Shown here: piece after piece, positions 1 to 64,000 of the stretch
Position numbering within the stretch: position 1 is the stretch's first letter
Layout: each line of letters opens with the position of its first letter
The notes under the pieces: generated by a model
Told to the model about the DNA's origin: nothing
Seen by the model: the letters and a program-made list of their open reading frames with translations, nothing else
The model's database searches: none
Origin: Shewanella woodyi ATCC 51908
GTDB lineage: Bacteria; Pseudomonadota; Gammaproteobacteria; Enterobacterales; Shewanellaceae
Assembly (NCBI RefSeq): GCF_000019525.1
Contig: NC_010506.1
Location: 248,001-312,000 of the forward strand
Direction of reading: 5' to 3'
Length of the DNA: 64,000 bases
Translations under genes and position numbers: made by a program

Positions 1-796
1 CGGATAGAGATTTACTGCGACCCGTGCCGCTGTAAATACTGGTCCAACTGCCAGAGCCGACTCTTTGCTCTAGCTGGTAACCTGTTGCACCAGAGACTGC
101 TGCCCAGCTAATTGAGTAAGCACCATCGCCATCGTTTGATGGCACAGAGATAGAGCTTGGAGTTCTGACCACATAGGTTACTGCTGAAGTGCGGTAATTT
201 CCACTGATTGAACCATATTTAGCTTTAACGCGATATTGGTATTTATTTGTGCCAAGGCCTGATACGGATCTACTACGAGCAGTGCCACTGTAGATACTGG
301 TCCAACTGCCAGAGCCTACTCTTTGCTCCAATTGGTACCCCGTTGCACCTGATACAGCAGCCCAACTTACAGAGTAAGCACCATTAGTATCACTTAGCGG
401 AACAGTAATGGAGCTAGGAGTTCGAATTACATAAGTATTCTGAGAAGTTTTATATCCTCCCCAGACTGTATCTATTCTGGCGTCAACTCGGTATTGATAT
501 TTACCACTTTGACGATTAGCAACGGTGTAGTGACTTAAATTACCCTGATATATAATGTTCCATGCCCCTCCATTCTTTGACTCTTTTAATCTATAGGTCA
601 AAAAAGAAGGACTTCCTGAGGAGGTTAATAGCCAGCTAATTTCATAACTTCCATTGAGTGATATTGAAGGGACTGTAACACTGTAGGGGATATTTGGTAC
701 TGGTTGTGGTTCAGGCTCCCATTCGGCTGTTACAGAAAATGAAAACAGAAAAAGTGCAGTAGAAAAAAGCTTCATCATCCATGAAGTAGGGCGCAT
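1..796 (-). CDS. Secreted fibronectin-type-III-like repeat protein, 5' part only
   Basis: An open frame runs from an ATG at 796 to the left edge without a stop, so only the first 265 or so residues are visible. ATGs at 778 and 775 are alternative starts; none has a clear ribosome binding site. The start encodes a hydrophobic signal peptide ending near SVTA. After a divergent first unit there are two near-identical units of about 85 to 90 residues, with the recurring phrases SWAAVSGATGYQLEQRVGSG, SWTSIYSGT and YQYRVKA. This is the pattern of fibronectin type III repeats found at the front of very large exported proteins, including RHS-type ones, in Shewanella relatives. The C-terminal part that would decide its function lies outside the window. 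Confidence 0.75.
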   Translation of the reverse strand, partial: MRPTSWMMKLFSTALFLFSFSVTAEWEPEPQPVPNIPYSVTVPSISLNGSYEISWLLTSSGSPSFLTYRLKESKNGGAWNIIYQGNLSHYTVANRQSGKYQYRVDARIDTVWGGYKTSQNTYVIRTPSSITVPLSDTNGAYSVSWAAVSGATGYQLEQRVGSGSWTSIYSGTARSRSVSGLGTNKYQYRVKAKYGSISGNYRTSAVTYVVRTPSSISVPSNDGDGAYSISWAAVSGATGYQLEQRVGSGSWTSIYSGTGRSKSLS

Positions 797-1096
797 AACA
801 ATCCAGTTATCGGTCGAAGGTTGTATAAAACGTAAACATTTTGAAACACAATGTCAACAGAGTCGAATATTGGTTTTATTGCGGTTTTTGAAAAATGGTA
901 TACTGCTCCCGTTTTTCTTTGTAGTTCAACCCGCTTTTGTTTTGATTTTTTATAGTGGTTAATGCTGCTTTGGTTTGTTGTGTTTGGTAAGAGAGGAGAT
1001 GGAGCTAGGCTGAGTGTCTTATCATTGATGCTTGGTAGGCTGAATACCCAGCAAAAATGACAAGATTCTTTGATGTGACTTCTTAAAGTTTAAAAC
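797..1096. other. Intergenic spacer, no gene seen
   Basis: About 300 bases between the divergently placed start of the fibronectin-repeat gene and the 3' end of the DUF1145 gene. It is AT-rich with several T-runs. I see no convincing reading frame, RNA gene or strong hairpin. It must hold the promoter of the leftward repeat-protein gene, but no clear -35/-10 pair stands out. Confidence 0.5.
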
Positions 1097-1369
1097 TTAG
1101 CTCTTTTCTATCACTTCTCTTCTATAGGCGAGTAGGCTAAATACGCCGAAGGCGAAGACGTTGAGGTAATCACTGCGGGTTAAGGGTAACTGTGTTTTAA
1201 ATAGACGGTGAAAGATCAGTATTTGTATGCTGTGCATCACTAATGTCAGTAGCAGTAAGGTATTAAGTATCAAAGATATCTCACCGTTAAATGGCATCAC
1301 TAGGTTATAACCCATCAATACCCAAGCTAGCAGGGTAATCCCCTTGCCTATAGTCACAATAAACGTCAT
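1097..1369 (-). CDS. DUF1145 family small membrane protein (YhhL-like)
   Basis: A 90-residue protein with two or three hydrophobic segments (about residues 6-26, 32-52 and 68-82) and a basic C-terminus. The sequence and position fit the DUF1145 family, whose E. coli member yhhL also sits next to rsmD and ftsY. It lies 63 bases downstream of rsmD on the same strand and is probably co-transcribed with it. Function is unknown; it is expected in the inner membrane. Confidence 0.75.
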   Translation of the reverse strand: MTFIVTIGKGITLLAWVLMGYNLVMPFNGEISLILNTLLLLTLVMHSIQILIFHRLFKTQLPLTRSDYLNVFAFGVFSLLAYRREVIEKS

Positions 1370-1432
1370 ATTTTTCTCATCAATGTTGGTAAACTTATAA
1401 GTGATGCTAGCCTGCTTATCGTACCTCGTACC

Positions 1433-2014
1433 TTAAGGCTGATATTGATACAACCTGTAGGTCACCTGCCCAGCTTTCTTCTCTTTAAGTTGAACCCAGT
1501 CGCTAGGCACGTTTAAATGAACGAGCTCGCTTTCTGTTTCCACATAGATCTGTGCATTTTCTTTAAGCCAGCTGTTTTGTGCGAGCAGCGTGATGGTCTT
1601 TTCAGCCAGTTCTTTTCTAAAAGGGGGATCGATATAGACGATATCGAACGCCTCTGTAGGTGCGACTGTAAGTAAGGCTAGTGTGTCACCTTTGATCACC
1701 TCTGCCACATCTGATGAGCACTTTAGGGTGTTAAGGTTCTCTTTTAACTGCTGTGCAGCACTTGCTTGTAGCTCAAAAACCTTAGCGTAGCTTGCATAGC
1801 GCGAGAGAGATTCAAGACAAAGTGCGCCACTGCCACCAAAACAGTCTAAAATACGGGCGCCGACAAGATCACCCGCTAACCAGTTAAATAGGGTCTCACG
1901 GACACGGTCTGTGGTCGGTCTAAGACCTTCAAGATCTTGGATCGGTAAACGTCTTGAACGCCATTGTCCTGCAATGATCCGAACTTGACCGCTAGAGGGG
2001 CGATTTTTAGCCAT
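1433..2014 (-). CDS. rsmD: 16S rRNA (guanine(966)-N(2))-methyltransferase RsmD
   Basis: A 193-residue protein of the RsmD family, which methylates G966 of 16S rRNA using S-adenosylmethionine. The SAM-binding glycine motif appears as LDCFGGSGALCLE near residues 56-68, and the catalytic motif of N2-guanine methyltransferases as DPPF near residue 129. The N-terminal phrase VRIIAGQWRSRRLPI is typical of the family. Length matches the usual 190-200 residues. It is divergent from ftsY, the usual gammaproteobacterial arrangement, with about 270 bases between the starts. Confidence 0.93.
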   Translation of the reverse strand: MAKNRPSSGQVRIIAGQWRSRRLPIQDLEGLRPTTDRVRETLFNWLAGDLVGARILDCFGGSGALCLESLSRYASYAKVFELQASAAQQLKENLNTLKCSSDVAEVIKGDTLALLTVAPTEAFDIVYIDPPFRKELAEKTITLLAQNSWLKENAQIYVETESELVHLNVPSDWVQLKEKKAGQVTYRLYQYQP

Positions 2015-2286
2015 CTTAATCCTGCTTACTTAAATATGCTGGTAAATTGTACTGTGATTTTGCCTGAAGAAAGAAAGTGCTAGACTGTCTCGCTTTGCTT
2101 AAGCCCTCCATTTTAACTCAAAGAAATTTTAAATGGTGTATTCCTGTGGTTTAAAGCGAAAAATCGGTGGTTTTGCTGCATATTTGCATCCATGTTTTGG
2201 TTATAATGTGCCCCAAATTAAATGAATGGGTGATTGTTATCAGTCCTCCATTTGAAATGAAAGCTAGTTGAGTATCGGTATCACAC

Positions 2287-3762
2287 ATGGCAAAGAAAGG
2301 TTTTTTCTCCTGGTTTCGTAAAGATAAGTCACAAGATGAAGTGCAAACTCAGGAAGTTGAGAGTGTAACGGAGTCTCAAGAGAAGGCGCGTATTGAAGCG
2401 GAAGCTGTAGAGCAGGCGCGTATCGAAGCGGAAGCTGTAGAGCAGGCGCGTACCGAAGCTGAAGCGGTAGAGCAGGCGCGTATCGAGGTGGAAGCGGCAG
2501 AGCAGGCGCGTATCGAAGCGGAAGCTGTAGAGCAGGCGCGTATTGAGGCTGAAGCGGCAGAGCAGGCGCGTATTGAAGCGGAAGCTGTAGAGCAGGCGCG
2601 TATTGAGGCTGAAGCGGCAGAGCAGGCGCGTATTGAGGCGGAAGCGGCAGAGCAGGCGCGTATTGAAGCGGAAGCGGCAGAGCAGGCGCGTATCGAAGCG
2701 GAAGCAGCTGAGCAGGCGCGAAATGATGCGGAAGCAGCAGAGCAGACTCGTATTGAAGCTGAAGCGGTAGAGCAGGCTGAAGTTGTTACCGAGGAGCGTC
2801 AACCAGAGCCTCAGGAGAAGCCAGCTAAAGAGGGCTTTTTTGCTCGCCTTAAACGTGGGCTTAAGCGTACCAGTGAGAATATCGGTAGTGGCTTTATCGG
2901 CTTGTTTAAGGGCAAGAAGATCGATGATGATCTTTTCGAGGAGTTAGAGGAGCAGCTGTTGATCGCCGATGTGGGCGTTGAAACTACGACTCGTTTGATT
3001 AGCAGCCTAACAGAGCAAGCGAGCCGTAAGCAGCTTAAAGATGGTGAAGCCCTGTATGAGCTGCTTCGTGAAGAGATGCAAAAAACCTTAGAGCCAGCCT
3101 CTATCCCACTTGTGCCTGAAAATGCAGATGGTCCATTTGTTATCTTGATGGTAGGTGTGAACGGTGTGGGTAAAACCACCACAATCGGTAAGTTGGCTAA
3201 ACAGTATCAGGCTCAAGGTAAATCAGTTATGTTAGCGGCAGGGGACACTTTCCGTGCTGCTGCGGTTGAGCAGCTACAGGTATGGGGACAGAGAAACGAT
3301 ATCCCTGTTGTGGCTCAACATACCGGTGCCGACAGTGCATCTGTGCTATTTGATGCACTTCAAGCCGCTCGCGCTCGTAATGTGGATGTATTGATTGCCG
3401 ATACCGCAGGTCGATTGCAGAATAAATCTCACTTGATGGACGAGCTTAAAAAAGTCGTTCGTGTGATGAAAAAGCAAGATGAGAATGCCCCTCACGAGGT
3501 GATGTTAACCTTAGATGCAAGCACTGGTCAGAATGCAATTAGTCAGGCTGAGCTGTTTAAGCAAGCTGTAGGAGTGACAGGTATCACCATCAGTAAATTG
3601 GATGGTACAGCGAAAGGTGGTGTTATTTTCGCAATAGCTGATAAGTTTGGTATTCCTATTCGTCATATTGGTGTTGGTGAACAGATTGACGATCTACGTA
3701 CTTTCGATGCTAAAGACTTTATTGATGCGCTATTTACACAAGAAGCCGACGAGAAAAAGTAG
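2287..3762 (+). CDS. ftsY: Signal recognition particle receptor FtsY with expanded repeat N-terminus
   Basis: A 491-residue SRP receptor GTPase that docks SRP-ribosome complexes at the inner membrane. Residues 1-15 form a basic amphipathic start. Residues 34-163 are thirteen tandem 10-residue units of the form ARIEAEAxEQ, a long acidic, probably coiled-coil A domain. The N and G domains follow, with GVNGVGKTTT as the P-loop, DTAGRLQNK as G3 and the SKLDGTAKGG motif. The NG core is complete; the extra length comes from the repeats. ftsE starts 41 bases downstream and ftsX follows, the conserved ftsYEX order. Confidence 0.96.
   Translation: MAKKGFFSWFRKDKSQDEVQTQEVESVTESQEKARIEAEAVEQARIEAEAVEQARTEAEAVEQARIEVEAAEQARIEAEAVEQARIEAEAAEQARIEAEAVEQARIEAEAAEQARIEAEAAEQARIEAEAAEQARIEAEAAEQARNDAEAAEQTRIEAEAVEQAEVVTEERQPEPQEKPAKEGFFARLKRGLKRTSENIGSGFIGLFKGKKIDDDLFEELEEQLLIADVGVETTTRLISSLTEQASRKQLKDGEALYELLREEMQKTLEPASIPLVPENADGPFVILMVGVNGVGKTTTIGKLAKQYQAQGKSVMLAAGDTFRAAAVEQLQVWGQRNDIPVVAQHTGADSASVLFDALQAARARNVDVLIADTAGRLQNKSHLMDELKKVVRVMKKQDENAPHEVMLTLDASTGQNAISQAELFKQAVGVTGITISKLDGTAKGGVIFAIADKFGIPIRHIGVGEQIDDLRTFDAKDFIDALFTQEADEKK
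2386..2775 (+). repeat. 30-bp tandem repeat inside ftsY, 13 copies
   Basis: Thirteen consecutive 30-base units encode ARIEAEAVEQ or ARIEAEAAEQ with a few variants (ARTEAEAVEQ, ARIEVEAAEQ, ARNDAEAAEQ, TRIEAEAVEQ). The unit core is gcgcgtattgaagcggaagc. Because the unit is a multiple of three, gain or loss of copies keeps the frame. Third-position differences between units show some divergence, but several copies are nearly identical, suggesting recent expansion. Confidence 0.95.
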
Positions 3763-3803
3763 TTCATATTCACAATAAATAATAAAATGGACAGCCAACT
3801 TAG

Positions 3804-4499
3804 ATGATTCAATTTGAGCAAGTGAGTAAGGTTTACCCCGGCGGGCAGAAGGCTTTGTCAGATGTAAATTTTCACCTCCAGCGTGGAGAGATGGCGTTTT
3901 TAACGGGCCACTCAGGTGCAGGTAAAAGTACCTTGCTCAAGTTAATCACTGTGATAGAGCGTGCTAATGCCGGGCGGGTGCTGATTAACGGCCACAATAT
4001 TGCCGACTTGTCTGCTAAGGATGTTCCCTACCTAAGACGTGATATCGGCATGATATTTCAAAATCATCACCTGCTGATGGAGAAGAGTGTTTTCGATAAT
4101 GTGGCTCTGCCTCTGGTGATTGAAGGTTTCTCCCATGGTGAGATTAAGAAGCGCGTCCATGCGTCGTTAGATATGGTGGGGTTATATGGCAAGGAGCGTC
4201 ATAAACCCATTATGTTATCCGGCGGTGAGCAGCAACGCGTTGGTATCGCTCGCGCAATTGTTAACAAACCTCCGCTACTATTAGCCGATGAGCCGACGGG
4301 TAACTTAGATCCTAAGCTGTCGATGGATATCTTGCGCCTTTTCGAAACCTTTAATGATTCAGGCACCACTGTCTTAATTGCCACCCATGATCTTGGGCTT
4401 ATTGCGAGAATGAAGTATCGCACCTTGACCCTGAAACAGGGCCATGTGTTGGGGAGTGATGAGCTGTCAGCATCAACTACCTACTCACCTAAGATTTAA
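3804..4499 (+). CDS. ftsE: Cell division ATP-binding protein FtsE
   Basis: A 231-residue ABC ATPase that works with FtsX to control peptidoglycan hydrolases at the division septum. Walker A is GHSGAGKST (residues 35-43), the ABC signature is LSGGEQQRVGIARA, Walker B is LLLADEPTGNLDP and the switch histidine is in ATHD. It lies between ftsY and ftsX in the classic operon, with 26 bases to ftsX. Length matches the family (about 220-230). Confidence 0.95.
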   Translation: MIQFEQVSKVYPGGQKALSDVNFHLQRGEMAFLTGHSGAGKSTLLKLITVIERANAGRVLINGHNIADLSAKDVPYLRRDIGMIFQNHHLLMEKSVFDNVALPLVIEGFSHGEIKKRVHASLDMVGLYGKERHKPIMLSGGEQQRVGIARAIVNKPPLLLADEPTGNLDPKLSMDILRLFETFNDSGTTVLIATHDLGLIARMKYRTLTLKQGHVLGSDELSASTTYSPKI

Positions 4500-4525
4500 C
4501 CTCACAGTGGAGCATAGGGAATAAC

Positions 4526-5491
4526 ATGAGCAACAAGCCTCAGTTAGTCAGAAGTAAACTGCCAATCTCTGGTCGTATTGTGATGTTTTTCATTCGCCAT
4601 ATTCAACATGCAATGGGAAGCATGGGAGAGCTGTGGCGTAACCCAGTTTCATCTTTGATGACCATGGCTGTTCTTGGTGTGAGCTTAAGTTTACCAGCCG
4701 CTCTGCAGGTACTGGTTAAAAATGCCGAAGCTATTACTCAATCTTGGAATAGCGCCGCTGAAATTTCACTGTTTATTGATGATGCTCGTAGTGACAAGAC
4801 GATTCAGAGTTTAATCAGCCGAGTGAAAGTTTATTCAGAGGTGAGTGAAGTTAATTATATCAATCGCGATCAAGCGCTGGAGGAGTTTCAGAGCTTGTCG
4901 GGGTTTGGTGAGGCGATATCTTATCTGGACACCAATCCGCTGCCAGCAGTGGTGACCGTGACGCCTACACTTAAGTACTCAAGCCCGACAGGCGCTAGAG
5001 AGCTGCTTAAAAAGCTGGAACAGGAGCCTGAGGTCAGTTTTGGCCGGTTAGATATAGAGTGGCTCGAGCGCCTACAAGCTGTGGTGAGACTACTGGAACG
5101 AACGGTACTGGCTATTGCGGCGTTGTTAGTATTAGCTGTGGTATTAGTGATAGGCAACACGATTCGCTTGGCCATCATGAATCGCCGTACTGAGATTGAG
5201 GTCATGAAACTAGTCGGGGCGACAGAAGCCTTTATTCAGCGTCCCTTCCTTTATACGGGAATATGGTTTGGCATCATAGGCGGGGTACTGGCCTGGATCA
5301 TCATTAACCTGTTGGTCTGGTATCTGGACTCGGCTTTGGCTGAACTATTGGGCCTGTATGGCAGTCAGCTAGAGATGCAAACTTTGACTCTGGTCGAGCT
5401 GGGCCAACTTGTCTGTTTGGCCTCCTTCTTAGGTTGGTTAGGCTCATACCTCTCAGTACGACAGCACTTAAGAGCAATAGAGCCGTCTTAG
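4526..5491 (+). CDS. ftsX: Cell division permease-like protein FtsX
   Basis: A 321-residue inner-membrane partner of FtsE. A cytoplasmic N-terminus (residues 1-45) is followed by a first membrane segment near 46-66, a periplasmic domain, and three more segments near 188-212, 238-262 and 285-308, the FtsX-type layout. The sequence RRTEIEVMKLVGATEAFI just after the second segment is a family hallmark. Confidence 0.94.
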   Translation: MSNKPQLVRSKLPISGRIVMFFIRHIQHAMGSMGELWRNPVSSLMTMAVLGVSLSLPAALQVLVKNAEAITQSWNSAAEISLFIDDARSDKTIQSLISRVKVYSEVSEVNYINRDQALEEFQSLSGFGEAISYLDTNPLPAVVTVTPTLKYSSPTGARELLKKLEQEPEVSFGRLDIEWLERLQAVVRLLERTVLAIAALLVLAVVLVIGNTIRLAIMNRRTEIEVMKLVGATEAFIQRPFLYTGIWFGIIGGVLAWIIINLLVWYLDSALAELLGLYGSQLEMQTLTLVELGQLVCLASFLGWLGSYLSVRQHLRAIEPS

Positions 5492-5835
5492 CTTGATTTT
5501 CAGGAGCTGATAAATTTTATTGCTCCATTTAATGACACTTGGGGCATTATGAACTAAGTTTCATTTGCTTTGTCTATTCTCATAGAGCAAAAATAACTCT
5601 CGAAAATTAAGTGGTATTAGTCTTGAGGTTGACATAAGTTGTCAAATCTAGGATAGTTCGTCACCTTGCCGTTTTAGTCTAAAAGGTGAGCTGGTTTAGT
5701 TTTTACTTAATTTTATTGTAAGAAAACGGTGTTACGCTGTGTCCTTATATCTGAATCGAGTATAGACAGCCAGAAGTGAACAGAATTAGTTCACTGTAAT
5801 TGTTAGAATTTAAGTAAGAAAATGTAGGAGCATGA
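5492..5835 (+). promoter_or_regulatory. ftsX-rpoH spacer with candidate rpoH promoter
   Basis: A 344-base spacer. A candidate sigma-70 promoter has TTGACA at 5629-5634, a 17-base spacer and GATAGT at 5652-5657. A weak hairpin (GGAGC at 5503-5507 with GCTCC at 5522-5526, followed by a few Ts) may end the ftsYEX transcript. The ribosome binding site taggag ends 5 bases before the rpoH ATG. The long leader of about 170 bases from the promoter would leave room for the multiple promoters and mRNA structure known for rpoH elsewhere; no specific thermosensor fold was established here. Confidence 0.5.
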
Positions 5836-6687
5836 ATGACTAATCAATCAATGGCACTTACGGTTCCTCACGGAAGCGGTAGCTTAGAGGCTTATGTCCA
5901 CTCTGCGCACAACATCTCGATGTTGGAGCCGGAGCAGGAGTATGAGTTAGCTAAGCGATTACAAGAAACAGGTGATCTTCAGGCTGCGAAACAGCTCATT
6001 ATGTCTCACCTACGTTTTGTAGTGCATGTTGCTAAAGGTTACTCAGGTTATGGTCTTCCTCAGGCTGATCTTATCCAAGAGGGTAATATTGGTTTGATGA
6101 AAGCGGTGAAGCGTTTCGACCCAGATGTGGGCGTTCGATTGGTTTCATTTGCTGTGCATTGGATCAAAGCTGAAATTCATGAATATGTGCTGAAAAACTG
6201 GCGCATAGTAAAGGTTGCGACAACTAAAGCACAGCGTAAGTTGTTCTTTAACCTTCGTAAATCTAAAAAACGTCTCGGTTGGTTTAGTGATGAAGAGGTT
6301 GGCATGGTTGCCGATAACCTTGGTGTCTCTAAAGCCGATGTGACTGAGATGGAATCGCGTATGGCGGCACAAGATCCTGCATTCGATCTTGCCAGCGACA
6401 ACGATGATGACCAAGACTTCTCTCCGGTTCACTATTTAGAGGACCACTCCTCAGATCTGGCATCACAAGTTGAAAATGATAACTTAGAGTCAAATAACCA
6501 AGCGCGCCTACTGTCAGCCATCAAAACCTTAGATGAGCGTAGTCAGCATATCCTGCAAGCACGCTGGTTAAATGAAGATAAGACAACGCTACAAGAACTT
6601 GCTGCAACATACCAAGTCTCTGCTGAGCGTATTAGGCAACTTGAAAAGAATGCTATGAACAAGCTTAAAGGACGAATGGAAGCGTAA
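5836..6687 (+). CDS. rpoH: RNA polymerase heat-shock sigma factor RpoH (sigma-32)
   Basis: A 283-residue sigma-70-family factor directing transcription of heat-shock genes. Region 2 includes [16 protein letters not shown] and [18 protein letters not shown]; the RpoH box lies in [18 protein letters not shown], which separates it from RpoS and RpoD. Region 4 ends in the helix-turn-helix [18 protein letters not shown]. Length equals E. coli RpoH (284). It follows ftsX as in E. coli and ends in a strong terminator. Confidence 0.97.
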
Positions 6688-6706
6688 CTGTTTTCTAAGT
6701 CTCAAC

Positions 6707-6733
6707 AAAAAACCTGCCGCGGCAGGTTTTTTT
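6707..6733 (+). terminator. Intrinsic terminator after rpoH
   Basis: The perfect 14-base palindrome cctgccgcggcagg is preceded by six As and followed by seven Ts, 20 bases after the rpoH stop. It can work in both directions, but only rpoH ends here directly. Confidence 0.93.
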
Positions 6734-7066
6734 ATGTCAGGAACATTTATGCTGATAGCCCATGGATGGTTAGTTATCAGCTTTGTACATGGCAGGAGAT
6801 GTTCCTACATCTCTGTGCATTCCTATCATCCCTGATAGTCAGAATACTTATCCCCGATCGCAGGGTTCCTGAAATGTTCCCTACATTTATTGGTATTCCC
6901 TACATTCAGGTCAAAGCGATGGTCGATGATGTTCCCTACATCATTTCGACATTTCCTCCATCCGTGGAGGTCAAGGGGGTTTGTGCCTGGAACATTTATG
7001 CTGATAGCCCACGGATGGATAGTTATCAGCTTTGTACCTGTCTCCAGAACATTTATCCTTTCGTGC
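6734..7066. repeat. Repeat-rich spacer with a 48-base direct duplication
   Basis: A 48-base sequence starting gaacatttatgctgatagcc occurs at 6741-6788 and again at 6990-7037 with only two mismatches. Between the copies the phrase ttccctacat recurs (about 6878, 6896 and 6931). No conserved protein is visible; short frames on both strands are composed of the repeats. The region sits between two convergent units, rpoH and the men operon, and looks like repetitive, non-coding intergenic DNA. Confidence 0.75.
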
Positions 7067-7101
7067 CGAAACTCGAAACTCGAAACTCGAAACTCGAAAC
7101 T
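7067..7101. repeat. 7-bp tandem repeat (cgaaact), 5 copies, at the menE stop
   Basis: Five perfect copies of cgaaact run from 7067 to 7101. The last base is the first base of the tta that is the menE stop codon on the minus strand. Copy-number change would therefore occur exactly at the 3' end of the men operon. Confidence 0.93.
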
Positions 7102-8615
7102 TAACCCTTCAACACCGCCTCTATCACTAGCTTTCTTGATACTTTTAATCCAACCGACTCTACCTCCGGCCAAGGGTAGTAGAGGCGTGGACGTTTAAAG
7201 CGGGCTATCTTGTCACATAAAAACTGCTCAAACTCATCACTTGCGGTGAGTTGCTCTATCCCCTCAGTGCAGAGGAGGGAAGGTTTAATCACTGCCGTAG
7301 GTAAGTGGCCAAACTCGCTATCAGTTTGAGGAAATACTATCGCGTCGTCTATCTGGGGATGAAGTTTCAGTGCTGCCTCTATCTCTTCTGGTTGCACGTT
7401 CTCGCCGCCACAGACAAACATGTTGTCGCAACGCCCTAAGATATGCAGCTTACCCTGTTTATCCCAGTAACCTCTATCTTTGGTGGGGAACCAGCCGTCC
7501 TCTAGTGGCAGATTGAACTTAGCTTGGTTGTCGCTCCACTCGAGATAACCTAAAAACAGTGTGCCGCCTCTGACATAGATCTGTTCATCGACAATCTTGA
7601 GCTCTCTGCCAGTGATTGTCTGCCCACAACTGCCATCTGCGCTTGCCGTACCTGTGGTGATCTGCGAAGACATCTCTGTCATGCCATAGCTGGTAAAACT
7701 ATTAATATTCAGGGTATTAAGTCTTTCAATAAGATCTAAGGAGATAGCTCCACCTCCTAGTAGCAGTGACTTGACTCCCTGTAGAGGCGAGCTTTCCTTG
7801 GTAGTGCTCTGGCTCTCTAACAAGTGAACTAGCTGTGTCGAAACCAGCGACAGGTGAGTAATAGGCGTTTGTTTTAGTTGAGCGGTAAGGCTGAGGGTTT
7901 TATCTTGCATCACCACAGCGGCCCCAGCTAATGCGCAGCGGTTAATGATGGCCAAGCCGCCGATATGAAATAGCGGCAATGAGAGCAACCAAGCATCTCC
8001 AACCTCGAGGGGGATCTGATCTGCAGAGCCTGTGGCGCTGACGATATGGTTACTAAGGCTGTGCACCGCCGCCTTGGGCTGACCGCTGCTGCCGGATGTT
8101 AAGATGAGATTAGCAGGAGACTCAATACTCACCTCTACTGCCTTTGCTCTACTGCTGCTATTGAAGTCTACGGTTAACTTAGCAGTGGAGAGACCGTTGT
8201 CCGAGAACAGCAGTTCAGGTACTTGTGGCTTAGCTTGATGAGATGAAAAGAGCGGACTGTAGTGCGCTCCGCTCCAGATATAGTTGAGCCTATGTTGCTT
8301 AATCAGCTTAGAAAGTTGCTTAATAGGAAATCGTGGCGACAGCGGACAAAAAATGACACCCGTGTCGATGCAAGCCCAGTAGAGCAGGATTAACTCTACC
8401 GAATTAACATCGATACAAGCTAAACGATCACCAGGTAAGAGACCTTGAGCAGTTAACTGCTCACCAATAGCGACCACTTTTTGACTTAGTGCGCTGTAGC
8501 TTAGCTGATGCTTCACCCCATCTTGATGCCATACGAGTGCATCACGCTCTGGATAGTCCACAGCTGCTTGATGCAGTGGAGAGAGGGCGCGTAATTGAAA
8601 CTTGTCTGTAGCCAA
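7101..8615 (-). CDS. menE: o-succinylbenzoate-CoA ligase MenE
   Basis: A 504-residue acyl-adenylating enzyme that activates o-succinylbenzoate with ATP and CoA in menaquinone synthesis. The P-loop-like motif LILTSGSSGQPKAAVHS is near residues 173-189, SYGMTEMSS is the A5 motif, and TKDRGYW followed by GRCDNMFVCGGENVQPEEIE covers the hinge and C-terminal lid. It is the last gene of menDHCE, 8 bases after menC. Confidence 0.93.
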   Translation of the reverse strand: MATDKFQLRALSPLHQAAVDYPERDALVWHQDGVKHQLSYSALSQKVVAIGEQLTAQGLLPGDRLACIDVNSVELILLYWACIDTGVIFCPLSPRFPIKQLSKLIKQHRLNYIWSGAHYSPLFSSHQAKPQVPELLFSDNGLSTAKLTVDFNSSSRAKAVEVSIESPANLILTSGSSGQPKAAVHSLSNHIVSATGSADQIPLEVGDAWLLSLPLFHIGGLAIINRCALAGAAVVMQDKTLSLTAQLKQTPITHLSLVSTQLVHLLESQSTTKESSPLQGVKSLLLGGGAISLDLIERLNTLNINSFTSYGMTEMSSQITTGTASADGSCGQTITGRELKIVDEQIYVRGGTLFLGYLEWSDNQAKFNLPLEDGWFPTKDRGYWDKQGKLHILGRCDNMFVCGGENVQPEEIEAALKLHPQIDDAIVFPQTDSEFGHLPTAVIKPSLLCTEGIEQLTASDEFEQFLCDKIARFKRPRLYYPWPEVESVGLKVSRKLVIEAVLKG

Positions 8616-8623
8616 CTGTTTTC

Positions 8624-9679
8624 CTATTGGTATCGATTTATCAGCTTGATTGAATCTAAGCCTAGCAGATGGGGCTTACCTGACGAGATCAATATGTCAG
8701 CGCTAAAGGCACCTAAGGTATCGAGTCCAGGGATCTCATCTGGGGTCATGCTCTGACTTAGCTTAGCTAACGCCTCTATGCCAAGGCTAGATTCTAGGCT
8801 TGAGCTGAGAATAAACCTGACGCCAGCATGCTCAGCTTCAGATTGTAGTCTTTGTAGTTTTTCGAGGCTGCCGATCAGCATAGGTTTGACGACCAAGGCG
8901 GTCAGTCCATCCTGCATCTCAAACTGATAGTCAGGATCATTTAGGCTCTCATCTAAGGCCCAAGGCATCTCGATAGCTTGGTAAAAAGCGGGATTATCTT
9001 GAGGGGTTATGCAGGGCTCCTCAATGTACTCGATGGCATGCAGAGGCAAGCAAGCGGCAAACTCTATGGCTTGCTCGAGAGTGAAACCTCGGTTGGCGTC
9101 GAGCTTGAGTTTGAGAGCTGGACGTATGGCTAAGATCTCGTGGATAAGTTTGATCTCCTCCTCTAGTGAAGTTTGCGCGACCTTCACTTTAATCGAATGT
9201 ACCTCTGATGCTAATGAACGGACTCGGTCGTGAAGTACACTTAATGCCTCATTTTGAGCGCGGTAGATAAGTGGAACCGATTTCATGTTTTGCAAAGAGA
9301 TATGATGACCGGTTAGCTGACCGTTAATTTTAGCGTGAAGCAGACTTAGGCCGAAGGCGAGAGAGGGATATTGGGTCTTTTTTGATTGTTCCAGCAAGAG
9401 ATCTACTGGTTTTCCTATCAGTTGCGGCAAGGTTATCGCTAGCTCATCAATGATCTGCTCCAAGGTCTCCTGACTAAAGTCTTGGATTGGATTGCCCTCG
9501 ATATCTAAACCTGAAAGCGGGGCGATCTCTACCTGTTCGATACGAGGTGTCATCGCCTCATCTAAGAGTTCAAGACTAAGGATTACTCCTTTACGGCTAT
9601 CGATCCTCTGTTTTCCCACAGGCAGGCACTTGTCCAGAGGAAGCTGATATTGATAGAGTTCCAGCGTGTTGATCTTCAC
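8624..9679 (-). CDS. menC: o-succinylbenzoate synthase MenC
   Basis: A 351-residue enolase-superfamily enzyme that dehydrates SHCHC to o-succinylbenzoate. The catalytic lysine pair is in IKVKVAQ, metal ligands lie in KLDANRGF, EYIEEPC and ALDESLND, and the second lysine in VVKPMLIG. The ATG overlaps the menH stop by one base, indicating translational coupling. Confidence 0.93.
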   Translation of the reverse strand: MKINTLELYQYQLPLDKCLPVGKQRIDSRKGVILSLELLDEAMTPRIEQVEIAPLSGLDIEGNPIQDFSQETLEQIIDELAITLPQLIGKPVDLLLEQSKKTQYPSLAFGLSLLHAKINGQLTGHHISLQNMKSVPLIYRAQNEALSVLHDRVRSLASEVHSIKVKVAQTSLEEEIKLIHEILAIRPALKLKLDANRGFTLEQAIEFAACLPLHAIEYIEEPCITPQDNPAFYQAIEMPWALDESLNDPDYQFEMQDGLTALVVKPMLIGSLEKLQRLQSEAEHAGVRFILSSSLESSLGIEALAKLSQSMTPDEIPGLDTLGAFSADILISSGKPHLLGLDSIKLINRYQ

Positions 9680-10458
9680 TATTTATCCTCGATTAATGTT
9701 TGGATTAGCCAGTTGCTATATTCCTGAGGTGCCGCCAAATGCACGTTATGACCCGCTTGCTTGACCACGCTTACTTTAACGGATGTTTGCTCCTTCCAAC
9801 GTGTGGCTAAGGCTAAAAATTTGCTGTCATCACTGCCGACAATATAGTGGCAGGAAAAAGGTAGAGAGGCAGGTAGTTCCCAGAGGTTGCTCTGCTCTGC
9901 AAGTGAGCTTGCCAGATAGATATTGAGTAGACCGACTGGGTTGTTGTGTCTGCGTTTTTCGATCAACTTCTGACGTGCTTCGATAGAGAGTTCGGCAAAC
10001 ACACCTTGTTGGTACCACAATGCGAGAAACGCTTCGATAGGTAACTCAGTGAGTTTTTTACTCCAGCTAAGATCGTTTTTCGCTCTTAACTGCTTCTCCT
10101 CAGAGGTTTGTAACCCTGGATGGCAAGACTCTAGCGAGAGGCTGAGAAGCTTCTGCGTATTATTTCGGGCCAGATGCAGGGCAATACGTCCGCCAAGCGA
10201 GTAGCCCAGCAGATGATATTTCTCGATGGAGAGTGAGTCTATCGCCGCTTGGATATGCTTGGTGATCAGATCAAAACCGGGTGTTGGCAGTGCCAGTGTG
10301 GGGCTCAGTCCATGGCCTGGCAAGTCGATACAGACACAGTAGAACTGGTTAGTTAACTGCTTAACGATAGCTTGCCAATCCGTTTGAGCGCCCAAAAAGC
10401 CATGTAACATCACCAGTGCAGGCTTGCTCTTATCCCCATAAGATGAAAGTGCCAGCAT
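9679..10458 (-). CDS. menH: SHCHC synthase MenH (alpha/beta hydrolase)
   Basis: A 259-residue alpha/beta hydrolase. MLHGFLGAQTDW forms the oxyanion region, GYSLGGR holds the nucleophile serine, and AGHNVHLAAP the catalytic histidine. In menaquinone synthesis MenH eliminates pyruvate from SEPHCHC. It lies between menD and menC with one-base overlaps on both sides, so the whole operon is tightly coupled. Confidence 0.92.
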   Translation of the reverse strand: MLALSSYGDKSKPALVMLHGFLGAQTDWQAIVKQLTNQFYCVCIDLPGHGLSPTLALPTPGFDLITKHIQAAIDSLSIEKYHLLGYSLGGRIALHLARNNTQKLLSLSLESCHPGLQTSEEKQLRAKNDLSWSKKLTELPIEAFLALWYQQGVFAELSIEARQKLIEKRRHNNPVGLLNIYLASSLAEQSNLWELPASLPFSCHYIVGSDDSKFLALATRWKEQTSVKVSVVKQAGHNVHLAAPQEYSNWLIQTLIEDK

Positions 10459-12167
10459 CAGCTCTGTTTTATCCAGCTGGCAATTCGGGCGATCTGATCG
10501 CTCGCTTGCTGCTGTGGGACGATGACTTCAATCACTGAGGCGCCTTCATAGTGGATAGCATCTTGATATGACTCTTCAAAGCTCTCTAACTCCTCCACTC
10601 TGTTATAGGGAATACCAAACATAGCCGCACCATAGCCAAACTCGAACCCATGGGCGAGTCGATAGTAATCGCTTCTAAGCTTCTCATCAGGTACAGGCAG
10701 TAGATTAAAAATATTGCCGCCGTCATTGTTTAGGATAACGATCACCAGCGGGCTTGAGCAGTGGCTGGCAATAGCTAGTGAGTTTAGATCGTGTAGCTGG
10801 GAGATATCACCAATGATCAGAGTCGTGGCCCTGCCTTGATGCATGGCAACGCCGCAAGCACTCGCCAGTAGCCCATCGATGCCAGATGCGCCGCGATTGG
10901 TAAAAGTTGCTCCCTGCTCTGTGGTGATTGGTGCAAACATATCGTAGAGCCTGACTGGGAGGCTGTTACCAATAAATAGCTGTTGCTGCTTGGTTTGTGA
11001 TTTCGCGATGGCGCGAACCACCATGGCCTCTCCAAACTCAGCGTTATCTATCTGCTGCTCAAATAATCTCTCCATCTCATCATTTTGTTGGGTAAGCTGA
11101 AGCGCCCAGTTAGCCTCCGATGAGCGTGGCCAGGAGAGTGAAGTGATATTGGTAACACTGGCATGCCAGATCTGTTTGGCGCTATGGCTGGGGTCTAACC
11201 TCATCTGCCGCGGCAATACTTGCCAATAGCTCTTCCACTTATTTTGGGCCAGATAGTCGATCAGGCGTTTAGAGAGCAAACGACCGCCAATAACAAGTAC
11301 CCGCTCAGCTTGCATCAGCAGTGCCTTGGCTTTTGGTTGATGCAGAAGTTGATCGATATTTCCTATTACCCCTGGATGCTGTCTGAGCTGAGATTGAGCG
11401 TCAGTGAGCAGGGGCCAGCCCAGCTTTTGCGACAGGGCAACTAGAGCTTGTGGGTCACAATCTGGTGTGAGTGTGCCAGCGATAATAACGCCTTTACCGT
11501 GAACAAAGCGTGCCATGGCATCACTGCTTGGCAAGCTGCTTAGGTTAGGTTTTCCATACTGATTATAAGCATGATTGGTGTGCTGCCAGTTGCCGAGTGT
11601 GCTCAGGTATTGGGTAAAGTTCGCACTCATGGTCGACGGATAAAGTGGCTCTCTGTACATGCAGTTGATGTGCAGAGGTTGGCTTTGGTTACTGATGGCT
11701 TCATCGAGCAAGGTCAGTAGTGCTTCGGGGCGGATAGCCAGATCCGGTGTCGATAGGTTTATCTGTTTTGCATATTGAGCAAAGATAGCGGGCTGAATGA
11801 TGGCTTGATTGGCACCACAATCGATAAGCTCCGGCGGTCTATCACCTGATAATACGATTAGCGGGACATGAGTTAACCAGGCTTCAATCACTGCTGGATA
11901 TAGATTCGCTACCGCAGTACCTGAAGTGGTAACAACTGCAACGGGAGCTTGGCTGGCCTTAGCCAGTCCTAGTGCCATAAAGCCGAGTCCACGCTCATCG
12001 AAGTGCAGATGTTGCTTTAATTTGCTCTGTTTTGCCGCCGCTAAGGTGAGCGGTGTCGAGCGTGAGCCCGGTGCCATACAGATATGTTGCACGCCTAAGC
12101 GGGATAGCTCTTCTAAAATAAGCGTGCCCCATAATAGGTTCAGCTCAGCTGTCTTTTCAATTTGCAT
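10458..12167 (-). CDS. menD: SEPHCHC synthase MenD
   Basis: A 569-residue thiamine-diphosphate enzyme that adds 2-oxoglutarate-derived succinic semialdehyde to isochorismate, the committed menaquinone step. The N-terminal part shows [19 protein letters not shown] with the catalytic glutamate, [16 protein letters not shown] and LSGDRPPEL. The ThDP-binding motif begins [13 protein letters not shown] and continues to LNNDGGNIF. It is the first gene of menDHCE; the AraC gene of the neighbouring island ends 105 bases upstream on the same strand. Confidence 0.95.
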
Positions 12168-12272
12168 GCATGGGTACTCTAGATTTAATATCTATATTGT
12201 ACCCCTATTGAGTTTAAAGGAAAATTTTTTAGCCTTCAAAGCCTCTCTTACCGCTAGCACACTCGTTTTTTG

Positions 12273-13265
12273 TTAACTATCTCGCGTGGATTCGAGAAAA
12301 ATTTTCTGTCTGAAATCGCGAGGACATTCGCCGAAATAATCTTTAAAGGCTCTCGAGAAATGTGATGATGAGGTAAAACCAACGGCGTAAGATAAGCTAT
12401 CTAAACTGAAATCAAATTTACTGTCTTCTTGCAGCAATTGTCGGCTCATCATTAATCTTCTTTTTTGAATAATTTGATGAATAGTGTGCTCTTGCTTTTG
12501 AAATAATTTATAGAGATAACGCAAAGAGATCCCATGGGCATCAGCAATGTGTTGGTTTGATAGTTGATGATTTGCATAGTTGTTTTCAATGTAGCTTAGT
12601 ACTCGCTCCACTAACGCATCTTTGGAAAGCGCTTTCTTCTTCAGCTTGTTATGCATAACTGAGCAAGAATAAGCCATGGCAATCATATTCAAGAAGTTTT
12701 CAACGAGTTCTGGATGAATCGTATCTAACTCTTTGTACTCTTTAACCACTGAGAAAATGAAATTGCTGAGCACTGCACCAATACCTTCCTTGCCAGAAAG
12801 AGGGACGGCGGTATACTTTTCAGGATGGATTAAATAACGACTCAGTACGTGTTTCGGCATCTGAATAATCAGTTGATGAAACTCTTTTTCAAACGTGAGG
12901 CTATAAGGTTCACTGCTATCATAGAGTGTAAAACTGCCGGGCTGTAATATGGCTTCTCGACCATTCTGCTTAACCACTCCTTGTTGAAAAAGTTGAAAGC
13001 TCATTAAAAAATACGCTTCACTGGAGTGAGCTATTTGCTGTTTCGTCCGGGTGACAATCTGTGCTTCACCTTGAACTTCAGAGACGCTTAATAATCCAAA
13101 ATTAAGTCCCCCTCTAATCTCTCCGTGAAAGCGATCCTTGTTCAAAGGCTCACAGTCTAACTGGACAAACTCATGGCAAATTTGCTCTCTCCAATAATCA
13201 ATCCTTTCATAACTCGCAACATCCAATGTCATTTTTTTATAACCGTCGTTAATTAAAAAAGACAT
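12273..13265 (-). CDS. AraC-family regulator of the aldoxime/nitrile operon
   Basis: A 330-residue regulator with an N-terminal AraC-binding-like (cupin) domain and a C-terminal double helix-turn-helix (about residues 225-322), including NQHIADAHGISLRYLYKLFQ and VGFTSSSHFSRAFKDYFG. It lies 26 bases downstream of the aldoxime dehydratase gene on the same strand, so it is the last gene of the receptor-nitrilase-dehydratase-regulator operon. AraC regulators accompany aldoxime and nitrile genes in other bacteria, so it is probably the pathway-specific activator, sensing an aldoxime, nitrile or acid. The ligand is not deducible. Confidence 0.87.
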   Translation of the reverse strand: MSFLINDGYKKMTLDVASYERIDYWREQICHEFVQLDCEPLNKDRFHGEIRGGLNFGLLSVSEVQGEAQIVTRTKQQIAHSSEAYFLMSFQLFQQGVVKQNGREAILQPGSFTLYDSSEPYSLTFEKEFHQLIIQMPKHVLSRYLIHPEKYTAVPLSGKEGIGAVLSNFIFSVVKEYKELDTIHPELVENFLNMIAMAYSCSVMHNKLKKKALSKDALVERVLSYIENNYANHQLSNQHIADAHGISLRYLYKLFQKQEHTIHQIIQKRRLMMSRQLLQEDSKFDFSLDSLSYAVGFTSSSHFSRAFKDYFGECPRDFRQKIFLESTRDS

Positions 13266-13291
13266 AAACTCCGTACCTGCTTAAATATTAG

Positions 13292-14290
13292 TCAAATGTT
13301 AATGTAACACAACAAACCTGTTTGGCCATGGCAGTTGATATATTCAAACTCACAGTCTTGCTCGGGGATAAGTGTAACCTCATGCCATAGTTGAAGTTTT
13401 AAGTCCACATTGTACTTCTCTACCATCCCCATAAATCGGTCGAAAATGGCTATATGCGTGGGGTGACTCTTAGCCCAGTTTTCAAAAGCATAAATATCAT
13501 TGCCATATCCAAGACCAAAAGTTTGTTCGACTGAACACCAGTTTCCATCGGTTTTAGTGATAAAACGCATTGAAGCGCAATGTGTTTTGACGGGGTTGTT
13601 AGATAAGTAATCCATACCTTTTTTTAGCACAGTATGAACATTGGTTAGGTAGTACTCTTTTTCATCTTCTTCGCAATGAGTCCAATCTTGGCCGGAACGA
13701 ATCACACACATGTTCTTCGGTGGGGACAATTTTATTCTATTGCTCTTATTTTCAACATTAACTTGTAAGTGCTCCCATATACTGTTGTCATTCTTAATAT
13801 CCTGCGATGATGAACAGGGTATTCGGTCACGTGCAGCGCCCGAATAACCATGTTCCATCATGGGTCCTTCTAATGAGGGGGATAAGCGTGCAGCGCCATG
13901 AGCATTTTCTGATGAGTGTAGGGTTTCGAAACGTTGATGAGGCATAGTAAACACCTCACGCCAAACACTTATATCTCCCTCATCAAGCAGGGGAGATGCC
14001 CACCAGCTGTTAGCTGCACTTTGCTGCCACCATGTCTTGTAGTCACTGGCAAACCAATAAGCGATATAAAGATAGTTAGTGATGCCTGCTTTATCGGTAA
14101 ACATTCCTTGTTCCAATAATTTTGGCGAAAACTCTCCAGTAAATGCTTTTTTAGCCCAGTCATCTAATGGCGCAGAATGTTGACCTTGAATTGCAAATAG
14201 GCCACATACTAAGTTTTCCTCATCGGTCTTCCATAGTGATGTCCAAGCGGGAGCCGGTGGAGTCCAATTTTTAGGCATATTATTCATCAT
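13292..14290 (-). CDS. oxd: Aldoxime dehydratase, phenylacetaldoxime type (heme enzyme)
   Basis: A 332-residue member of the phenylacetaldoxime dehydratase family, heme proteins that remove water from an aldoxime to give a nitrile. Family phrases seen are EHGYSGAARDRIP, CVIRSGQDW, ENWAKSHPTHIAIF and, near the C-terminus, LWHEVTLIPEQ and FEYINCHGQTG. His303 and His321 are candidates for the heme-ligand and catalytic histidines of these motifs; an alignment is needed to assign them. Characterised members are about 350 residues, so this one is slightly short, mostly at the C-terminus. No signal peptide, so cytoplasmic. It follows the nitrilase gene by 7 bases, the same pairing known for Bacillus OxB-1. 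The substrate is predicted from the adjacent phenylacetate genes. Confidence 0.9.
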   Translation of the reverse strand: MMNNMPKNWTPPAPAWTSLWKTDEENLVCGLFAIQGQHSAPLDDWAKKAFTGEFSPKLLEQGMFTDKAGITNYLYIAYWFASDYKTWWQQSAANSWWASPLLDEGDISVWREVFTMPHQRFETLHSSENAHGAARLSPSLEGPMMEHGYSGAARDRIPCSSSQDIKNDNSIWEHLQVNVENKSNRIKLSPPKNMCVIRSGQDWTHCEEDEKEYYLTNVHTVLKKGMDYLSNNPVKTHCASMRFITKTDGNWCSVEQTFGLGYGNDIYAFENWAKSHPTHIAIFDRFMGMVEKYNVDLKLQLWHEVTLIPEQDCEFEYINCHGQTGLLCYINI

Positions 14291-14297
14291 CTATTCC

Positions 14298-15302
14298 TTA
14301 TTCGTCTGAATGCTTAGTTAATTGGGCTTCCTCAGTCTCCAGATCTTCATCTTCTAGGCAAAATTGAGAAGCTACAGGCTGCTGCGATGGGTTAAACCAT
14401 AGACGAGTCACGTCAGGTCTAGCGTAATGTCCAACAGGATCAGCGAACGATTTAGCGATATTAATTAACCCTAGATCAATGTCTGCAAATATTAAACCTT
14501 CAGCGTTTTCGGCTAATTTGATGCACATGGGGCTACCGTCAGGCGCAAATACTTGTGCATGACCACCACCTTCTTTCAGCATTTCCCCCTGTTCTTCATT
14601 TTCCACCATGAGGTTTATCATTTCTGGTGAAACAATTCCGCACGGTGCCAATACAAAGCACTGTCCTTCAGCGGCATAAACTTGTGATAGTGCATTGTTC
14701 AACTCTGGCCCTAATGAGAAAGCTTGTTGGTAACAGCTAAATGATGGCCAGCAGCCAATATGCACCTGTTCATGCTTACTGAACATGGTGTATTTGGTTA
14801 AAGGTTGTAAGTGCTCCCAACAGGACAATTGGCCTAAACGGCCTAGTTCAGTTTCAAAAACATCAAGGTCGCTGCCATCGCCTTCACCAAATAAAGTTCT
14901 TTCAACATGAGTGGGTTTCAACTTTCTTCTGGCTTGAATTAGCTCACCTTGGTTACTGAATAAAAATTGTGAGATGTACAGTGAGCCATGATCTTTCTCA
15001 CTTGCCCCAAGGCTGACAAAAATGTTGTTTATTTTGGCTGATTCTTTGATTTTATTAAAAGATTCACTATCCAAAACTAAACAGTTTTCATGATAAGTTT
15101 GTATGTATTTAAGGTTATTTATGGGGGCGTTTAGCCATATCCACCATGGGTAACCAGGGATCCAACATTCAGGAAATGCGATGAGCTTTGCATTCTCTTT
15201 AGCAGCCTTTTCAATCAATTCAATTGTTTTTTCAACCGTTGCATCTAAATCCATAAATACAGGAGAGGCTTGTACAACAGCAACTTTATATATATTTGTC
15301 AT
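14298..15302 (-). CDS. Nitrilase (arylacetonitrilase-like)
   Basis: A 334-residue member of the nitrilase branch that hydrolyses nitriles to acids and ammonia. The catalytic triad is visible: Glu45 in FPECWIPGYPWW, Lys127 in RRKLKPTHVE and Cys161 in QLSCWEHLQPL. The WEHLQPL phrase is characteristic of true nitrilases as opposed to amidases. It sits between a TonB-dependent receptor and the aldoxime dehydratase, with very short gaps, so it should convert the dehydratase product to the carboxylic acid; phenylacetonitrile to phenylacetate is the natural prediction. Confidence 0.92.
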   Translation of the reverse strand: MTNIYKVAVVQASPVFMDLDATVEKTIELIEKAAKENAKLIAFPECWIPGYPWWIWLNAPINNLKYIQTYHENCLVLDSESFNKIKESAKINNIFVSLGASEKDHGSLYISQFLFSNQGELIQARRKLKPTHVERTLFGEGDGSDLDVFETELGRLGQLSCWEHLQPLTKYTMFSKHEQVHIGCWPSFSCYQQAFSLGPELNNALSQVYAAEGQCFVLAPCGIVSPEMINLMVENEEQGEMLKEGGGHAQVFAPDGSPMCIKLAENAEGLIFADIDLGLINIAKSFADPVGHYARPDVTRLWFNPSQQPVASQFCLEDEDLETEEAQLTKHSDE

Positions 15303-15313
15303 CTCAATTCCTC

Positions 15314-17644
15314 TTAGAAAGTGTATTTAACGGCTAGGCCAAACTCTCTTGGTTTATTATAACTTGCAGAGTGAAAACCAAGGCCGAAATTAGAGTTGCC
15401 ACTTTTAATAACTCTTTTATCGGTTAGGTTATTGACGAAAGCAACGAAGCCAACACTTTCATTTAAATTATATCTAATTGAAGCATTAAACATGTCGTGG
15501 GCTTCTTGAAATAGAAATTTTGAGTTTTGAGAGTCATTAAATACATCATCGGTATACGCATAATCAACTCTGAAAGCGATATCGCTTTCATCGAAGTAAA
15601 GACTGTAATCTAAACCAATGTGTAATGAGTTCTCAGGTGTATTTACTAGCTTAGCGGACTTATCTAAGGTCAATGATAAACCTTCAACGGGATTGATGTT
15701 ATTGTATGCTGCATCAATGTAGCCGTAGCCAATATCAAGAATGAGATCGTCTGTGATTAAGGCGGTTATCTCAAGCTCTACGCCTTTAATGTCAATCTCT
15801 CCAGCGTTGGCTGTAATTGGCCCGCCGAGTTTGTCAAAAAAGGTGACTTGTGCATCCTGATAGTCTGAATAGAACACCGCGCCGTTGACTCGGATACGCT
15901 CATTATCACTTTGCCATTTGATTCCTATTTCATGTGCATCTAAGGTTTCTGGTTCAAAGGTACGAGGTGCGGCTACCGATTCTACGTAGCGTAAAACAAA
16001 CCCTCCGCTTTTGAATCCTTGAGAGAAGCTGTAATACAGAAGAGTGCCGTCATCTAATATGGCATCAACACCAAGCTTAAATGTTGTCTGCTCAAAATTA
16101 TCAGAAATAGAGCCACTGCCATTGCCCACTAATGGTGAGAGTCCGGGGCGAAATGTACCTGTTTCATCAACAGCACCAGGGAAAAACGGTAACGGATTGC
16201 CTTGAATGTCAGCAGCAAGGTACTGGGTATAATCAAATTGCTTTTTATCTAGTGTGTGTCTAACACCTGCCGTGACTGAGAATGTGTCGTTAATATCCCA
16301 AGTTGCTTGTAAATATTCAGCAAGACTAGAGTTCTCAACGTCGGCATAGTTATTTAACCCAGCAGGGAAACCAGCGCTTAAATCTGGGGTTGGTAGGTGC
16401 AGTGGAACAAACACATTATCAGTACCGCTTTCATCAAAGTAATAGACCCCAGCAATGTACTTGATTTGGTCATCCATAGCGGTGCCCAAGAACTGAAGCT
16501 CATGACTAATCTGCTTATGATAATAATCTGGGTTTGAAATCTCGGTAATTTGAAATGGCGTGTTATCGGCATCTGCATGGAATGCAGCCTTCGTTCTACG
16601 ATATGCTGCAGTGTATTTAAGGTCAAAATTGTCTTGATGAGTATTGGCGACAAATGAGGCTCCATCTACCGTTGCGCTGCTGCCATTGTTGTATGTTCCA
16701 TAGGATACGTCTTTATCATCTTTGGTTATGTATTTGTCTAAGTCTTTAAGTCCTGCAACGATTGCCGCATCTGGTGATAATGTTGGATAGGTCGCCAGTG
16801 CCCAACCTATTGTGCCTGCACCAGGGGTAAAGCCCACGGCGACATTAGCTGCACTCTCTTCGTCTATATCTGAATGGTCAAAGGAGAGTTGAAAATTCCA
16901 CTCATCATTGGGTTCGTAATATAAGGCTCCACGAAACGCAAGTTGGTCTTCATTACCGAGTTCATCGCCTATGAGCGGGCGTTCAACAAAGCCATCTCTG
17001 CGTTTACTTGAAAAGGCAAATGTGGACAGTAATTCGTCTGTAAAAGGAATATCAATTGAGCCACGAACATCAGTTCGATTAAAGCTACCCAAAGTGAGAT
17101 CTAAACGGCCAGCAAGCTCATCATATGGCTTACGCGTAGTAATATTAATAGCCCCACCAATACTATTACGGCCAAATAGGGTGCCTTGTGGTCCTCTCAG
17201 CACCTCTATTCTCTCAACATCAAGGAGATCTAATACGCCACCGATAGAACGAGAGACATATACGCCATCAATATACGTCCCTACACCTGGATCTGTGGTT
17301 AAACTGAAGTCTGTATTGCCGATCCCGCGTATGAAAACGGCCGCACTGGTTGATGAGCCACCTATTGGAGATGAGGTATCAAACACTAAATTGGGGGTGA
17401 AATTTTCTATTTCTGCAATATTGCCAACTTGCATTTTTTCAAGGCCATCGGCGGTAAATGCGGTCACTGCGATAGGTGTTTCTTGTAGTGATTCAACTCT
17501 TTTTTGCGCGGTCACCGTAATCACTTCGAGTGTTTGGCTTTTCTCTTTTTTATCACTTTCTTCAGAAAATACAGGCGCATTGAATAACAAAGACAGTACA
17601 ATAATGCTGTTGCTATAGTTATTATATTTTACTTTTTCGTTCAT
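15314..17644 (-). CDS. TonB-dependent outer-membrane receptor, aldoxime operon
   Basis: A 776-residue outer-membrane receptor. A signal peptide is followed by a TonB box within LEVITVTAQKR, a plug domain with RIEVLRGPQGTLFGRNSIGG, and a barrel ending in VKYTF. It is the first gene of the operon with nitrilase, aldoxime dehydratase and AraC regulator, so it probably imports the substrate rather than a siderophore. This iron-complex-receptor-like group is often used for organic substrates in marine gammaproteobacteria. Substrate identity is an inference from context. Confidence 0.88.
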   Translation of the reverse strand: MNEKVKYNNYSNSIIVLSLLFNAPVFSEESDKKEKSQTLEVITVTAQKRVESLQETPIAVTAFTADGLEKMQVGNIAEIENFTPNLVFDTSSPIGGSSTSAAVFIRGIGNTDFSLTTDPGVGTYIDGVYVSRSIGGVLDLLDVERIEVLRGPQGTLFGRNSIGGAINITTRKPYDELAGRLDLTLGSFNRTDVRGSIDIPFTDELLSTFAFSSKRRDGFVERPLIGDELGNEDQLAFRGALYYEPNDEWNFQLSFDHSDIDEESAANVAVGFTPGAGTIGWALATYPTLSPDAAIVAGLKDLDKYITKDDKDVSYGTYNNGSSATVDGASFVANTHQDNFDLKYTAAYRRTKAAFHADADNTPFQITEISNPDYYHKQISHELQFLGTAMDDQIKYIAGVYYFDESGTDNVFVPLHLPTPDLSAGFPAGLNNYADVENSSLAEYLQATWDINDTFSVTAGVRHTLDKKQFDYTQYLAADIQGNPLPFFPGAVDETGTFRPGLSPLVGNGSGSISDNFEQTTFKLGVDAILDDGTLLYYSFSQGFKSGGFVLRYVESVAAPRTFEPETLDAHEIGIKWQSDNERIRVNGAVFYSDYQDAQVTFFDKLGGPITANAGEIDIKGVELEITALITDDLILDIGYGYIDAAYNNINPVEGLSLTLDKSAKLVNTPENSLHIGLDYSLYFDESDIAFRVDYAYTDDVFNDSQNSKFLFQEAHDMFNASIRYNLNESVGFVAFVNNLTDKRVIKSGNSNFGLGFHSASYNKPREFGLAVKYTF

Positions 17645-17853
17645 ATCGTCATCTTATTTATAGTTATAATCGTGATAAATATATTAATAAGAAGGATGGG
17701 GGGAGGCCATGACGAAACATGCACATAGTGTTGTAATAAAGTGCACTTTCTGAGGAGAAATAACAGGTCATTTAAAACAGTGACGAGAGTAATATATAAA
17801 GTTGAGGCTATTCATCTAATTATCGAATAAATAACCTCGTGAAAGTTTGTATA
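17645..17853 (-). promoter_or_regulatory. Promoter region of the aldoxime operon with a perfect palindrome
   Basis: A 209-base spacer upstream of the receptor gene. A perfect 12-base palindrome, aaagtgcacttt, lies at 17738-17749, about 95 bases before the start codon, and is a candidate operator. The same half-site aaagtg/cacttt occurs in two other spacers of the island. No clear -35/-10 pair was identified. Confidence 0.45.
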
Positions 17854-19944
17854 TTATTTTAAGTTACTTAGGGTGACTTCAGGCCAAATATCTGCACTGT
17901 ATTGGTGTCGTAATAATTGCAGTTTTTCATCAATGTCTGCACAGCCTAATTTTGCGCCCCAGTACATAGGTCCTCCTTTAAAGCGAGGAAAGCCATAGCC
18001 ATGTAGCCAGATGATATCGAGTAAACTGATATCATTTACAATTCCCTCATCAATGATAAGCAAACCTTCGCTCACCAGAGCTAACATCGCCCTTTGTTGG
18101 ATTGCCTCGGCTGTTAACCGATGTGGGATTATTGAGAGTTTTTTTGCTTCGTTATCCACTAATAACTGAGCTTCTTGTGACTCTACCTTCTCACCAGAGG
18201 CTAAATATTGGTAAAAGCCTGCCTGAGTTTTTCGGCCCAAACGTCCATTTTCAACCATGGATGCAGAGGGCCTAAAATAACCAAGATCATAGGGTTTATC
18301 AGCTTGTTTTGCTCTTGCTTGATACCCAATATCTATCCCACTGAGATCTTGTACAGTTAAAGGACCCATGGCCATTCCAAAAGAGGTCATGGCTTCATCT
18401 ATCGCCACTATGCTGTTACCTTCGAGTAACATCTGTTGAATTTCGCGTCCATAGCGAGTGTACATGCGATTGGCTGCAAATCCAAAGCATACGCCTACTT
18501 CAACGGGGTATTTTCTAAGTTTTACACCGAGTGCCAACATGGTTTTAATCACGTCATCGGCAGTGTTCTCTGCTCTAACTATTTCGATTAATTTCATTAC
18601 ATGGGCTGGACTAAAAAAGTGCAAACCGACTACTTGATCAGGCCTACTGGTCACTTTGGCAATGCTATTAATATCCAGATATGAGGTGTTAGTCGCTAGA
18701 ATCGCGCTATCTTTGCAGTGTTGATCAAGAGCTTTGAAAATGATTTTTTTTACTTCTAAATCTTCAAATGCAGCCTCAACGACCAGATCGCAAGGTGCTA
18801 AACGGTCGTAGACAGTACTTCCTTTTACTAGCTGCATCTTGTCATCTAGATCTTGCTCAGTCATGTGTCCTTTTGTTATTTTTGACTGGTAGCCTTTGCG
18901 TAAATTATCCATGCCTCGTAGCAAGGCTTCTTCGGTTTGCTCTATCCATATCAAGTCCATGCCAGCATCGATAAAACAGCGAGCGATCCCTACACCCATG
19001 TTACCAGCGCCCACGACTCCGACGGTATTTATAGTTCTGGTGGATGATGTTGAAGTTGCCAGTTTTTGGTTCTTTTTCTCGGTAAAAAAAGCATACCGAA
19101 GTGCTTTGGCTTGGTCTGAGTCGCGCAATTGTAAAAATAAACGACGTTGACGTTTCAGTGCATGTTCAAAAGATAAACCTAAGCTATATATTGCTTTGAT
19201 TTCATTGAGTAATAGTGCAGGTGCTTCAACTCCTTTTGCGAGACGTTTAACTCTTTTCTCTGTGCTATCCCAATCAATATATTGTCCTTGAATTGAGAAG
19301 TCGGCCTCAGTGTTTTGCTTGCTTTCTGTTAGCGTCAGCTGTCGACAAAAGCTTAAGGCTTGCTCTGTGAGATCACCTTTGTGCACCAGCTTATGAATTA
19401 ACGCCGTATTTAGCCACTCATCCGCATTTTGAGGTTTGCCTGTACACGCAAATTCGATGGCAGCTTTAACGCCAATTAAATTCATTAGCCTCAAGGTGCC
19501 ACCCGCACCAGGAATAATACCTAAATTCACTTCAGGCAATCCCAGTTTAGTCTTGCTGACTGCTAGACGGTAATCGCAAGCTAGGGCGAGTTCCAACCCT
19601 CCACCGAGTACTGTGCCATGTAGAGCGGCAATAACGGGTTTTGGGAAGCGGACTATAGTGGCTATCAACTCAGGAAGGTGTGGCTCAAGTGGCTCTGTGT
19701 CCATCTCTTTTATATCGGCACCTGCTACAAAAGTACGACCTGTGCAGGTGAGTAAAACTGAGTGTAAATCTTGTGAAGCCAGGGATTGGAATAGAATCAA
19801 TAACTCAGCTCTAAGTTGTTGAGAAATCGCATTGACTGGAGGAGAGTTAATTTCAATGACGGCTAAGGTATTATTATCGGTGACGTTAAGTTGAATACCG
19901 GTTTCTATGCACAGATAACGGACATGACAAAGAGGATTATTCAT
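17854..19944 (-). CDS. Fused enoyl-CoA hydratase / 3-hydroxyacyl-CoA dehydrogenase (probable PaaF-PaaH substitute)
   Basis: A 696-residue two-domain beta-oxidation enzyme. The N-terminal third is a crotonase fold (VAGADIKEMD, HGTVLGGGLELALACDYR, LGIIPGAGGTLRL). The rest is a 3-hydroxyacyl-CoA dehydrogenase with the NAD-binding motif GVVGAGNMGVGIA, LVVEAAFED and ATNTSYLDI, plus the C-terminal dimerisation repeats. No separate paaF or paaH is present, so this protein probably does both hydration and oxidation of the dehydroadipyl/hydroxyadipyl-CoA intermediates. Peroxisomal or FadJ-type fatty-acid oxidation is an alternative role. It overlaps the EthD-like gene by 8 bases. Confidence 0.85.
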   Translation of the reverse strand: MNNPLCHVRYLCIETGIQLNVTDNNTLAVIEINSPPVNAISQQLRAELLILFQSLASQDLHSVLLTCTGRTFVAGADIKEMDTEPLEPHLPELIATIVRFPKPVIAALHGTVLGGGLELALACDYRLAVSKTKLGLPEVNLGIIPGAGGTLRLMNLIGVKAAIEFACTGKPQNADEWLNTALIHKLVHKGDLTEQALSFCRQLTLTESKQNTEADFSIQGQYIDWDSTEKRVKRLAKGVEAPALLLNEIKAIYSLGLSFEHALKRQRRLFLQLRDSDQAKALRYAFFTEKKNQKLATSTSSTRTINTVGVVGAGNMGVGIARCFIDAGMDLIWIEQTEEALLRGMDNLRKGYQSKITKGHMTEQDLDDKMQLVKGSTVYDRLAPCDLVVEAAFEDLEVKKIIFKALDQHCKDSAILATNTSYLDINSIAKVTSRPDQVVGLHFFSPAHVMKLIEIVRAENTADDVIKTMLALGVKLRKYPVEVGVCFGFAANRMYTRYGREIQQMLLEGNSIVAIDEAMTSFGMAMGPLTVQDLSGIDIGYQARAKQADKPYDLGYFRPSASMVENGRLGRKTQAGFYQYLASGEKVESQEAQLLVDNEAKKLSIIPHRLTAEAIQQRAMLALVSEGLLIIDEGIVNDISLLDIIWLHGYGFPRFKGGPMYWGAKLGCADIDEKLQLLRHQYSADIWPEVTLSNLK

Positions 19945-20278
19945 GTGAACCTCCCATTATTGTTATCTCACTAACAACGATAATCGGAGTGACATTGGTA
20001 AAATTGATAATGTCAGCAAGTACGATAGAACCAGCTTGTTTGAATGCGTTTTTCATCTCTTGTAGGTTGGTAAAATAGAGGTAACCAATCGCAAATACGG
20101 GGGGTTCGCCTAAGCCTATTTGTGGGATGTCCAGTTCCCACCTAATGAGGCCGTGGGGCAGATAATTAATCTCGACGAGCGCCATATGTCGCTCGCGATA
20201 ATAGTCCATATCAAACTGTTCAGTGGGATTATTGTTTTTTGTTTTAGGGTAACTAATTGCTATACGGATCATATTCAC
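19937..20278 (-). CDS. EthD-domain protein (dimeric alpha-beta barrel)
   Basis: A 113-residue protein with the EthD/ferredoxin-like barrel pattern: an N-terminal strand IRIAISYP, the YYRERHMALV helix with its His, and a C-terminal strand ending IIVVSEI. EthD proteins often accompany catabolic gene clusters, but their roles vary (accessory, isomerase or degradation of reactive products). It lies between paaX and the fused hydratase/dehydrogenase and overlaps the latter, so it is co-expressed. The function is unknown here. Confidence 0.72.
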   Translation of the reverse strand: MNMIRIAISYPKTKNNNPTEQFDMDYYRERHMALVEINYLPHGLIRWELDIPQIGLGEPPVFAIGYLYFTNLQEMKNAFKQAGSIVLADIINFTNVTPIIVVSEITIMGGSHE

Positions 20279-20301
20279 CTCAATCCGTATTCGCTTTAGG
20301 T

Positions 20302-21237
20302 TTATGGCTCTACGGACAATTTATTAAGTAAAAATCGTTGCCAGAATTTAGCTGAAACATAGGGTAAGTGCCCTTGAGCATTCTCCAAATTTTCAACCGC
20401 ATAATTGACAGATGCTTGAGCTAGTTGGGCGTATAATTTTCCGACCAATTCGTGGGCTTCAAACCCAACCCAACCATTGGGTAACATGTCTTCTGGTAAC
20501 TGCTTATCTTTCAAAAGGATTCGTCTGTACTCATGGATCAGGAGTATTCTGAGAAGAAAACAAGTTTCATCACTTGGCATCTTCCCTTTATTAAATTTGA
20601 TGATTAAAGGTCGGTACGCATCAAGAAACTCTTTGTAACTCGCCTCTAGGGTTTCAAGGCCCCAATACTCTTTAACTAAACGCTTAAAGACATTTTTAGA
20701 ATGTGAACCATCGACTTTGCAACTCAACACGATGACGGCATCTTTCAAGCCGAGTTCTAATAAGGTGTCTTCTAAACTCTGTTTATCAACCTCAAGATGC
20801 GCATAAGCGCCGTTGGTCAAAGGACTAAATCCCAACCACTGCAACTGCTTCTTAAATGTCTCTTTTACGTTATCGGGTACAAATATTGGAATGACCACTG
20901 TCCAAGCATCGGCTAGTGACGAAGGTTCAGAGGAATAAATTCTTCTTGCTGCTTTGTCATGATGGGCTTTTGCCGTCTCACTTAATGCGTAATAGGTTCG
21001 ACGCCCTACTTTTTTGGTGATCAACCAATCGCTTTTAACTAATCTAAATACACTGGTTCTAATGAGTCGCTCACTATAGCCAAAGGGCTTTAACCCGGTA
21101 ATTAAACTGCCAAGCCAAATCCAATTCCCATGCTGAGACACTAAATCACCAAATAGCGTCACAAGCATAGAGGGGCCACTACTGGACTTCTCAACTCTTT
21201 GATTAATGAATTTTAAATAATTGTCTTCTGACGCCAC
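20302..21237 (-). CDS. paaX: Phenylacetate-responsive repressor PaaX
   Basis: A 311-residue PaaX-family regulator. The N-terminal winged helix (about residues 22-95) includes GSLITGLKPFGYSERLIRTS and KKVGRRTYYALSE; the PaaX C-terminal domain follows, including LEASYKEFLDAYRPL. In E. coli PaaX represses paa promoters and is released by phenylacetyl-CoA. It lies between paaE and the EthD-like gene, so autoregulation within the operon is likely. Confidence 0.92.
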   Translation of the reverse strand: MASEDNYLKFINQRVEKSSSGPSMLVTLFGDLVSQHGNWIWLGSLITGLKPFGYSERLIRTSVFRLVKSDWLITKKVGRRTYYALSETAKAHHDKAARRIYSSEPSSLADAWTVVIPIFVPDNVKETFKKQLQWLGFSPLTNGAYAHLEVDKQSLEDTLLELGLKDAVIVLSCKVDGSHSKNVFKRLVKEYWGLETLEASYKEFLDAYRPLIIKFNKGKMPSDETCFLLRILLIHEYRRILLKDKQLPEDMLPNGWVGFEAHELVGKLYAQLAQASVNYAVENLENAQGHLPYVSAKFWQRFLLNKLSVEP

Positions 21238-21323
21238 AGCTATATCCCGATGCTCATTTTATGAGATGATTTTGACATAGTTGCAGTAATGACACTAGCT
21301 TTCCCCATTAGAAAGGCCTGGTA

Positions 21324-22397
21324 TCAGGTCACATCAAAATCGATTTCTACATCATCTGAAACAGGATGAGATTGGCAAGTGAGTACCATGCCTTGTTTAA
21401 TTTCTTCATCGGTTAAGCTGTGATTCAAATCCATTTCGACTTTACCTTTGATCACTCTCGCTTTGCATGTCGCACACACCCCTCCCTTGCATGAAAAAGG
21501 CAGGTCTGCACCCTGATCAAGGGCTGCATCTAAGATGGTTTTGCCGCCGGAGATCAAATCGATACTGAGTTTACGTCCATCAATTTTCAGTTTTACCTGT
21601 CTGATCCGCTCACCGTATTCCTCTTGTCGCTTAAGGTTTAATGCCTGACTGATATCACCGGCAAAAAACAGTTCAGATTTAATGGCGTCTGCATCAATAT
21701 TCTTTTCTAGTAATACCTGTCGAATGCTGTCGACCATCTCATTGGGCCCACACAGAAAAAACGAGTCAAAAGCATCGAGTTGAACAATCCCAGCCTTGAT
21801 CAATGCAGATATTTTTTCAGGGGTTAAACGGCCATTAAACAACTCAACCTCAGAATCTTCACGGCTAAATAGATTGATGAAGTTAAATCGGCTGATATAC
21901 CTATTTTTTAAAAAGGAGAGGCGCTCTCTGAACATCATGCTCTGCATCTGCTTATTTGAATAAACTAAGCTGATATGGCTCTCGGTACTGTTTTCGAGGA
22001 CGCTTTCTGCAATTGATAACATAGGTGTGATCCCGCTGCCCGCCGCAAGCAGACAGATATTTGTGTGCTGCTTTAGATCGCAGATGAAATTACCGGTTGG
22101 CGGCAGTACCGCTAATGATTGACCAACGGTCAATTGATTATTGGCAAAGTTAGAGAACAGCCCATCGGGAATGCTTTTAATTCCAACTTCAAGTTTATGG
22201 CTCGATACTGGCGCTGAAATGGAATAGCAGCGACGTATTTCTTGCCCATCAATGTCATGCTTCAACGTCAGGTATTGGCCTGGTTTAAAACGAAATGTCG
22301 ATTGCAGAGCCTGAGGTACATCAAAGGTTATCGCGACTGAATCAGATGTTGAACGGTCTAAAGAAGCAATATTAAGCTGGTAAAATTCATTATTCAT
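21324..22397 (-). CDS. paaE: Phenylacetyl-CoA epoxidase reductase subunit PaaE
   Basis: A 357-residue NAD(P)H reductase that feeds electrons to the PaaABC epoxidase. The FAD motif is RRCYSISAPV, the nucleotide-binding motif AAGSGITPMLS, and the C-terminal plant-type [2Fe-2S] ferredoxin cysteines are in CKGGVCATCK and LTCQ. This order (FAD, NAD, ferredoxin) and the length match PaaE. Confidence 0.94.
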   Translation of the reverse strand: MNNEFYQLNIASLDRSTSDSVAITFDVPQALQSTFRFKPGQYLTLKHDIDGQEIRRCYSISAPVSSHKLEVGIKSIPDGLFSNFANNQLTVGQSLAVLPPTGNFICDLKQHTNICLLAAGSGITPMLSIAESVLENSTESHISLVYSNKQMQSMMFRERLSFLKNRYISRFNFINLFSREDSEVELFNGRLTPEKISALIKAGIVQLDAFDSFFLCGPNEMVDSIRQVLLEKNIDADAIKSELFFAGDISQALNLKRQEEYGERIRQVKLKIDGRKLSIDLISGGKTILDAALDQGADLPFSCKGGVCATCKARVIKGKVEMDLNHSLTDEEIKQGMVLTCQSHPVSDDVEIDFDVT

Positions 22398-22464
22398 AGT
22401 AATTCCATCACAATGCTAATGTGTTTAATAGGCAAAAGCATGCTTGCCTATTAACAGACATCAT

Positions 22465-22992
22465 TTATAGGGGTTTAAAGTAGTCAAACGACTCTAAGCA
22501 ATCTAGGCAACGGTATAGCGCTTTACATGAGGTTGAGCCAAATTGACTTAACCGTGAGACATGCTGGCTATGACATTGAGGGCAGATAACCTGTGACTCA
22601 CATGCTGCGATCCCGTGACTGATCATTGCTGTCTTTCCCGCAGGTGATACCCAGTCTGTTGTCCATGCTGGGCTAAGTTGAGTCTCAACCTTTACTGGTT
22701 CCATCCCCGCATTGGTAAGGCAGACTTTAATGTCTTCAATCATGATATCGATTGCAGGGCAGCCACTGTAAGTGGGGGAAATGGTCACTAGCCATTGGGC
22801 GCCTTGCTGACTGACATTTTGTAAAACACCCAGATCCCACAAACTCACTCCAGTTAGCTCAGGATCATAAACCGCATCGAGGAGATCAAAAATCTTACCG
22901 TGCTCATGATTTAACCTGAATTTCCTTCTGGCTGCATATTCCACGGTGACCGTGTTTATTGTTGCCGAATGAGTTGCACTGCTAAGTGTCAT
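22465..22992 (-). CDS. paaD: Phenylacetate degradation protein PaaD
   Basis: A 175-residue protein with an N-terminal DUF59/MIP18-like domain (DPELTGVSLWDLGV, YSGCPA) and a C-terminal zinc-ribbon-like segment with CPQC and CLDC pairs. PaaD is required for assembly, probably iron maturation, of the PaaABCE epoxidase. It sits between paaC and paaE in the standard order. Confidence 0.93.
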   Translation of the reverse strand: MTLSSATHSATINTVTVEYAARRKFRLNHEHGKIFDLLDAVYDPELTGVSLWDLGVLQNVSQQGAQWLVTISPTYSGCPAIDIMIEDIKVCLTNAGMEPVKVETQLSPAWTTDWVSPAGKTAMISHGIAACESQVICPQCHSQHVSRLSQFGSTSCKALYRCLDCLESFDYFKPL

Positions 22993-23011
22993 AATCTTGT
23001 TATCCTAGTGA

Positions 23012-23758
23012 CTACCACTTGGCCGTGGGGTGGCTTCGGGCTAAACACTGCATCTCGGTTAGCAGGTAACCAAGATGCTCGGAATGAACCCCTTCACGTC
23101 CGCCAGTGACTTGCCACTGCACTTCGGGGAAAACTAAACCAATCTGCTCACAGAACTGCGCTATTTGTTGTTGCCAGAGTGGTTCAAGCTCCGCTCTGCT
23201 TACTGCGATATCTGGTAAGGCTTTTTCGGCGTCGGTATTGGTAAATAACTCTGGGATGTAACCGATGATTTCGTCCAACGCATCATTGATTCTTTGACGA
23301 CTTTCATCGGTGCCATTGGCCAGAACATCAAGCCACTGACGGCTACGAATAAGGTGATAGCCAGTCTCTTTTATTGCTTTTGCTGCAATGGATGTCAGTG
23401 TCTTATCGGTACTTAATAGTAATGAGGACAGATAGAGTTGATAAAACTCATCTAATAGCCACTGGCGCACTAAAGTAAAAGCAAAGTCGCCATTAGGCAG
23501 TTCATTGATCAATAAATTGGAATATTCACGTTCCGAACGCCACATGGCAAAGTCATCTTCTGAGCGTCCTAGCCCTTCTAATTCGGCAGCGTATTGATAA
23601 AACATCCTTGCACGCCCGAGGTAATCAAGGGCGACATTGGTTAATGCAATATCCTCTTCCAGTGTGGGTCCGTGACTGCACCATTGAGAGAGTCGTTGGC
23701 TGAGTACCATGCTATCGTCAGCTAGTCCGGTGACATATTTCAACAAATTCGCATTCAT
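23012..23758 (-). CDS. paaC: Phenylacetyl-CoA epoxidase structural subunit PaaC
   Basis: A 248-residue ferritin-like subunit lacking full diiron ligands that pairs with PaaA. Recognised by DSMVLSQRLSQWCSHGPTLEEDIAL, YLGRARMF and the C-terminal GGREGVHSEHLGYLL. I chose the ATG at 23758 because aaggg precedes it and the residues before it in the longer frame do not match PaaC; that longer frame runs back into paaB. Confidence 0.94.
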   Translation of the reverse strand: MNANLLKYVTGLADDSMVLSQRLSQWCSHGPTLEEDIALTNVALDYLGRARMFYQYAAELEGLGRSEDDFAMWRSEREYSNLLINELPNGDFAFTLVRQWLLDEFYQLYLSSLLLSTDKTLTSIAAKAIKETGYHLIRSRQWLDVLANGTDESRQRINDALDEIIGYIPELFTNTDAEKALPDIAVSRAELEPLWQQQIAQFCEQIGLVFPEVQWQVTGGREGVHSEHLGYLLTEMQCLARSHPTAKW

Positions 23759-23771
23759 AATTTCACCCTTA

Positions 23772-24074
23772 CTACATGTTTTTAATGGCATCGGGCAGTT
23801 GAACAAACTGCGCATGGCGGTAGGGCTTATCGTCCATCGGATCGTAAAAATGTGCGATATCGCTCTCTTGAGATGAATGAACATCTGAAGATTTCACTAC
23901 CCAAATACTCAGGCCTTCACTGCGGCGGATATACACATCTCGGGCATAGGTTATTGCCTGTTCAGCACTTTCAGCATGCAAACTGCCGATATGTTTGTGT
24001 TCAAGACCACGAGCCGATCGGATAAATACTTCGTATAGCTCGCTGGTTTGGTAAAAGCTTGATGAATTACTCAT
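23772..24074 (-). CDS. paaB: Phenylacetyl-CoA epoxidase subunit PaaB
   Basis: A subunit of about 100 residues that bridges the PaaAC dimers. Recognised by YEVFIRSARGLEHKHIGSLHA and YVRRS-like text (YIRRSEGLSIWVV) and the C-terminal DPMDDKPYRH. The start at 24074 has agga six bases upstream; an ATG at 24080 directly abuts the same agga. paaA ends 13 bases upstream. Confidence 0.93.
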   Translation of the reverse strand: MSNSSSFYQTSELYEVFIRSARGLEHKHIGSLHAESAEQAITYARDVYIRRSEGLSIWVVKSSDVHSSQESDIAHFYDPMDDKPYRHAQFVQLPDAIKNM

Positions 24075-24087
24075 GTTCATTCCTAAT

Positions 24088-25041
24088 TTAAGCGACATTT
24101 TTAATTGATTTTTTTGTTGCATAAGCTGTCATTGCAGCGCGCACCCAATCGCCTTCTTTATGGGCTTGTTGGTGATGCTTGATCCGATCTCGGTTACAAT
24201 GACCATCACCTGAAATGACCTTTTTAAACTCATTCCAATCAATTTCACCAAAATCGTAATGACCTCTTTCTTCGTTCCAGCGTAAATCAGGGTCTGGAAT
24301 GGTTAAGCCAAGGAATTCTGCTTGTTCAACCGTTTGGTCAATGAACTTCTGTCTTAAATCATCATTGGATTGACGCTTTATTTTCCATTTCATTGATTTT
24401 TGCGAATTAGCGGATTCACTATCGTGAGGGCCAAACATCATTAAAGATGGCCACCACCAACGGTTAAGGGAATCTTGAGCCATGAGTTTCTGCTCTGGTG
24501 TTCCCTCACATAATTGAATAAGAATGTTGTAGCCTTGACGCTGATGAAAACTCTCCTCCTTACAGATTTTTACCATCGCTCTGGCGTAAGGTCCGTATGA
24601 GGTTAATTGCAGAGAAATTTGATTCACGATAGCAGCGCCATCAACTAGCCAACCTATGGCGCCGATATCTGCCCAAGACAATGAAGGGTAGTTAAAAATT
24701 GAAGCATACTTTGCCTTCTTCTCATGTAATGCCGACACCATCTCTTCACGAGATACACCTAAGGTCTCAGTGGCGCTGTAGAGATATAAACCGTGGCCAG
24801 CTTCATCTTGTACCTTGGCGAGCAGAATCATTTTGCGCAATAAGCTGGGCGCGCGAGTGATCCAGTTTCCTTCTGGCTGCATGCCTATTACTTCTGAATG
24901 AGCATGTTGAGACATCTGGCGGATCAGATTGGCTCGATAAGCTTCAGGCATCCAATCTTTAGGTTCTATTTTTTGTTCTTCAGCAATTTTATGTTCAAAA
25001 TTTGCCAATGACTCACTTGCTTGATTTTCTGTGATATTCAT
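24088..25041 (-). CDS. paaA: Phenylacetyl-CoA epoxidase catalytic subunit PaaA
   Basis: A 317-residue diiron subunit that epoxidises the ring of phenylacetyl-CoA with O2. Iron-ligand motifs appear as [13 protein letters not shown] and [12 protein letters not shown], and the partner text [15 protein letters not shown] is typical. It is the first gene of paaABCDE, and a separate promoter region with an inverted repeat lies upstream. Confidence 0.95.
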
Positions 25042-25154
25042 AACGCGTTCCTACAATTAGTGCTGAAATTTGAACGATAAAAGCGATACATTTTACTGGT
25101 ACGTTACACTATTTATGTATCGCGTTCAATGTGTGGTTTGAAAAGTGTTCACTA
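25042..25154 (-). promoter_or_regulatory. paaA promoter with candidate operator
   Basis: Between paaJ and paaA. A perfect 9-base inverted repeat, gcgatacat at 25083-25091 and atgtatcgc at 25115-25123, is spaced by 23 bases, about two helical turns. On the minus strand a weak promoter (TTGAAC, 17 bases, TAACGT) would overlap the right arm. A second palindromic motif, aaaagtgttcacta, lies at 25141-25154. The first repeat is a good candidate for PaaX, but no binding motif was compared. Confidence 0.5.
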
Positions 25155-26357
25155 TTACAACCGTTCTAAAACAATGGCAATCCCCTGACCAACGCCTATG
25201 CACATGGTACATAAGGCATATTTTCCTTTTCGACGTTGCAATTCATAAGCTGCTGTTGTCACTAATCGTGCGCCACTCATTCCTAGTGGGTGGCCTAAAG
25301 CAATGGCTCCGCCATTGGGATTCACACGCGCGTCATCATCATCGACACCTAACTCTCTTAGTACGGCTAGAGCTTGCGCTGCGAAGGCTTCATTCAGTTC
25401 AATGACATCCATCTGTTCAATCTTGAGTCCGGCAAGTGCCAGTGCTTTTCTGCTCGCTGACACAGGGCCAATACCCATCAATCGTGGTTCAACGCCGGAG
25501 GTTGCCATGGCAGTGACTTTGGCAAGAGGAGTTAAACCGTATAACGCCTGCGCCTCGGCATCACCGAGCAACAGGGCGCATGCACCATCATTGATCCCTG
25601 ATGCGTTACCCGCAGTCACACTGCCTCCTTCTCGAAAGGGAGCGGATAGCTCAGATAAGCCATCAATGCTGGTCTCTCGACGAAAATGCTCATCAGTATC
25701 AAATTCAAGGTGTTGTTTACCCCGCTTTACACTCACGGACACTATCTCGTTTTCAAATCGTCCTTCATCAACTGCTGCTGCAGTTTTTTGCTGGCTTCGA
25801 TAGGCGAATTTATCTTGGTCTGCACGGCTAACAGAAAATGCTTCGGCCACGTTTTCAGCGGTTTCAGGCATAGAGTCGACACCGTATTCTGCTTTCAAAG
25901 CGACATTAATAAAACGCCAGCCCATGGTGGTATCAAATAGTTCCATCTTGCGATCAAAGCCCTTTTCTGCTTTATTTATGACTAAAGGCGCACGGGACAT
26001 TGACTCGACTCCTCCGGCAATCGCAAGGCTCATTTCACCGGATTTAATGGCCCTAGCTGCAGTGCCGACAGCATCCATTCCTGAACCACACAAGCGGTTT
26101 AAGGTCACCCCAGGAACTGTTATTGGTAAGCCAGCTAGTAGTCCTGACATTCTGGCGACATTTCGGTTGTCTTCACCTGCTTGGTTAGCGCAGCCGTAAA
26201 ATAGCTCTTCGATATTTTGCCAATCGACCTTGGGATTACGACCCATTAAGGCTTTGATCGGCAAGGCGCCCAGATCATCTGCTCGTACACCGGATAAAGC
26301 GCCACCGTATCGACCTATTGGGGTTCTAACTGCATCATAAATAAATACATCTTTCAT
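25155..26357 (-). CDS. paaJ: 3-oxoadipyl-CoA / 3-oxo-5,6-dehydrosuberyl-CoA thiolase PaaJ
   Basis: A 400-residue thiolase for the two thiolytic steps of the phenylacetate pathway, releasing acetyl-CoA and finally succinyl-CoA. The nucleophile is in LNRLCGSGMDAV, the histidine in GGAIALGHPLGMSGAR, and the second cysteine in ALCTMCIGVGQG. Its ATG overlaps the paaI stop by 4 bases. PcaF-type 3-oxoadipyl-CoA thiolases are very similar. Confidence 0.92.
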   Translation of the reverse strand: MKDVFIYDAVRTPIGRYGGALSGVRADDLGALPIKALMGRNPKVDWQNIEELFYGCANQAGEDNRNVARMSGLLAGLPITVPGVTLNRLCGSGMDAVGTAARAIKSGEMSLAIAGGVESMSRAPLVINKAEKGFDRKMELFDTTMGWRFINVALKAEYGVDSMPETAENVAEAFSVSRADQDKFAYRSQQKTAAAVDEGRFENEIVSVSVKRGKQHLEFDTDEHFRRETSIDGLSELSAPFREGGSVTAGNASGINDGACALLLGDAEAQALYGLTPLAKVTAMATSGVEPRLMGIGPVSASRKALALAGLKIEQMDVIELNEAFAAQALAVLRELGVDDDDARVNPNGGAIALGHPLGMSGARLVTTAAYELQRRKGKYALCTMCIGVGQGIAIVLERL

Positions 26358-26830
26358 ATGTTGTTACCTATAGTATTTTGAGTCTGCGCTCTGTTATTGA
26401 GACTCACTTGGCGACCACGACAAAGCGCGATGAGTTGGCTCTCTTGATTACAAATTTTTACATCGCATATCAGTTGACGTCCTTGACGAAATTTAACAGT
26501 GGCCTCAGCCGATAGAACGTCCCCGAGATTTGCTGCGTTCATAAAGTCGATTTGTGCTGCGGATGTCACCGCAACAACCCCTACTCCATTGCAAGCAAAC
26601 GCCAATGCACTGTCAGCTAAAGAGAAAATATACCCACCATGGCAAATGTCATGGCCATTGGTCATGTTTGATGTGACACTCATTTCAACCTGACATTGTC
26701 GAGCATTGTGCTTGGTGATCTTAAGTCCAAGTCGCTGTGAACCTTGGTCATTCTCAAGCATCTCAATACCTATTTTGCGGGCTCTTTGGTCGGCAATTTC
26801 ACCGCTACACCAGCAATCATCTGTTTGCAT
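26354..26830 (-). CDS. paaI: Hydroxyphenylacetyl-CoA thioesterase PaaI
   Basis: A 158-residue hotdog-fold thioesterase. MTNGHDICHGGYIFSLADSA contains the family motif with the catalytic Asp region. PaaI hydrolyses off-path ring-hydroxylated phenylacetyl-CoA esters, rescuing CoA. It lies 8 bases after paaG and overlaps paaJ. Confidence 0.92.
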   Translation of the reverse strand: MQTDDCWCSGEIADQRARKIGIEMLENDQGSQRLGLKITKHNARQCQVEMSVTSNMTNGHDICHGGYIFSLADSALAFACNGVGVVAVTSAAQIDFMNAANLGDVLSAEATVKFRQGRQLICDVKICNQESQLIALCRGRQVSLNNRAQTQNTIGNNI

Positions 26831-26838
26831 AACACCAC

Positions 26839-27627
26839 CTATTTCCCAATGAATATCGGGGTGCGTTTAGTTAAGAATGCATCCACACCCTCCTGATAGT
26901 CATGTGCAAAGCCAAGCACTTGCATCGCAACACGCTCGCTCTCCATTTGTTGTGCCATGGGGGAGTTAAACGATTCATTCAGTAGCCGCTTTATGTTTGC
27001 AAATGCTTGTGTTGGTCGAGATGCTAATTCAGTCGCCATTGCATGGGCGGTTTCCATGAGTACATCGCCATTGACAACCTGCCAAATCAATCCCCAACGC
27101 TCGGCGATATCAGCATCTAATCGATTGCCAAGTAGTGCTAAAGCTTTTGCTCTTGGTAAGCCTATCGCTCTAGGTAGATGCCAGCTGGCACCTGAGTCTG
27201 GGACTAACCCCACCTTGCTAAATGAGAGAATGAAACTTGATTTTTTTGCTGCGATGACGATGTCACAGGCCATCGCTATGGATGCCCCAGCACCAGCCGC
27301 GACACCATTTACAGCGCATATTACGGGTTTAGGCATCGCAGTAATTCGGCGTATTAAAGGGTTATAAAAATGTTCAACTGATTCACCCAAATCCGTTGGG
27401 GAGTCATCTTGGTTCACGGAGCGGTCACTGAGATCTTGGCCTGCACAGAACCCTTTACCTTCACCGGTTAAAATCAACGCTCTGATCGAGTCATCATGGT
27501 GGAGAACATCTAATATATCTGCGAGTTCTTTGTGCATCTGTTGATTAAAACTGTTTAAGCATTCAGGTCGGTTTAATTTGATACATGCGTATCCATTTAT
27601 TTTTTCTAAAAGAATTGCTTTATCCAT
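26839..27627 (-). CDS. paaG: 1,2-epoxyphenylacetyl-CoA isomerase PaaG
   Basis: A 262-residue crotonase-fold isomerase that converts the ring epoxide to the oxepin-CoA. Motifs: GKGFCAGQDLSDR, NGVAAGAGASIAMACDI and LVPDSGASWHLPR. The start at 27627 (MDKAILLEK) has aagga upstream and gives exactly the E. coli PaaG length; the longer frame adds 17 residues without family support. Confidence 0.93.
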   Translation of the reverse strand: MDKAILLEKINGYACIKLNRPECLNSFNQQMHKELADILDVLHHDDSIRALILTGEGKGFCAGQDLSDRSVNQDDSPTDLGESVEHFYNPLIRRITAMPKPVICAVNGVAAGAGASIAMACDIVIAAKKSSFILSFSKVGLVPDSGASWHLPRAIGLPRAKALALLGNRLDADIAERWGLIWQVVNGDVLMETAHAMATELASRPTQAFANIKRLLNESFNSPMAQQMESERVAMQVLGFAHDYQEGVDAFLTKRTPIFIGK

Positions 27628-27713
27628 TGTTTGTTCCTTGTTCACTGTGTCATGATTTGATAGTCTGCCTTGAGTCACCTAAATAGAAGGCTCACAAAAT
27701 TGAGGAAAACTAG
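27628..27713. promoter_or_regulatory. Divergent promoter spacer paaG / paaY
   Basis: An 86-base spacer between the leftward paaG and rightward paaY. It carries the ribosome binding sites of both (aagga for paaG, gagga for paaY). It is too short to resolve separate promoters, and I see no clear palindrome. Confidence 0.45.
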
Positions 27714-28313
27714 ATGCCAATATTTGCCATTGAGCAGCACATCCCGGTTATTGAACCAACGAGCTTTATCCACCCTAATGCCACTATCATTGGGGATGTG
27801 ATCATTGGTAAACATTGCTACATCGGTTCCAACGCTTGTTTGCGGGGGGACTTTGGCAGAATAGAGATCCACGACTTTTGTAATGTGCAGGACAACTGCG
27901 TACTGCACAGTTTTCCATTGCAGGCGTGTGTTCTTGAGGAGTACAGCCATATAGGGCATGGTGCGATTTTGCATGGTTGCACCATAAGACGGCATAGCTT
28001 GGTTGGCATTAACGCTGTGGTGATGGACTTCGCTGACATTGGCGCCGAATCTATCATTGGTGCAGCGTCGTTTGTTAAAAGCCGATTCAACTGCCCTGCG
28101 CGTTCCATGTTGCTCGGATCCCCAGCAAAAATCGTTCGTCAGGTGTCTGATGAAGAATTCCAGTGGAAGACCCGTGGTACAGATGAATACATCGAACTGA
28201 CTCGACGCTGCCAAACGAGTCTTAGAGAAGTGACTCCATTGACGACTGTTGAGGAAAATCGTCCGATGTTCCAGCCTGCACAGGTTCATCAACCGAAAAA
28301 TAGCAGCAATTAA
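27714..28313 (+). CDS. paaY: Thioesterase/hexapeptide protein PaaY
   Basis: A 199-residue left-handed beta-helix protein of the gamma-carbonic-anhydrase type. Hexapeptide repeats are visible in HPNATIIGDVIIGKHCYIGS and the following turns, with candidate zinc histidines in SHIGHGAILHGC. PaaY acts as a thioesterase on dead-end CoA derivatives of the pathway. It alone is on the plus strand, between paaG and the converging paaZ. An antisense frame of similar length covers it but has no family features. Confidence 0.92.
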   Translation: MPIFAIEQHIPVIEPTSFIHPNATIIGDVIIGKHCYIGSNACLRGDFGRIEIHDFCNVQDNCVLHSFPLQACVLEEYSHIGHGAILHGCTIRRHSLVGINAVVMDFADIGAESIIGAASFVKSRFNCPARSMLLGSPAKIVRQVSDEEFQWKTRGTDEYIELTRRCQTSLREVTPLTTVEENRPMFQPAQVHQPKNSSN

Positions 28314-28339
28314 TGATGCTTTTTTAGGTAAGCTCTGCA

Positions 28340-30391
28340 TTACTGTGCAGCGTTCTTGTACGCGACTAATGTTAAAATGTCGTAGAGGGCTACCACTTCA
28401 TTATCTTGATTCACCACTTTGACATCCCAAACAACCACACCTGCTGGGTGAGCATCGTCAGGCTTGGTTTTTTTGTAGATCTTGCGCTTTACTGTCAACG
28501 AGACTTCAATAGTGTCACCGATCCCTACAGGTTGAATGAAACGTAAACTATCCAAGCCGTAATTGGCCAACACTGGTCCTGGAGCTGGTTCGACAAACAT
28601 GCCAGCAGCTGCTGAGATTAGGAAGTAGCCATGGGCCACTCGCTTGCCAAATAACGAATCAGCCGCGGCAGTTTCATCAAAATGCGCATAGAAATGATCA
28701 CCTGACAGACAGCCAAAATTGACGATATCTGCTTCGGTTACTGTGCGTCTATGGGTCGTTAGGGATTCACCGATGTTGAGTTCTTCGAAATACTTTTTAA
28801 AGGGATGCTGTAAACTGGTAGTGGTATCTGCGCCAGGGACATATTCATTCGTTACTGCTTGTAAGGTATTGGGTGAACCCTGAATGGCAGTGCGCTGCAT
28901 GTAGTGCTTCACTGCTCTAATGCCACCAAGTTCTTCTCCTCCCCCAGCACGACCAGGCCCACCATGGACCATAGATGCGAGTGGCGAACCATGACCCGTC
29001 GATTCTTTCATGCAATCACGATTATTCACTAGAATACGACCGTTGTAACAGGCCATGCCATAAACTAATGTGCGAATGTTGTCGTTGTCATAGCTGAACA
29101 CCGATGACACTAAGCTACCTTTTCCTTTACCCACAATTTCAATAGCTTGTTCAATACTGTCGTAGGGCATCAAGGTCGAAACGGGGCCAAAAGCTTCTAT
29201 GTCATGTACCTGTTGACTGGTAAGGGGGGTATCACAACGGAGTAAGGTGGGAGGAAAGAACGATCCCTTGTCATAGTCGATCCCAATGGTATTCATTGAG
29301 TCCCATCCACCATGAATAACATCACAGCTGAATAGCAGTTGATCCACTGCACTTTGCACGTCTGCACATTGTGCTTGGTTTACTAACGCACCCATTTTGA
29401 CACCGTCATTAGTAGGGTCACCCACTAGGGTCGATTGAATTCTTTTACTGAGCGCATCACCCACGCAATCCATCATGGCACTGGGCACTAATACTCGACG
29501 TATTGCAGTACACTTTTGTCCAGCTTTAGTTATCATTTCACGATGTACTTCTTTAATGAATGCATCGAATTCTGGCATATCCTGTTGCACATCGGGTGCT
29601 AAAATACAGGCATTTAATGAATCTGCTTCCATATTAAATGGTATATTTTTGCTGAGGATATTGTCATGGCTACGAAGCATTTTCCCAGTTTTAGCTGAAC
29701 CGGTAAAAGTCACTACATCTTGTTCTGTGAGATGATCTAATAGATCACCTACACCACCGCAGATAAGCTGTACACAGCCTTCAGGTAGGATTTTGCTAGC
29801 GACAATCTCTTTCACAACAGCTTCAGCAACGTAGCAAGTGGCAGTGGCGGGTTTGACGATAACAGGCATGCCAGCTAGCAAGCTTGGGGCTATTTTTTCC
29901 AGCATTCCCCACACTGGGAAATTGAACGCATTAATATGAACTGATACGCCCATTTTAGGCATCAAAATATGTTGGCCGATAAACGAACCATTAACTGATA
30001 GCGGTTCTACTTTCCCTTCAACGATAAACTTTTCATTGACCAGTTCACGTCGAACCATACCTGAATAGCTAAACAGAGTACTAATTCCGCCTTCAACATC
30101 AATCCAACTATCAGAACGGGTAGCGCCTGTCAGGTAGGACAGTTGATAGAAATCTTCTTTTTTCCTCATCAAATGAGTTGCGAGACTTTTGAGCATTTCA
30201 GCTCTTTCATGCAGGGTAAATTGCCTTAATTTATTTCCTGCAATGAGACGGCCATATGCCAGAGCATTATCAAAACCAGATTCCATGCTTGACGTTGTAG
30301 CTACTGTTTCACCAGTAAATGCATTTTTAGATGTAACACACCTTCCAGTTCCACTAACCCAACCACCGCAAACATAACTTTTTATTTTCAT
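28340..30391 (-). CDS. paaZ: Oxepin-CoA hydrolase / 3-oxo-5,6-dehydrosuberyl-CoA semialdehyde dehydrogenase PaaZ
   Basis: A 683-residue fusion protein that opens the oxepin ring and oxidises the aldehyde. The N-terminal aldehyde dehydrogenase (about 1-520) has VTFTGSAKTG, the catalytic cysteine in AGQKCTAIRR and FGPVSTLMPY. The C-terminal MaoC-like hydratase (about 540-680) has GDHFYAHFDE and RVAHGYFLIS. Length equals E. coli PaaZ (681). It is divergent from paaK and convergent with paaY. Confidence 0.95.
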   Translation of the reverse strand: MKIKSYVCGGWVSGTGRCVTSKNAFTGETVATTSSMESGFDNALAYGRLIAGNKLRQFTLHERAEMLKSLATHLMRKKEDFYQLSYLTGATRSDSWIDVEGGISTLFSYSGMVRRELVNEKFIVEGKVEPLSVNGSFIGQHILMPKMGVSVHINAFNFPVWGMLEKIAPSLLAGMPVIVKPATATCYVAEAVVKEIVASKILPEGCVQLICGGVGDLLDHLTEQDVVTFTGSAKTGKMLRSHDNILSKNIPFNMEADSLNACILAPDVQQDMPEFDAFIKEVHREMITKAGQKCTAIRRVLVPSAMMDCVGDALSKRIQSTLVGDPTNDGVKMGALVNQAQCADVQSAVDQLLFSCDVIHGGWDSMNTIGIDYDKGSFFPPTLLRCDTPLTSQQVHDIEAFGPVSTLMPYDSIEQAIEIVGKGKGSLVSSVFSYDNDNIRTLVYGMACYNGRILVNNRDCMKESTGHGSPLASMVHGGPGRAGGGEELGGIRAVKHYMQRTAIQGSPNTLQAVTNEYVPGADTTTSLQHPFKKYFEELNIGESLTTHRRTVTEADIVNFGCLSGDHFYAHFDETAAADSLFGKRVAHGYFLISAAAGMFVEPAPGPVLANYGLDSLRFIQPVGIGDTIEVSLTVKRKIYKKTKPDDAHPAGVVVWDVKVVNQDNEVVALYDILTLVAYKNAAQ

Positions 30392-30593
30392 AAACTTAAC
30401 TCCAGAAGTGTGTATTTAACAATATTTAATATACACAGTTTTGTTAAAAGTGACACATAAATGTTTCACTTTTTGTAAAAAATGAATTACTTTGATTTGT
30501 GAGCGGTGATTATAAAATAAGCGAGAAAAGCTCAATATGTAGCCAGTATGTTATATTGACTATGAACAAAAACTCTAAGAATCAGGTATTAAA
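30392..30593. promoter_or_regulatory. Divergent paaZ / paaK promoter with inverted repeats
   Basis: A 202-base AT-rich divergent spacer. Two inverted repeats stand out: tgtgtat (30409-30415) with atacaca (30431-30437), and aaaagtga (30446-30453) with tcactttt (30466-30473). Both are candidate operators for PaaX or another regulator of the island. The aaagtg half-site is also present upstream of the aldoxime operon and near paaA. Confidence 0.5.
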
Positions 30594-31895
30594 ATGACGA
30601 ACGAATCGACCAATAACAGAGTTGGAGTGGGATTGCATTCAATAGAAAGTGCAAGTATTGATGAGCTTAGAGCTTTGCAATTTGAAAGATTAAAAAAAAC
30701 GCTTAACCATGCTTATACCAATTCTCCTGCGTATAAACGAAAGTTTGACGAAGCGGGAGTTCATCCTGATGACTTTAATCATCTCGATGATTTGCGAAAG
30801 TTTCCATTTACGACCAAACAAGATTTAAGAGATAACTATCCTTTTGGTTTTTTCGCCATGCCAATGGATGACATTGTTCGAATTCATGCATCAAGTGGTA
30901 CAACAGGTCAGCCAACAGTCGTTGGCTACACTCAAGAAGATATACACACTTGGGCCGACATTGTAGCCCGTTCAGTCTATGCCGCTGGTGGTCGTAAGAA
31001 AGATAAAGTACATATCTCCTATGGTTATGGCTTGTTTACCGGTGGTCTAGGTGCTCACTACGGTGCTGAACGACTTGGCTGTACGGTGATCCCGATGTCT
31101 GGTGGGCAAACAGCAAAACAAGTTCAACTGATCCGTGATTTCAACCCTGACATCATCATGGTCACTCCCTCTTACATGCTAAACATTGCAGATGAAATTG
31201 AACGTCAAGGTATCGATCCTAAGTCACTGGCACTGAGATGCGGTATTTTTGGTGCAGAGCCATGGACCGATGCAATGCGAAGTAACATAGAGCAAAGACT
31301 AGGTATTGATGCTGTGGATATTTACGGTTTGTCGGAAGTGATGGGACCCGGCGTCGCGCAAGAATGCATTGAAAGCAAAGATGGCCCAACGATATGGGAA
31401 GATCACTTTTATCCTGAAATTATTAATCCTGAAACCGGTGAAATTGTTGAAGATGGTGAGCCTGGCGAATTAGTCTTTACCAGTTTAACAAAACAAGCCA
31501 TGCCAATTATCCGTTATAGAACTCGTGATCTCACTTCACTTCTTGCCTCTACTTCAAGATCAATGAGACGGATGGATAAAATTACCGGAAGAAGTGATGA
31601 CATGTTGATCATTAGAGGGGTGAATGTATTTCCATCTCAAATCGAAGAGCAATTATTATCTATTGAGGGGTTGAGCCCACATTACTTGGTTGAAGTGGCA
31701 AAGATGGGGCATATGGACTATCTCACGGTGAAAGTTGAGCGTTCGCTGGATCAGCAGTGTAACAAGGAGCAAGCCAAGTTACTTGAAAGTAAGATTAAGA
31801 GCGTGATCGGAATTTCCAGCAAAGTGGTGCTCCTTGAGCCTCAAACCATTGCGCGCTCTGAAGGTAAAGCTTGCAGAGTTACTGATTTACGATAA
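30594..31895 (+). CDS. paaK: Phenylacetate-CoA ligase PaaK
   Basis: A 433-residue AMP-forming ligase that makes phenylacetyl-CoA, the pathway entry and probable inducer. The P-loop is ASSGTTGQPTVVGYT; further motifs are YGLSEVMGPGVA, YRTRDLT and the hinge DKITGRSDDMLIIRGVNVFPSQ. Length fits PaaK (about 430-440). It is divergent from paaZ and followed after 25 bases by a LuxR-type regulator. Confidence 0.95.
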   Translation: MTNESTNNRVGVGLHSIESASIDELRALQFERLKKTLNHAYTNSPAYKRKFDEAGVHPDDFNHLDDLRKFPFTTKQDLRDNYPFGFFAMPMDDIVRIHASSGTTGQPTVVGYTQEDIHTWADIVARSVYAAGGRKKDKVHISYGYGLFTGGLGAHYGAERLGCTVIPMSGGQTAKQVQLIRDFNPDIIMVTPSYMLNIADEIERQGIDPKSLALRCGIFGAEPWTDAMRSNIEQRLGIDAVDIYGLSEVMGPGVAQECIESKDGPTIWEDHFYPEIINPETGEIVEDGEPGELVFTSLTKQAMPIIRYRTRDLTSLLASTSRSMRRMDKITGRSDDMLIIRGVNVFPSQIEEQLLSIEGLSPHYLVEVAKMGHMDYLTVKVERSLDQQCNKEQAKLLESKIKSVIGISSKVVLLEPQTIARSEGKACRVTDLR

Positions 31896-31920
31896 CAAGT
31901 TAAGTTCTAAGGAGGTCACC

Positions 31921-32637
31921 ATGTATTTATCCCAAAAAGAGCTTTGTACTATGATGGATCTGGTGAGTTTCACCTTACAGCACAATACGACTTTAGGCAG
32001 TCGTCAACTTCTGCTGGATAAGCTTATGGAGATGTTTCGAGCTGATTATGGTGCCTCCTGTTGTTGGAATCCAAATGAAAAGTATTATCAAGAAGGGGTA
32101 TTTAGCAATATGTCCTTGGATAATATATCAAAGTATAATGATTACTATCAGTTCCATGACCCTATTACCAATAAGCTTAGGCAATTTAGACGCGCGGTTG
32201 CAGTGAGTGAGGTTATTTCAAGAGATCAGTTGATCCAAACTGAATTTTACAACGACTTTTTACAGCGCGACGGGCTTAGTTTTGGGGTCAATTTGCATAT
32301 CTACTGTGGGCAAGAGCATGTTTTTGATGTTCGATTATGGAGAAGTCAGCAGCAGGGAGATTTTGATGTAAAGCACCTTAATCAACTCGATTTACTGTTA
32401 CCTTATTTACGGGCTATGGGTGAGAGAGAGCCATTGAAAGAGTCACTCAGTTTTAATCTTTTTACCCAAAGAGAACTTGAAGTGATCAGCCAGATTAAGT
32501 CAGGGATGAATGATAAAAATATGGCCAGAACAATGAATGTATCGGTTACAACGCTTCGATCTCACATTCGCTCCATATACAAGAAAGCGGACGTTCACAG
32601 TCGCACGGAACTTATCTCTAAATTAGCTCCCAATTAG
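31921..32637 (+). CDS. LuxR-family transcriptional regulator
   Basis: A 238-residue regulator. The C-terminal helix-turn-helix is typical of LuxR/FixJ (FTQRELEVISQIKSGMNDKN, ending IYKKADVHSRTELISKL); the N-terminal 170 residues look like a GAF- or autoinducer-fold sensor but not a phosphorylation receiver. The ATG at 31921 follows a perfect taaggaggt site, so the longer frame overlapping paaK is rejected. It lies between paaK and the amidase/receptor pair and could regulate them. The ligand is unknown. Confidence 0.85.
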   Translation: MYLSQKELCTMMDLVSFTLQHNTTLGSRQLLLDKLMEMFRADYGASCCWNPNEKYYQEGVFSNMSLDNISKYNDYYQFHDPITNKLRQFRRAVAVSEVISRDQLIQTEFYNDFLQRDGLSFGVNLHIYCGQEHVFDVRLWRSQQQGDFDVKHLNQLDLLLPYLRAMGEREPLKESLSFNLFTQRELEVISQIKSGMNDKNMARTMNVSVTTLRSHIRSIYKKADVHSRTELISKLAPN

Positions 32638-32889
32638 ACAATTTGTGCATCTCTAAATCCATTATGCTTTCATTCATCATGATGAGTTACCTTGCTAATA
32701 GGCTGCTCTTTTTATTGCCCTAAGCTTACCTAAATAACCCTAACCATTGAGTATTGGTCAGTTATCCCGATCATCATAATTAACGATTTTAATCACGTTA
32801 ATCAGCATTTTCTCATCAATCTTGACGATATATTTCATTTCTCTTAATTAAGATACTTATTAAGTATGCAGAAGCTAAGAGTAAGCGCC
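32638..32889 (+). promoter_or_regulatory. Upstream region of the amidase-receptor pair
   Basis: About 250 bases with no gene. An inverted repeat attaacg (32779-32785) with cgttaat (32796-32802) is a possible operator. No clear terminator for the upstream LuxR gene was seen, so read-through from paaK is possible. Confidence 0.35.
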
Positions 32890-34257
32890 ATGACAATAAA
32901 AGATGAGACCAAAAAACAGATTCTACAACTTCATCAGAAAGTAGACTTTCAATACGGACGGTCTACAGGTTTTTCAGATTATCACGCATATCTGTATCAG
33001 AATAAACAGGCTTCACATAAGCAAGTAGACAACTTGTCTGAAGGCGATATTAACAATCAAGTACTTTACGGCATGACGATCGCAGTAAAAGATAATATCG
33101 AAGTGGCTGGCATGCCAAATACGCTGGGTAACAAAGCATTGGCTGGCCATATTCCTCAACACGATGCCTGCATCATTACTCGATTAAAAGAAGCGGGGGC
33201 TGTGATCAATGGTAAAGCCAACATGCATGAGTTGGCACTGGGTGTCACCAACATCAACCCCTCCTATGGTCATGCGTTAAATGCTTACAACCCTGAGTAC
33301 TTTGCTGGTGGCAGCAGTGGCGGCACTGCAGTAGCTGTGGCACTGGGATTGGCGGATGCTGGGATTGGTACTGACACCGGTGGTTCATCACGCATACCTG
33401 CAGCACTCAATGGCATTGTGGGTTTTAGGCCGACAACCGGACGCTATCCAAATGATGGATTAGGTCTGATCTCTAAAACCAGAGACACGGCTGGTCCCAT
33501 GGCTAAAGATGTCGATACTCTTGCGCGACTTGATGCAGTGCTAGCGGGGGAACCTTCGATAGATTCGCTGCCATCTTTCCCACCTAAAAAGTTAAGGCTC
33601 GGGATCCCTCGTGCTTATTTTTACGGTAATACAGAGCCGGCTGTACTCGCGGCTGTTGAGGACGTGCTTCAGGCGCTTGCAAAAGCTGGGGTGACACTAA
33701 TAGAGGTGGATCCTCAAGGCATTGAAGCACTAAACCAAAGCATTAGCTTTCCGGTAGTGCTTTATGAAGCGAAGCAACACATTCAAGATTATGTAGAGAA
33801 AGCCTTACCAGGCACAGCGATTGAAGACTTTGCAGCACAGATATGCAGTGGAGATGTCAAAAATCTTGTCGATAGTATTTTTAATCAACCTATTCCAGAG
33901 CCTATGTATCAGGAAGCTATCAACTCTTTCAGGCCCAAGTTACAAAGCTTATACCAAGACTACTTTGATAAGCATCGCCTTGATGCCGTTATCTTTCCTG
34001 CGACTCCGTTAACCGCTCAAAAAATCACGAATGATAACGATCTTGTCATACTTAATGGCAGTGAAGAACCCACCTTTAGTACTTATATCAGAAATGCTGA
34101 TCCTGCCAGTAATGCGGGTATTCCAGGATTAGTGATCCCCATCGGTTTCAACCCTGAAGGATTACCCATTTCACTTGAGATTGATGGCCCCGCCGGCTCT
34201 GACCGGCAAGTGATCACCATTGGGAAACTGATTGAAACAATAATTAAAAATTTATAA
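32890..34257 (+). CDS. Amidase-signature enzyme, indoleacetamide-hydrolase-like
   Basis: A protein of about 455 residues with the Ser-cisSer-Lys triad: the lysine in MTIAVKDNIE, the cis-serine in FAGGSSGGTAVAV and the nucleophile in GTDTGGSSRIPAALNG. The overall text resembles indoleacetamide hydrolases and broad aryl-amidases. In this island it could hydrolyse arylacetamides, which nitrilases release as by-products, to acids. The start at 32890 is preferred over 32866 by resemblance to the family start; neither has a strong site. The receptor gene follows after 25 bases. Confidence 0.82.
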   Translation: MTIKDETKKQILQLHQKVDFQYGRSTGFSDYHAYLYQNKQASHKQVDNLSEGDINNQVLYGMTIAVKDNIEVAGMPNTLGNKALAGHIPQHDACIITRLKEAGAVINGKANMHELALGVTNINPSYGHALNAYNPEYFAGGSSGGTAVAVALGLADAGIGTDTGGSSRIPAALNGIVGFRPTTGRYPNDGLGLISKTRDTAGPMAKDVDTLARLDAVLAGEPSIDSLPSFPPKKLRLGIPRAYFYGNTEPAVLAAVEDVLQALAKAGVTLIEVDPQGIEALNQSISFPVVLYEAKQHIQDYVEKALPGTAIEDFAAQICSGDVKNLVDSIFNQPIPEPMYQEAINSFRPKLQSLYQDYFDKHRLDAVIFPATPLTAQKITNDNDLVILNGSEEPTFSTYIRNADPASNAGIPGLVIPIGFNPEGLPISLEIDGPAGSDRQVITIGKLIETIIKNL

Positions 34258-34282
34258 CAAACTATAAAAATTGGAGATGGAA

Positions 34283-36472
34283 ATGAAGACCTCAAAAATT
34301 AGTCAGCTCATTTTATTGAGCTACCTTTTACCAAGCGCTGTGTGGGCTGCTGACATTGAAGAAAATGAAAAAATAGATGCCAGCAAACTAGAAGTGATTA
34401 CGGTTACAGCTCAAAGGCGAGGAGAAAATATTCAGAAAGTGCCTGTTGCTGTCACAGCAATGAATGCTGAGATGTTAGAGAAACAAGATGTACATGATCT
34501 CAATACTATCGCCACGCGAGTGCCGGGATTATCTTTCAGTCCATTTGCACCAGGGCAAAATATTATTAGCCTTCGAGGGGCCTCCTCAAATGACGATGGC
34601 GCTGGCACCGACAACTCAGTTGCAGTCTTTGTTGATGATGTCTATTTAGGTCGAGTTTCCAACGTTAATCCTGAGATGTTTGATATTGAACGCGTCGAAG
34701 TACTGCGTGGTCCACAAGGTACTTTGTATGGTAAAAACACCATAGGTGGCGCGATTAATATTATTTCAAAACTGCCTAGTTTGGATGAGCTTGATGCAAA
34801 GCTTAGGCTCAATATTGGTAACTATGGTCGTCGTGATGTGGCTGGGTACATTAACGGTCCACTCGGTGACAACATCGCCGCGAAATTGAGTTTCTCAAGT
34901 CGTAAAAATGATGGTTGGGTTGATAATGTTACGTTAAACAGTAAGCAAAAAGATAATGATGTGTTTGCTGGTCGAGCTCAGCTGTTATATGAAGGCGATA
35001 ACTTTCAAGCGCTATTCAGCGGTGACTATTCCAAACTTGATGTGACTGACATGGCGCGTACTCCAGTAGATACAGGTGCAAAAGGTGATCCTGCCGTGTG
35101 GTCGCCTGCCTATGTTGCCGCTTGTAAAGAGGGAGCTCCATTTTGTGCAGCTGGCGCTGTTGATGGTTATGCTAAGCAAAAAGCCTATGGCGTTAGCGCT
35201 AAGTTAACTTGGGATCTCGATTTAGGTGAGTTGATTTCAATCAGTGCTTATCGTGACAGTGAATCTGACTGGAATATGGATGCAACAGGTTCACCAGCCC
35301 TCGCGCTTATCGATGATATTATTGATAATAGTGACCAGTTCTCGCAAGAGTTCAGGTGGGTAGGGCAAACTGACAGCTTTAATTATGTCGCTGGTGCTTG
35401 GTACATGAACGAGAATACTGATCGTAGCGAATGCTTTGATTTAAGTCTTGATACCGATTGTTCAACAGGAATGGATGGTAGTGATTTCTACCACCAAGTC
35501 AATGAAACCAACAGCTACGCGTTATTTGGCCAATTTGATTGGAAATTCACAACAGATTGGATACTGACTGTAGGTGGTCGATATTCCTATGAAACCAAAG
35601 AGATTGATAACGTCGCAAAGGCGGGTGATTTTGTGATTATCAATGAGAATTTTGGTATTGACAGTCCGGTGACTTTAAAGGAAAGTTGGGGGGCATTTAC
35701 GCCTAAAGTAGCGCTTAAATATACTGTTTCTGATGACACCACGGCTTACTTAAGCTTTGCAAAAGGTTTTAAAAGTGGTGGATTTGCTGCAGCACCGCAG
35801 TCGTTAGCTGAAACAAAACCGCTGGAACCAGAAGAAGCGACCAATTTTGAATTTGGTATAAAGTCAGACATTAGTGATACCTTTCGTCTCAACACCACTA
35901 TTTTCCATACAGACTACAAAAATCTGCAAATTCAAAGTTTTGGTCCTAGAAGTAGTGGCGAAGATTTTGGCGTTTTCAACACCTTCAATGCCGGTGATGC
36001 AAAAATTGATGGTATTGAATTAGAGTTCACTTGGCTACCTACTGATAACCTCAAGCTCTATGGTTTTTATGGCTACATGGACAGTGAATTTGTCGATACC
36101 GTGGTTCCTAACTCTGCTTACCCAAATCAGTCCGGTCAGGAGATGCTTAGAACGCCTAAGAATAAATACTCAATCAACTTAGAGCACAATATTGACCTCG
36201 ATTCTGGCGATTACTTCACGACAAACCTAAATTATCGTTTCACTGATGAGCAGCGTGGAGAGCTTGAACCTTATGCCATTCAACCTGCATTTAAGTTATT
36301 GGATGCCAGCTTTACATGGCATTCGGCAAACGATAATTGGGAAGTCTCAATATGGGGAAAAAACCTCACTGAAGAGGTGTACATTACTCATGTCTACACA
36401 GTGGCTTCAAGCGTTGTTGCCGTATATGGCGAACCAAGAATGTATGGTGTTTCAGTCTCATGGAGCATGTAG
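34283..36472 (+). CDS. TonB-dependent outer-membrane receptor, amidase operon
   Basis: A 729-residue receptor with a signal peptide, TonB box in LEVITVTAQRR, plug (VEVLRGPQGTLYGKNTIGGA) and a C-terminal barrel ending VSVSWSM. Ending in methionine rather than phenylalanine is a small oddity. The ATG at 34283 has ggag six bases upstream; earlier in-frame starts at 34271 and 34277 overlap that site. It is downstream of the amidase and probably co-transcribed, suggesting import of an amide, nitrile or related substrate. Confidence 0.88.
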   Translation: MKTSKISQLILLSYLLPSAVWAADIEENEKIDASKLEVITVTAQRRGENIQKVPVAVTAMNAEMLEKQDVHDLNTIATRVPGLSFSPFAPGQNIISLRGASSNDDGAGTDNSVAVFVDDVYLGRVSNVNPEMFDIERVEVLRGPQGTLYGKNTIGGAINIISKLPSLDELDAKLRLNIGNYGRRDVAGYINGPLGDNIAAKLSFSSRKNDGWVDNVTLNSKQKDNDVFAGRAQLLYEGDNFQALFSGDYSKLDVTDMARTPVDTGAKGDPAVWSPAYVAACKEGAPFCAAGAVDGYAKQKAYGVSAKLTWDLDLGELISISAYRDSESDWNMDATGSPALALIDDIIDNSDQFSQEFRWVGQTDSFNYVAGAWYMNENTDRSECFDLSLDTDCSTGMDGSDFYHQVNETNSYALFGQFDWKFTTDWILTVGGRYSYETKEIDNVAKAGDFVIINENFGIDSPVTLKESWGAFTPKVALKYTVSDDTTAYLSFAKGFKSGGFAAAPQSLAETKPLEPEEATNFEFGIKSDISDTFRLNTTIFHTDYKNLQIQSFGPRSSGEDFGVFNTFNAGDAKIDGIELEFTWLPTDNLKLYGFYGYMDSEFVDTVVPNSAYPNQSGQEMLRTPKNKYSINLEHNIDLDSGDYFTTNLNYRFTDEQRGELEPYAIQPAFKLLDASFTWHSANDNWEVSIWGKNLTEEVYITHVYTVASSVVAVYGEPRMYGVSVSWSM

Positions 36473-36498
36473 TTACAATTTATAAGCTTTATGCTTAA

Positions 36499-36545
36499 CT
36501 CAACCCAGTAAATTTATAAGTCCTGCTTCTACTGGGTTGAGCTTT
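36499..36545 (+). terminator. Intrinsic terminator after the second receptor
   Basis: A 12-base perfect stem, ctcaacccagta with tactgggttgag, separated by 19 bases and followed by ctttt. It lies 26 bases after the receptor stop and marks the right end of the catabolic island. Confidence 0.85.
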
Positions 36546-37122
36546 TCAAGTTGATCTTTTAGTAAGCAGTTTTCCTTTGGTGGTTCAATTTACAATAAAC
36601 ACAAAGTAAAGAAATAAGCGAAATGCACATATTTTAAAATTGAGAGGTGCACCAGTGGCGCGTAAAGTGAATGGTTGATCAATGTCTAATTAGTTGTTGA
36701 TATTGATGTGTTAGCTGTATATCTGTCTGTCTATTTGTTGTTGGCTTATTTAGCAACTATTTCCTATAAATTTGAACTCCATCATTTGATATCCCTTAAG
36801 TAGTCGTTCATGGTTTAACATCTTGATACTAACCCATTAACATCTCCTACCTTATGTTTAGTTTGTTATTTAATCATAGCCATACTATTCATGTGGTTAT
36901 ACCCAGTTTACTCAGTGAGCTAAATAATATTCATTCTTAATTGGTTTATGTGTCAGCTCACAGTTTTCGCATATTCATTGAACTTATCTCAAATCTGTTC
37001 CCGACCCGTTTAACAATCAAGAATCGGCCCTTGTTTATCTTAAAATATTGACATCTTAATTGGTTAACCTCCTGTTCCAGCGGGTGGTTTAACAAACGTG
37101 TTAATTATGAAAGGTTCGATTA
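36546..37122 (+). promoter_or_regulatory. Long spacer upstream of the dms operon
   Basis: About 580 AT-rich bases without a supported gene. It must hold the dmsE promoter. A ribosome-binding stretch gaaagg lies 8 or so bases before the ATG. I looked for CRP- and FNR-type palindromes and found none good enough to call. The length suggests complex regulation. Confidence 0.45.
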
Positions 37123-38073
37123 ATGATCTGTCGTCTTGTTAAAAGGGTATTAGTGGGGATAGCCGCACTTGCGTGGGTATCTGTTAGCGTGAATGCCGCG
37201 CGGTGGGATCACCTCACTGGTGAGCAGCTGGAGCAGAAGCTCACTGAAAAGTTCACCCAGGGGCAATACTCCCCTAAAGGTGCTGACTCATGCCTTATGT
37301 GTCATCGTAAAAATGAGGTTGTGATGGCCATCTTTGATGGTGCGCATGGCTCGATGAATAACAAACAATCCCCGATGGCAGGTCTGCAGTGTGAAGCCTG
37401 CCATGGACCTCAAGGCAAACATAATAAAGGCGGCAAAGAGCCGATGATCGCCTTTGGTGAGGAGAGTAAGCTTTCTGCATCAGCGCAAAACAGTGTGTGT
37501 CAGGGCTGTCATAACGATCCTAAACAGATGGCGTGGCATACCAGTACTCATAATCTGGAAGAGATAGCCTGCGCCGATTGTCATAATGTGCACAGCGCTA
37601 AAGATCCGGCTTTGGATAAGCTGACGATTAATGACACCTGCACCTCTTGTCATAGTAAAGAAAAAGCAGATATGAATAAGCGCTCATCTCACCCTCTAAA
37701 GTGGGATCAGATGACCTGTATTGACTGCCACTCTCCCCATGGTTCCATGAATGAAAGTGCCCTGAATAAGCCTACCATCAATGACACCTGCTACAGCTGC
37801 CACGCTGAGAAACGCGGCCCTGTACTGTGGGAGCATGCGCCTGTGACTGAAAACTGTGTCACCTGTCATAACCCTCATGGCAGCGTGAATGATGATCTGC
37901 TTAATAGCCGTGCACCTCAGCTTTGCCAGCAGTGCCACGCTCCAGATGGCCACGCCAGTCGTGTAGTACCAGAGCCGGGAATGGATGCATTTGGTGGCGG
38001 CAAGAGTTGCCTAAATTGCCATAACAAGATCCACGGTTCTAACCACCCTTCAGGCAGCCTATTTCAGAGATAA
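37123..38073 (+). CDS. dmsE: Periplasmic decaheme cytochrome DmsE (MtrA family)
   Basis: A 316-residue exported c-type cytochrome with ten CXXCH motifs (CLMCH, CEACH, CQGCH, CADCH, CTSCH, CIDCH, CYSCH, CVTCH, CQQCH, CLNCH), evenly spaced, after a signal peptide ending VNA. MtrA-type decaheme proteins carry electrons from the periplasm into an outer-membrane barrel. The next gene is the MtrB-like barrel and then DMSO reductase, the known dmsEFABGH order of Shewanella. Confidence 0.95.
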
Positions 38074-38087
38074 CTGGAACTAAAATT

Positions 38088-40094
38088 ATGATGTTTAAAT
38101 TGAATATTATCACTGTGTCTCTATTGGCTATGTCTGGCTCTGTAATGGCGGCAAACTTTGGTGTAGGACAAGCAAACACTGAGTCGGTCAATATGGAGAA
38201 ATACCAGTGTAAGCGCTGTGTTTCTGAGACTGGTTACTCGGGAAAAGTCACCCTACTCACAGGTTATAACAGCCCTGATGATCTCCATGCTGGTAATGCG
38301 TTAGGCACTGCTGAGGATGGTGCTATTGCCGCGATAAGTGGTGATCTGCGCTACCTCAACAGCACTGGCTACAAAGCGAGTATGCAAGCGCATCAGTTGG
38401 GATTGGATAATGGTTTTGCCAATCTTAAAGTGGGTAAGTCAGGTTTGTATGAGCTGGAACTGGATTATCAGGCCATAAAAACCTATGAGTCTGGTGATGC
38501 CCGTAGTCAGCTTTGGCAAAACGATGGCATGTTAACTCCAAGTGTCTACCCAAACCAATTTGACCTTGCGCTGCAACGTGAAAAGTCGGCTATCGGCTTG
38601 AGCTATGACGAGGGGAGGTACAACACTTTCGTTCGCTACAGCCAAGAGGAGAAAACTGGCACTCAATCAGCCAGCTTAGTGGCGCCACTTCCAACTAACT
38701 TTGGTTTGCCCGTGGACTCAACCACTAAACAGCTTGATGCAGGCGCTTCATTAGCGGGTGACAACTGGCTAACAGAGCTGAGCTATTTTGGTAGTTACTA
38801 CAGTAACAATATTCAAGACCTAAGTCTGCCATATCTAAGTGATGTTTATTCGGCTGCGCCTGATAATCAAGCCCATCAAGTGTCGCTCTCGGGTCAGTAT
38901 CAACTTGATAGGACGGTAATGTCAGGCCGTCTAGTGACCGGGAGAATGACCCAAGATGACTCTCTGATCCAGATGAGTGGTAATCCACTACAGAGTTGGG
39001 ATGGTGAAATTGAAACTTTAGATGGTCGTTTTGCCGTGACCTCTATGTTGAGCAACCGCTTGCGTGTCGGGGCTAGTGTCGATCATTCAAAGCGAGACAA
39101 TAAGAGTTCAAGTTGGGAGTTCACTCAATACAGCTATAACGCGTTAAGCGGCGCCTTCAAGCAAAATGTGCCACAGGATATTGAGCGTAACACCTATAAA
39201 GTGAATGCCAGTTATAGGCTCGCTAGTGGTTACCGCGTGCAAGCGGGGTTTGACAGAAAAGAGGTGGACCGTAGCTACAGTGAGCGTGAGCAAACAGATG
39301 AGAATAATCTGTGGGCCAAACTGAATGTGACCGCATTCGATAAACTTAATATCAATGTGAAAGCGAGTCATGGAGTGCGTGGTGGCAGTGAGTATCAGGT
39401 CAATGAGCTGACATCATCTGAAGATAATATCTTGATGCGTAAGTACTACTTGGCAGATAGAACTCGAAATGCGCTTGAGCTTAAGTTTAACCATTCACCA
39501 CTCTCTTGGGTGAGTATCGATCTGACCGGACGTTATGCTCTTGATGACTATGACGCCACCATCATAGGTTTGACCGAGTCTAAGGACTATGGCTACGACC
39601 TCAACATCAGCTTGCAATTAAGTAAAAACTTAATCGCGTATGGGTTTGCTGGCCAGCAGTGGATCGACTCAATTCAGGCGGGCAGCCAGAGCTTTAGTTC
39701 TCCCGATTGGCAAGCAGATATTCAAGATGAGTTTATTAATTTAGGAACGGGTTTTAGCTATAGCGGCTTGATGGAAGACAAACTCACCTTAGGTGGTGAT
39801 TACCTGTTCAGTAACTCAATCAGTGATACCTACCTAGAGGGCAGTGCCCTTGTTGGCAGCGATCTTCAATACGGTGATTACTTCTCCTATAACCACAGCG
39901 TGCGTATGTATGCCGATTACGCTTTAAGCCCGAAGATGGCTTTAAAGCTGAGCTATCAATACGAGCGTTATTACGACACAGATGGCGCCCAAGTGGGGAT
40001 CAACACTGTGCCAGGGCTAACCACTTTAGGTGAGCTTAATCATGACTATAACGCGCACCAAGTGATGTTGTCGTTTAGCTATTTATTGCGTTAG
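38088..40094 (+). CDS. dmsF: Outer-membrane barrel DmsF (MtrB/PioB family)
   Basis: A 668-residue outer-membrane beta-barrel that sheaths the decaheme cytochrome. A signal peptide ends VMAA; the conserved N-terminal CXXC of MtrB homologues is CKRC at residues 41-44. The rest is rich in alternating aromatic strands. It is 14 bases after dmsE. Confidence 0.94.
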   Translation: MMFKLNIITVSLLAMSGSVMAANFGVGQANTESVNMEKYQCKRCVSETGYSGKVTLLTGYNSPDDLHAGNALGTAEDGAIAAISGDLRYLNSTGYKASMQAHQLGLDNGFANLKVGKSGLYELELDYQAIKTYESGDARSQLWQNDGMLTPSVYPNQFDLALQREKSAIGLSYDEGRYNTFVRYSQEEKTGTQSASLVAPLPTNFGLPVDSTTKQLDAGASLAGDNWLTELSYFGSYYSNNIQDLSLPYLSDVYSAAPDNQAHQVSLSGQYQLDRTVMSGRLVTGRMTQDDSLIQMSGNPLQSWDGEIETLDGRFAVTSMLSNRLRVGASVDHSKRDNKSSSWEFTQYSYNALSGAFKQNVPQDIERNTYKVNASYRLASGYRVQAGFDRKEVDRSYSEREQTDENNLWAKLNVTAFDKLNINVKASHGVRGGSEYQVNELTSSEDNILMRKYYLADRTRNALELKFNHSPLSWVSIDLTGRYALDDYDATIIGLTESKDYGYDLNISLQLSKNLIAYGFAGQQWIDSIQAGSQSFSSPDWQADIQDEFINLGTGFSYSGLMEDKLTLGGDYLFSNSISDTYLEGSALVGSDLQYGDYFSYNHSVRMYADYALSPKMALKLSYQYERYYDTDGAQVGINTVPGLTTLGELNHDYNAHQVMLSFSYLLR

Positions 40095-40117
40095 AGCAAT
40101 CGCAAGAGGATATATAG

Positions 40118-42634
40118 ATGGAACGTAGAAGTTTCTTAAAAATGAGTGCAGCTCTGGGCTGTGCAGCAAGTGTGACTGGCTGTAAAACCAGTTCAGATGA
40201 CGCCAATGTCGTGCCGCCAAAACCACCAGTAGGTGAAGAGCAGATCACTTGGTCATCTTGCTTAGTTAACTGTGGTTCTAACTGCCCAGTTAAAGTGTTC
40301 AGCCGTGATGGTGTTATTACTCGTGTTGAAACCGATCATGATGTGGTTGACGGTGATGATATCTACCAAGTTCGCGCCTGTGCTCGTGGTCGTTCACTGC
40401 GCCAGCGCACCTATGCTGTCGATCGTTTAAAGACACCGATGAAGCGCGTTGGTAAGCGTGGTGAAGGTAAGTTTGTGCCAATTAGCTGGGATGAAGCTGC
40501 TAAGACTATTGGTACTAAGCTATCGTCTGTGATCAATGAGCATGGTAACAAAGCGATTTTCCGCAGCTACGGCTCTGGTGCTTACTACGGTTTTGCATCG
40601 AATGCGTGTTTCAACCGTTTGTTTAACCTAAACGGTGGCTGTTTAAATGCCTATGGTAACTACTCTTGGGCTCAGCAGATGGAGGCGGCTAAACACACCT
40701 TCGGTACAGGCAGTACCACTGGATCTTCAACTGTTACTTTATCGAACAGTGACTTCCTATTAGGCGTTGCTTATAACCCAAGCGAAATTCGCCAGTCGGG
40801 TTCAGGTGAAGGTTATGACTACTTAAAGGCGCTGCAAAAGAGCAACGGCCTAAAAGTGGTGATGATCGATCCACGCTACACCGACTCTATGTTAGGTAAA
40901 GAGTCTAAGTGGCTACCAATTCGTCCTGGCACCGATGCGGCCTTTGCTGAAGCGATTGCATATCAGATGATCAGCTCAGGTTGGGTTGATGCTAACTCGC
41001 TTGATTTTATCAACAAGTATGCCGTAGGTTTCGACGCAGATTCTATCGCAGCCCAGCAAGCGCTGTTTGCAGCAAGTGGTGATGCCACTAAGCAAGAATA
41101 CGCTAAGGTGATGAAGCCGGAAGAGAACTACCGTGATTATATTTTAAGCCAAGGTATCTATTCGGATCAGCCGTTAAAAACGCCAGAGTGGGCAGAAAAG
41201 ATCACCGGTATTCCAGCTGCACAGCTAGAGCAGATTGCCACTGACTTACAGAATGCTAAAGCGCCATATATCGTCGTTGGTGCTGGTGTTAACCGCCAGG
41301 CAAACGGTGAGCAGAGCATGCGTGCCCTGTATATGCTGTCGGTACTTACGGGCAAGTTAGGTACGCTTGGTTCATCTAATGGTGAGCTGCCATACATGAG
41401 CAGCATGTCTCGTGCGGGTATTCCAACAGGCAGCAACCCAGTTAAAGAGAGCATCTCTTTCTTTACTTGGTCTGAAGCGATTCACCATGGCGAAACCATG
41501 ACGGCACGTAGTCACGGAGTTCGTGGCACTGACGGTTTAGATACGCCACTTGGTACTAACATCAAGGTGATCATCTCTGCATCTGACAGTTCATTGTTGA
41601 ACCAGCATGCTGAGATCAACAACACTGCCAGAATCTTAGAAGATGAAACCGGTGTTGAACTTATTGTTAGCTGTGATTGCTGGATGACGCCGGGCGCTAA
41701 ATTTGCCGACATTATTCTGCCTGATACCAGCTGGTTAGAGTCAAACGATCTCGTTAACGACAGCTACGCATCTGGTGCGTTAGGTTATATCACCGCGATG
41801 AAGTCGGCGATTGAGCCTATGTGGGACTGCAAGTCTATGTATGAAGCGGCTGCACTTATCGCTAAGTATATGGGTTGTGAAGCTGAATTCACCGAAGGCA
41901 AGACTGAAGAGCAGTGGCTTGAAGAGCTTTACCAAAAAACCAAAGATAACAGTAACAATCTAGGGGTTTACCCTGCATTCCCTGCCACTTACAAAGAGGC
42001 GCAAGAGATTGGCTTCTTCCGTAAGAACATGAACGACAAGCATGTTGCGCTGGAGAGCTACATTAAAGGTGGTAAGCCACTATCGACCCCAAGTGGCAAG
42101 ATTGAGATCTACTCAGCTGAACTAGCATGGCGCGCTGCTAACTGGGATCAAGAGTCAAAGACTCAAGTTAAGGGTGACACTATTACTGCTATTCCTCAGT
42201 ACACAGTGACTTGGGATGGTTATGAAGACACTGATACCAGCACTGATTTTCCATTCCAGTTAGCGGGTTACCACACTAAGGGTCGCACTCATTCTAGCTA
42301 CCACAATGTGCCTTGGCTTCGTGAAGCGGTAGAGGATGCTGTTTGGGTGAACCCAATGGATGCATCTGAGCAGGGGCTCAACTCTGGTGATGAGATTGAG
42401 ATGTACAACGAGCGCGGATCGATTGCCGTGAAGGTGCGTATCACTCCACGTGTTGCACCTGGTGTGTTAGCGCTGGGGCAGGGAGCTTGGTTCAAGCCTG
42501 GTAATACACTAGGCAGTACTGGCCATATTATCGATGAAGGTGGCGCGATTAACTCGCTAACTCGCTATCAGCCAAGCCCAGTCGCTAAAGGCAATCCACA
42601 GCACACTAACCGTGTTGCCATTAAAAAGATTTAA
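40118..42634 (+). CDS. dmsA: Extracellular DMSO reductase catalytic subunit DmsA
   Basis: An 838-residue molybdopterin enzyme that reduces DMSO to DMS. It begins with a twin-arginine motif RRSFLK and a lipobox ending at Cys22 (VTGC), so it is predicted to be a folded, exported lipoprotein on the cell surface. An Fe-S site is formed by Cys48, Cys52, Cys56 and Cys88; Ser183 in AYGNYSW is the likely molybdenum ligand. The text from QVRACARGRSLRQR onward closely follows E. coli DmsA. No DmsC anchor is present; DmsE/F replace it. Confidence 0.95.
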   Translation: MERRSFLKMSAALGCAASVTGCKTSSDDANVVPPKPPVGEEQITWSSCLVNCGSNCPVKVFSRDGVITRVETDHDVVDGDDIYQVRACARGRSLRQRTYAVDRLKTPMKRVGKRGEGKFVPISWDEAAKTIGTKLSSVINEHGNKAIFRSYGSGAYYGFASNACFNRLFNLNGGCLNAYGNYSWAQQMEAAKHTFGTGSTTGSSTVTLSNSDFLLGVAYNPSEIRQSGSGEGYDYLKALQKSNGLKVVMIDPRYTDSMLGKESKWLPIRPGTDAAFAEAIAYQMISSGWVDANSLDFINKYAVGFDADSIAAQQALFAASGDATKQEYAKVMKPEENYRDYILSQGIYSDQPLKTPEWAEKITGIPAAQLEQIATDLQNAKAPYIVVGAGVNRQANGEQSMRALYMLSVLTGKLGTLGSSNGELPYMSSMSRAGIPTGSNPVKESISFFTWSEAIHHGETMTARSHGVRGTDGLDTPLGTNIKVIISASDSSLLNQHAEINNTARILEDETGVELIVSCDCWMTPGAKFADIILPDTSWLESNDLVNDSYASGALGYITAMKSAIEPMWDCKSMYEAAALIAKYMGCEAEFTEGKTEEQWLEELYQKTKDNSNNLGVYPAFPATYKEAQEIGFFRKNMNDKHVALESYIKGGKPLSTPSGKIEIYSAELAWRAANWDQESKTQVKGDTITAIPQYTVTWDGYEDTDTSTDFPFQLAGYHTKGRTHSSYHNVPWLREAVEDAVWVNPMDASEQGLNSGDEIEMYNERGSIAVKVRITPRVAPGVLALGQGAWFKPGNTLGSTGHIIDEGGAINSLTRYQPSPVAKGNPQHTNRVAIKKI

Positions 42635-42648
42635 GAGACTAGTTAATT

Positions 42649-43326
42649 ATGACTCAACCAACTCAATATGGTTTTTATGTAGACAGCACTAAGTGCACTG
42701 GCTGTAAAGCTTGCCACGTGTCTTGCAAAGATCGTCAAAGTAATGAAATTCGCAACAACAGTAACCCTGAAGGCAACGCTCTGCCTGCACTTGAAGGGGT
42801 AACGTGGCGCCGTGTGTATGAATATGGTGGCGGAGAGTGGACTGTCGGTAACAATGGCTGTTTTGAGCAAAATGTGTTTGCTTATTATATGTCAATTGGT
42901 TGTAACCACTGTTCTGAGCCTGTGTGTGTTAAAGCATGCCCGACCGGTGCTATGCATAAGCGTCGCCAAGATGGTCTAGTCCATGTTGCCCAAGACCTGT
43001 GTATCGGCTGTGAAAGCTGTGCTCGTGCGTGTCCTTATGATGCGCCGCAGATCGACAGTGAGCGTAAAGTGATGACCAAGTGTGATGGTTGTTTCGAGCG
43101 TATCGCTGAAGGTCGCAAGCCTGTGTGTGTTGAGTCTTGTCCACTGCGTGCACTGGATTTCGATACCATGGATAACCTACGTGCTAAATATGGCGATGGA
43201 GATGGTCATATTGCGCCGCTGCCATCGCCAAGCATCACGTCACCTAACTTGATTATCAAGGCTAATGTGAATGGTCGTCCGGCGGGTAGCGGTGAAGGGC
43301 AGATCTTAAACTTCTCAGAAGTATAA
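42649..43326 (+). CDS. dmsB: DMSO reductase iron-sulfur subunit DmsB
   Basis: A 225-residue ferredoxin-type protein with sixteen cysteines in four clusters: CTGCKACHVSCK, CNHCSEPVCVKACP, CIGCESCARACP and CDGCFERIAEGRKPVCVESC. It passes electrons to DmsA. It has no signal peptide of its own and is expected to be carried out with DmsA by the Tat system. It lies 14 bases after dmsA. Confidence 0.95.
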   Translation: MTQPTQYGFYVDSTKCTGCKACHVSCKDRQSNEIRNNSNPEGNALPALEGVTWRRVYEYGGGEWTVGNNGCFEQNVFAYYMSIGCNHCSEPVCVKACPTGAMHKRRQDGLVHVAQDLCIGCESCARACPYDAPQIDSERKVMTKCDGCFERIAEGRKPVCVESCPLRALDFDTMDNLRAKYGDGDGHIAPLPSPSITSPNLIIKANVNGRPAGSGEGQILNFSEV

Positions 43327-43348
43327 TCTGTTTCCTGTGTGTATATCA

Positions 43349-43368
43349 GGCGCCCAAGGGCGCCTTTT
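43349..43368 (+). terminator. Strong hairpin between dmsB and dmsG
   Basis: A perfect GC-rich stem, ggcgccc and gggcgcc, with a 2-base loop followed by four Ts. It lies 22 bases after the dmsB stop and 13 bases before the dmsG start, and looks like an intrinsic or partial terminator inside the operon. Confidence 0.85.
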
Positions 43369-43381
43369 AACCGAGATTTTT

Positions 43382-44041
43382 ATGTCATTAGATAACAAGT
43401 TTGATTTTGAAGCTGGTCAGGGTCTAGCGCGGATTCTGCATCATGTTTTGCTTAGCTATCCGACGGTTGAGACTTTAGACAACCTAAAAACCCATAGCGT
43501 AGCGCAAAGCTGGCCTGAGTTTGGTCTCTCTGCGGACAATACTGCGGGCAGAGCTGCACTGACTACCTACTTGTCTCAGTGGTCTGCTGAACAGCTCAAT
43601 GAGTTGAAACTGGATTATGGGCAGTTGTTTTTTGGCCCTGGTGAGCCTAATGCTATGCCTTGGGGCTCGGTATACCTAGGTGAGCAGCAGCTACTTAATG
43701 ACAGATCTACCTTAGACTTAATGGCATTTTACAAGCAGCAAGGGATCAGTTTTGAACTGGAGTTTACCCAGCCTCTCGATCATATTGCGCTGTTTTTTGC
43801 TGTGATAGATAGCCTTCTAGGACAGCTCGTATTAAACCCCGATGATGAGCCTGTGCGCCGCACCTTGGCAGTGCTTATGCAGCAGCATATGTTGCCCTGG
43901 TCACACCGCTGTTTTGAACTTGCGATAGAGCATGCCCAAACTGATTTTTATCGAGGTATCGCTCACTTAGCACTGGATTTTCAACAAGTGTTGGCAGTGG
44001 TATTTCAAGTGATCCCTATGCCAGTTCGCCTGCATCGTTAA
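43382..44041 (+). CDS. dmsG: Molybdoenzyme maturation chaperone DmsG (TorD-like)
   Basis: A 219-residue TorD/DmsD-family chaperone that inserts cofactor and guides DmsA to the Tat machinery. Recognised by LKLDYGQLFFGPGEPNAMPWGSV and DHIALFFAVI. The start at 43382 (MSLDNKF) lies after the hairpin; the longer frame from 43337 would place the hairpin inside coding sequence and adds an unrelated 15 residues. Confidence 0.9.
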   Translation: MSLDNKFDFEAGQGLARILHHVLLSYPTVETLDNLKTHSVAQSWPEFGLSADNTAGRAALTTYLSQWSAEQLNELKLDYGQLFFGPGEPNAMPWGSVYLGEQQLLNDRSTLDLMAFYKQQGISFELEFTQPLDHIALFFAVIDSLLGQLVLNPDDEPVRRTLAVLMQQHMLPWSHRCFELAIEHAQTDFYRGIAHLALDFQQVLAVVFQVIPMPVRLHR

Positions 44042-44048
44042 GCCTCAT

Positions 44049-44531
44049 ATGAGTGTTATTCAAGCTATAGGCCAACAAAATATCAAAGCTGAATTTGCGC
44101 ATCGGCTACAGGGCTTTTTGAGTCAAGATCCCGATGTACGCGAGCTGTTTAGTGGCGCGACCTCAATGACGACTGTGGTTAATCTACTCGCGGCGTTGAG
44201 TTTTCAGGAGGGGGATGCAAGGTTCCAAACTGACGCGCTTGATGAGGAGCTGGTTTTCTCTCTCTTTTTTGATAGTTTTTACCTGTTGTTTATTAAAGAG
44301 TTAGAGCACAACAATCTGAGCCAGGCTGAGAAGCTTATTTTGCAGCTTAGCCGTTATTATGGCGAGTTAATGGCTAAGCGGATAGTACAAGCCGAGACCG
44401 GGCTGGGAGCAGAGGAGCTTTCAATCAGAGCGGAACTTCTTAAGAGAGCTAACTGCGTGCTGCAGGCTTGGGAGCAGCTCGATAAACGCTACGCCCAGCA
44501 AAGAGGAAACTCCCGTAACATGGGGCGTTAA
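44049..44531 (+). CDS. dmsH: DmsH-like protein
   Basis: A 160-residue acidic, probably all-helical soluble protein, 7 bases after dmsG. Its position and size match the uncharacterised last gene of the Shewanella dmsEFABGH operon. No enzymatic motif is seen; a chaperone or assembly role is plausible from context. Confidence 0.72.
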   Translation: MSVIQAIGQQNIKAEFAHRLQGFLSQDPDVRELFSGATSMTTVVNLLAALSFQEGDARFQTDALDEELVFSLFFDSFYLLFIKELEHNNLSQAEKLILQLSRYYGELMAKRIVQAETGLGAEELSIRAELLKRANCVLQAWEQLDKRYAQQRGNSRNMGR

Positions 44532-44722
44532 ATCGCAAATAGCCTTGTATGGCGTAAGCCATTATCTGTAATAACCCACCCTCTTTTTTTAATTATTTTT
44601 TAATTAATCATATGTTTAATAAAAATTAATATCTAAAACCCTAATTAGTTGTGATTGAGGTATCTTTTTGGCTAATTTGCCATTGTTATAGTCGGTTCCT
44701 TACTGTTTAAGGTTAAGTATGG

Positions 44723-45694
44723 ATGCATAGACTACTTTCAAGATTAGATTATTTTACACTCAAGGTTTTTATTGGGTTAGTTGAATATAACAATGGCTCA
44801 GTGGTTGCCCAAAAATTGAATACCACTCAACCTAAAGTGAGCAGAGCATTAAGCTGCGTGCGTGAGGTGTTTTGCGATGAGCTTTTTGTGAGGCGTCAAT
44901 ATGGGGTTAAACCTAATGCGATCGCTGAAAACCTTTATCCTTTTGCCAAAGCCATCGTTTCTGCTTACGATGAGATGGCCGAGCTGACCATGGCTCTGCC
45001 ATTGCGAACTCATCTTATTATTGCTGCTCAGGAACACCTATCAGCCTTTTTAGTTGAATCTATCATGGAGCTTTGTGAGCAGCTGGGCAGTGAGATAAGT
45101 GTGACCATTCAACCATGGAGTGATAATGTTCAGGAGTTATTAGCCCAAGGTAAAATTGATTTTGCGATAGCGGTTAATTCAGAGTCATTTGAAAACGTAG
45201 AGAGTGTCAAAGTGGGTGAGGCTCACTATCACTTTGTTGCTGCAAAAAAGGGTCACCCGCTTTTCAGTGAGCAGCTCAACTTAGCGAATCTGTTTAAGAA
45301 CAAACTGGTACTGATTAACTATTCTCAAGTTGGTTTAACAAAGCATTGGTGTGAAGACTATGCCGATGAGAGAGGGTTAGAGCTTAAGGTGAGTTTTAAG
45401 ACATCTAGTTTAGCGATGGCATTAGCTCATGTGGCTAAGTCAAATGATGTGTGCTGGACAGCTTCAGTTTTTGCTTGCCTCTACTTTAAGAGTCGTAATG
45501 ATATTGATTATATTGATGTCACTGACTTTTATGAAAATGAGCTGTTTCCAGAAGGGAAATTCAAGCGTTACGATTATTACCTGCAATACCATAAATCGCT
45601 CAATAATGATTTCTCTAAGCAGTTATCAGATCTATTAAGTAGGAAGATGCAACTTGCGCTGGACGCTTATGCTAAAGATGGAGGGCGAAGTTAA
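44723..45694 (+). CDS. LysR-family regulator (first of a convergent pair)
   Basis: A 323-residue LysR-type regulator. The N-terminal helix-turn-helix spans about residues 7-66 (NGSVVAQKLNTTQPKVSRAL, DELFVRRQYGVKPN) and an effector domain follows. The ATG at 44723 lies 191 bases after dmsH. It could control the dms operon, but its own start is on the far side, so this is only a guess. Its N-terminus resembles that of the next gene. Confidence 0.85.
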   Translation: MHRLLSRLDYFTLKVFIGLVEYNNGSVVAQKLNTTQPKVSRALSCVREVFCDELFVRRQYGVKPNAIAENLYPFAKAIVSAYDEMAELTMALPLRTHLIIAAQEHLSAFLVESIMELCEQLGSEISVTIQPWSDNVQELLAQGKIDFAIAVNSESFENVESVKVGEAHYHFVAAKKGHPLFSEQLNLANLFKNKLVLINYSQVGLTKHWCEDYADERGLELKVSFKTSSLAMALAHVAKSNDVCWTASVFACLYFKSRNDIDYIDVTDFYENELFPEGKFKRYDYYLQYHKSLNNDFSKQLSDLLSRKMQLALDAYAKDGGRS

Positions 45695-45705
45695 GTGCTT
45701 AACTA

Positions 45706-46671
45706 CTAGTGTAGTGTCAGCTCTATTAAATCTTGTATCTCGGAAGATAGCCATTGATGCTCTGGTGTCTTGTCATTGTTTCGGTACACCAGATAAAGGC
45801 TTGGAGTTCTTACCTGTCTATATAGACGTTCAGACTCCACTTCAGATAGTCGACAAGCATGCAGGTCGGGAATATTATTGATGACGTTGAATATTGTGCT
45901 GTAGGGGAGCAAGGTGACACTCTGGCTCGATCTTAGGTATTCAAATAGTCCGGTTAAACCTGTGAGATTAATTTCTGTTTCAAGATGAATATTCTGTGAT
46001 TGGCAATACTCCTGCAGTGGGCTCAACTCTAGCTCTGAGTATCCCATATTGCTGTTGATAAATGGGTAGCTGGCGATGGACTCAAGGGTGATCTCCTCCT
46101 TTAATAATGGATGTTGGTTATGGCAAATCAAGAATAGTTTATTGAGTTTTTTTAGTCTGAGAGCTATAAGCGATTCGTCTGATCTTCTTAAATTATCTAA
46201 CTCCTTACTACAGCAAAGGCCAAGGTCTACTTCACCACTGATGATGTTGTCGATAGAGTGTTTGTTCCAGCGCGATATGTTGAAGCTCACCGATTTACCG
46301 GCATCTTTAATAGCACTGAGTAAAATCTTTGGAAAAGGGTAGGAGATCAAATCTGGTGCGGCTATTTCAAAATGCCTAATAAGGCCATTATCACTAGTAC
46401 AGTAGAGCTTTTGTAGTTTAGTTGCGCACTCCATAAGCTCTTTTGCTATAGGATAAACCTCACTTGCAAACTCGTTTGGAATTAAACCATATTTTTTCCT
46501 GACGAAAAGTTCATTACCAAGTATCTCTCTGGTGTGTTTTAGGCATCGACTTATTTTTGGGGCCGGAATATTAAGTTTATGAGCAACTAACGTTGCTGAT
46601 CTGTTTTCATATAAATTAACAAAAATATTAATGCTTAATAAGTCCAAGTCACTAAGTCTAATGTCTTTCAT
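45706..46671 (-). CDS. LysR-family regulator (second of a convergent pair)
   Basis: A 321-residue LysR-type regulator, convergent with the preceding one with 11 bases between the stops. DNA-binding text SATLVAHKLNIPAPKISRCL and NELFVRKKYGLIPN parallels the first. The effector domain is more divergent. No target is deducible; the NrfBCD module is nearby. Confidence 0.85.
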   Translation of the reverse strand: MKDIRLSDLDLLSINIFVNLYENRSATLVAHKLNIPAPKISRCLKHTREILGNELFVRKKYGLIPNEFASEVYPIAKELMECATKLQKLYCTSDNGLIRHFEIAAPDLISYPFPKILLSAIKDAGKSVSFNISRWNKHSIDNIISGEVDLGLCCSKELDNLRRSDESLIALRLKKLNKLFLICHNQHPLLKEEITLESIASYPFINSNMGYSELELSPLQEYCQSQNIHLETEINLTGLTGLFEYLRSSQSVTLLPYSTIFNVINNIPDLHACRLSEVESERLYRQVRTPSLYLVYRNNDKTPEHQWLSSEIQDLIELTLH

Positions 46672-47162
46672 GTTAAGTTCGTTTTTAATATTAAGTTTCG
46701 TTCTCTAATAATATCTAAATTAAATTGTAAATAATTATATATTATTAGTTGGTTATTAAAAATGCCTAGTACGTCACCAAATGAGTTATCTTTATATTGA
46801 AAGAGAGAAATATTGATAATGCATAGCTCTTATGTTTATTGACTTTATTTTTTTAGTAGGTGGCTGGTACGCATTACAGGTAGGATGTCGTCATACTATT
46901 AACTTTATAATAATCATGTAATAAATTAGCATGTTTAGCCTTGCCGCTTTACTAAAATCATATAGTTGGGATGTGAATAGCTAACATCTTAAATTTGTAA
47001 TTGTCATTTATTGATTTTACTTATTGAAGCCAATCGTAAAATTTAAAATGTGCTATTTCTAAGTATTGAGTAACTTGATTTGAATCAATATTTATCACTT
47101 GGTGAGGATTAGTATGTCTGTGAACTATAAAAATATAAATAATAGATGCTTTGGAGGTTGTG
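46672..47162. other. AT-rich spacer, no gene seen
   Basis: About 490 bases with many A/T runs between the LysR start and the small membrane protein. It should hold promoters for both divergent genes. I see no supported coding sequence, RNA gene or strong hairpin. Confidence 0.5.
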
Positions 47163-47654
47163 ATGAATGCGTCGATAATTCTAAATTATGCGTTTGTATA
47201 TTTTGTGTTATTCCTCGTCGTACCATTTGTTTTAGTAACATTTACGTTAACCTGTATAAAATTTTTTAAAAGTAGTGAACAATCGATTACTAATGTAAAG
47301 CTGAGAACGTATACCTTAGAGGGAGAGCCTGTCGGGTTTGTTAATAAACTAAATAATCTAGTAAACGGTAAATATAATGTTCTATATGGCACAACATTGG
47401 ATAGTATCTTTGATGTGGATAAGGGGGATAGTGAAGAGCATGCTCACCACTATTTACAAAGCTGTCATCTGGATTATGTGCTCGTCGATAATGAGTCTTC
47501 AGCGATAAAGTTGGTGATCACCGACCCCCAGCACAACAGTGAAGAGAACAGCCGTTATATCGATAATGCTTTGGCGAAAATGGGAGTGAAGGTGCTGCAT
47601 TTAGCTAAGAATGATTGTGATGAGACCCTACTTAGAGCCTCCTTAGCCGCATAG
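47163..47654 (+). CDS. Membrane-anchored small protein, possibly DUF2726-like
   Basis: A 163-residue protein. One N-terminal membrane segment (about residues 6-34) is followed by a soluble domain with HLDYVLVDNESSAIKLVI and a C-terminal SRYIDNALAKMGVKVLHL. The pattern resembles restriction-endonuclease-fold DUF2726 proteins, but the resemblance is weak. The ATG at 47163 has ggagg five bases upstream; an upstream TTG at 47151 covers that site and is rejected. Function unknown. Confidence 0.65.
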   Translation: MNASIILNYAFVYFVLFLVVPFVLVTFTLTCIKFFKSSEQSITNVKLRTYTLEGEPVGFVNKLNNLVNGKYNVLYGTTLDSIFDVDKGDSEEHAHHYLQSCHLDYVLVDNESSAIKLVITDPQHNSEENSRYIDNALAKMGVKVLHLAKNDCDETLLRASLAA

Positions 47655-47672
47655 TATCAAACAGATAATAAT

Positions 47673-47700
47673 GAGTGCTGTAACTTAAATTACAGCACTC
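47673..47700 (+). terminator. Hairpin between the small membrane protein and the pentaheme gene
   Basis: An 11-base perfect stem, gagtgctgtaa and ttacagcactc, with a 6-base loop. It is followed by cctc rather than a T-run, so it may be a stabilising or partial terminator structure. Confidence 0.65.
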
Positions 47701-47736
47701 CCTCAACCCTATCACAGTGTAATGTGAGGACGGCTT

Positions 47737-48210
47737 ATGTCCAGCCTATTTAAGTATTCAGTATTCCTGCTATTAAGTGTCTTCTCTCTAGTTCTGATGT
47801 TAAGTGTTTCTACAAACTTAATCGCGGCCGAACTCAATATTAATAAGAGTAAAGAATGTATTAAGTGCCATAAACGTAACGGGATGATGCGGGGAGTGCA
47901 TGGCAATGATGCCTTAGATATCCGTTGTCAGGACTGCCACGGTGAAAAGCAAGGTCACCCAAGACAGGCATCAAACTTGATTGGATTCTCTGATAGTTCA
48001 GCCGTTAAGCCAAGAACTCAAGTTCAAGCCTGCTTGCAGTGCCATGATCATTTTCGTCTATTTGAGCATGATTGGAGTCATGCGGTTCACTCGGACAAGG
48101 TTAACTGCGCCAGCTGCCATCAGCTCCATTCCACTACTGATTCTATGGTCGATCTTTTAGCGACTAAGCGCAGCCAACTCTGCAGTCGCTGTCATAGCGT
48201 CGAAAAGTGA
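47737..48210 (+). CDS. Pentaheme c-type cytochrome, NrfB-like
   Basis: A 157-residue exported cytochrome with a signal peptide (hydrophobic residues 9-31) and five CXXCH motifs (CIKCH, CQDCH, CLQCH, CASCH, CSRCH). Five hemes and this size match NrfB, the electron donor to nitrite reductase NrfA. It is followed by NrfC- and NrfD-like genes in the nrfBCD order, but no NrfA lies in the window. It may serve another terminal reductase. Confidence 0.88.
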   Translation: MSSLFKYSVFLLLSVFSLVLMLSVSTNLIAAELNINKSKECIKCHKRNGMMRGVHGNDALDIRCQDCHGEKQGHPRQASNLIGFSDSSAVKPRTQVQACLQCHDHFRLFEHDWSHAVHSDKVNCASCHQLHSTTDSMVDLLATKRSQLCSRCHSVEK

Positions 48211-48220
48211 GGGTAATTTT

Positions 48221-48904
48221 ATGTCGAACTCTAGAAGACTATTTTTAAAAGGCGCGTGTGTTGCTGCTGTTGGTGCCTCTGGTTTTACTTTGGTTAGAGC
48301 TAAAGAGGCGGGAAAAAATACATCGAAACCTGTATACAAGTATGCGTTAGTGCACGATGAAACTAAATGTATTGGCTGTGATGCTTGTTCAATCGCATGT
48401 CGAGAGGTAAATCAGGTACCTGAAGGTGTCAGTCGATTAGAGATAAAGCGAGAGGGGCCTTTTGGCGAATACCCTAATCAATATTTCCGTTTTACCCGTC
48501 ACTCATGTCAACAATGTGAATCGACTCCTTGTGTGGATGTTTGTCCGACGGGAGCTGCCTATAAAGATCCCGACACTGGCATTGTGAGTGTCGATGAATG
48601 GAAGTGTGTTGGCTGCCAATATTGTATTGCTGCATGCCCATACCAGATCCGCTTTATTAACCCGATCACCAAGGCAGCCGATAAATGTGATTTCTGTAAA
48701 GATACCCGTCTTAAGGAAGGCAAGAAACCTGCATGTGTCAGTGCTTGTCCGACTAAAGCACTTACCTTTGGTGATATTACCGATCCTGACTCGCAGATAG
48801 TGAAAGTGCTAAAGTCTGCACCTAGCTACCGCAGTAAACTGGATTTAGGTACTAGGCCTAAGGTGTTTCGCATTGCGTCACAAGGTGGTGAGGTTAAGTT
48901 ATGA
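48221..48904 (+). CDS. Tat-exported 4x[4Fe-4S] ferredoxin, NrfC-like
   Basis: A 227-residue iron-sulfur protein with a twin-arginine signal (RRLFLKG, cleaved near residue 28) and four cysteine clusters: CIGCDACSIACR, CQQCESTPCVDVCP, CVGCQYCIAACP and CDFC followed by CVSACP. It transfers electrons between an NrfD-type quinol dehydrogenase and a periplasmic cytochrome. It starts 10 bases after the pentaheme gene and overlaps the NrfD-like gene by 4 bases. Confidence 0.92.
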   Translation: MSNSRRLFLKGACVAAVGASGFTLVRAKEAGKNTSKPVYKYALVHDETKCIGCDACSIACREVNQVPEGVSRLEIKREGPFGEYPNQYFRFTRHSCQQCESTPCVDVCPTGAAYKDPDTGIVSVDEWKCVGCQYCIAACPYQIRFINPITKAADKCDFCKDTRLKEGKKPACVSACPTKALTFGDITDPDSQIVKVLKSAPSYRSKLDLGTRPKVFRIASQGGEVKL

Positions 48905-49842
48905 ACCCTTTTCATTTTGATGGTTTAATTTGGCACTGGCCAATTGCTATCTATCTCTTTCTTGCTGGGGTTTCTGCTGGGGCAATCTGTTTTGCTGTGT
49001 TACTCAAGCAGTTTAAGTTAGGTGAGGATGCCTATAAATCCGGGTTTGTACAAGCTGCATGTTTGATCTCGCCATTAGCCGTATTTGCTGGTTTAGGGAT
49101 CTTAGTGATCGATTTGACTAAGCCCTTCGACTTTTGGAAAATTCTGGTGTTTTACAACCCAAGGTCTGTCATGTCAGTAGGGGTTGCAGTACTGCTTATC
49201 TATCAAGTTGCGCTATTCGCTTGGTTAGCCTGTGTGTTTAAAGAGCCGGTGCTGACCTGGTGTCAAGGGCGTTGGTCTGTTGTAGATAAAGGGTTTAAAG
49301 CTTTGATGAAGTACGAGGCGACGATTACCGGGCTTTTAGTGCTTTTAGCTCTGTCACTTGGCGCATATACGGGATTTTTACTGTCGGCATTGAGAACTTA
49401 TCCTATGCTGAATAACCCTGTATTGCCTTTGCTCTTCTTGATTTCAGGTATCTCCTCTGGTGCCGCGGCCACACTTCTCGGGGGGGTACTTCTTAAGGGA
49501 AATCCAGACGGTAAAGAGGTTCACTTTATTCACAATATCGAGATCCCTATTATCTTACTGGAGCTGGTACTGCTATTTACTTTTTTTGCGGGACTTATCC
49601 TTTCAGGAGGGCAGAGCCAAGTAGCTGCATTAACTGCAATAGGGGAAGGTTTCTGGGGATGGGTATTCTGGGGAGGGGTAGTTGTGATGGGCTTAAGTAT
49701 GCCCTTGGCATTAAACCTGTTTATGAAGGCATCATCGAAAAGAAAATTCTCCTATGTTGCTATGACTGCGAGCTTCAGTTTAGTTGGCGTGCTGTTACTG
49801 CGAAACTTTATTCTCTATACCGGTCAGATGACGATCGCTTAA
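48901..49842 (+). CDS. Quinol-oxidising membrane protein, NrfD/PsrC family
   Basis: A 313-residue inner-membrane protein with eight or nine hydrophobic segments. HWPIAIYLFLAGVSAGAICF near the start is the signature of the NrfD/PsrC family. It should oxidise menaquinol and pass electrons to the NrfC-like subunit. PsrC-type polysulfide reductases are an alternative, but no catalytic molybdoenzyme adjoins it. Confidence 0.9.
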   Translation: MNPFHFDGLIWHWPIAIYLFLAGVSAGAICFAVLLKQFKLGEDAYKSGFVQAACLISPLAVFAGLGILVIDLTKPFDFWKILVFYNPRSVMSVGVAVLLIYQVALFAWLACVFKEPVLTWCQGRWSVVDKGFKALMKYEATITGLLVLLALSLGAYTGFLLSALRTYPMLNNPVLPLLFLISGISSGAAATLLGGVLLKGNPDGKEVHFIHNIEIPIILLELVLLFTFFAGLILSGGQSQVAALTAIGEGFWGWVFWGGVVVMGLSMPLALNLFMKASSKRKFSYVAMTASFSLVGVLLLRNFILYTGQMTIA

Positions 49843-49902
49843 CTACTTTTAATTAGGTGTTGCAGCAGTGATATTAGTGTTATGCAGGTTTTTTGAATAG
49901 AA

Positions 49903-49931
49903 GATGGGCCAAAATTTTTGTTTGGCCCATC
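49903..49931. terminator. Bidirectional terminator nrfD-like / Lrp gene
   Basis: An 11-base perfect stem, gatgggccaaa and tttggcccatc, with an A/T loop, between two convergent genes. Confidence 0.85.
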
Positions 49932-49953
49932 TATCAACCAGTTAAAGTAGGGA

Positions 49954-50391
49954 TTAGATGCTCTCCCCTTGATTATCAATCCATTCGCTCATTACTACGT
50001 GAGTTTTGATCTTGATAATATCGGTTTGAGCATCAATAAATTCGCGTATCTCATGGAGCCTTCTCATTGAGTTGGCTTGTACATAGACGAGTAAATCCAT
50101 ATCGCCGGTGATCCCGCGGCAGGTGATCACCTCTGGAATAGCATGAAAAACATGGACCACGTCAGCACACCTAGGGCATTGATGTTGGATCTCAAAGTAA
50201 GCGGATACTCCCTCTTTTTGTGATTCACTCAGTAGTACCTGATAACCGCGAATAATCTCCCTCTGCTCCAACTTTTTAATCCGCTCTGATACCGCAGAGC
50301 GAGATAGATTAACAGCTTCTGCAATATGGGAGATGCTGTGGCGCGCATTTTTCCTAAGCTCTGAGATGATTGCTTTATCAAATTTATCCAA
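49954..50391 (-). CDS. Lrp/AsnC-family regulator
   Basis: A regulator of about 145 residues. The N-terminal helix-turn-helix includes NARHSISHIAEAVNLSRSAV followed by SERIKKLE, and the RAM ligand-binding domain follows. The TTG at 50391 has ggagagg upstream and gives the usual family start DKFDKAI; the longest frame begins at 50433. An unusual CPRC pair lies at the first helix of the RAM domain. It is divergent from an amino-acid permease gene, which it probably controls. Confidence 0.87.
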   Translation of the reverse strand: MDKFDKAIISELRKNARHSISHIAEAVNLSRSAVSERIKKLEQREIIRGYQVLLSESQKEGVSAYFEIQHQCPRCADVVHVFHAIPEVITCRGITGDMDLLVYVQANSMRRLHEIREFIDAQTDIIKIKTHVVMSEWIDNQGESI

Positions 50392-50573
50392 GGTACCTCT
50401 CCATTGCTGATCACATTGATTTGAGTTCACCAACGTTATGCTGGTATTTATCTATTTTGCCGACACTATGTCGGTGTAAGGCGCATTTTTGTAGGCTAAC
50501 AAAGACAGTTTGCATCTCTGTTGATCTTTATACTGATTGGTATAACGCTATCAATCTCAGGGCAGTAGTACAA

Positions 50574-51839
50574 ATGAATCAGATAAAAGGCAAGATAGGA
50601 CGCTGGCAAGGTGCAGGGTTAATGGCCACCACCTTGTTGGGGACTGGGGTATTTATTCTACCTCAAATGACCATAGAAACCGCGGGAAGTGGAGCCTTGA
50701 TTGCTTGGTTAGTGCTGACTTTAGCCATTATCCCTGTGACCTTAGTGTTTGGCCGCCTGGCCAGTGTATTCCCCCATGCAGCAGGGCCTGCCTATTTTGT
50801 TGAACAGGCATTTGGTCGCACTTCGGGGCGCACAATAGGTTTACTGTTTCTACTCGTTATTCCCCTTGGCGCACCTGCTGCAATTATGATGACGTTTAAG
50901 TTTGTCGATGTGTTGGTGACGCTTTCCGGCTGGGCAGAGGTGATGACAGAACTATTGCTGCTTGGTGTATTAGCGGTTTTAAATTTCAGGGGAGTTCAGG
51001 TATCAGCGAAGTTGCAGTTTGCACTGACCTTAGGAGTCGTCTCTGTTGTCGTTGCGCTATTTGGTGCTGGTGGCCTAAATCTGAGTGAGATGGAATCATT
51101 AACGAGTGCGGTTAAGCCTGAGGTTGCTCTTATCATGGCGGCAGCAGGTATCGCATTTTGGAGTTTTCTCGGTGTCGAGGCGATGACACATCTAGCCAAT
51201 GATTTTCGTGATCCCAAGAGAGATATGATCCCAGCTATGATGATAGGTACCTTGCTTGTGGGTCTGGTTTACCTTGCCTGTACATTACTTTTGCTGCTGT
51301 TTCCTGGAACATCCAACCTAGCTATGGTTGCGGTATTTGACTCCCTATTAGGTGGCTATGGCGCACAGGTGATAGGTATCTTAGGGATCGCCAGTGGTTT
51401 AGCGACCGTAAACGTATATACAGCGAGTGCGGCTCGATTAGTGTGGAGTTTTAGCCGTGAAGGTGTATTGCCGAAATATTTTGAACTACTAAATCACTAC
51501 GGTGCACCAGTGAGGGCGTCGAGTGTGCTCTTGGCGGTAATGGCTGTGGTGATTGTGTTGACCTATATCACTGGGCAGGATTTGGAGGGGCTCATTGCTT
51601 GGACCAATGGCGTGTTTGTGATCATCTATCTGGTTTCTATGTTGGCAGCTATCAAGTTATTGAGTCGACGCTTTCTTCCTTTAGTGTCACTGAGCTGTCT
51701 ACTGTGTCTTTTATTGGCTTTTGCCCTCGGCATGAATATGGCCTATGCACTCATATTGACTGCAATTTTATATCCTCTGCTATGGTGGCAAAAAGTTCAT
51801 CTGCTTCGTCGAGAAAGGGCTCAAGTTATTTTAAATTAA
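50574..51839 (+). CDS. Amino-acid permease, YjeH-like (APC superfamily)
   Basis: A 421-residue transporter with about twelve membrane segments. The start MNQIKGKIGRWQGAGLM followed by TTLLGTGVFILPQ is the APC first-helix motif; the family closest in feel is YjeH, an exporter of branched-chain amino acids and methionine. The ATG at 50574 is chosen because the preceding 68 residues of the longer frame lack any membrane-protein character and lie across the divergent promoter. Divergent from the Lrp regulator. Confidence 0.85.
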   Translation: MNQIKGKIGRWQGAGLMATTLLGTGVFILPQMTIETAGSGALIAWLVLTLAIIPVTLVFGRLASVFPHAAGPAYFVEQAFGRTSGRTIGLLFLLVIPLGAPAAIMMTFKFVDVLVTLSGWAEVMTELLLLGVLAVLNFRGVQVSAKLQFALTLGVVSVVVALFGAGGLNLSEMESLTSAVKPEVALIMAAAGIAFWSFLGVEAMTHLANDFRDPKRDMIPAMMIGTLLVGLVYLACTLLLLLFPGTSNLAMVAVFDSLLGGYGAQVIGILGIASGLATVNVYTASAARLVWSFSREGVLPKYFELLNHYGAPVRASSVLLAVMAVVIVLTYITGQDLEGLIAWTNGVFVIIYLVSMLAAIKLLSRRFLPLVSLSCLLCLLLAFALGMNMAYALILTAILYPLLWWQKVHLLRRERAQVILN

Positions 51840-51846
51840 TTGGTAT

Positions 51847-51869
51847 TGAGCCCAGAAAGTCTGGGCTCA
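51847..51869. terminator. Bidirectional terminator permease / TonB-like gene
   Basis: A 10-base stem, tgagcccaga and tctgggctca, with a 3-base loop between two convergent genes. Confidence 0.82.
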
Positions 51870-51898
51870 TGGTTACCTGATCAAATGAATAGATGGTA

Positions 51899-52510
51899 TT
51901 AGATCTGTTGCTCTAAGGTGAAGTCGAGCTGTACTTGTTGATTAGATTGGATTACCGCAACCCCTTTCTCCATTTTAGGCTTATATTTCCAGTTTTTAAT
52001 CGCCTGAATGGCAGCCTTATTGAAGATACGTTTTGGATTCGCTTCTAGCACTTTAACGTTAGTGACTGTGCCCATTTTTGTAATATCAAACCCTAAGATA
52101 ACATAGCCCTCCTTGCCATTTTGGGCTGCAATTATGGGATATCTTGGAGATACCTGAACGATTGGGAGTGCCTCTGATGTCATTGAGTCTCTGTTGTACT
52201 CAGTGGATAACGTCGGCATCTTAATGGTTTCAATTGTTTGCGCTGTTATTCCTGTATCTGTTCCTGATACTGTTCGTTGTGGAATAGTGGGCTCAACAAG
52301 CTCCTCTTTCGGTTTGAGTTCGATCTGTTTCTTAATGGGCTCTTTATCTTTGATAATTGGCGCTATTTCAAACTCAGGAACTTGAACGGTCTCTATCTGT
52401 TGTGGATGTTCGGCATCGATCAGTTTCGCCATAAATGCAAATAGAGATAGGGTGATAACGGCAGCCACTAGGGCTATTGATGTTCTTCTTAAAAGTGAAA
52501 TCGATATCAT
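51899..52510 (-). CDS. TonB-family protein
   Basis: A 203-residue envelope protein: an N-terminal membrane anchor (about residues 9-30), a Pro/Glu/Lys-rich periplasmic linker (KEPIKKQIELKPKEE) and a C-terminal TonB domain (SPRYPIIAAQNGKEGYVILG through NWKYKP). The ATG at 52510 has aagga seven bases upstream. No exbB or exbD gene adjoins it. It could energise the TonB-dependent receptors of this genome, but the pairing is unknown. Confidence 0.87.
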   Translation of the reverse strand: MISISLLRRTSIALVAAVITLSLFAFMAKLIDAEHPQQIETVQVPEFEIAPIIKDKEPIKKQIELKPKEELVEPTIPQRTVSGTDTGITAQTIETIKMPTLSTEYNRDSMTSEALPIVQVSPRYPIIAAQNGKEGYVILGFDITKMGTVTNVKVLEANPKRIFNKAAIQAIKNWKYKPKMEKGVAVIQSNQQVQLDFTLEQQI

Positions 52511-52722
52511 AAAAGTATCCTTACTCAAGTGAAGTCACTTAAATATTGTTACCATTTATTTCCTTTTTTGGCTAATAAAACAGCAGCTTTTTTTCTTTTC
52601 CGATATTTTTTCTTACAAATCTGAAGTTTTTGAAGCCTTAATTAAGGCAAGAATATTGAGTATCCATCGACTATAAGGTTTCAGATTTTTTAGCATTTAG
52701 AAACTCGGCGATCTGGAGATGG

Positions 52723-52836
52723 ATGATGGGAACAGCGGCTTTATTGAATAATATAGATAAGCTTCCACGCTTACCTAAAGCGATGAGCTAACTGTCGGAT
52801 GTGGTCAATGATGAGTTTGCTAAGCAGTTAGCGTAA
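52723..52836 (+). pseudogene. Possible HDOD-domain gene remnant with internal stop
   Basis: In one frame the text reads NNIDKLPRLPKAMS, a stop at 52789-52791, then LSDVVNDEFAKQLA and a second stop. The LPRLPKAxSxLxDVVNDE pattern resembles the opening helix of HDOD signalling domains. ggag precedes the ATGs at 52723 and 52726. The rest of the domain is missing. It is short, so chance resemblance is possible. Confidence 0.35.
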
Positions 52837-52839
52837 AGT

Positions 52840-52863
52840 CAGCCAGCATCTCAGTGCTGGCTG
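52840..52863 (-). terminator. Terminator of the TerB-like gene
   Basis: A 9-base perfect stem, cagccagca and tgctggctg, with a 6-base loop, 8 bases beyond the 3' end of the leftward TerB-like gene. On the minus strand it is followed by acttta. Confidence 0.75.
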
Positions 52864-52871
52864 TTATTGTG

Positions 52872-53321
52872 TTATCGAGCTTCCATCGCGATATTACGCA
52901 TCTGAATTAGTTCACTGTGTTTTAGGTAAAGCAGCTCTGCAGTACGACGAATGATCTGATCTTCATATCGACAGAGTTGGCCATCGGCATAGGCAAGCTT
53001 CCACATCGCCAGTATCAATTTCTGTTTCTGCTCAACACTACATTGATCATTAATCTCGCTGGTAAACTCATAAAGTGAGGTGGAGTTCCCCTGTATCTTG
53101 GTGGCTTCCTCTATGAGCTCTTCGGCTTCCGATTGAGTTAAAGATAGCGCATCGGTTAGCATAGAAGGGAGTAGTTTAGCTTCTTCATTTGAGAGGGTCT
53201 CATCTGCAAAAACCACTTCTAGCAACAAACTCACTGCCGCTAAATTAAGCTGGCGCGTCTGCTCTTCTGGGGTGACGGCTTGAGAGTGAGAGGTGAGAAA
53301 CTGTTTTAGTTTTGCGATCAT
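52872..53321 (-). CDS. TerB-like (TerB/DUF533 family) protein
   Basis: A 149-residue helical, acidic protein. The halves NLAAVSLLLEVVFADETLSN and LAMWKLAYADGQLCRYED are the repeated helical Asp-containing motifs of the TerB fold. The ATG at 53321 with agg upstream is preferred over the frame start at 53336. The role of such stand-alone TerB proteins is uncertain; a stress-related or metal-binding role is possible. Confidence 0.83.
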   Translation of the reverse strand: MIAKLKQFLTSHSQAVTPEEQTRQLNLAAVSLLLEVVFADETLSNEEAKLLPSMLTDALSLTQSEAEELIEEATKIQGNSTSLYEFTSEINDQCSVEQKQKLILAMWKLAYADGQLCRYEDQIIRRTAELLYLKHSELIQMRNIAMEAR

Positions 53322-53459
53322 AATTAGACCTGCCAATGAGTGATTCTACAAATAAGCTTATACGTTTAGAGTAGAAAAAGGGAGGTGAGTTCATCCTATC
53401 TTGATTAATAAAAATTAATACCAATTCTATAGGACAAACTCAGGTTAGCGATTAAATCC

Positions 53460-53978
53460 TTACAAAATAGCGCTTAAGCCTTTCATAAGAAGATCGCTGG
53501 TACCTTCACCCGCATTGGTATCTAGGTAACCTTTGACTATGTTTACCATAGGAGCCGCAAGCTCTTTGGAGATCCCAAGCTTTTCGAAAGCATCGTAAAC
53601 CTCAGCTCCGCCCTGTAGTGATGCACCTAGATCGCCTGCTTTTGAAAGCAGTCCAGACATACCTGAGTCTTTATCAACTTCAGGTGCAGCAGAGAGTAAG
53701 CCTTCAATGCCAGGAATCGCATTGGCTATTGGGCCAAAATCATCTCCCCCAAGAGTGGATTGCGCTAAAGATAACAAGCTGCCAAGTCCGCCCTCTGCTT
53801 GAGATTGGTTTAGGTCGAGTTGAGACATTACATTGCTTACAAGATCAGTGTCTTGGGTCTGAGTTACGGCTGGTTTCGCTTCCTCTTTGCCGAAGAGATC
53901 ATCAAACCAACCCGCTGTTGCTGGTGCGGTTAGTAGAGTGCTACTTATTAGTAAGCCAAATATAGCAGATAGTTTCAT
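53460..53978 (-). CDS. DUF2780 exported protein
   Basis: A 172-residue exported protein with a signal peptide ending PATA and a mature part rich in Gly/Leu (GLGSLLSLAQSTLGG, GLLSKAGDLGASLQGG, and C-terminal KGYLDTNAGEGTSDLLMKGL), typical of DUF2780. The ATG at 53978 starts the signal peptide; the longer frame to 54038 adds 20 residues that would bury it. Function unknown. Confidence 0.82.
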   Translation of the reverse strand: MKLSAIFGLLISSTLLTAPATAGWFDDLFGKEEAKPAVTQTQDTDLVSNVMSQLDLNQSQAEGGLGSLLSLAQSTLGGDDFGPIANAIPGIEGLLSAAPEVDKDSGMSGLLSKAGDLGASLQGGAEVYDAFEKLGISKELAAPMVNIVKGYLDTNAGEGTSDLLMKGLSAIL

Positions 53979-54186
53979 TTTTCCTGTTCCTGTGGTGTAT
54001 ATATCCAGTCGTGGCAGACATTCTAGCTTTTTTAACATAGATATTGCATCAATTTTAACAATCAGCCCCCATCGAATTTACGTTATGTAGTTCACCTAAT
54101 GCTCAATTCCCCTGTGCAAAAAAACTGATTTTTGGGTATCCTATTTGGCCTATTAATATATTTACTTTTACCTATTGGAAACTCCC

Positions 54187-54900
54187 ATGCCATTGTCCGC
54201 GATATTTACCGAAGCTTATAACTTCTTTCGCAATCATATTAGCCAGTTAGCAGCGCTTACCGTACCTATTTTATTTGTTCAAGTTGGCATTCAGTTATGG
54301 CTGGGAATGGAGATGGCTAATGCAGATATGGAAAACCCGCAATTTGGCGGCATTCATATGGCCGCTGTGATGGCACTTTTATTGGTTTTTTCACTACTCA
54401 TCGCCTCATTAACTATCTTTTTGGAGATTCGCTCACAAGGTCATGAGGCGAATACGGCACTGATCCTTAAAACCAGTTTGAGTTTTGTACCTGGTTTGCT
54501 GCTTGCTGGTGTATTTTCTGGTTTAGCTATCCTTGCGCCTGTGATGTTATTCGCAGCCTTTGGTCCTCTCTGGTTAGTGGGATTGACCATGAGTATCTAC
54601 ATCTTTGCCCGTCTTGCCTATGTGAACTTTATGGTGGTGGTTGAGCGTTTAACTCCGTTAGAGGCGATTAAGGGAAGTTTTAAATTCAGCGGACCTATCG
54701 CATTTAAAACCTTGATGGTGTTGATGCTTTATATCCCAATCTCTTTGATTGGCGGTTCGCTATCATCGCTGGCTCAATCTGTTGGTTTTCCTCTACAGCT
54801 GGTTGTTGAAGTGTTTGTGGCGTTTATCGGCCTGTTCGTTAACGTTGCTCTGTTTCGCCTGTATATGGTTTCACGCCCTAACGTGGAAGAGCAGGTTTAG
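54187..54900 (+). CDS. Polytopic membrane protein, YciC/UPF0259-like
   Basis: A 237-residue inner-membrane protein with about five or six hydrophobic segments (for example LAALTVPILFVQVGIQLWLG, MALLLVFSLLIASLTIFLE). The start MPLSAIFTEAYNFFRNH and the overall layout resemble the YciC/UPF0259 group. ATG at 54187 is preferred to an in-frame TTG at 54175. Function unknown. Confidence 0.7.
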   Translation: MPLSAIFTEAYNFFRNHISQLAALTVPILFVQVGIQLWLGMEMANADMENPQFGGIHMAAVMALLLVFSLLIASLTIFLEIRSQGHEANTALILKTSLSFVPGLLLAGVFSGLAILAPVMLFAAFGPLWLVGLTMSIYIFARLAYVNFMVVVERLTPLEAIKGSFKFSGPIAFKTLMVLMLYIPISLIGGSLSSLAQSVGFPLQLVVEVFVAFIGLFVNVALFRLYMVSRPNVEEQV

Positions 54901-54915
54901 AAGTCAAAATGAGCT

Positions 54916-54935
54916 CCTGGGTCACTGTACCCAGG
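54916..54935 (+). other. Hairpin before the Sel1-repeat gene
   Basis: A perfect 7-base inverted repeat, cctgggt and acccagg, with a 6-base loop, 15 bases after the membrane-protein stop and shortly before the next start. No T-run follows. It may slow read-through or structure the leader of the next gene. Confidence 0.55.
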
Positions 54936-54951
54936 ACCTGGATGCTCTGGA

Positions 54952-56376
54952 GTGTCTGCTTTGCTAACTGATGTCGAATTCGTTGCTCATTTCTCACCTG
55001 AGTTAGGTCAGGATTATCGTGTTGCAAAAAGTTATGTGACCGATGTGCCAACCCAAGCGTTACTTCAAATACGTAGTCTTACCCATAAGCTCACCGAGCT
55101 GTTGGCCCTACCTATGGGGATTACTTTTGATAGTCCTAACCTTTATGACAGAATTGAGACCCTGAACAGTAGGCGGGTTATTAATGTCCGTGTTACTAGG
55201 GCAATGCATAAGCTGCGCGGGGATGGAAATCGTGGTGCACATCCCGAAAAATATCACCTTACCTCTGAGCAGTTACAGCAATTAAGTGAGAAATCCATAG
55301 AGAGGCTGTTGAGTTTAATCGAGTCTCTCTTCGTTCAAGTAACGGGAAAATCGCTTCCCAAATATCATTTTGAAGCCTTCGACTCTTTGGCCGGACGGGA
55401 TCTCTGCTACCGAGCTGTGATGGAGTCCGATCCTCAAGCTCAGTATCTTGTGGGCATGTCGCTTAAGACGCGAGCCTTGATGCAGCGAGAGCAGGAGCTG
55501 GCCTTAGGTGACGAGCATGATGGAAAGGGATCTGAGCTAGGCTCCTCCTCTGAGACCCTTAAAAAAGCGGAATATTGGTTTGGCCTAGCATCAACAAGTG
55601 AGATGGATGCTCGATATGAGTATGGTGTTGCTAAGATCCATGGCTACAGCGGTGAACCTGATGTTATAGCCGGAGAAGAGGCGATAGCACAGGCGGCTGC
55701 AGCGGGAGTTGTTAATGCCATGGCGCTGCTGGGCTACTTCTATCTCGTGGGAGGCAAGAGCTTAGCTGTCGATAGGGATAAGGCGTTGGATTATCTGCAA
55801 CGGGCCGCGGATCTTGAGCAGTCAGAAGCGATGGCGAACCTTGGTGTGCTCTATTATCAAGAGGGGGCATTGACTCAGGCTTATCAATTTATCGCTAAAG
55901 CCGCTCAGGCAGGGTTTCCTCATGCCCAATACCATTTGGCTTTAATGCTCGCCAGAGGTGAAGGCTGTGAAGTCGATCCCCTTGGGAGTGAGCAGTGGAT
56001 GGCGGAAGCGGCTGAACTGGGTCAGATCGATGCCATGTTCTCCCGTGCGCAATCCATGCTAAACGATGATAATGCATTTGGAACCGATCTCTCCCAAGCT
56101 GAGCTTTATCTTCGTGAAGTGATCAAGTATGGACACAGTGTGCCGGCCATGATTGAGCTTAGTATCGCCCTTGCTGATGGGGTATTGGGCAGAATTGATG
56201 TGGTGGGAAGTGCATCCTTACTCAAGTTGGCCCGTGAACATGGTAATGAGCATGAGCTATCAGTGATCTCCCCCCTTTGGGACTCACTTTCTCAGCAAGT
56301 TGAAAATGTGATTGCCGTGACTAAGAACAAGGCTGAGTTGGTTGCGTTAAAGCGGGCACAAGAGTTACTAGCTTAG
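54952..56376 (+). CDS. Sel1-repeat (TPR-like) protein with N-terminal DUF4145-like domain
   Basis: A protein of about 470 residues. The N-terminal 130 residues (LLQIRSLTHKLTELLALP, KLRGDGNRGAHPEKYHL) resemble the DUF4145 domain often seen in defence or nuclease-associated proteins. Residues 160-440 carry several Sel1-type repeats such as AAAAGVVNAMALLGYFYLVG and AAQAGFPHAQYHLALMLARG. The start is uncertain: GTG at 54952, or TTG at 54961, which has ggag eight bases upstream. A scaffold role in protein interaction is likely. Confidence 0.8.
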   Translation: MSALLTDVEFVAHFSPELGQDYRVAKSYVTDVPTQALLQIRSLTHKLTELLALPMGITFDSPNLYDRIETLNSRRVINVRVTRAMHKLRGDGNRGAHPEKYHLTSEQLQQLSEKSIERLLSLIESLFVQVTGKSLPKYHFEAFDSLAGRDLCYRAVMESDPQAQYLVGMSLKTRALMQREQELALGDEHDGKGSELGSSSETLKKAEYWFGLASTSEMDARYEYGVAKIHGYSGEPDVIAGEEAIAQAAAAGVVNAMALLGYFYLVGGKSLAVDRDKALDYLQRAADLEQSEAMANLGVLYYQEGALTQAYQFIAKAAQAGFPHAQYHLALMLARGEGCEVDPLGSEQWMAEAAELGQIDAMFSRAQSMLNDDNAFGTDLSQAELYLREVIKYGHSVPAMIELSIALADGVLGRIDVVGSASLLKLAREHGNEHELSVISPLWDSLSQQVENVIAVTKNKAELVALKRAQELLA

Positions 56377-56456
56377 CTTCATCATATTCATGTTGAAAAA
56401 GCCAAACAAGTATTGCATGCAATATCCTAAATGATTACATTAAGCTTTCATTTATT

Positions 56457-57716
56457 ATGGTCGTAATGGCCGAGAAAGAGGGTATTGTGAACAGAACCCC
56501 CGATAATCAGCAGCTTGATGATATTGCCAAGGATTATGTCAAATTGGTGCTTGCTGTTGGCTTGCATGATGCTAGCTATGTTGATGCTTACTATGGCCCT
56601 GAATCTTGGCGTGAGAAGTGCCAGCTGCAACCATTAAGGTCACTTAAACGTGATGTCGCAGCTCTGTTAGGTAGACTTGGTGCTCTTAAACTTACTGGTG
56701 GGGACAGACGTTTGCTTGAACGTCAGGAGTTCTTGGGTAAGCAGCTAGCCTCGGTTGAGTATTACATTAACCACCTGCTGGGGAGTGAAAGCTGTTTTGC
56801 CACTGAGTCAACAGGCCTGTATGACACCCAAGCTGAGATCTTCTCTCCTGAAAGCTTTCAACCTGCGCTTGATGATATCGATTGTTTGTTACCCGGCAGT
56901 GGAGAGCTAACAGGGCGCTTCGATGCCTATCGGGCACAGTTCATTGTGCCTGAACATCAGATCCCTAAGGTATTTTCTGCCGCGGTCGAAAAATCCCGTG
57001 AGCTCACTTCTACCTATATTGACCTGCCTGAAAATGAGAGCTTTCGTATCGAGTTCGTCAATGACAAGGTGTGGAGTGCTTATAACTGGTATCAAGGAGA
57101 TTATCAGAGTCTAATTCAGCTGAATCAAGATCAGCCCCTCTACCTAGAGCGGTGTATGCAGCTTGCCAGTCATGAAGGTTACCCCGGCCACCATCTGTTT
57201 AACCTCCTACAGGAGAGAGAGCTGGTAAGAGAAGCTCAGTGGTTTGAATACGCCATCTATCCCCTGTATAGCCCGATCTCTTTTCTTTCAGAGGGAAGCG
57301 CAAACTATGGCTTGAGTCTTATCATGTCAGATTGTGAGTTGATTGAATTCGAGCATGAGCATTTGATGCCACTAGCTGGAATGACGGGAGATATTGAGCA
57401 TTATCATAAAGTATTAAGGTGTTATAAGCAGCTGGCGCACCTAGACAACTCGGTTTGTCAGCAGTTGATTGATGGGAAGGTTTCGCCAAATGAAGCTGAG
57501 AGTCTCTTGGTCCGGTTTGGCCTGTATAGTGAGTCTCGTGCTAAGCAAAGAGTCAAATTTTATCAAGCAAATAGAGCCTATGTGATTAACTACAATCATG
57601 GTGAGGATAGTGTTGCGCGCTGGGTTGAGCGAGGAGAAGCTGATAAAAATGAACGCTGGAAGCGATTTGAATCCTTACTAAAACGACCATTAATGGCTTC
57701 GCAATTTGTGAGTTAA
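56457..57716 (+). CDS. DUF885-family zinc-peptidase-like protein
   Basis: A protein of about 410-419 residues with the family motif HEGYPGHHLFNLL near residue 239 (candidate zinc ligands) and EGSANYGLSL further on. Members resemble zincin peptidases. The ATG at 56457 gives the longest form; a GTG at 56487 is preceded by aagaggg with good spacing and may be the real start. No signal peptide is evident, so it is probably cytoplasmic. Confidence 0.8.
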   Translation: MVVMAEKEGIVNRTPDNQQLDDIAKDYVKLVLAVGLHDASYVDAYYGPESWREKCQLQPLRSLKRDVAALLGRLGALKLTGGDRRLLERQEFLGKQLASVEYYINHLLGSESCFATESTGLYDTQAEIFSPESFQPALDDIDCLLPGSGELTGRFDAYRAQFIVPEHQIPKVFSAAVEKSRELTSTYIDLPENESFRIEFVNDKVWSAYNWYQGDYQSLIQLNQDQPLYLERCMQLASHEGYPGHHLFNLLQERELVREAQWFEYAIYPLYSPISFLSEGSANYGLSLIMSDCELIEFEHEHLMPLAGMTGDIEHYHKVLRCYKQLAHLDNSVCQQLIDGKVSPNEAESLLVRFGLYSESRAKQRVKFYQANRAYVINYNHGEDSVARWVERGEADKNERWKRFESLLKRPLMASQFVS

Positions 57717-57738
57717 CACACTAGGTTTGGTAAAACGA

Positions 57739-57764
57739 AAAACGCCTGCCAAGGCAAGCGTTTT
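57739..57764 (+). terminator. Terminator after the DUF885 gene
   Basis: A stem formed by aaaacgc and gcgtttt with an inner tgcc/ggca pair, 22 bases after the stop, ending in a T-run. Confidence 0.85.
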
Positions 57765-57782
57765 AGTGTTATTCATAGATAT

Positions 57783-58048
57783 ATATACCCAAGCTACTTG
57801 GAAATGCAGGATTCAGTGGGAATTTAATGCACTTTAGGCAAGGCATTGATTGTAGGTAATGGCTATTCCCTTGGCAAAATCAATAACGCAGAATAAAGAG
57901 CATTAAAACCCATCGTAGAAGGCTTTGCGCAAGCCCACTTCGTTGTTGCATTCGCTTAAAAGGGAGTAACCATTCCTACGCAAATGCGTCTAGAATTGAA
58001 CTCGCGCAACGCCTCTGAAACGAGCATTCTCAGGTAGTTTGGGTATAT
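57783..58048. mobile_element. MITE-like inverted-repeat element, 266 bp
   Basis: The ends are inverted copies: atatacccaagctacttgg at the left and, on the other strand, atatacccaaactacctga at the right, matching at 21 of 25 positions over the full ends. The interior is also an imperfect long palindrome (gtaggtaatggctattccc near 57852 against the complement of gggagtaaccattcctac near 57963). No gene inside. Non-autonomous miniature elements with this look are common in marine gammaproteobacteria. No target duplication could be made out. Confidence 0.72.
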
Positions 58049-58055
58049 CTAAATA

Positions 58056-58418
58056 CTAACTAGGATCATGTTCAAATGTGCGACCTTGATGGGGCTTAGC
58101 TTGGTGGCGCTCAGTGCCAAATCTAGCCTCTTGGAATGGACCCTGATCTTGAGCACTATCTGATTGGTAGAAACCACTCTCTTGCTTTGCTTGACCAGCT
58201 TGGGCCTGTTGTTGGCGGAAGCGAGCAAGTTGCCTCTTCATAAAGATACGGCCAAATAGACTAAGTAAAATAAAGCTGATGGCGCCGATTAACAGTACGA
58301 AAGGAAGCGCGATTAAGGTCAGTGTAATAACAGCGAGTCCAATGGCAAACGCCATCCAGCCTCTAGCACCGGAGAATCTAGTCTGGAAAGGTGATTGCTG
58401 AAATTGGCTATAGATCAT
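58056..58418 (-). CDS. Small membrane protein of unknown function
   Basis: A 120-residue protein with one long hydrophobic stretch (about residues 21-55, enough for two helices) and a hydrophilic Gln/His-rich C-terminal tail of about 60 residues. I do not recognise a family. The gene stands alone beside the MITE-like element. Confidence 0.65.
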   Translation of the reverse strand: MIYSQFQQSPFQTRFSGARGWMAFAIGLAVITLTLIALPFVLLIGAISFILLSLFGRIFMKRQLARFRQQQAQAGQAKQESGFYQSDSAQDQGPFQEARFGTERHQAKPHQGRTFEHDPS

Positions 58419-58763
58419 AAGAGCTCCAAAAAATTAACTGATCTCTAGTTTGCATAAATTTTAATCTAAGATCACGTTAATTTCAGTTAACCTAATCGAT
58501 TTTCTTTTTCTATTCAGGAAAGGTTCAGTCTTTTGTTGTCTTTTTTAGTCTCTATTGGGTGTGAAAATTGTACACCTTGCTTAACTAAGTAGCAGATCCT
58601 TCTGTCTAAAGACTGATTTTAGTCAGGATGCTACTTTCTCGAATGGGTTTATGTGATCATATCATACGGCTTCGCCGTAAAAGCTAATTTAGCGTTATGG
58701 GGCTTATATTGATTGGTATTCGCTCCATGTCCGTTCGTTAATCTCACTTTCTGCAGATAAATT
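58419..58763. other. Spacer with hairpins upstream of the chemoreceptor gene
   Basis: A 345-base spacer. A long hairpin pairs gtagca/tcct (58589-58600) with aggatgctac (58625-58634), with a further ctaaa/tttag pair inside, followed by tttctc; a second small hairpin is acggcttcgccgt (58666-58678). They may be terminators for upstream transcription or leader structures of the chemoreceptor mRNA. No gene seen. Confidence 0.5.
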
Positions 58764-60635
58764 ATGAAATCTCACTCGCTTAAGAAAAAAATCTTGTTTT
58801 CTGTCGTTATCGCACTCTCGCTGGTGATCGTTTTGCTCTCTTGGCAAAGCTATTTGAGTCAGAAGGAGCAACTACAGCAAAGTAGTCTAGAGCAGGTTCA
58901 GAGGCTGGGGAGTCAACAAGCCCATAATATTCAACAGTGGTTTGCTGTTCGTGAAAATATAATCAAAGCCTTGGGCTCACAATCTCTGTATAACCCGCTT
59001 AATCCTTTAAAGCAGGCACAGGTGTCGGGAGATTTTGAGCTGACCTATTTTGGCTCAAACGATGGCGTGATGTATGACTCAGATCCTTCGATTAATCGTG
59101 ATGGTTATGATCCTCGCAGCCGTGGTTGGTACCAAGAAGCGATGAATCAAGGTGGCTTAATTGTGACTAAGCCTTACGTTGATGTTGCTTATAATATTCT
59201 TGTTGTGACACTGGCACAGTCAACCACTGGTGGTGTTGTAGGTGGGGATTTGCCGATCGCGGGTATTGTCGATGATATTGAGCGCATGGCGTTGCCAGCA
59301 GATGGCTACGCTGTGCTAATGCACAAAGATGGTACCGTTATCGCTTATAAAAATGCGGGTAAAGCGATGCGCCCTGCCTATGAAATTGATAATGACCTAT
59401 CACATGGATTGCCAGCGATGAGTCAATCAAGCAATGCTTTTACGCCAGCTTACTTTGAAAGTGAAAGTCGTGAAAAGCTGCTATGGGGCGTGAGTATTCC
59501 TGATACCGATTGGGAACTGGTATTGGTGTTGGATAGGCAGACGCTGGAAGCGCCGTTATCTTCACTCTTGATTAAGCAGTTAGGCCTATCTCTTATCATC
59601 TTAATTGCCAGTGTATTGGCTATCTCTGCATTGGTGAATATCTTGCTGGGGCCACTTTCCAAAGTATCACAGGCGCTAGCAAAAATTGCCGATGGTAATG
59701 GCGATCTGACCCAGAGAATTGAGGTCGAAAGTGATGATGAGGTGGGTGTACTTGCTGAGAGTTTTAACCGTTTTGTTGGTAGTCAACATGAGTTAATTAC
59801 TCATATTCGTCAGTTAGCAACTGAGTTAGATCTCGATGCTGAGCGAAGCCTAAACACGAACCAAGCTGCTGTGCAGGAGTTGCAGAGACAGCAGCAAGAG
59901 GTAGCCATGGTTGCTACCGCGGTGACAGAGATGTCTTGTGCCACGCAGGAGATCGCATCAAATGCCGAAAATACAGCCACGGCTGCGCAACAATCATCAT
60001 CGAGTAGTGAGCAGGGAAAGAATCAGGTTGATCAGACACGCCACTCGATTAACTCTCTGGCCAGCGAAGTGACGCTAGCAACGGAAGTGATTGGTGATCT
60101 TAGTCAACATGCCCAGTCAATCTCAGGGATCTTATCGACGATTCAGGGGATAGCAGAGCAGACTAACCTGTTAGCACTTAATGCCGCGATTGAAGCCGCT
60201 AGAGCAGGTGAACAGGGGCGCGGATTTGCTGTGGTAGCCGATGAGGTGCGTGTATTGTCTCGTCGAACTCAAGATTCAACCCAAGAGATCCACGCTACCA
60301 TAGAGACTTTACAGCAGATGACGGCACGAGCGGTGCAGCTAATGAAAACCAGTCAGGAGTTGGCGGGAAATAGTGTGAACGATGCCGATGAGGCTGCGCT
60401 GGCATTAGAGGAGATAACTCAAGCTGTGTCACTTATCTCTGACATGGCAGGACAGATAGCGACAGCTGCAGAGGAACAGACTCAAGTGACCGCTGAGATC
60501 ACCCAAAATACCATAGCGATTAAAGATGTCACCGATGATATTACTGGTTCGGCTATGGATACCTTAGAGCATGCTCAACAGCTTAAGCAAAGAGCCAATG
60601 ACTTAAATACTAAGGTCGCCACTTTTATTCTATAA
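58764..60635 (+). CDS. Methyl-accepting chemotaxis protein with dCache sensor
   Basis: A 623-residue chemoreceptor. Membrane segments lie near residues 10-30 and 270-292. Between them is a periplasmic dCache-type domain with [14 protein letters not shown], a pattern often binding amino acids or other small ligands. A HAMP domain and a long coiled-coil signalling domain follow, with the hairpin tip [20 protein letters not shown]. It signals to CheA and CheW. The ligand is not deducible. Confidence 0.93.
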
Positions 60636-60646
60636 AGTCGTAGTTA

Positions 60647-60673
60647 GATGAGCCTGTTATCAGGCTCATCTTT
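60647..60673. terminator. Bidirectional terminator chemoreceptor / LysR gene
   Basis: A 10-base perfect stem, gatgagcctg and caggctcatc, with a 4-base loop and three Ts, between two convergent genes. Confidence 0.9.
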
Positions 60674-60678
60674 CATCT

Positions 60679-61635
60679 CTAGTTAAAGGCCTTGGCCACA
60701 CTCTTGCAAATCGTGTCTCTGACCCATCTGTGTCCTGGCTCCTCATCGTTTCTCTCATGCCACAGCAACACATAAGCTAGTGGAATAAACTCAAACGGCA
60801 ATGCCAACTCCACGAGCGGATATAGCTTTATCGCATGTCGAGCAAAGCTGGAGGGGAGTGTAAAGATAAGATCGCTATGGGCGCATACACTTGCAGCGCC
60901 GTAAAAGTCAGGGACTGTGGTACTTAATCTGCGTCTGTGCCCCAGCTCGGCAAGATGATAGTCCAGTGCCCACCAATCGTTACCTTCACAGCGTACTTGC
61001 ACATGAGACATCTCAAGGTAGACCTGAAGATCCCACTGCTTTGCGGCTACGGCGGCAAGAATTGGGTGGTCCTCTCTAACAAGGCATACCTGATGGTCGG
61101 TAAATAGGGTTTGGTGAGCGATACCATCTGGCAAGTGATCTATCTGGAAGTCTGATTGTGGATGGAGATCTCGCCCTGATATTCCAAAATCTATCTGGCC
61201 ATTCTGAAGTGACTGTATCGATTGCTCCATCCACACATAACTGTCTAGCTTTAGGTTAGGAGCATTATTGAGAATAGGCCCGATAAAGTAGGGGAGTAAG
61301 GTCTCATAGGCACTCTCTACCATGGCAAATGAGAAGTGACGATCACTGCTGGCGGGCACGAAACTAGGAGGCTGTGTGAGTTGATAAAGTCCCTGCAACA
61401 TATCTGGCAACTTAGTGCCGAGCTGCATGGCGTGTGAGGTGGGCTTGAGTCCGTGGGATGTACGAATAAACAGAGGATCGCCAAGGGCTTCGCGCAAACG
61501 ATTAAGGCTCTTACTCAATGCCGATTGACTGACATGGAGACGACTTGCCGCACGAGTCACACTTTGCTCTTCAAGCAGCACCTGCAAAATAACCAGCAGG
61601 TTAAGATCTATTCTCGATAGATTATCTAAACTCAT
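60679..61635 (-). CDS. LysR-family regulator divergent from an efflux gene
   Basis: A 318-residue LysR regulator with a clear N-terminal helix-turn-helix (VTRAASRLHVSQSALSKSLN, GDPLFIRTSHGLKPT). It is divergent from the Bcr/CflA-type transporter with about 107 bases between starts, so it probably regulates that gene. The effector is unknown. Confidence 0.9.
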   Translation of the reverse strand: MSLDNLSRIDLNLLVILQVLLEEQSVTRAASRLHVSQSALSKSLNRLREALGDPLFIRTSHGLKPTSHAMQLGTKLPDMLQGLYQLTQPPSFVPASSDRHFSFAMVESAYETLLPYFIGPILNNAPNLKLDSYVWMEQSIQSLQNGQIDFGISGRDLHPQSDFQIDHLPDGIAHQTLFTDHQVCLVREDHPILAAVAAKQWDLQVYLEMSHVQVRCEGNDWWALDYHLAELGHRRRLSTTVPDFYGAASVCAHSDLIFTLPSSFARHAIKLYPLVELALPFEFIPLAYVLLWHERNDEEPGHRWVRDTICKSVAKAFN

Positions 61636-61742
61636 TAGATATTCCTAAAAGGAAATTCATTCCTGAAATTATACCATTTCTGTTCATAACATGAGTCAGT
61701 TAAAATTTCTCCATTGAAAATTGTTCCATCTTGAGAGAACCC

Positions 61743-62945
61743 ATGCGTCGTAATCTGTTACCTATCTTAATGTCAATGGTGGTATTAAGTCCTTTAGCCA
61801 TCGATATCTACCTGCCCTCTATGCCTGCGATGGCGACTGAGTTTGCTGTGTCTGCCAGTGATGTGCAGTCAACCTTAATCCTTTTCCTGTTTGCGATGGG
61901 TGTGGGTCAGATAGTGATAGGTCCTTTAGCGGATCGTTTTGGTCGCCGTCCAATCGCATTGGGTGGTGTGTTGTTGTATATCGCCAGCAGCATATTGGCT
62001 GCTGTTGCTATGGAGTTTCACTGGTTACAGATAGCAAGGGTGCTACAGGGACTAGCTGCCTGCTCCACCTCGATAGTGGTGTTTAGTGCTGTTCGCGACT
62101 GTTTTACGCCTAAAGAGGGGGCCCGTTACTACAGTTATCTCAATGGGGTTATCTGTGTTATTCCAGCCTTAGCCCCAACATTAGGTGGCCTGCTTGCTCT
62201 GCAGTTTGGTTGGCGTTCAACCTTCGTATTTATGACGCTTTACGCCATTGTAATGATGATCTTGATTGGCTATCGCCTTCCAGAAACTCGTCCTGCAAAC
62301 ACAGTAACGACTGGTCCACTCTATCGTTGGTCACGCTATCAGCCAGTACTTGTTGAGCCACACTTTGTCTTCTATGCACTTTGTTGTATGGCTGGTATGG
62401 CATCAATTTTAAGCTATGTTTCATATGCACCTGTTTGGCTTATCGATAATTTGGGCGTATCAGAGTTAACCTTTAGTGGCCTGTTTGGACTCAATGCGGT
62501 CGTTAATATCGCAGCCTGTTTTGCAGCACCTATGGTGATCAATCGATTAGGTAACCGTCCGACTGTGATATTAGCTCTGGTTACTATGCTCGCGTCAGCA
62601 CTTATTCAAGTGTTATTGCAGGGCGTAGGGCCGACTCAAGGCTTAGCAGCTGCATTTAGCTTTATGCTACCTATGATGTTGCTTTGTATTGGCTTTGCTC
62701 TTTTATTGGGCCCTGCAACCAGTATGGCTCTGGCCGCTTTCGGTGAGAGAGCGGGAACAGCAACAGCGATATTAGGCTTTATTCAGATGAGTGGTGCTTC
62801 TTTGATTGCAGGTTTAGTACAGCAAACGGAGTTGACTGCTCCCTATGCGGTGGCAGTTGTGATGGGCGCTCTGACTTCTGGCCTACTCATAGTGATGGCG
62901 ATGTCACGCTTCGATCACTGGCATCAAGAGCAGTATGCTCATTAA
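61743..62945 (+). CDS. Bcr/CflA-family multidrug efflux transporter (MFS)
   Basis: A 400-residue transporter with twelve membrane segments. LSPLAIDIYLPSMPAMATEF and the loop motif GPLADRFGRRPIALGG are signatures of the Bcr/CflA group, which exports drugs such as bicyclomycin and also small peptides or cysteine. The ATG at 61743 with gagag upstream is chosen over a TTG at 61731. Confidence 0.9.
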   Translation: MRRNLLPILMSMVVLSPLAIDIYLPSMPAMATEFAVSASDVQSTLILFLFAMGVGQIVIGPLADRFGRRPIALGGVLLYIASSILAAVAMEFHWLQIARVLQGLAACSTSIVVFSAVRDCFTPKEGARYYSYLNGVICVIPALAPTLGGLLALQFGWRSTFVFMTLYAIVMMILIGYRLPETRPANTVTTGPLYRWSRYQPVLVEPHFVFYALCCMAGMASILSYVSYAPVWLIDNLGVSELTFSGLFGLNAVVNIAACFAAPMVINRLGNRPTVILALVTMLASALIQVLLQGVGPTQGLAAAFSFMLPMMLLCIGFALLLGPATSMALAAFGERAGTATAILGFIQMSGASLIAGLVQQTELTAPYAVAVVMGALTSGLLIVMAMSRFDHWHQEQYAH

Positions 62946-62990
62946 TCTAGCGCTTTAGAGTGAGATGTAAAATTTAAACGAAACACCCTT

Positions 62991-63030
62991 TGCCCGCTGA
63001 CTGCTAACCACAGGAAGTGGGCATTTTTTT
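62991..63030 (+). terminator. Terminator after the efflux gene
   Basis: A stem tgcccgct/agtgggca (one mismatch) followed by seven Ts, about 45 bases after the stop. Confidence 0.8.
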
Positions 63031-63103
63031 GCTCAGGTTAATATCACTTTCTTATACTGATTGATAAACTATCGACAATTCATGATTGATAGAAGAGAGT
63101 GCC

Positions 63104-63697
63104 GTGGCGCGTCCCGTTTGCCCTAAATGTCATTACCCATTAAACGCTTGTCTGTGCTCGAGTATCGAACGGATGCAGGTATCGACAGAGCTGATTGTGT
63201 TACAGGACCCCAGTGAAGTAGGCCATGCTAAGAATAGTGTACGCTTGATGGAGTTAGTGATCCCCGAGACACAAGTTTACGTGGGAGAAACACCGCAAGA
63301 TTTTCAAGCGTTACGTCACTATCTGAATACCTGCGGTAAGCCGGTTTTTCTGGTTTATCCGTCGGATTCGAGCTCTGATGTTGCCGAGACAAGTTTTACT
63401 GAGCAGGCTGTACTGTTACTGCTGGATGGTACTTGGCGAAAAGCCTATAAACTGCTGCAATTAAACCCTTGGCTACAGGACTATCCCGCGCTGCATCTTG
63501 ATCTGACATCGGCATCCAATTATAAGATACGCAAAGCCAGTAGAGCCGACAGTCTATCGACACTGGAAGCGGCGGCTATGATGTTGAAAGCTATTGAACC
63601 TGAGCTGCAGATCACCCCGTTAACCAATGCCTTAGATGCCATGGTTCAACAGCGTATTCGCTCTATGCCTCCGGCGGTTAGAAAACGCTATGAGTAA
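63104..63697 (+). CDS. tRNA-uridine aminocarboxypropyltransferase, DTW domain (TapT-like)
   Basis: A protein of about 197 residues. An N-terminal zinc-like motif CPKCHYPLNACLC is followed by the DTW/TDD core with VYPSDSSS and the hallmark LLDGTWRKAYKL. E. coli TapT makes acp3U at position 47 of tRNA from S-adenosylmethionine. GTG at 63104 with gagag upstream seems the best start; a TTG at 63086 gives six more residues. Confidence 0.88.
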   Translation: MARPVCPKCHYPLNACLCSSIERMQVSTELIVLQDPSEVGHAKNSVRLMELVIPETQVYVGETPQDFQALRHYLNTCGKPVFLVYPSDSSSDVAETSFTEQAVLLLLDGTWRKAYKLLQLNPWLQDYPALHLDLTSASNYKIRKASRADSLSTLEAAAMMLKAIEPELQITPLTNALDAMVQQRIRSMPPAVRKRYE

Positions 63698-63933
63698 GCC
63701 CACTTTTGCTTATGTTGATATACCATTACTGTGATGTATATCAGCCTGTTATGAATGAAATAATATTCTGATCACGCTTATTCTATATTAAATAGTATCT
63801 AATATAGAGAGTCATCTGTGTGACAGGTGATGTGAAAGCTGTGTTAGTTAACTGTCCATGCAGGGAGGCAGTACCAGTAATTTATTAGTGGCGACTGACA
63901 CAGCTTTCCCTCTTTAATAAAACAGTCTTAGTC
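63698..63933. other. Spacer with long structured inverted repeats
   Basis: No gene. It holds an 8-base inverted repeat ctatatta/taatatag (63783-63807) and a large stem of gaaagctgtgttagt (63834-63848) with actgacacagctttc (63894-63908; 14 of 15 pairs) enclosing a smaller ccagtaa/ttagtgg hairpin. This could be an RNA structure or the end of a repeat element. Confidence 0.5.
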
Positions 63934-63946
63934 TTAAGCTGTTTTA
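63918..63946 (-). terminator. Terminator of a leftward gene at the right edge
   Basis: An 8-base stem, taaaacag and ctgtttta, overlaps the stop codon of the partial leftward frame. On the minus strand it is followed by T-containing ttaaag. Confidence 0.55.
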
Positions 63947-64000
63947 TCTGTGGAGAAGTTATCTAAAGTAAATTTAGTCGCATCTTCAGGATGGCCGAAG
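63934..64000 (-). CDS. Possible 3' end of a gene entering from the right
   Basis: On the minus strand an open frame from the right edge reads FGHPEDATKFTLDNFSTDKTA and stops at 63934. It is only 21 residues, with a hairpin over its stop. I do not recognise the family. It may be a real C-terminus or chance. Confidence 0.35.
   Translation of the reverse strand, partial: FGHPEDATKFTLDNFSTDKTA

Follow-up and report, generated by a model that had tools for sequence, protein, structure and literature searches.

Genes of the locus

The window analyzed here is a 64,000-nucleotide stretch of the Shewanella woodyi ATCC 51908 genome. Within 24 kb of it lies a gene set predicted to carry arylacetaldoxime via arylacetonitrile, arylacetate, and the CoA ester to central metabolism. 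The genes named in a first-pass annotation (an Oxd-like gene, a nitrilase, an amidase, paaABCDE, G, I, J, K, X, Y, and Z, and two TonB-dependent receptors) were all confirmed by profile searches, in open frames and at approximately the coordinates it had assigned. A four-gene block (TonB receptor–nitrilase–Oxd–AraC, 12273–17644; the oxd block below) abuts a phenylacetate core made up of paaK/paaZYGIJABCDEX and a bifunctional hydratase/dehydrogenase gene. On the far side of the core are genes for an amidase resembling indoleacetamide hydrolase and for a second TonB receptor.

The oxd block is entirely on the minus strand. TonB-dependent receptor 1 (TBDR1; 15314–17644; Plug and TonB_dep_Rec), presumed to take up the block's substrate across the outer membrane, is followed by a nitrilase (14298–15302; CN_hydrolase) expected to convert a nitrile to the carboxylate and ammonia, perhaps with some amide. 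Seven bases separate this from the gene for a heme aldoxime dehydratase (Oxd; 13292–14290; Dehydratase_hem, 260.9 bits), expected to supply the nitrile from an aldoxime. Last is a FeaR-like AraC-family regulator (12273–13265; AraC_binding_2 and HTH_18), which scores 163.7 of 199 bits with the FeaR profile, i.e., below the FeaR cut-off.

The core continues on the minus strand with the bifunctional enoyl-CoA hydratase/3-hydroxyacyl-CoA dehydrogenase (17854–19944; domain and family profiles), an EthD-family small protein (19937–20278; TIGR02118, 47 bits against a cut-off of 30.5, with Pfam EthD below cut-off), the PaaX repressor (20302–21237; PaaX domains, TIGR02277 at 247 of 264.6 bits), the phenylacetyl-CoA epoxidase reductase PaaE (21324–22397; TIGR02160, 389.9 of 420.8 bits), PaaD (22465–22992; TIGR02159, above cut-off), PaaC (23012–23884; TIGR02158, above cut-off), whose true start is probably further inside the ORF, PaaB (23772–24122; PF06243, 111 bits), and the epoxidase catalytic subunit PaaA (24088–25041; TIGR02156, 513.6 bits, above cut-off). 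Beyond these are the PaaJ thiolase (25155–26357; TIGR02430 and NF006551, above cut-off), the PaaI thioesterase (26354–26830; TIGR02286, 118.2 of 118.9 bits), the PaaG isomerase (26839–27678; TIGR02280, 348.6 bits, above cut-off), and the ring-cleaving bifunctional enzyme PaaZ (28340–30391; TIGR02278, 972 bits, above cut-off). Between paaG and paaZ, and antisense to them, is paaY (27714–28313, plus strand; Hexapep); three other cores have a homologue in this position and orientation. A minus-strand ORF at 27675–28340 matches no NCBIfam family and is read as a shadow ORF. On the plus strand follow the phenylacetate-CoA ligase PaaK (30594–31895; TIGR02155, 710.6 bits, above cut-off); a LuxR-type regulator (31915–32637; GerE), whose S. 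corallii homologue (53% identity) is also found after paaK; the amidase, a presumed arylacetamide hydrolase (32866–34257; NF005688, 492.7 of 532 bits), in which the presumed Lys-Ser-Ser motifs are present; and TonB-dependent receptor 2 (TBDR2; 34271–36472; profile match).

The first-pass annotation had proposed a complete route from aldoxime to central metabolism. PaaK, PaaABCDE, PaaG, PaaZ, and PaaJ are all in the cluster, PaaE slightly below its profile cut-off and the rest above; separate PaaF and PaaH genes were not found there. The bifunctional enzyme, at 193.7 of 669.4 bits far below the cut-off for PaaH, may replace both. It follows paaX and the EthD gene in four cores (here and in G020, G074, and G1347), and is absent from that position in G831, where an M20 peptidase gene comes after paaX, and from the stretches around paaX in G855 and G885. 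The core enzymes and PaaX, PaaY, and PaaI are common to this locus and the gammaproteobacterial PaaX-type pathway, from which it differs in the fused hydratase/dehydrogenase as a presumed stand-in for PaaF and PaaH, the antisense paaY, and apparently exchangeable cassettes at its ends. As far as the available part of a 2026 survey of paa genes goes, Shewanella belongs to a stable, mostly PaaX-regulated subclade, and no word beginning with "nitril" or "aldoxime" occurs in the survey's main text (PMC13186573).

A candidate operator, an inverted repeat of AAAGTGACACAT and AAAGTGAAACAT, lies in the paaZ–paaK gap (30447–30472), and a second, weaker motif pair precedes paaA (25080–25126). The motif is a guess from four paaZ–paaK gaps, and its single matches in the window are at chance level (14 against 13.6 expected), so only paired sites are worth mention. 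In a scan with this guessed motif, no pair was found upstream of TBDR1, the first gene of the oxd block, or of the amidase; co-control of the oxd block by PaaX was accordingly dropped as a candidate, the TBDR1 gap having no motif pair. As judged from the sequence, the oxd block, with its own AraC gene, and the paa block have separate regulators. Consensus promoter and terminator scans yielded fewer sites than in shuffled sequence and were uninformative. GC content was likewise unusable as a mark of separate origin: the oxd block is at 40–42%, the paaK–amidase–TBDR2 side at 40.6–42.6%, and paaX to the hydratase/dehydrogenase at 41–43%, with only paaZ to paaE higher, at 44.5–46%.

The oxd block and its relatives

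The closest solved structure to this Oxd is 7f2y, a phenylacetaldoxime dehydratase (33% identity), which we take to be the Bacillus sp. OxB-1 enzyme OxdB; identity to OxdRE is 30%. Residues E122, R156, S199, H279, and H303 match E143, R178, S219, H299, and H320 of OxdRE, presumably active-site positions, at all five positions compared. Since identity to the compared solved enzymes is only 30–33%, the substrate is not given by sequence alone, and "phenylacetaldoxime-dehydratase-like" should be read as a family label. The nitrilase has the full Glu/Lys/Cys triad first attributed to it (E45/K127/C161). Its closest solved structure, at 393 bits and 55% identity, is 6zby, NitA, which we take to be the arylacetonitrilase of Pseudomonas fluorescens EBC191; other solved nitrilases score 334 bits or less. 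Reading its substrate from the pocket was given up, the residue highlighted for arylacetonitrilase being kept across the whole nitrilase family.

With a residue-intact heme Oxd, an adjacent Glu-Lys-Cys nitrilase, and an AraC-type regulator beside the pair, the block has the predicted makeup of an aldoxime–nitrile cluster. In Bacillus sp. OxB-1, an AraC–nitrilase–Oxd trio is found together, phenylacetaldoxime is converted to phenylacetate, and phenylacetaldoxime induces expression (PMC4342420). The OxB-1 and Bradyrhizobium clusters have AraC/NitR, nitrilase, and Oxd genes side by side, as here; in contrast to them, the S. woodyi block also contains a TonB receptor, and a paa core adjoins it; the available sections of those sources mention neither (PMC4342420, PMC8955678). 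P. fluorescens EBC191, according to the available sections of the review, has a putative indoleacetamide (IAM)-hydrolase gene upstream of nit, comparable to the amidase here, but mandelate-pathway genes and no oxd near nit, where S. woodyi has oxd and paa (PMC8955678).

A family search with Oxd returned 351 database matches at E ≤ 0.001; among the matches listed, 119 besides the window's own are 45–62% identical. An AraC gene adjoins oxd in all eight close-type modules seen. In this genome and its five nearest module carriers, a TonB receptor is directly before nit in all seven modules with that side visible. Among the more distant oxd loci, the 12 with several kb or more of flank on each side have no TonB receptor next to either nit or oxd. 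Five plasmid relatives were read; in the two of them tested by Pfam, oxd is followed by another outer-membrane-type protein, Phenol_MetA_deg.

Distribution and joining of the two blocks

In Shewanella, Oxd (PF13816) was found in two and PaaA in three of 129 genomes. In the PF13816 searches overall, 14 control genomes gave no match either, so that sensitivity rests on the positives, and 12 genomes with partial matches were not counted as Oxd genomes (G484, G494, G578, G602, G651, G705, G727, G768, G963, G989, G997, and G1089), two of them (G705 and G727) above the Pfam cut-off. Paa genes are beside oxd in two of 21 oxd genomes, this one and Ningiella ruwaisensis, and were absent from the flanks read in the other 19, three of which are on short contigs. 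An early tally had suggested that the junction was unique to this genome; the family search disposed of that by way of Ningiella.

In S. corallii the oxd block and paa are on different contigs, and it is paa rather than oxd that the amidase and second TonB receptor accompany, a 79% identical homologue of TBDR2 adjoining the amidase there. PaaA was not matched in six of 19 oxd genomes searched, including two of six carrying the close-type block (about 45–64% identical). Phenylacetate degradation is therefore not the obligate fate of the oxd-block product, and a single inherited island fails as the general case. With the block on another contig than paa in S. corallii and without paaA in two relatives, it behaves as a separable module, and the sequences indicate that oxd block and paa core are building blocks that were joined. 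The view that the whole island is one system is not supported: 19 of the 21 oxd genomes have no adjacent paa, the amidase and TBDR2 go with paa, and the regulators are separate, with no shared operator found.

The same observations would also fit reading the two blocks as chance neighbors: a horizontally acquired oxd block would have landed beside paa, acting on a different substrate, such as an aliphatic, indolic, or halogenated aldoxime or nitrile, whose acid is excreted or used elsewhere. The block's frequent occurrence without paa, its own regulator, and the substrate latitude left by the Oxd similarity are all as expected, as is the lack of such a cassette at the ends of the core in its close kin. 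This reading is nevertheless unlikely, if deserving of serious consideration: the nitrilase is 55% identical to NitA, Ningiella likewise combines this block with a core of this kind, at its opposite end, and in other genomes those ends bear another cassette expected to make phenylacetate.

The positions are as follows. Here the oxd block borders the core on its hydratase/dehydrogenase side, and in Ningiella on the opposite side, next to paaK. In S. corallii (L014) the hydratase/dehydrogenase side carries an amine dehydrogenase plus aldehyde dehydrogenase cassette, homologues of which lie at the paaK end in a third Shewanella (G074, L042). This cassette occupies the same pair of positions on a core of the same layout, with a different chemistry and no oxd or nitrilase; it is likely another source of phenylacetate, if it acts on aromatic amines. 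A search for amine dehydrogenase (PF06433) found no match in this genome, but the control genomes gave none either, so the result does not establish absence. As far as they were read, six further paa cores (G736, G831, G805, G855, G1169, and G885), two of them close kin, have neither cassette; G831, which its PaaA marks as close kin, has housekeeping-type genes and the M20 peptidase gene as neighbors.

Whether the two junctions arose independently is not proved by the trees. The S. woodyi and Ningiella Oxds are sisters in a 14-row tree (98/98) and their AraC proteins weakly so in a 13-row tree (88/90), whereas the nitrilases of the two paa-linked blocks are not sisters. In an 85-row Oxd tree (79 of 120 listed matches, the S. 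woodyi Oxd, three Oxds from the loci, and two outgroups), the group uniting the two paa-linked Oxds has no more than modest support (89/84), and context-less sequences fall between them.

Possible functions of the joined locus

It seems reasonably probable that two catabolic blocks have been joined end to end, with the oxd block feeding phenylacetate to the paa core. An arylacetaldoxime or an arylacetonitrile would pass the outer membrane through TBDR1; heme Oxd would form the nitrile from the aldoxime by dehydration, and hydrolysis of the nitrile by the nitrilase would yield phenylacetate and ammonia, with AraC presumably inducing the block. PaaK and PaaABCDE would then convert phenylacetate via phenylacetyl-CoA to the epoxide, PaaG and PaaZ would take this through oxepin-CoA to ring opening, and the hydratase/dehydrogenase and PaaJ would complete beta-oxidation to acetyl-CoA and succinyl-CoA, accompanied by PaaX, PaaY, and PaaI. 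The amidase could rescue arylacetamide, either a by-product of the nitrilase or an outside substrate. The substrates may be phenyl, indolyl, or halogenated compounds; free indole-3-acetate has no known onward route through Paa enzymes. The link between the halves is drawn from the placement of the oxd block at opposite ends of the same kind of core here and in Ningiella, and of the amine-dehydrogenase cassette at the same ends elsewhere.

Alternatively, no catabolic feeding need be involved: the oxd block could detoxify aldoximes or nitriles, or make arylacetates (phenylacetate, indole-3-acetate) as signals to algae or other partners, with paa clearing the excess. The amidase is, after all, indoleacetamide-hydrolase-like. 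In the sections available, the review focuses on Oxd and nitrilase in plant–bacteria interactions and counts indole-3-acetate as one of the products (PMC8955678); the versions involving algae or detoxification go beyond it. This alternative seems improbable, as the TonB receptor in the block and the full set of degradation genes nearby are more in keeping with a nutritional role, and no aldoxime-forming gene was recognized among the window proteins scanned (a part of the ORFs).

The feeding of phenylacetate from block to core can be taken a step further, tentatively: the paa core could be a modular two-ended hub, its ends holding alternative phenylacetate-making cassettes and repeatedly fitted with interchangeable aldoxime/nitrile (with their own TonB receptor) or amine-dehydrogenase types. 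The six cores with neither cassette lower the probability of this, and it is perhaps somewhat less likely than not. If it holds, marine bacteria would indeed obtain carbon and nitrogen from arylacetaldoximes and arylacetonitriles, with active TonB-dependent uptake, and these compounds would have some marine source; a candidate rule for assigning cassette substrates would be that whatever docks on the ends of this core makes phenylacetate. The Oxd branch around this protein, often with a TonB receptor and twice joined to phenylacetate degradation, points to an unrecognized marine aldoxime/nitrile pool; its few named members (Shewanella, Ningiella, Haliea, and Agarilytica) are presumably all marine genera. 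Oxd bacteria in the available sections of the review are mostly of soil and plant origin (PMC8955678).

The locus is credibly novel in how it combines parts that are themselves known, without being a system of a new kind. In the open-access literature, judged by titles and abstracts, with subscription journals outside the scope, no description of a junction between oxd and paa genes was found; the available part of the Pseudomonas sp. DY-1 genome description concerns the nitrile hydratase type and states no linkage of the two gene sets. A Shewanella Oxd probably has some precedent in print: in a 2016 paper on heme-binding barrels including OxdA, the species list of one figure, the part of the paper available, includes Shewanella woodyi (PMC4835899), and this entry most likely stands for the Oxd described here.

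Composition of the island

The Shewanella woodyi island is an apparently new combination of known kinds of unit, with a presumed TonB uptake component and seemingly exchangeable end cassettes. The genome is a single contig of 5,935,403 bases, and the genes named in the first-pass annotation as an aldoxime/nitrile and phenylacetate island are present at about the stated coordinates. The oxd block (12273-17644, minus strand) reads, from 17644 downward, TonB-dependent receptor 1 (TBDR1), nitrilase, aldoxime dehydratase (Oxd), and AraC-type regulator; the successive gaps are only 11, 7, and 26 bases, so that it is probably a single transcript. Upstream on the same strand are genes of the well-known phenylacetate (paa) pathway: a bifunctional hydratase/dehydrogenase (17854-19944), an EthD-type protein, and paaX, E, D, C, B, A, J, I, G, and Z, with paaY (27714-28313) on the plus strand between paaG and paaZ, opposite to its neighbors. 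Divergent from the paaZ side, on the plus strand, are paaK, a LuxR-type regulator, an indoleacetamide-hydrolase-like amidase (32866-34257), and TonB receptor 2 (TBDR2; 34271-36472). To the left of the island is menDHCE; adjoining its right edge is a cluster of extracellular-respiration type (37123-42634), with a DmsE-type decaheme cytochrome, an MtrB/PioB porin, and a molybdopterin oxidoreductase. GC content does not cleanly separate the oxd block from the paa block. The lowest-GC stretch of the window (46001-48000, 35.6%) lies between genes for a LysR regulator and an NrfD-type membrane subunit.

Bacillus sp. OxB-1 (PMC4342420) and Bradyrhizobium (PMC8955678) provide known examples of the AraC-nitrilase-Oxd trio and its chemistry. 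A figure covering families of heme-binding barrels, among them OxdA, has S. woodyi as one of its species (PMC4835899). A survey from 2026, covering 6,536 genomes, places Shewanella in a marine/environmental, mostly PaaX-regulated subclade; its main text mentions neither nitriles nor aldoximes (PMC13186573). No report of a joined oxd-paa island was found in the open-access literature, as judged mainly from listings.

Distribution and linkage of oxd and paa

Profile searches (PF13816) of overlapping genome samples found Oxd in 2 of 129 Shewanella genomes; 3 of 394 in the order, one a partial match below cut-off; 12 of 369 in the class, five full-length including S. woodyi; 17 of 398 in the phylum, 13 full-length including S. 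woodyi and one repeat from the class search; and 4 of 325 in the family of comparison genome G383, one of them already found. One further search added none. In total 21 genomes carry a full-length Oxd, with G129 and G1243, whose contig numbers and positions match, taken as a single genome (Pseudocolwellia agarivorans). PaaA was found in 3 of the 129 Shewanella genomes, and in 13 of the 19 Oxd genomes searched for it (all but G1215 and Ningiella ruwaisensis, the latter read directly).

A tblastn comparison of the DNA beside oxd, with the window's proteins as queries, found a paa core nearby in two of the 21 genomes, S. woodyi and N. ruwaisensis; flanks were examined in all, mostly ~10 kb per side, shortened by contig ends in G736, G805, and G831. 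In 11 other paaA-positive Oxd genomes, S. woodyi and S. corallii aside, oxd and paaA either share no contig or are separated by over 1 Mb. S. corallii has its oxd block on contig C10 and its paa core on C2, and genome search found no paaA in G383 or Pseudocolwellia, though both have an oxd block. The first-pass annotation had taken the whole island as one catabolic system, from aldoxime through nitrile and phenylacetate to central metabolism: the route is plausible and has some comparative support, but its treatment as a single unit is weakened by the separation of oxd and paa in relatives.

Trees of the individual genes do not all place S. woodyi with Ningiella. The two join at 98/98 in a 14-row Oxd tree and weakly (88/90) in the AraC tree, and do not join in the nitrilase tree. 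In an 85-row Oxd tree, the window's Oxd clusters with two proteins from metagenomes (100/99) and that of Ningiella with six further sequences (90/74); support where these two groups meet is 89/84.

An AraC gene, a nitrilase (50–57% identity), and an Oxd (~30% identity) occur together in seven distant genomes (G1169, G1043, G1029, G950, G1138, G1174, and G885), which marks the trio as an old unit of a known kind. Other surroundings vary: in G855 a nitrilase of 33% identity adjoins oxd; near oxd in G966, G1060, G1100, and G1153 there is an amidase-like gene (27–35%) and no such nitrilase; and in G805 oxd stands alone at a contig end. Oxd genes are also found in 35 plasmid records, 12 typed conjugative and 21 from Bradyrhizobium, Pantoea, Agrobacterium, or Erwinia. 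Those from Acinetobacter and Erwinia that were read have a nitrilase and a regulator adjoining oxd.

Cassettes at the ends of the paa core

The layout of the core, paaK facing paaZ (Y) G I J A B C D E X-EthD-hydratase/dehydrogenase, is identical in S. woodyi, S. corallii, G074, and Ningiella. (In all four, the small EthD-family protein, 19937-20278 in the window, separates paaX from the hydratase/dehydrogenase.) What differs is the ends. The S. woodyi oxd block is docked at the hydratase/dehydrogenase end, that of Ningiella at the paaK end; the latter runs on the strand of paaK, the gene order being paaK, TonB receptor, nitrilase, oxd, araC. In S. corallii, the hydratase/dehydrogenase end instead carries an aldehyde dehydrogenase and amine-dehydrogenase cassette (Me-amine-dh H and L chains, MauE, a thioredoxin-like protein, and aldehyde dehydrogenase). 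With it, in the stretch L014 1434-11517, are genes for a TonB receptor, an AraC-type regulator, and a histone-deacetylase-fold protein. Homologs of this cassette are at the paaK end in G074, where the 20-kb stretch read has no TonB receptor match. Each cassette type is thus found at each end of the core. In G074, matches to the aldehyde dehydrogenase beside paaK (L042, 10254-11670) and to the hydratase/dehydrogenase (L043, 4077-6004) are split over three and two frames respectively, reflecting either sequencing error or decayed genes.

Aromatic amine dehydrogenase and aldehyde dehydrogenase together convert phenylethylamine to phenylacetate. The amine-dehydrogenase cassette would act on aromatic amines; most simply, then, the cassettes docked at the core ends would feed the core. 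Against this, neither cassette was matched in the stretches read around six other paa cores (G736, on a contig of only 8 kb, G831, G805, G855, G1169, and G885). G736 and G831 are the closest PaaA relatives outside the four; to one side of the G831 core are dus, mscS, glycosidase, patatin, phosphorylase, Bax1-I, and CpeT-type genes and to the other a gene for an M20 peptidase, and its stretch lacks paaZ, paaK, and the hydratase/dehydrogenase. The pattern, four of four exact-layout cores vs. none of six others, is suggestive and not a statistic.

Uptake, amidase, and regulation

A TonB receptor immediately precedes the nitrilase in all seven modules where this side is visible: those of S. woodyi, S. 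corallii, G383, G1215, and Ningiella, and two in Pseudocolwellia (in G736 and G831 it is cut off). The S. corallii, G383, and G1215 receptors are 61–65% identical to TBDR1, the remainder 26–34%. The two Pseudocolwellia modules (L003 and L069) are distinct, with Oxds 51% and only 30% identical to the window's. In the 12 more distant oxd loci with at least several kb of flank on both sides, no TonB receptor adjoins the nitrilase or oxd; in the Acinetobacter and Erwinia plasmids (two of the five plasmid stretches read, checked by Pfam), a Phenol_MetA_deg protein follows oxd instead. An outer-membrane protein is therefore often part of the oxd block, and would fit a role in uptake.

The amidase and TBDR2 go with paa rather than oxd in S. 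corallii, where their homologs are on the paa side, beyond an insert encoding an MFS transporter, an FAD-binding_3 protein, a metallo-beta-lactamase-fold protein, and a MarR regulator. The Ningiella and G074 stretches read contain no TBDR2 match and no close amidase. The amidase may act not only on a by-product of the nitrilase but also on arylacetamides from outside.

A candidate inverted repeat (AAAGTGACACAT / AAAGTGAAACAT) lies between paaZ and paaK (30447-30472), with a weaker pair of the motif before paaA (at 25080 and 25115); as a single motif it is no commoner than expected (14 matches in the window vs. 13.6 by chance). The 209-base gap ahead of TBDR1 and the 228-base gap ahead of the amidase contain nothing resembling the repeat; this, with the oxd block's own AraC regulator, argues weakly for two regulons. 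The inverted placement of paaY between paaG and paaZ recurs in S. corallii, G074, and Ningiella, and paaY is also antisense to paaG in G736, G831, and G855; this conserved arrangement may be regulatory.
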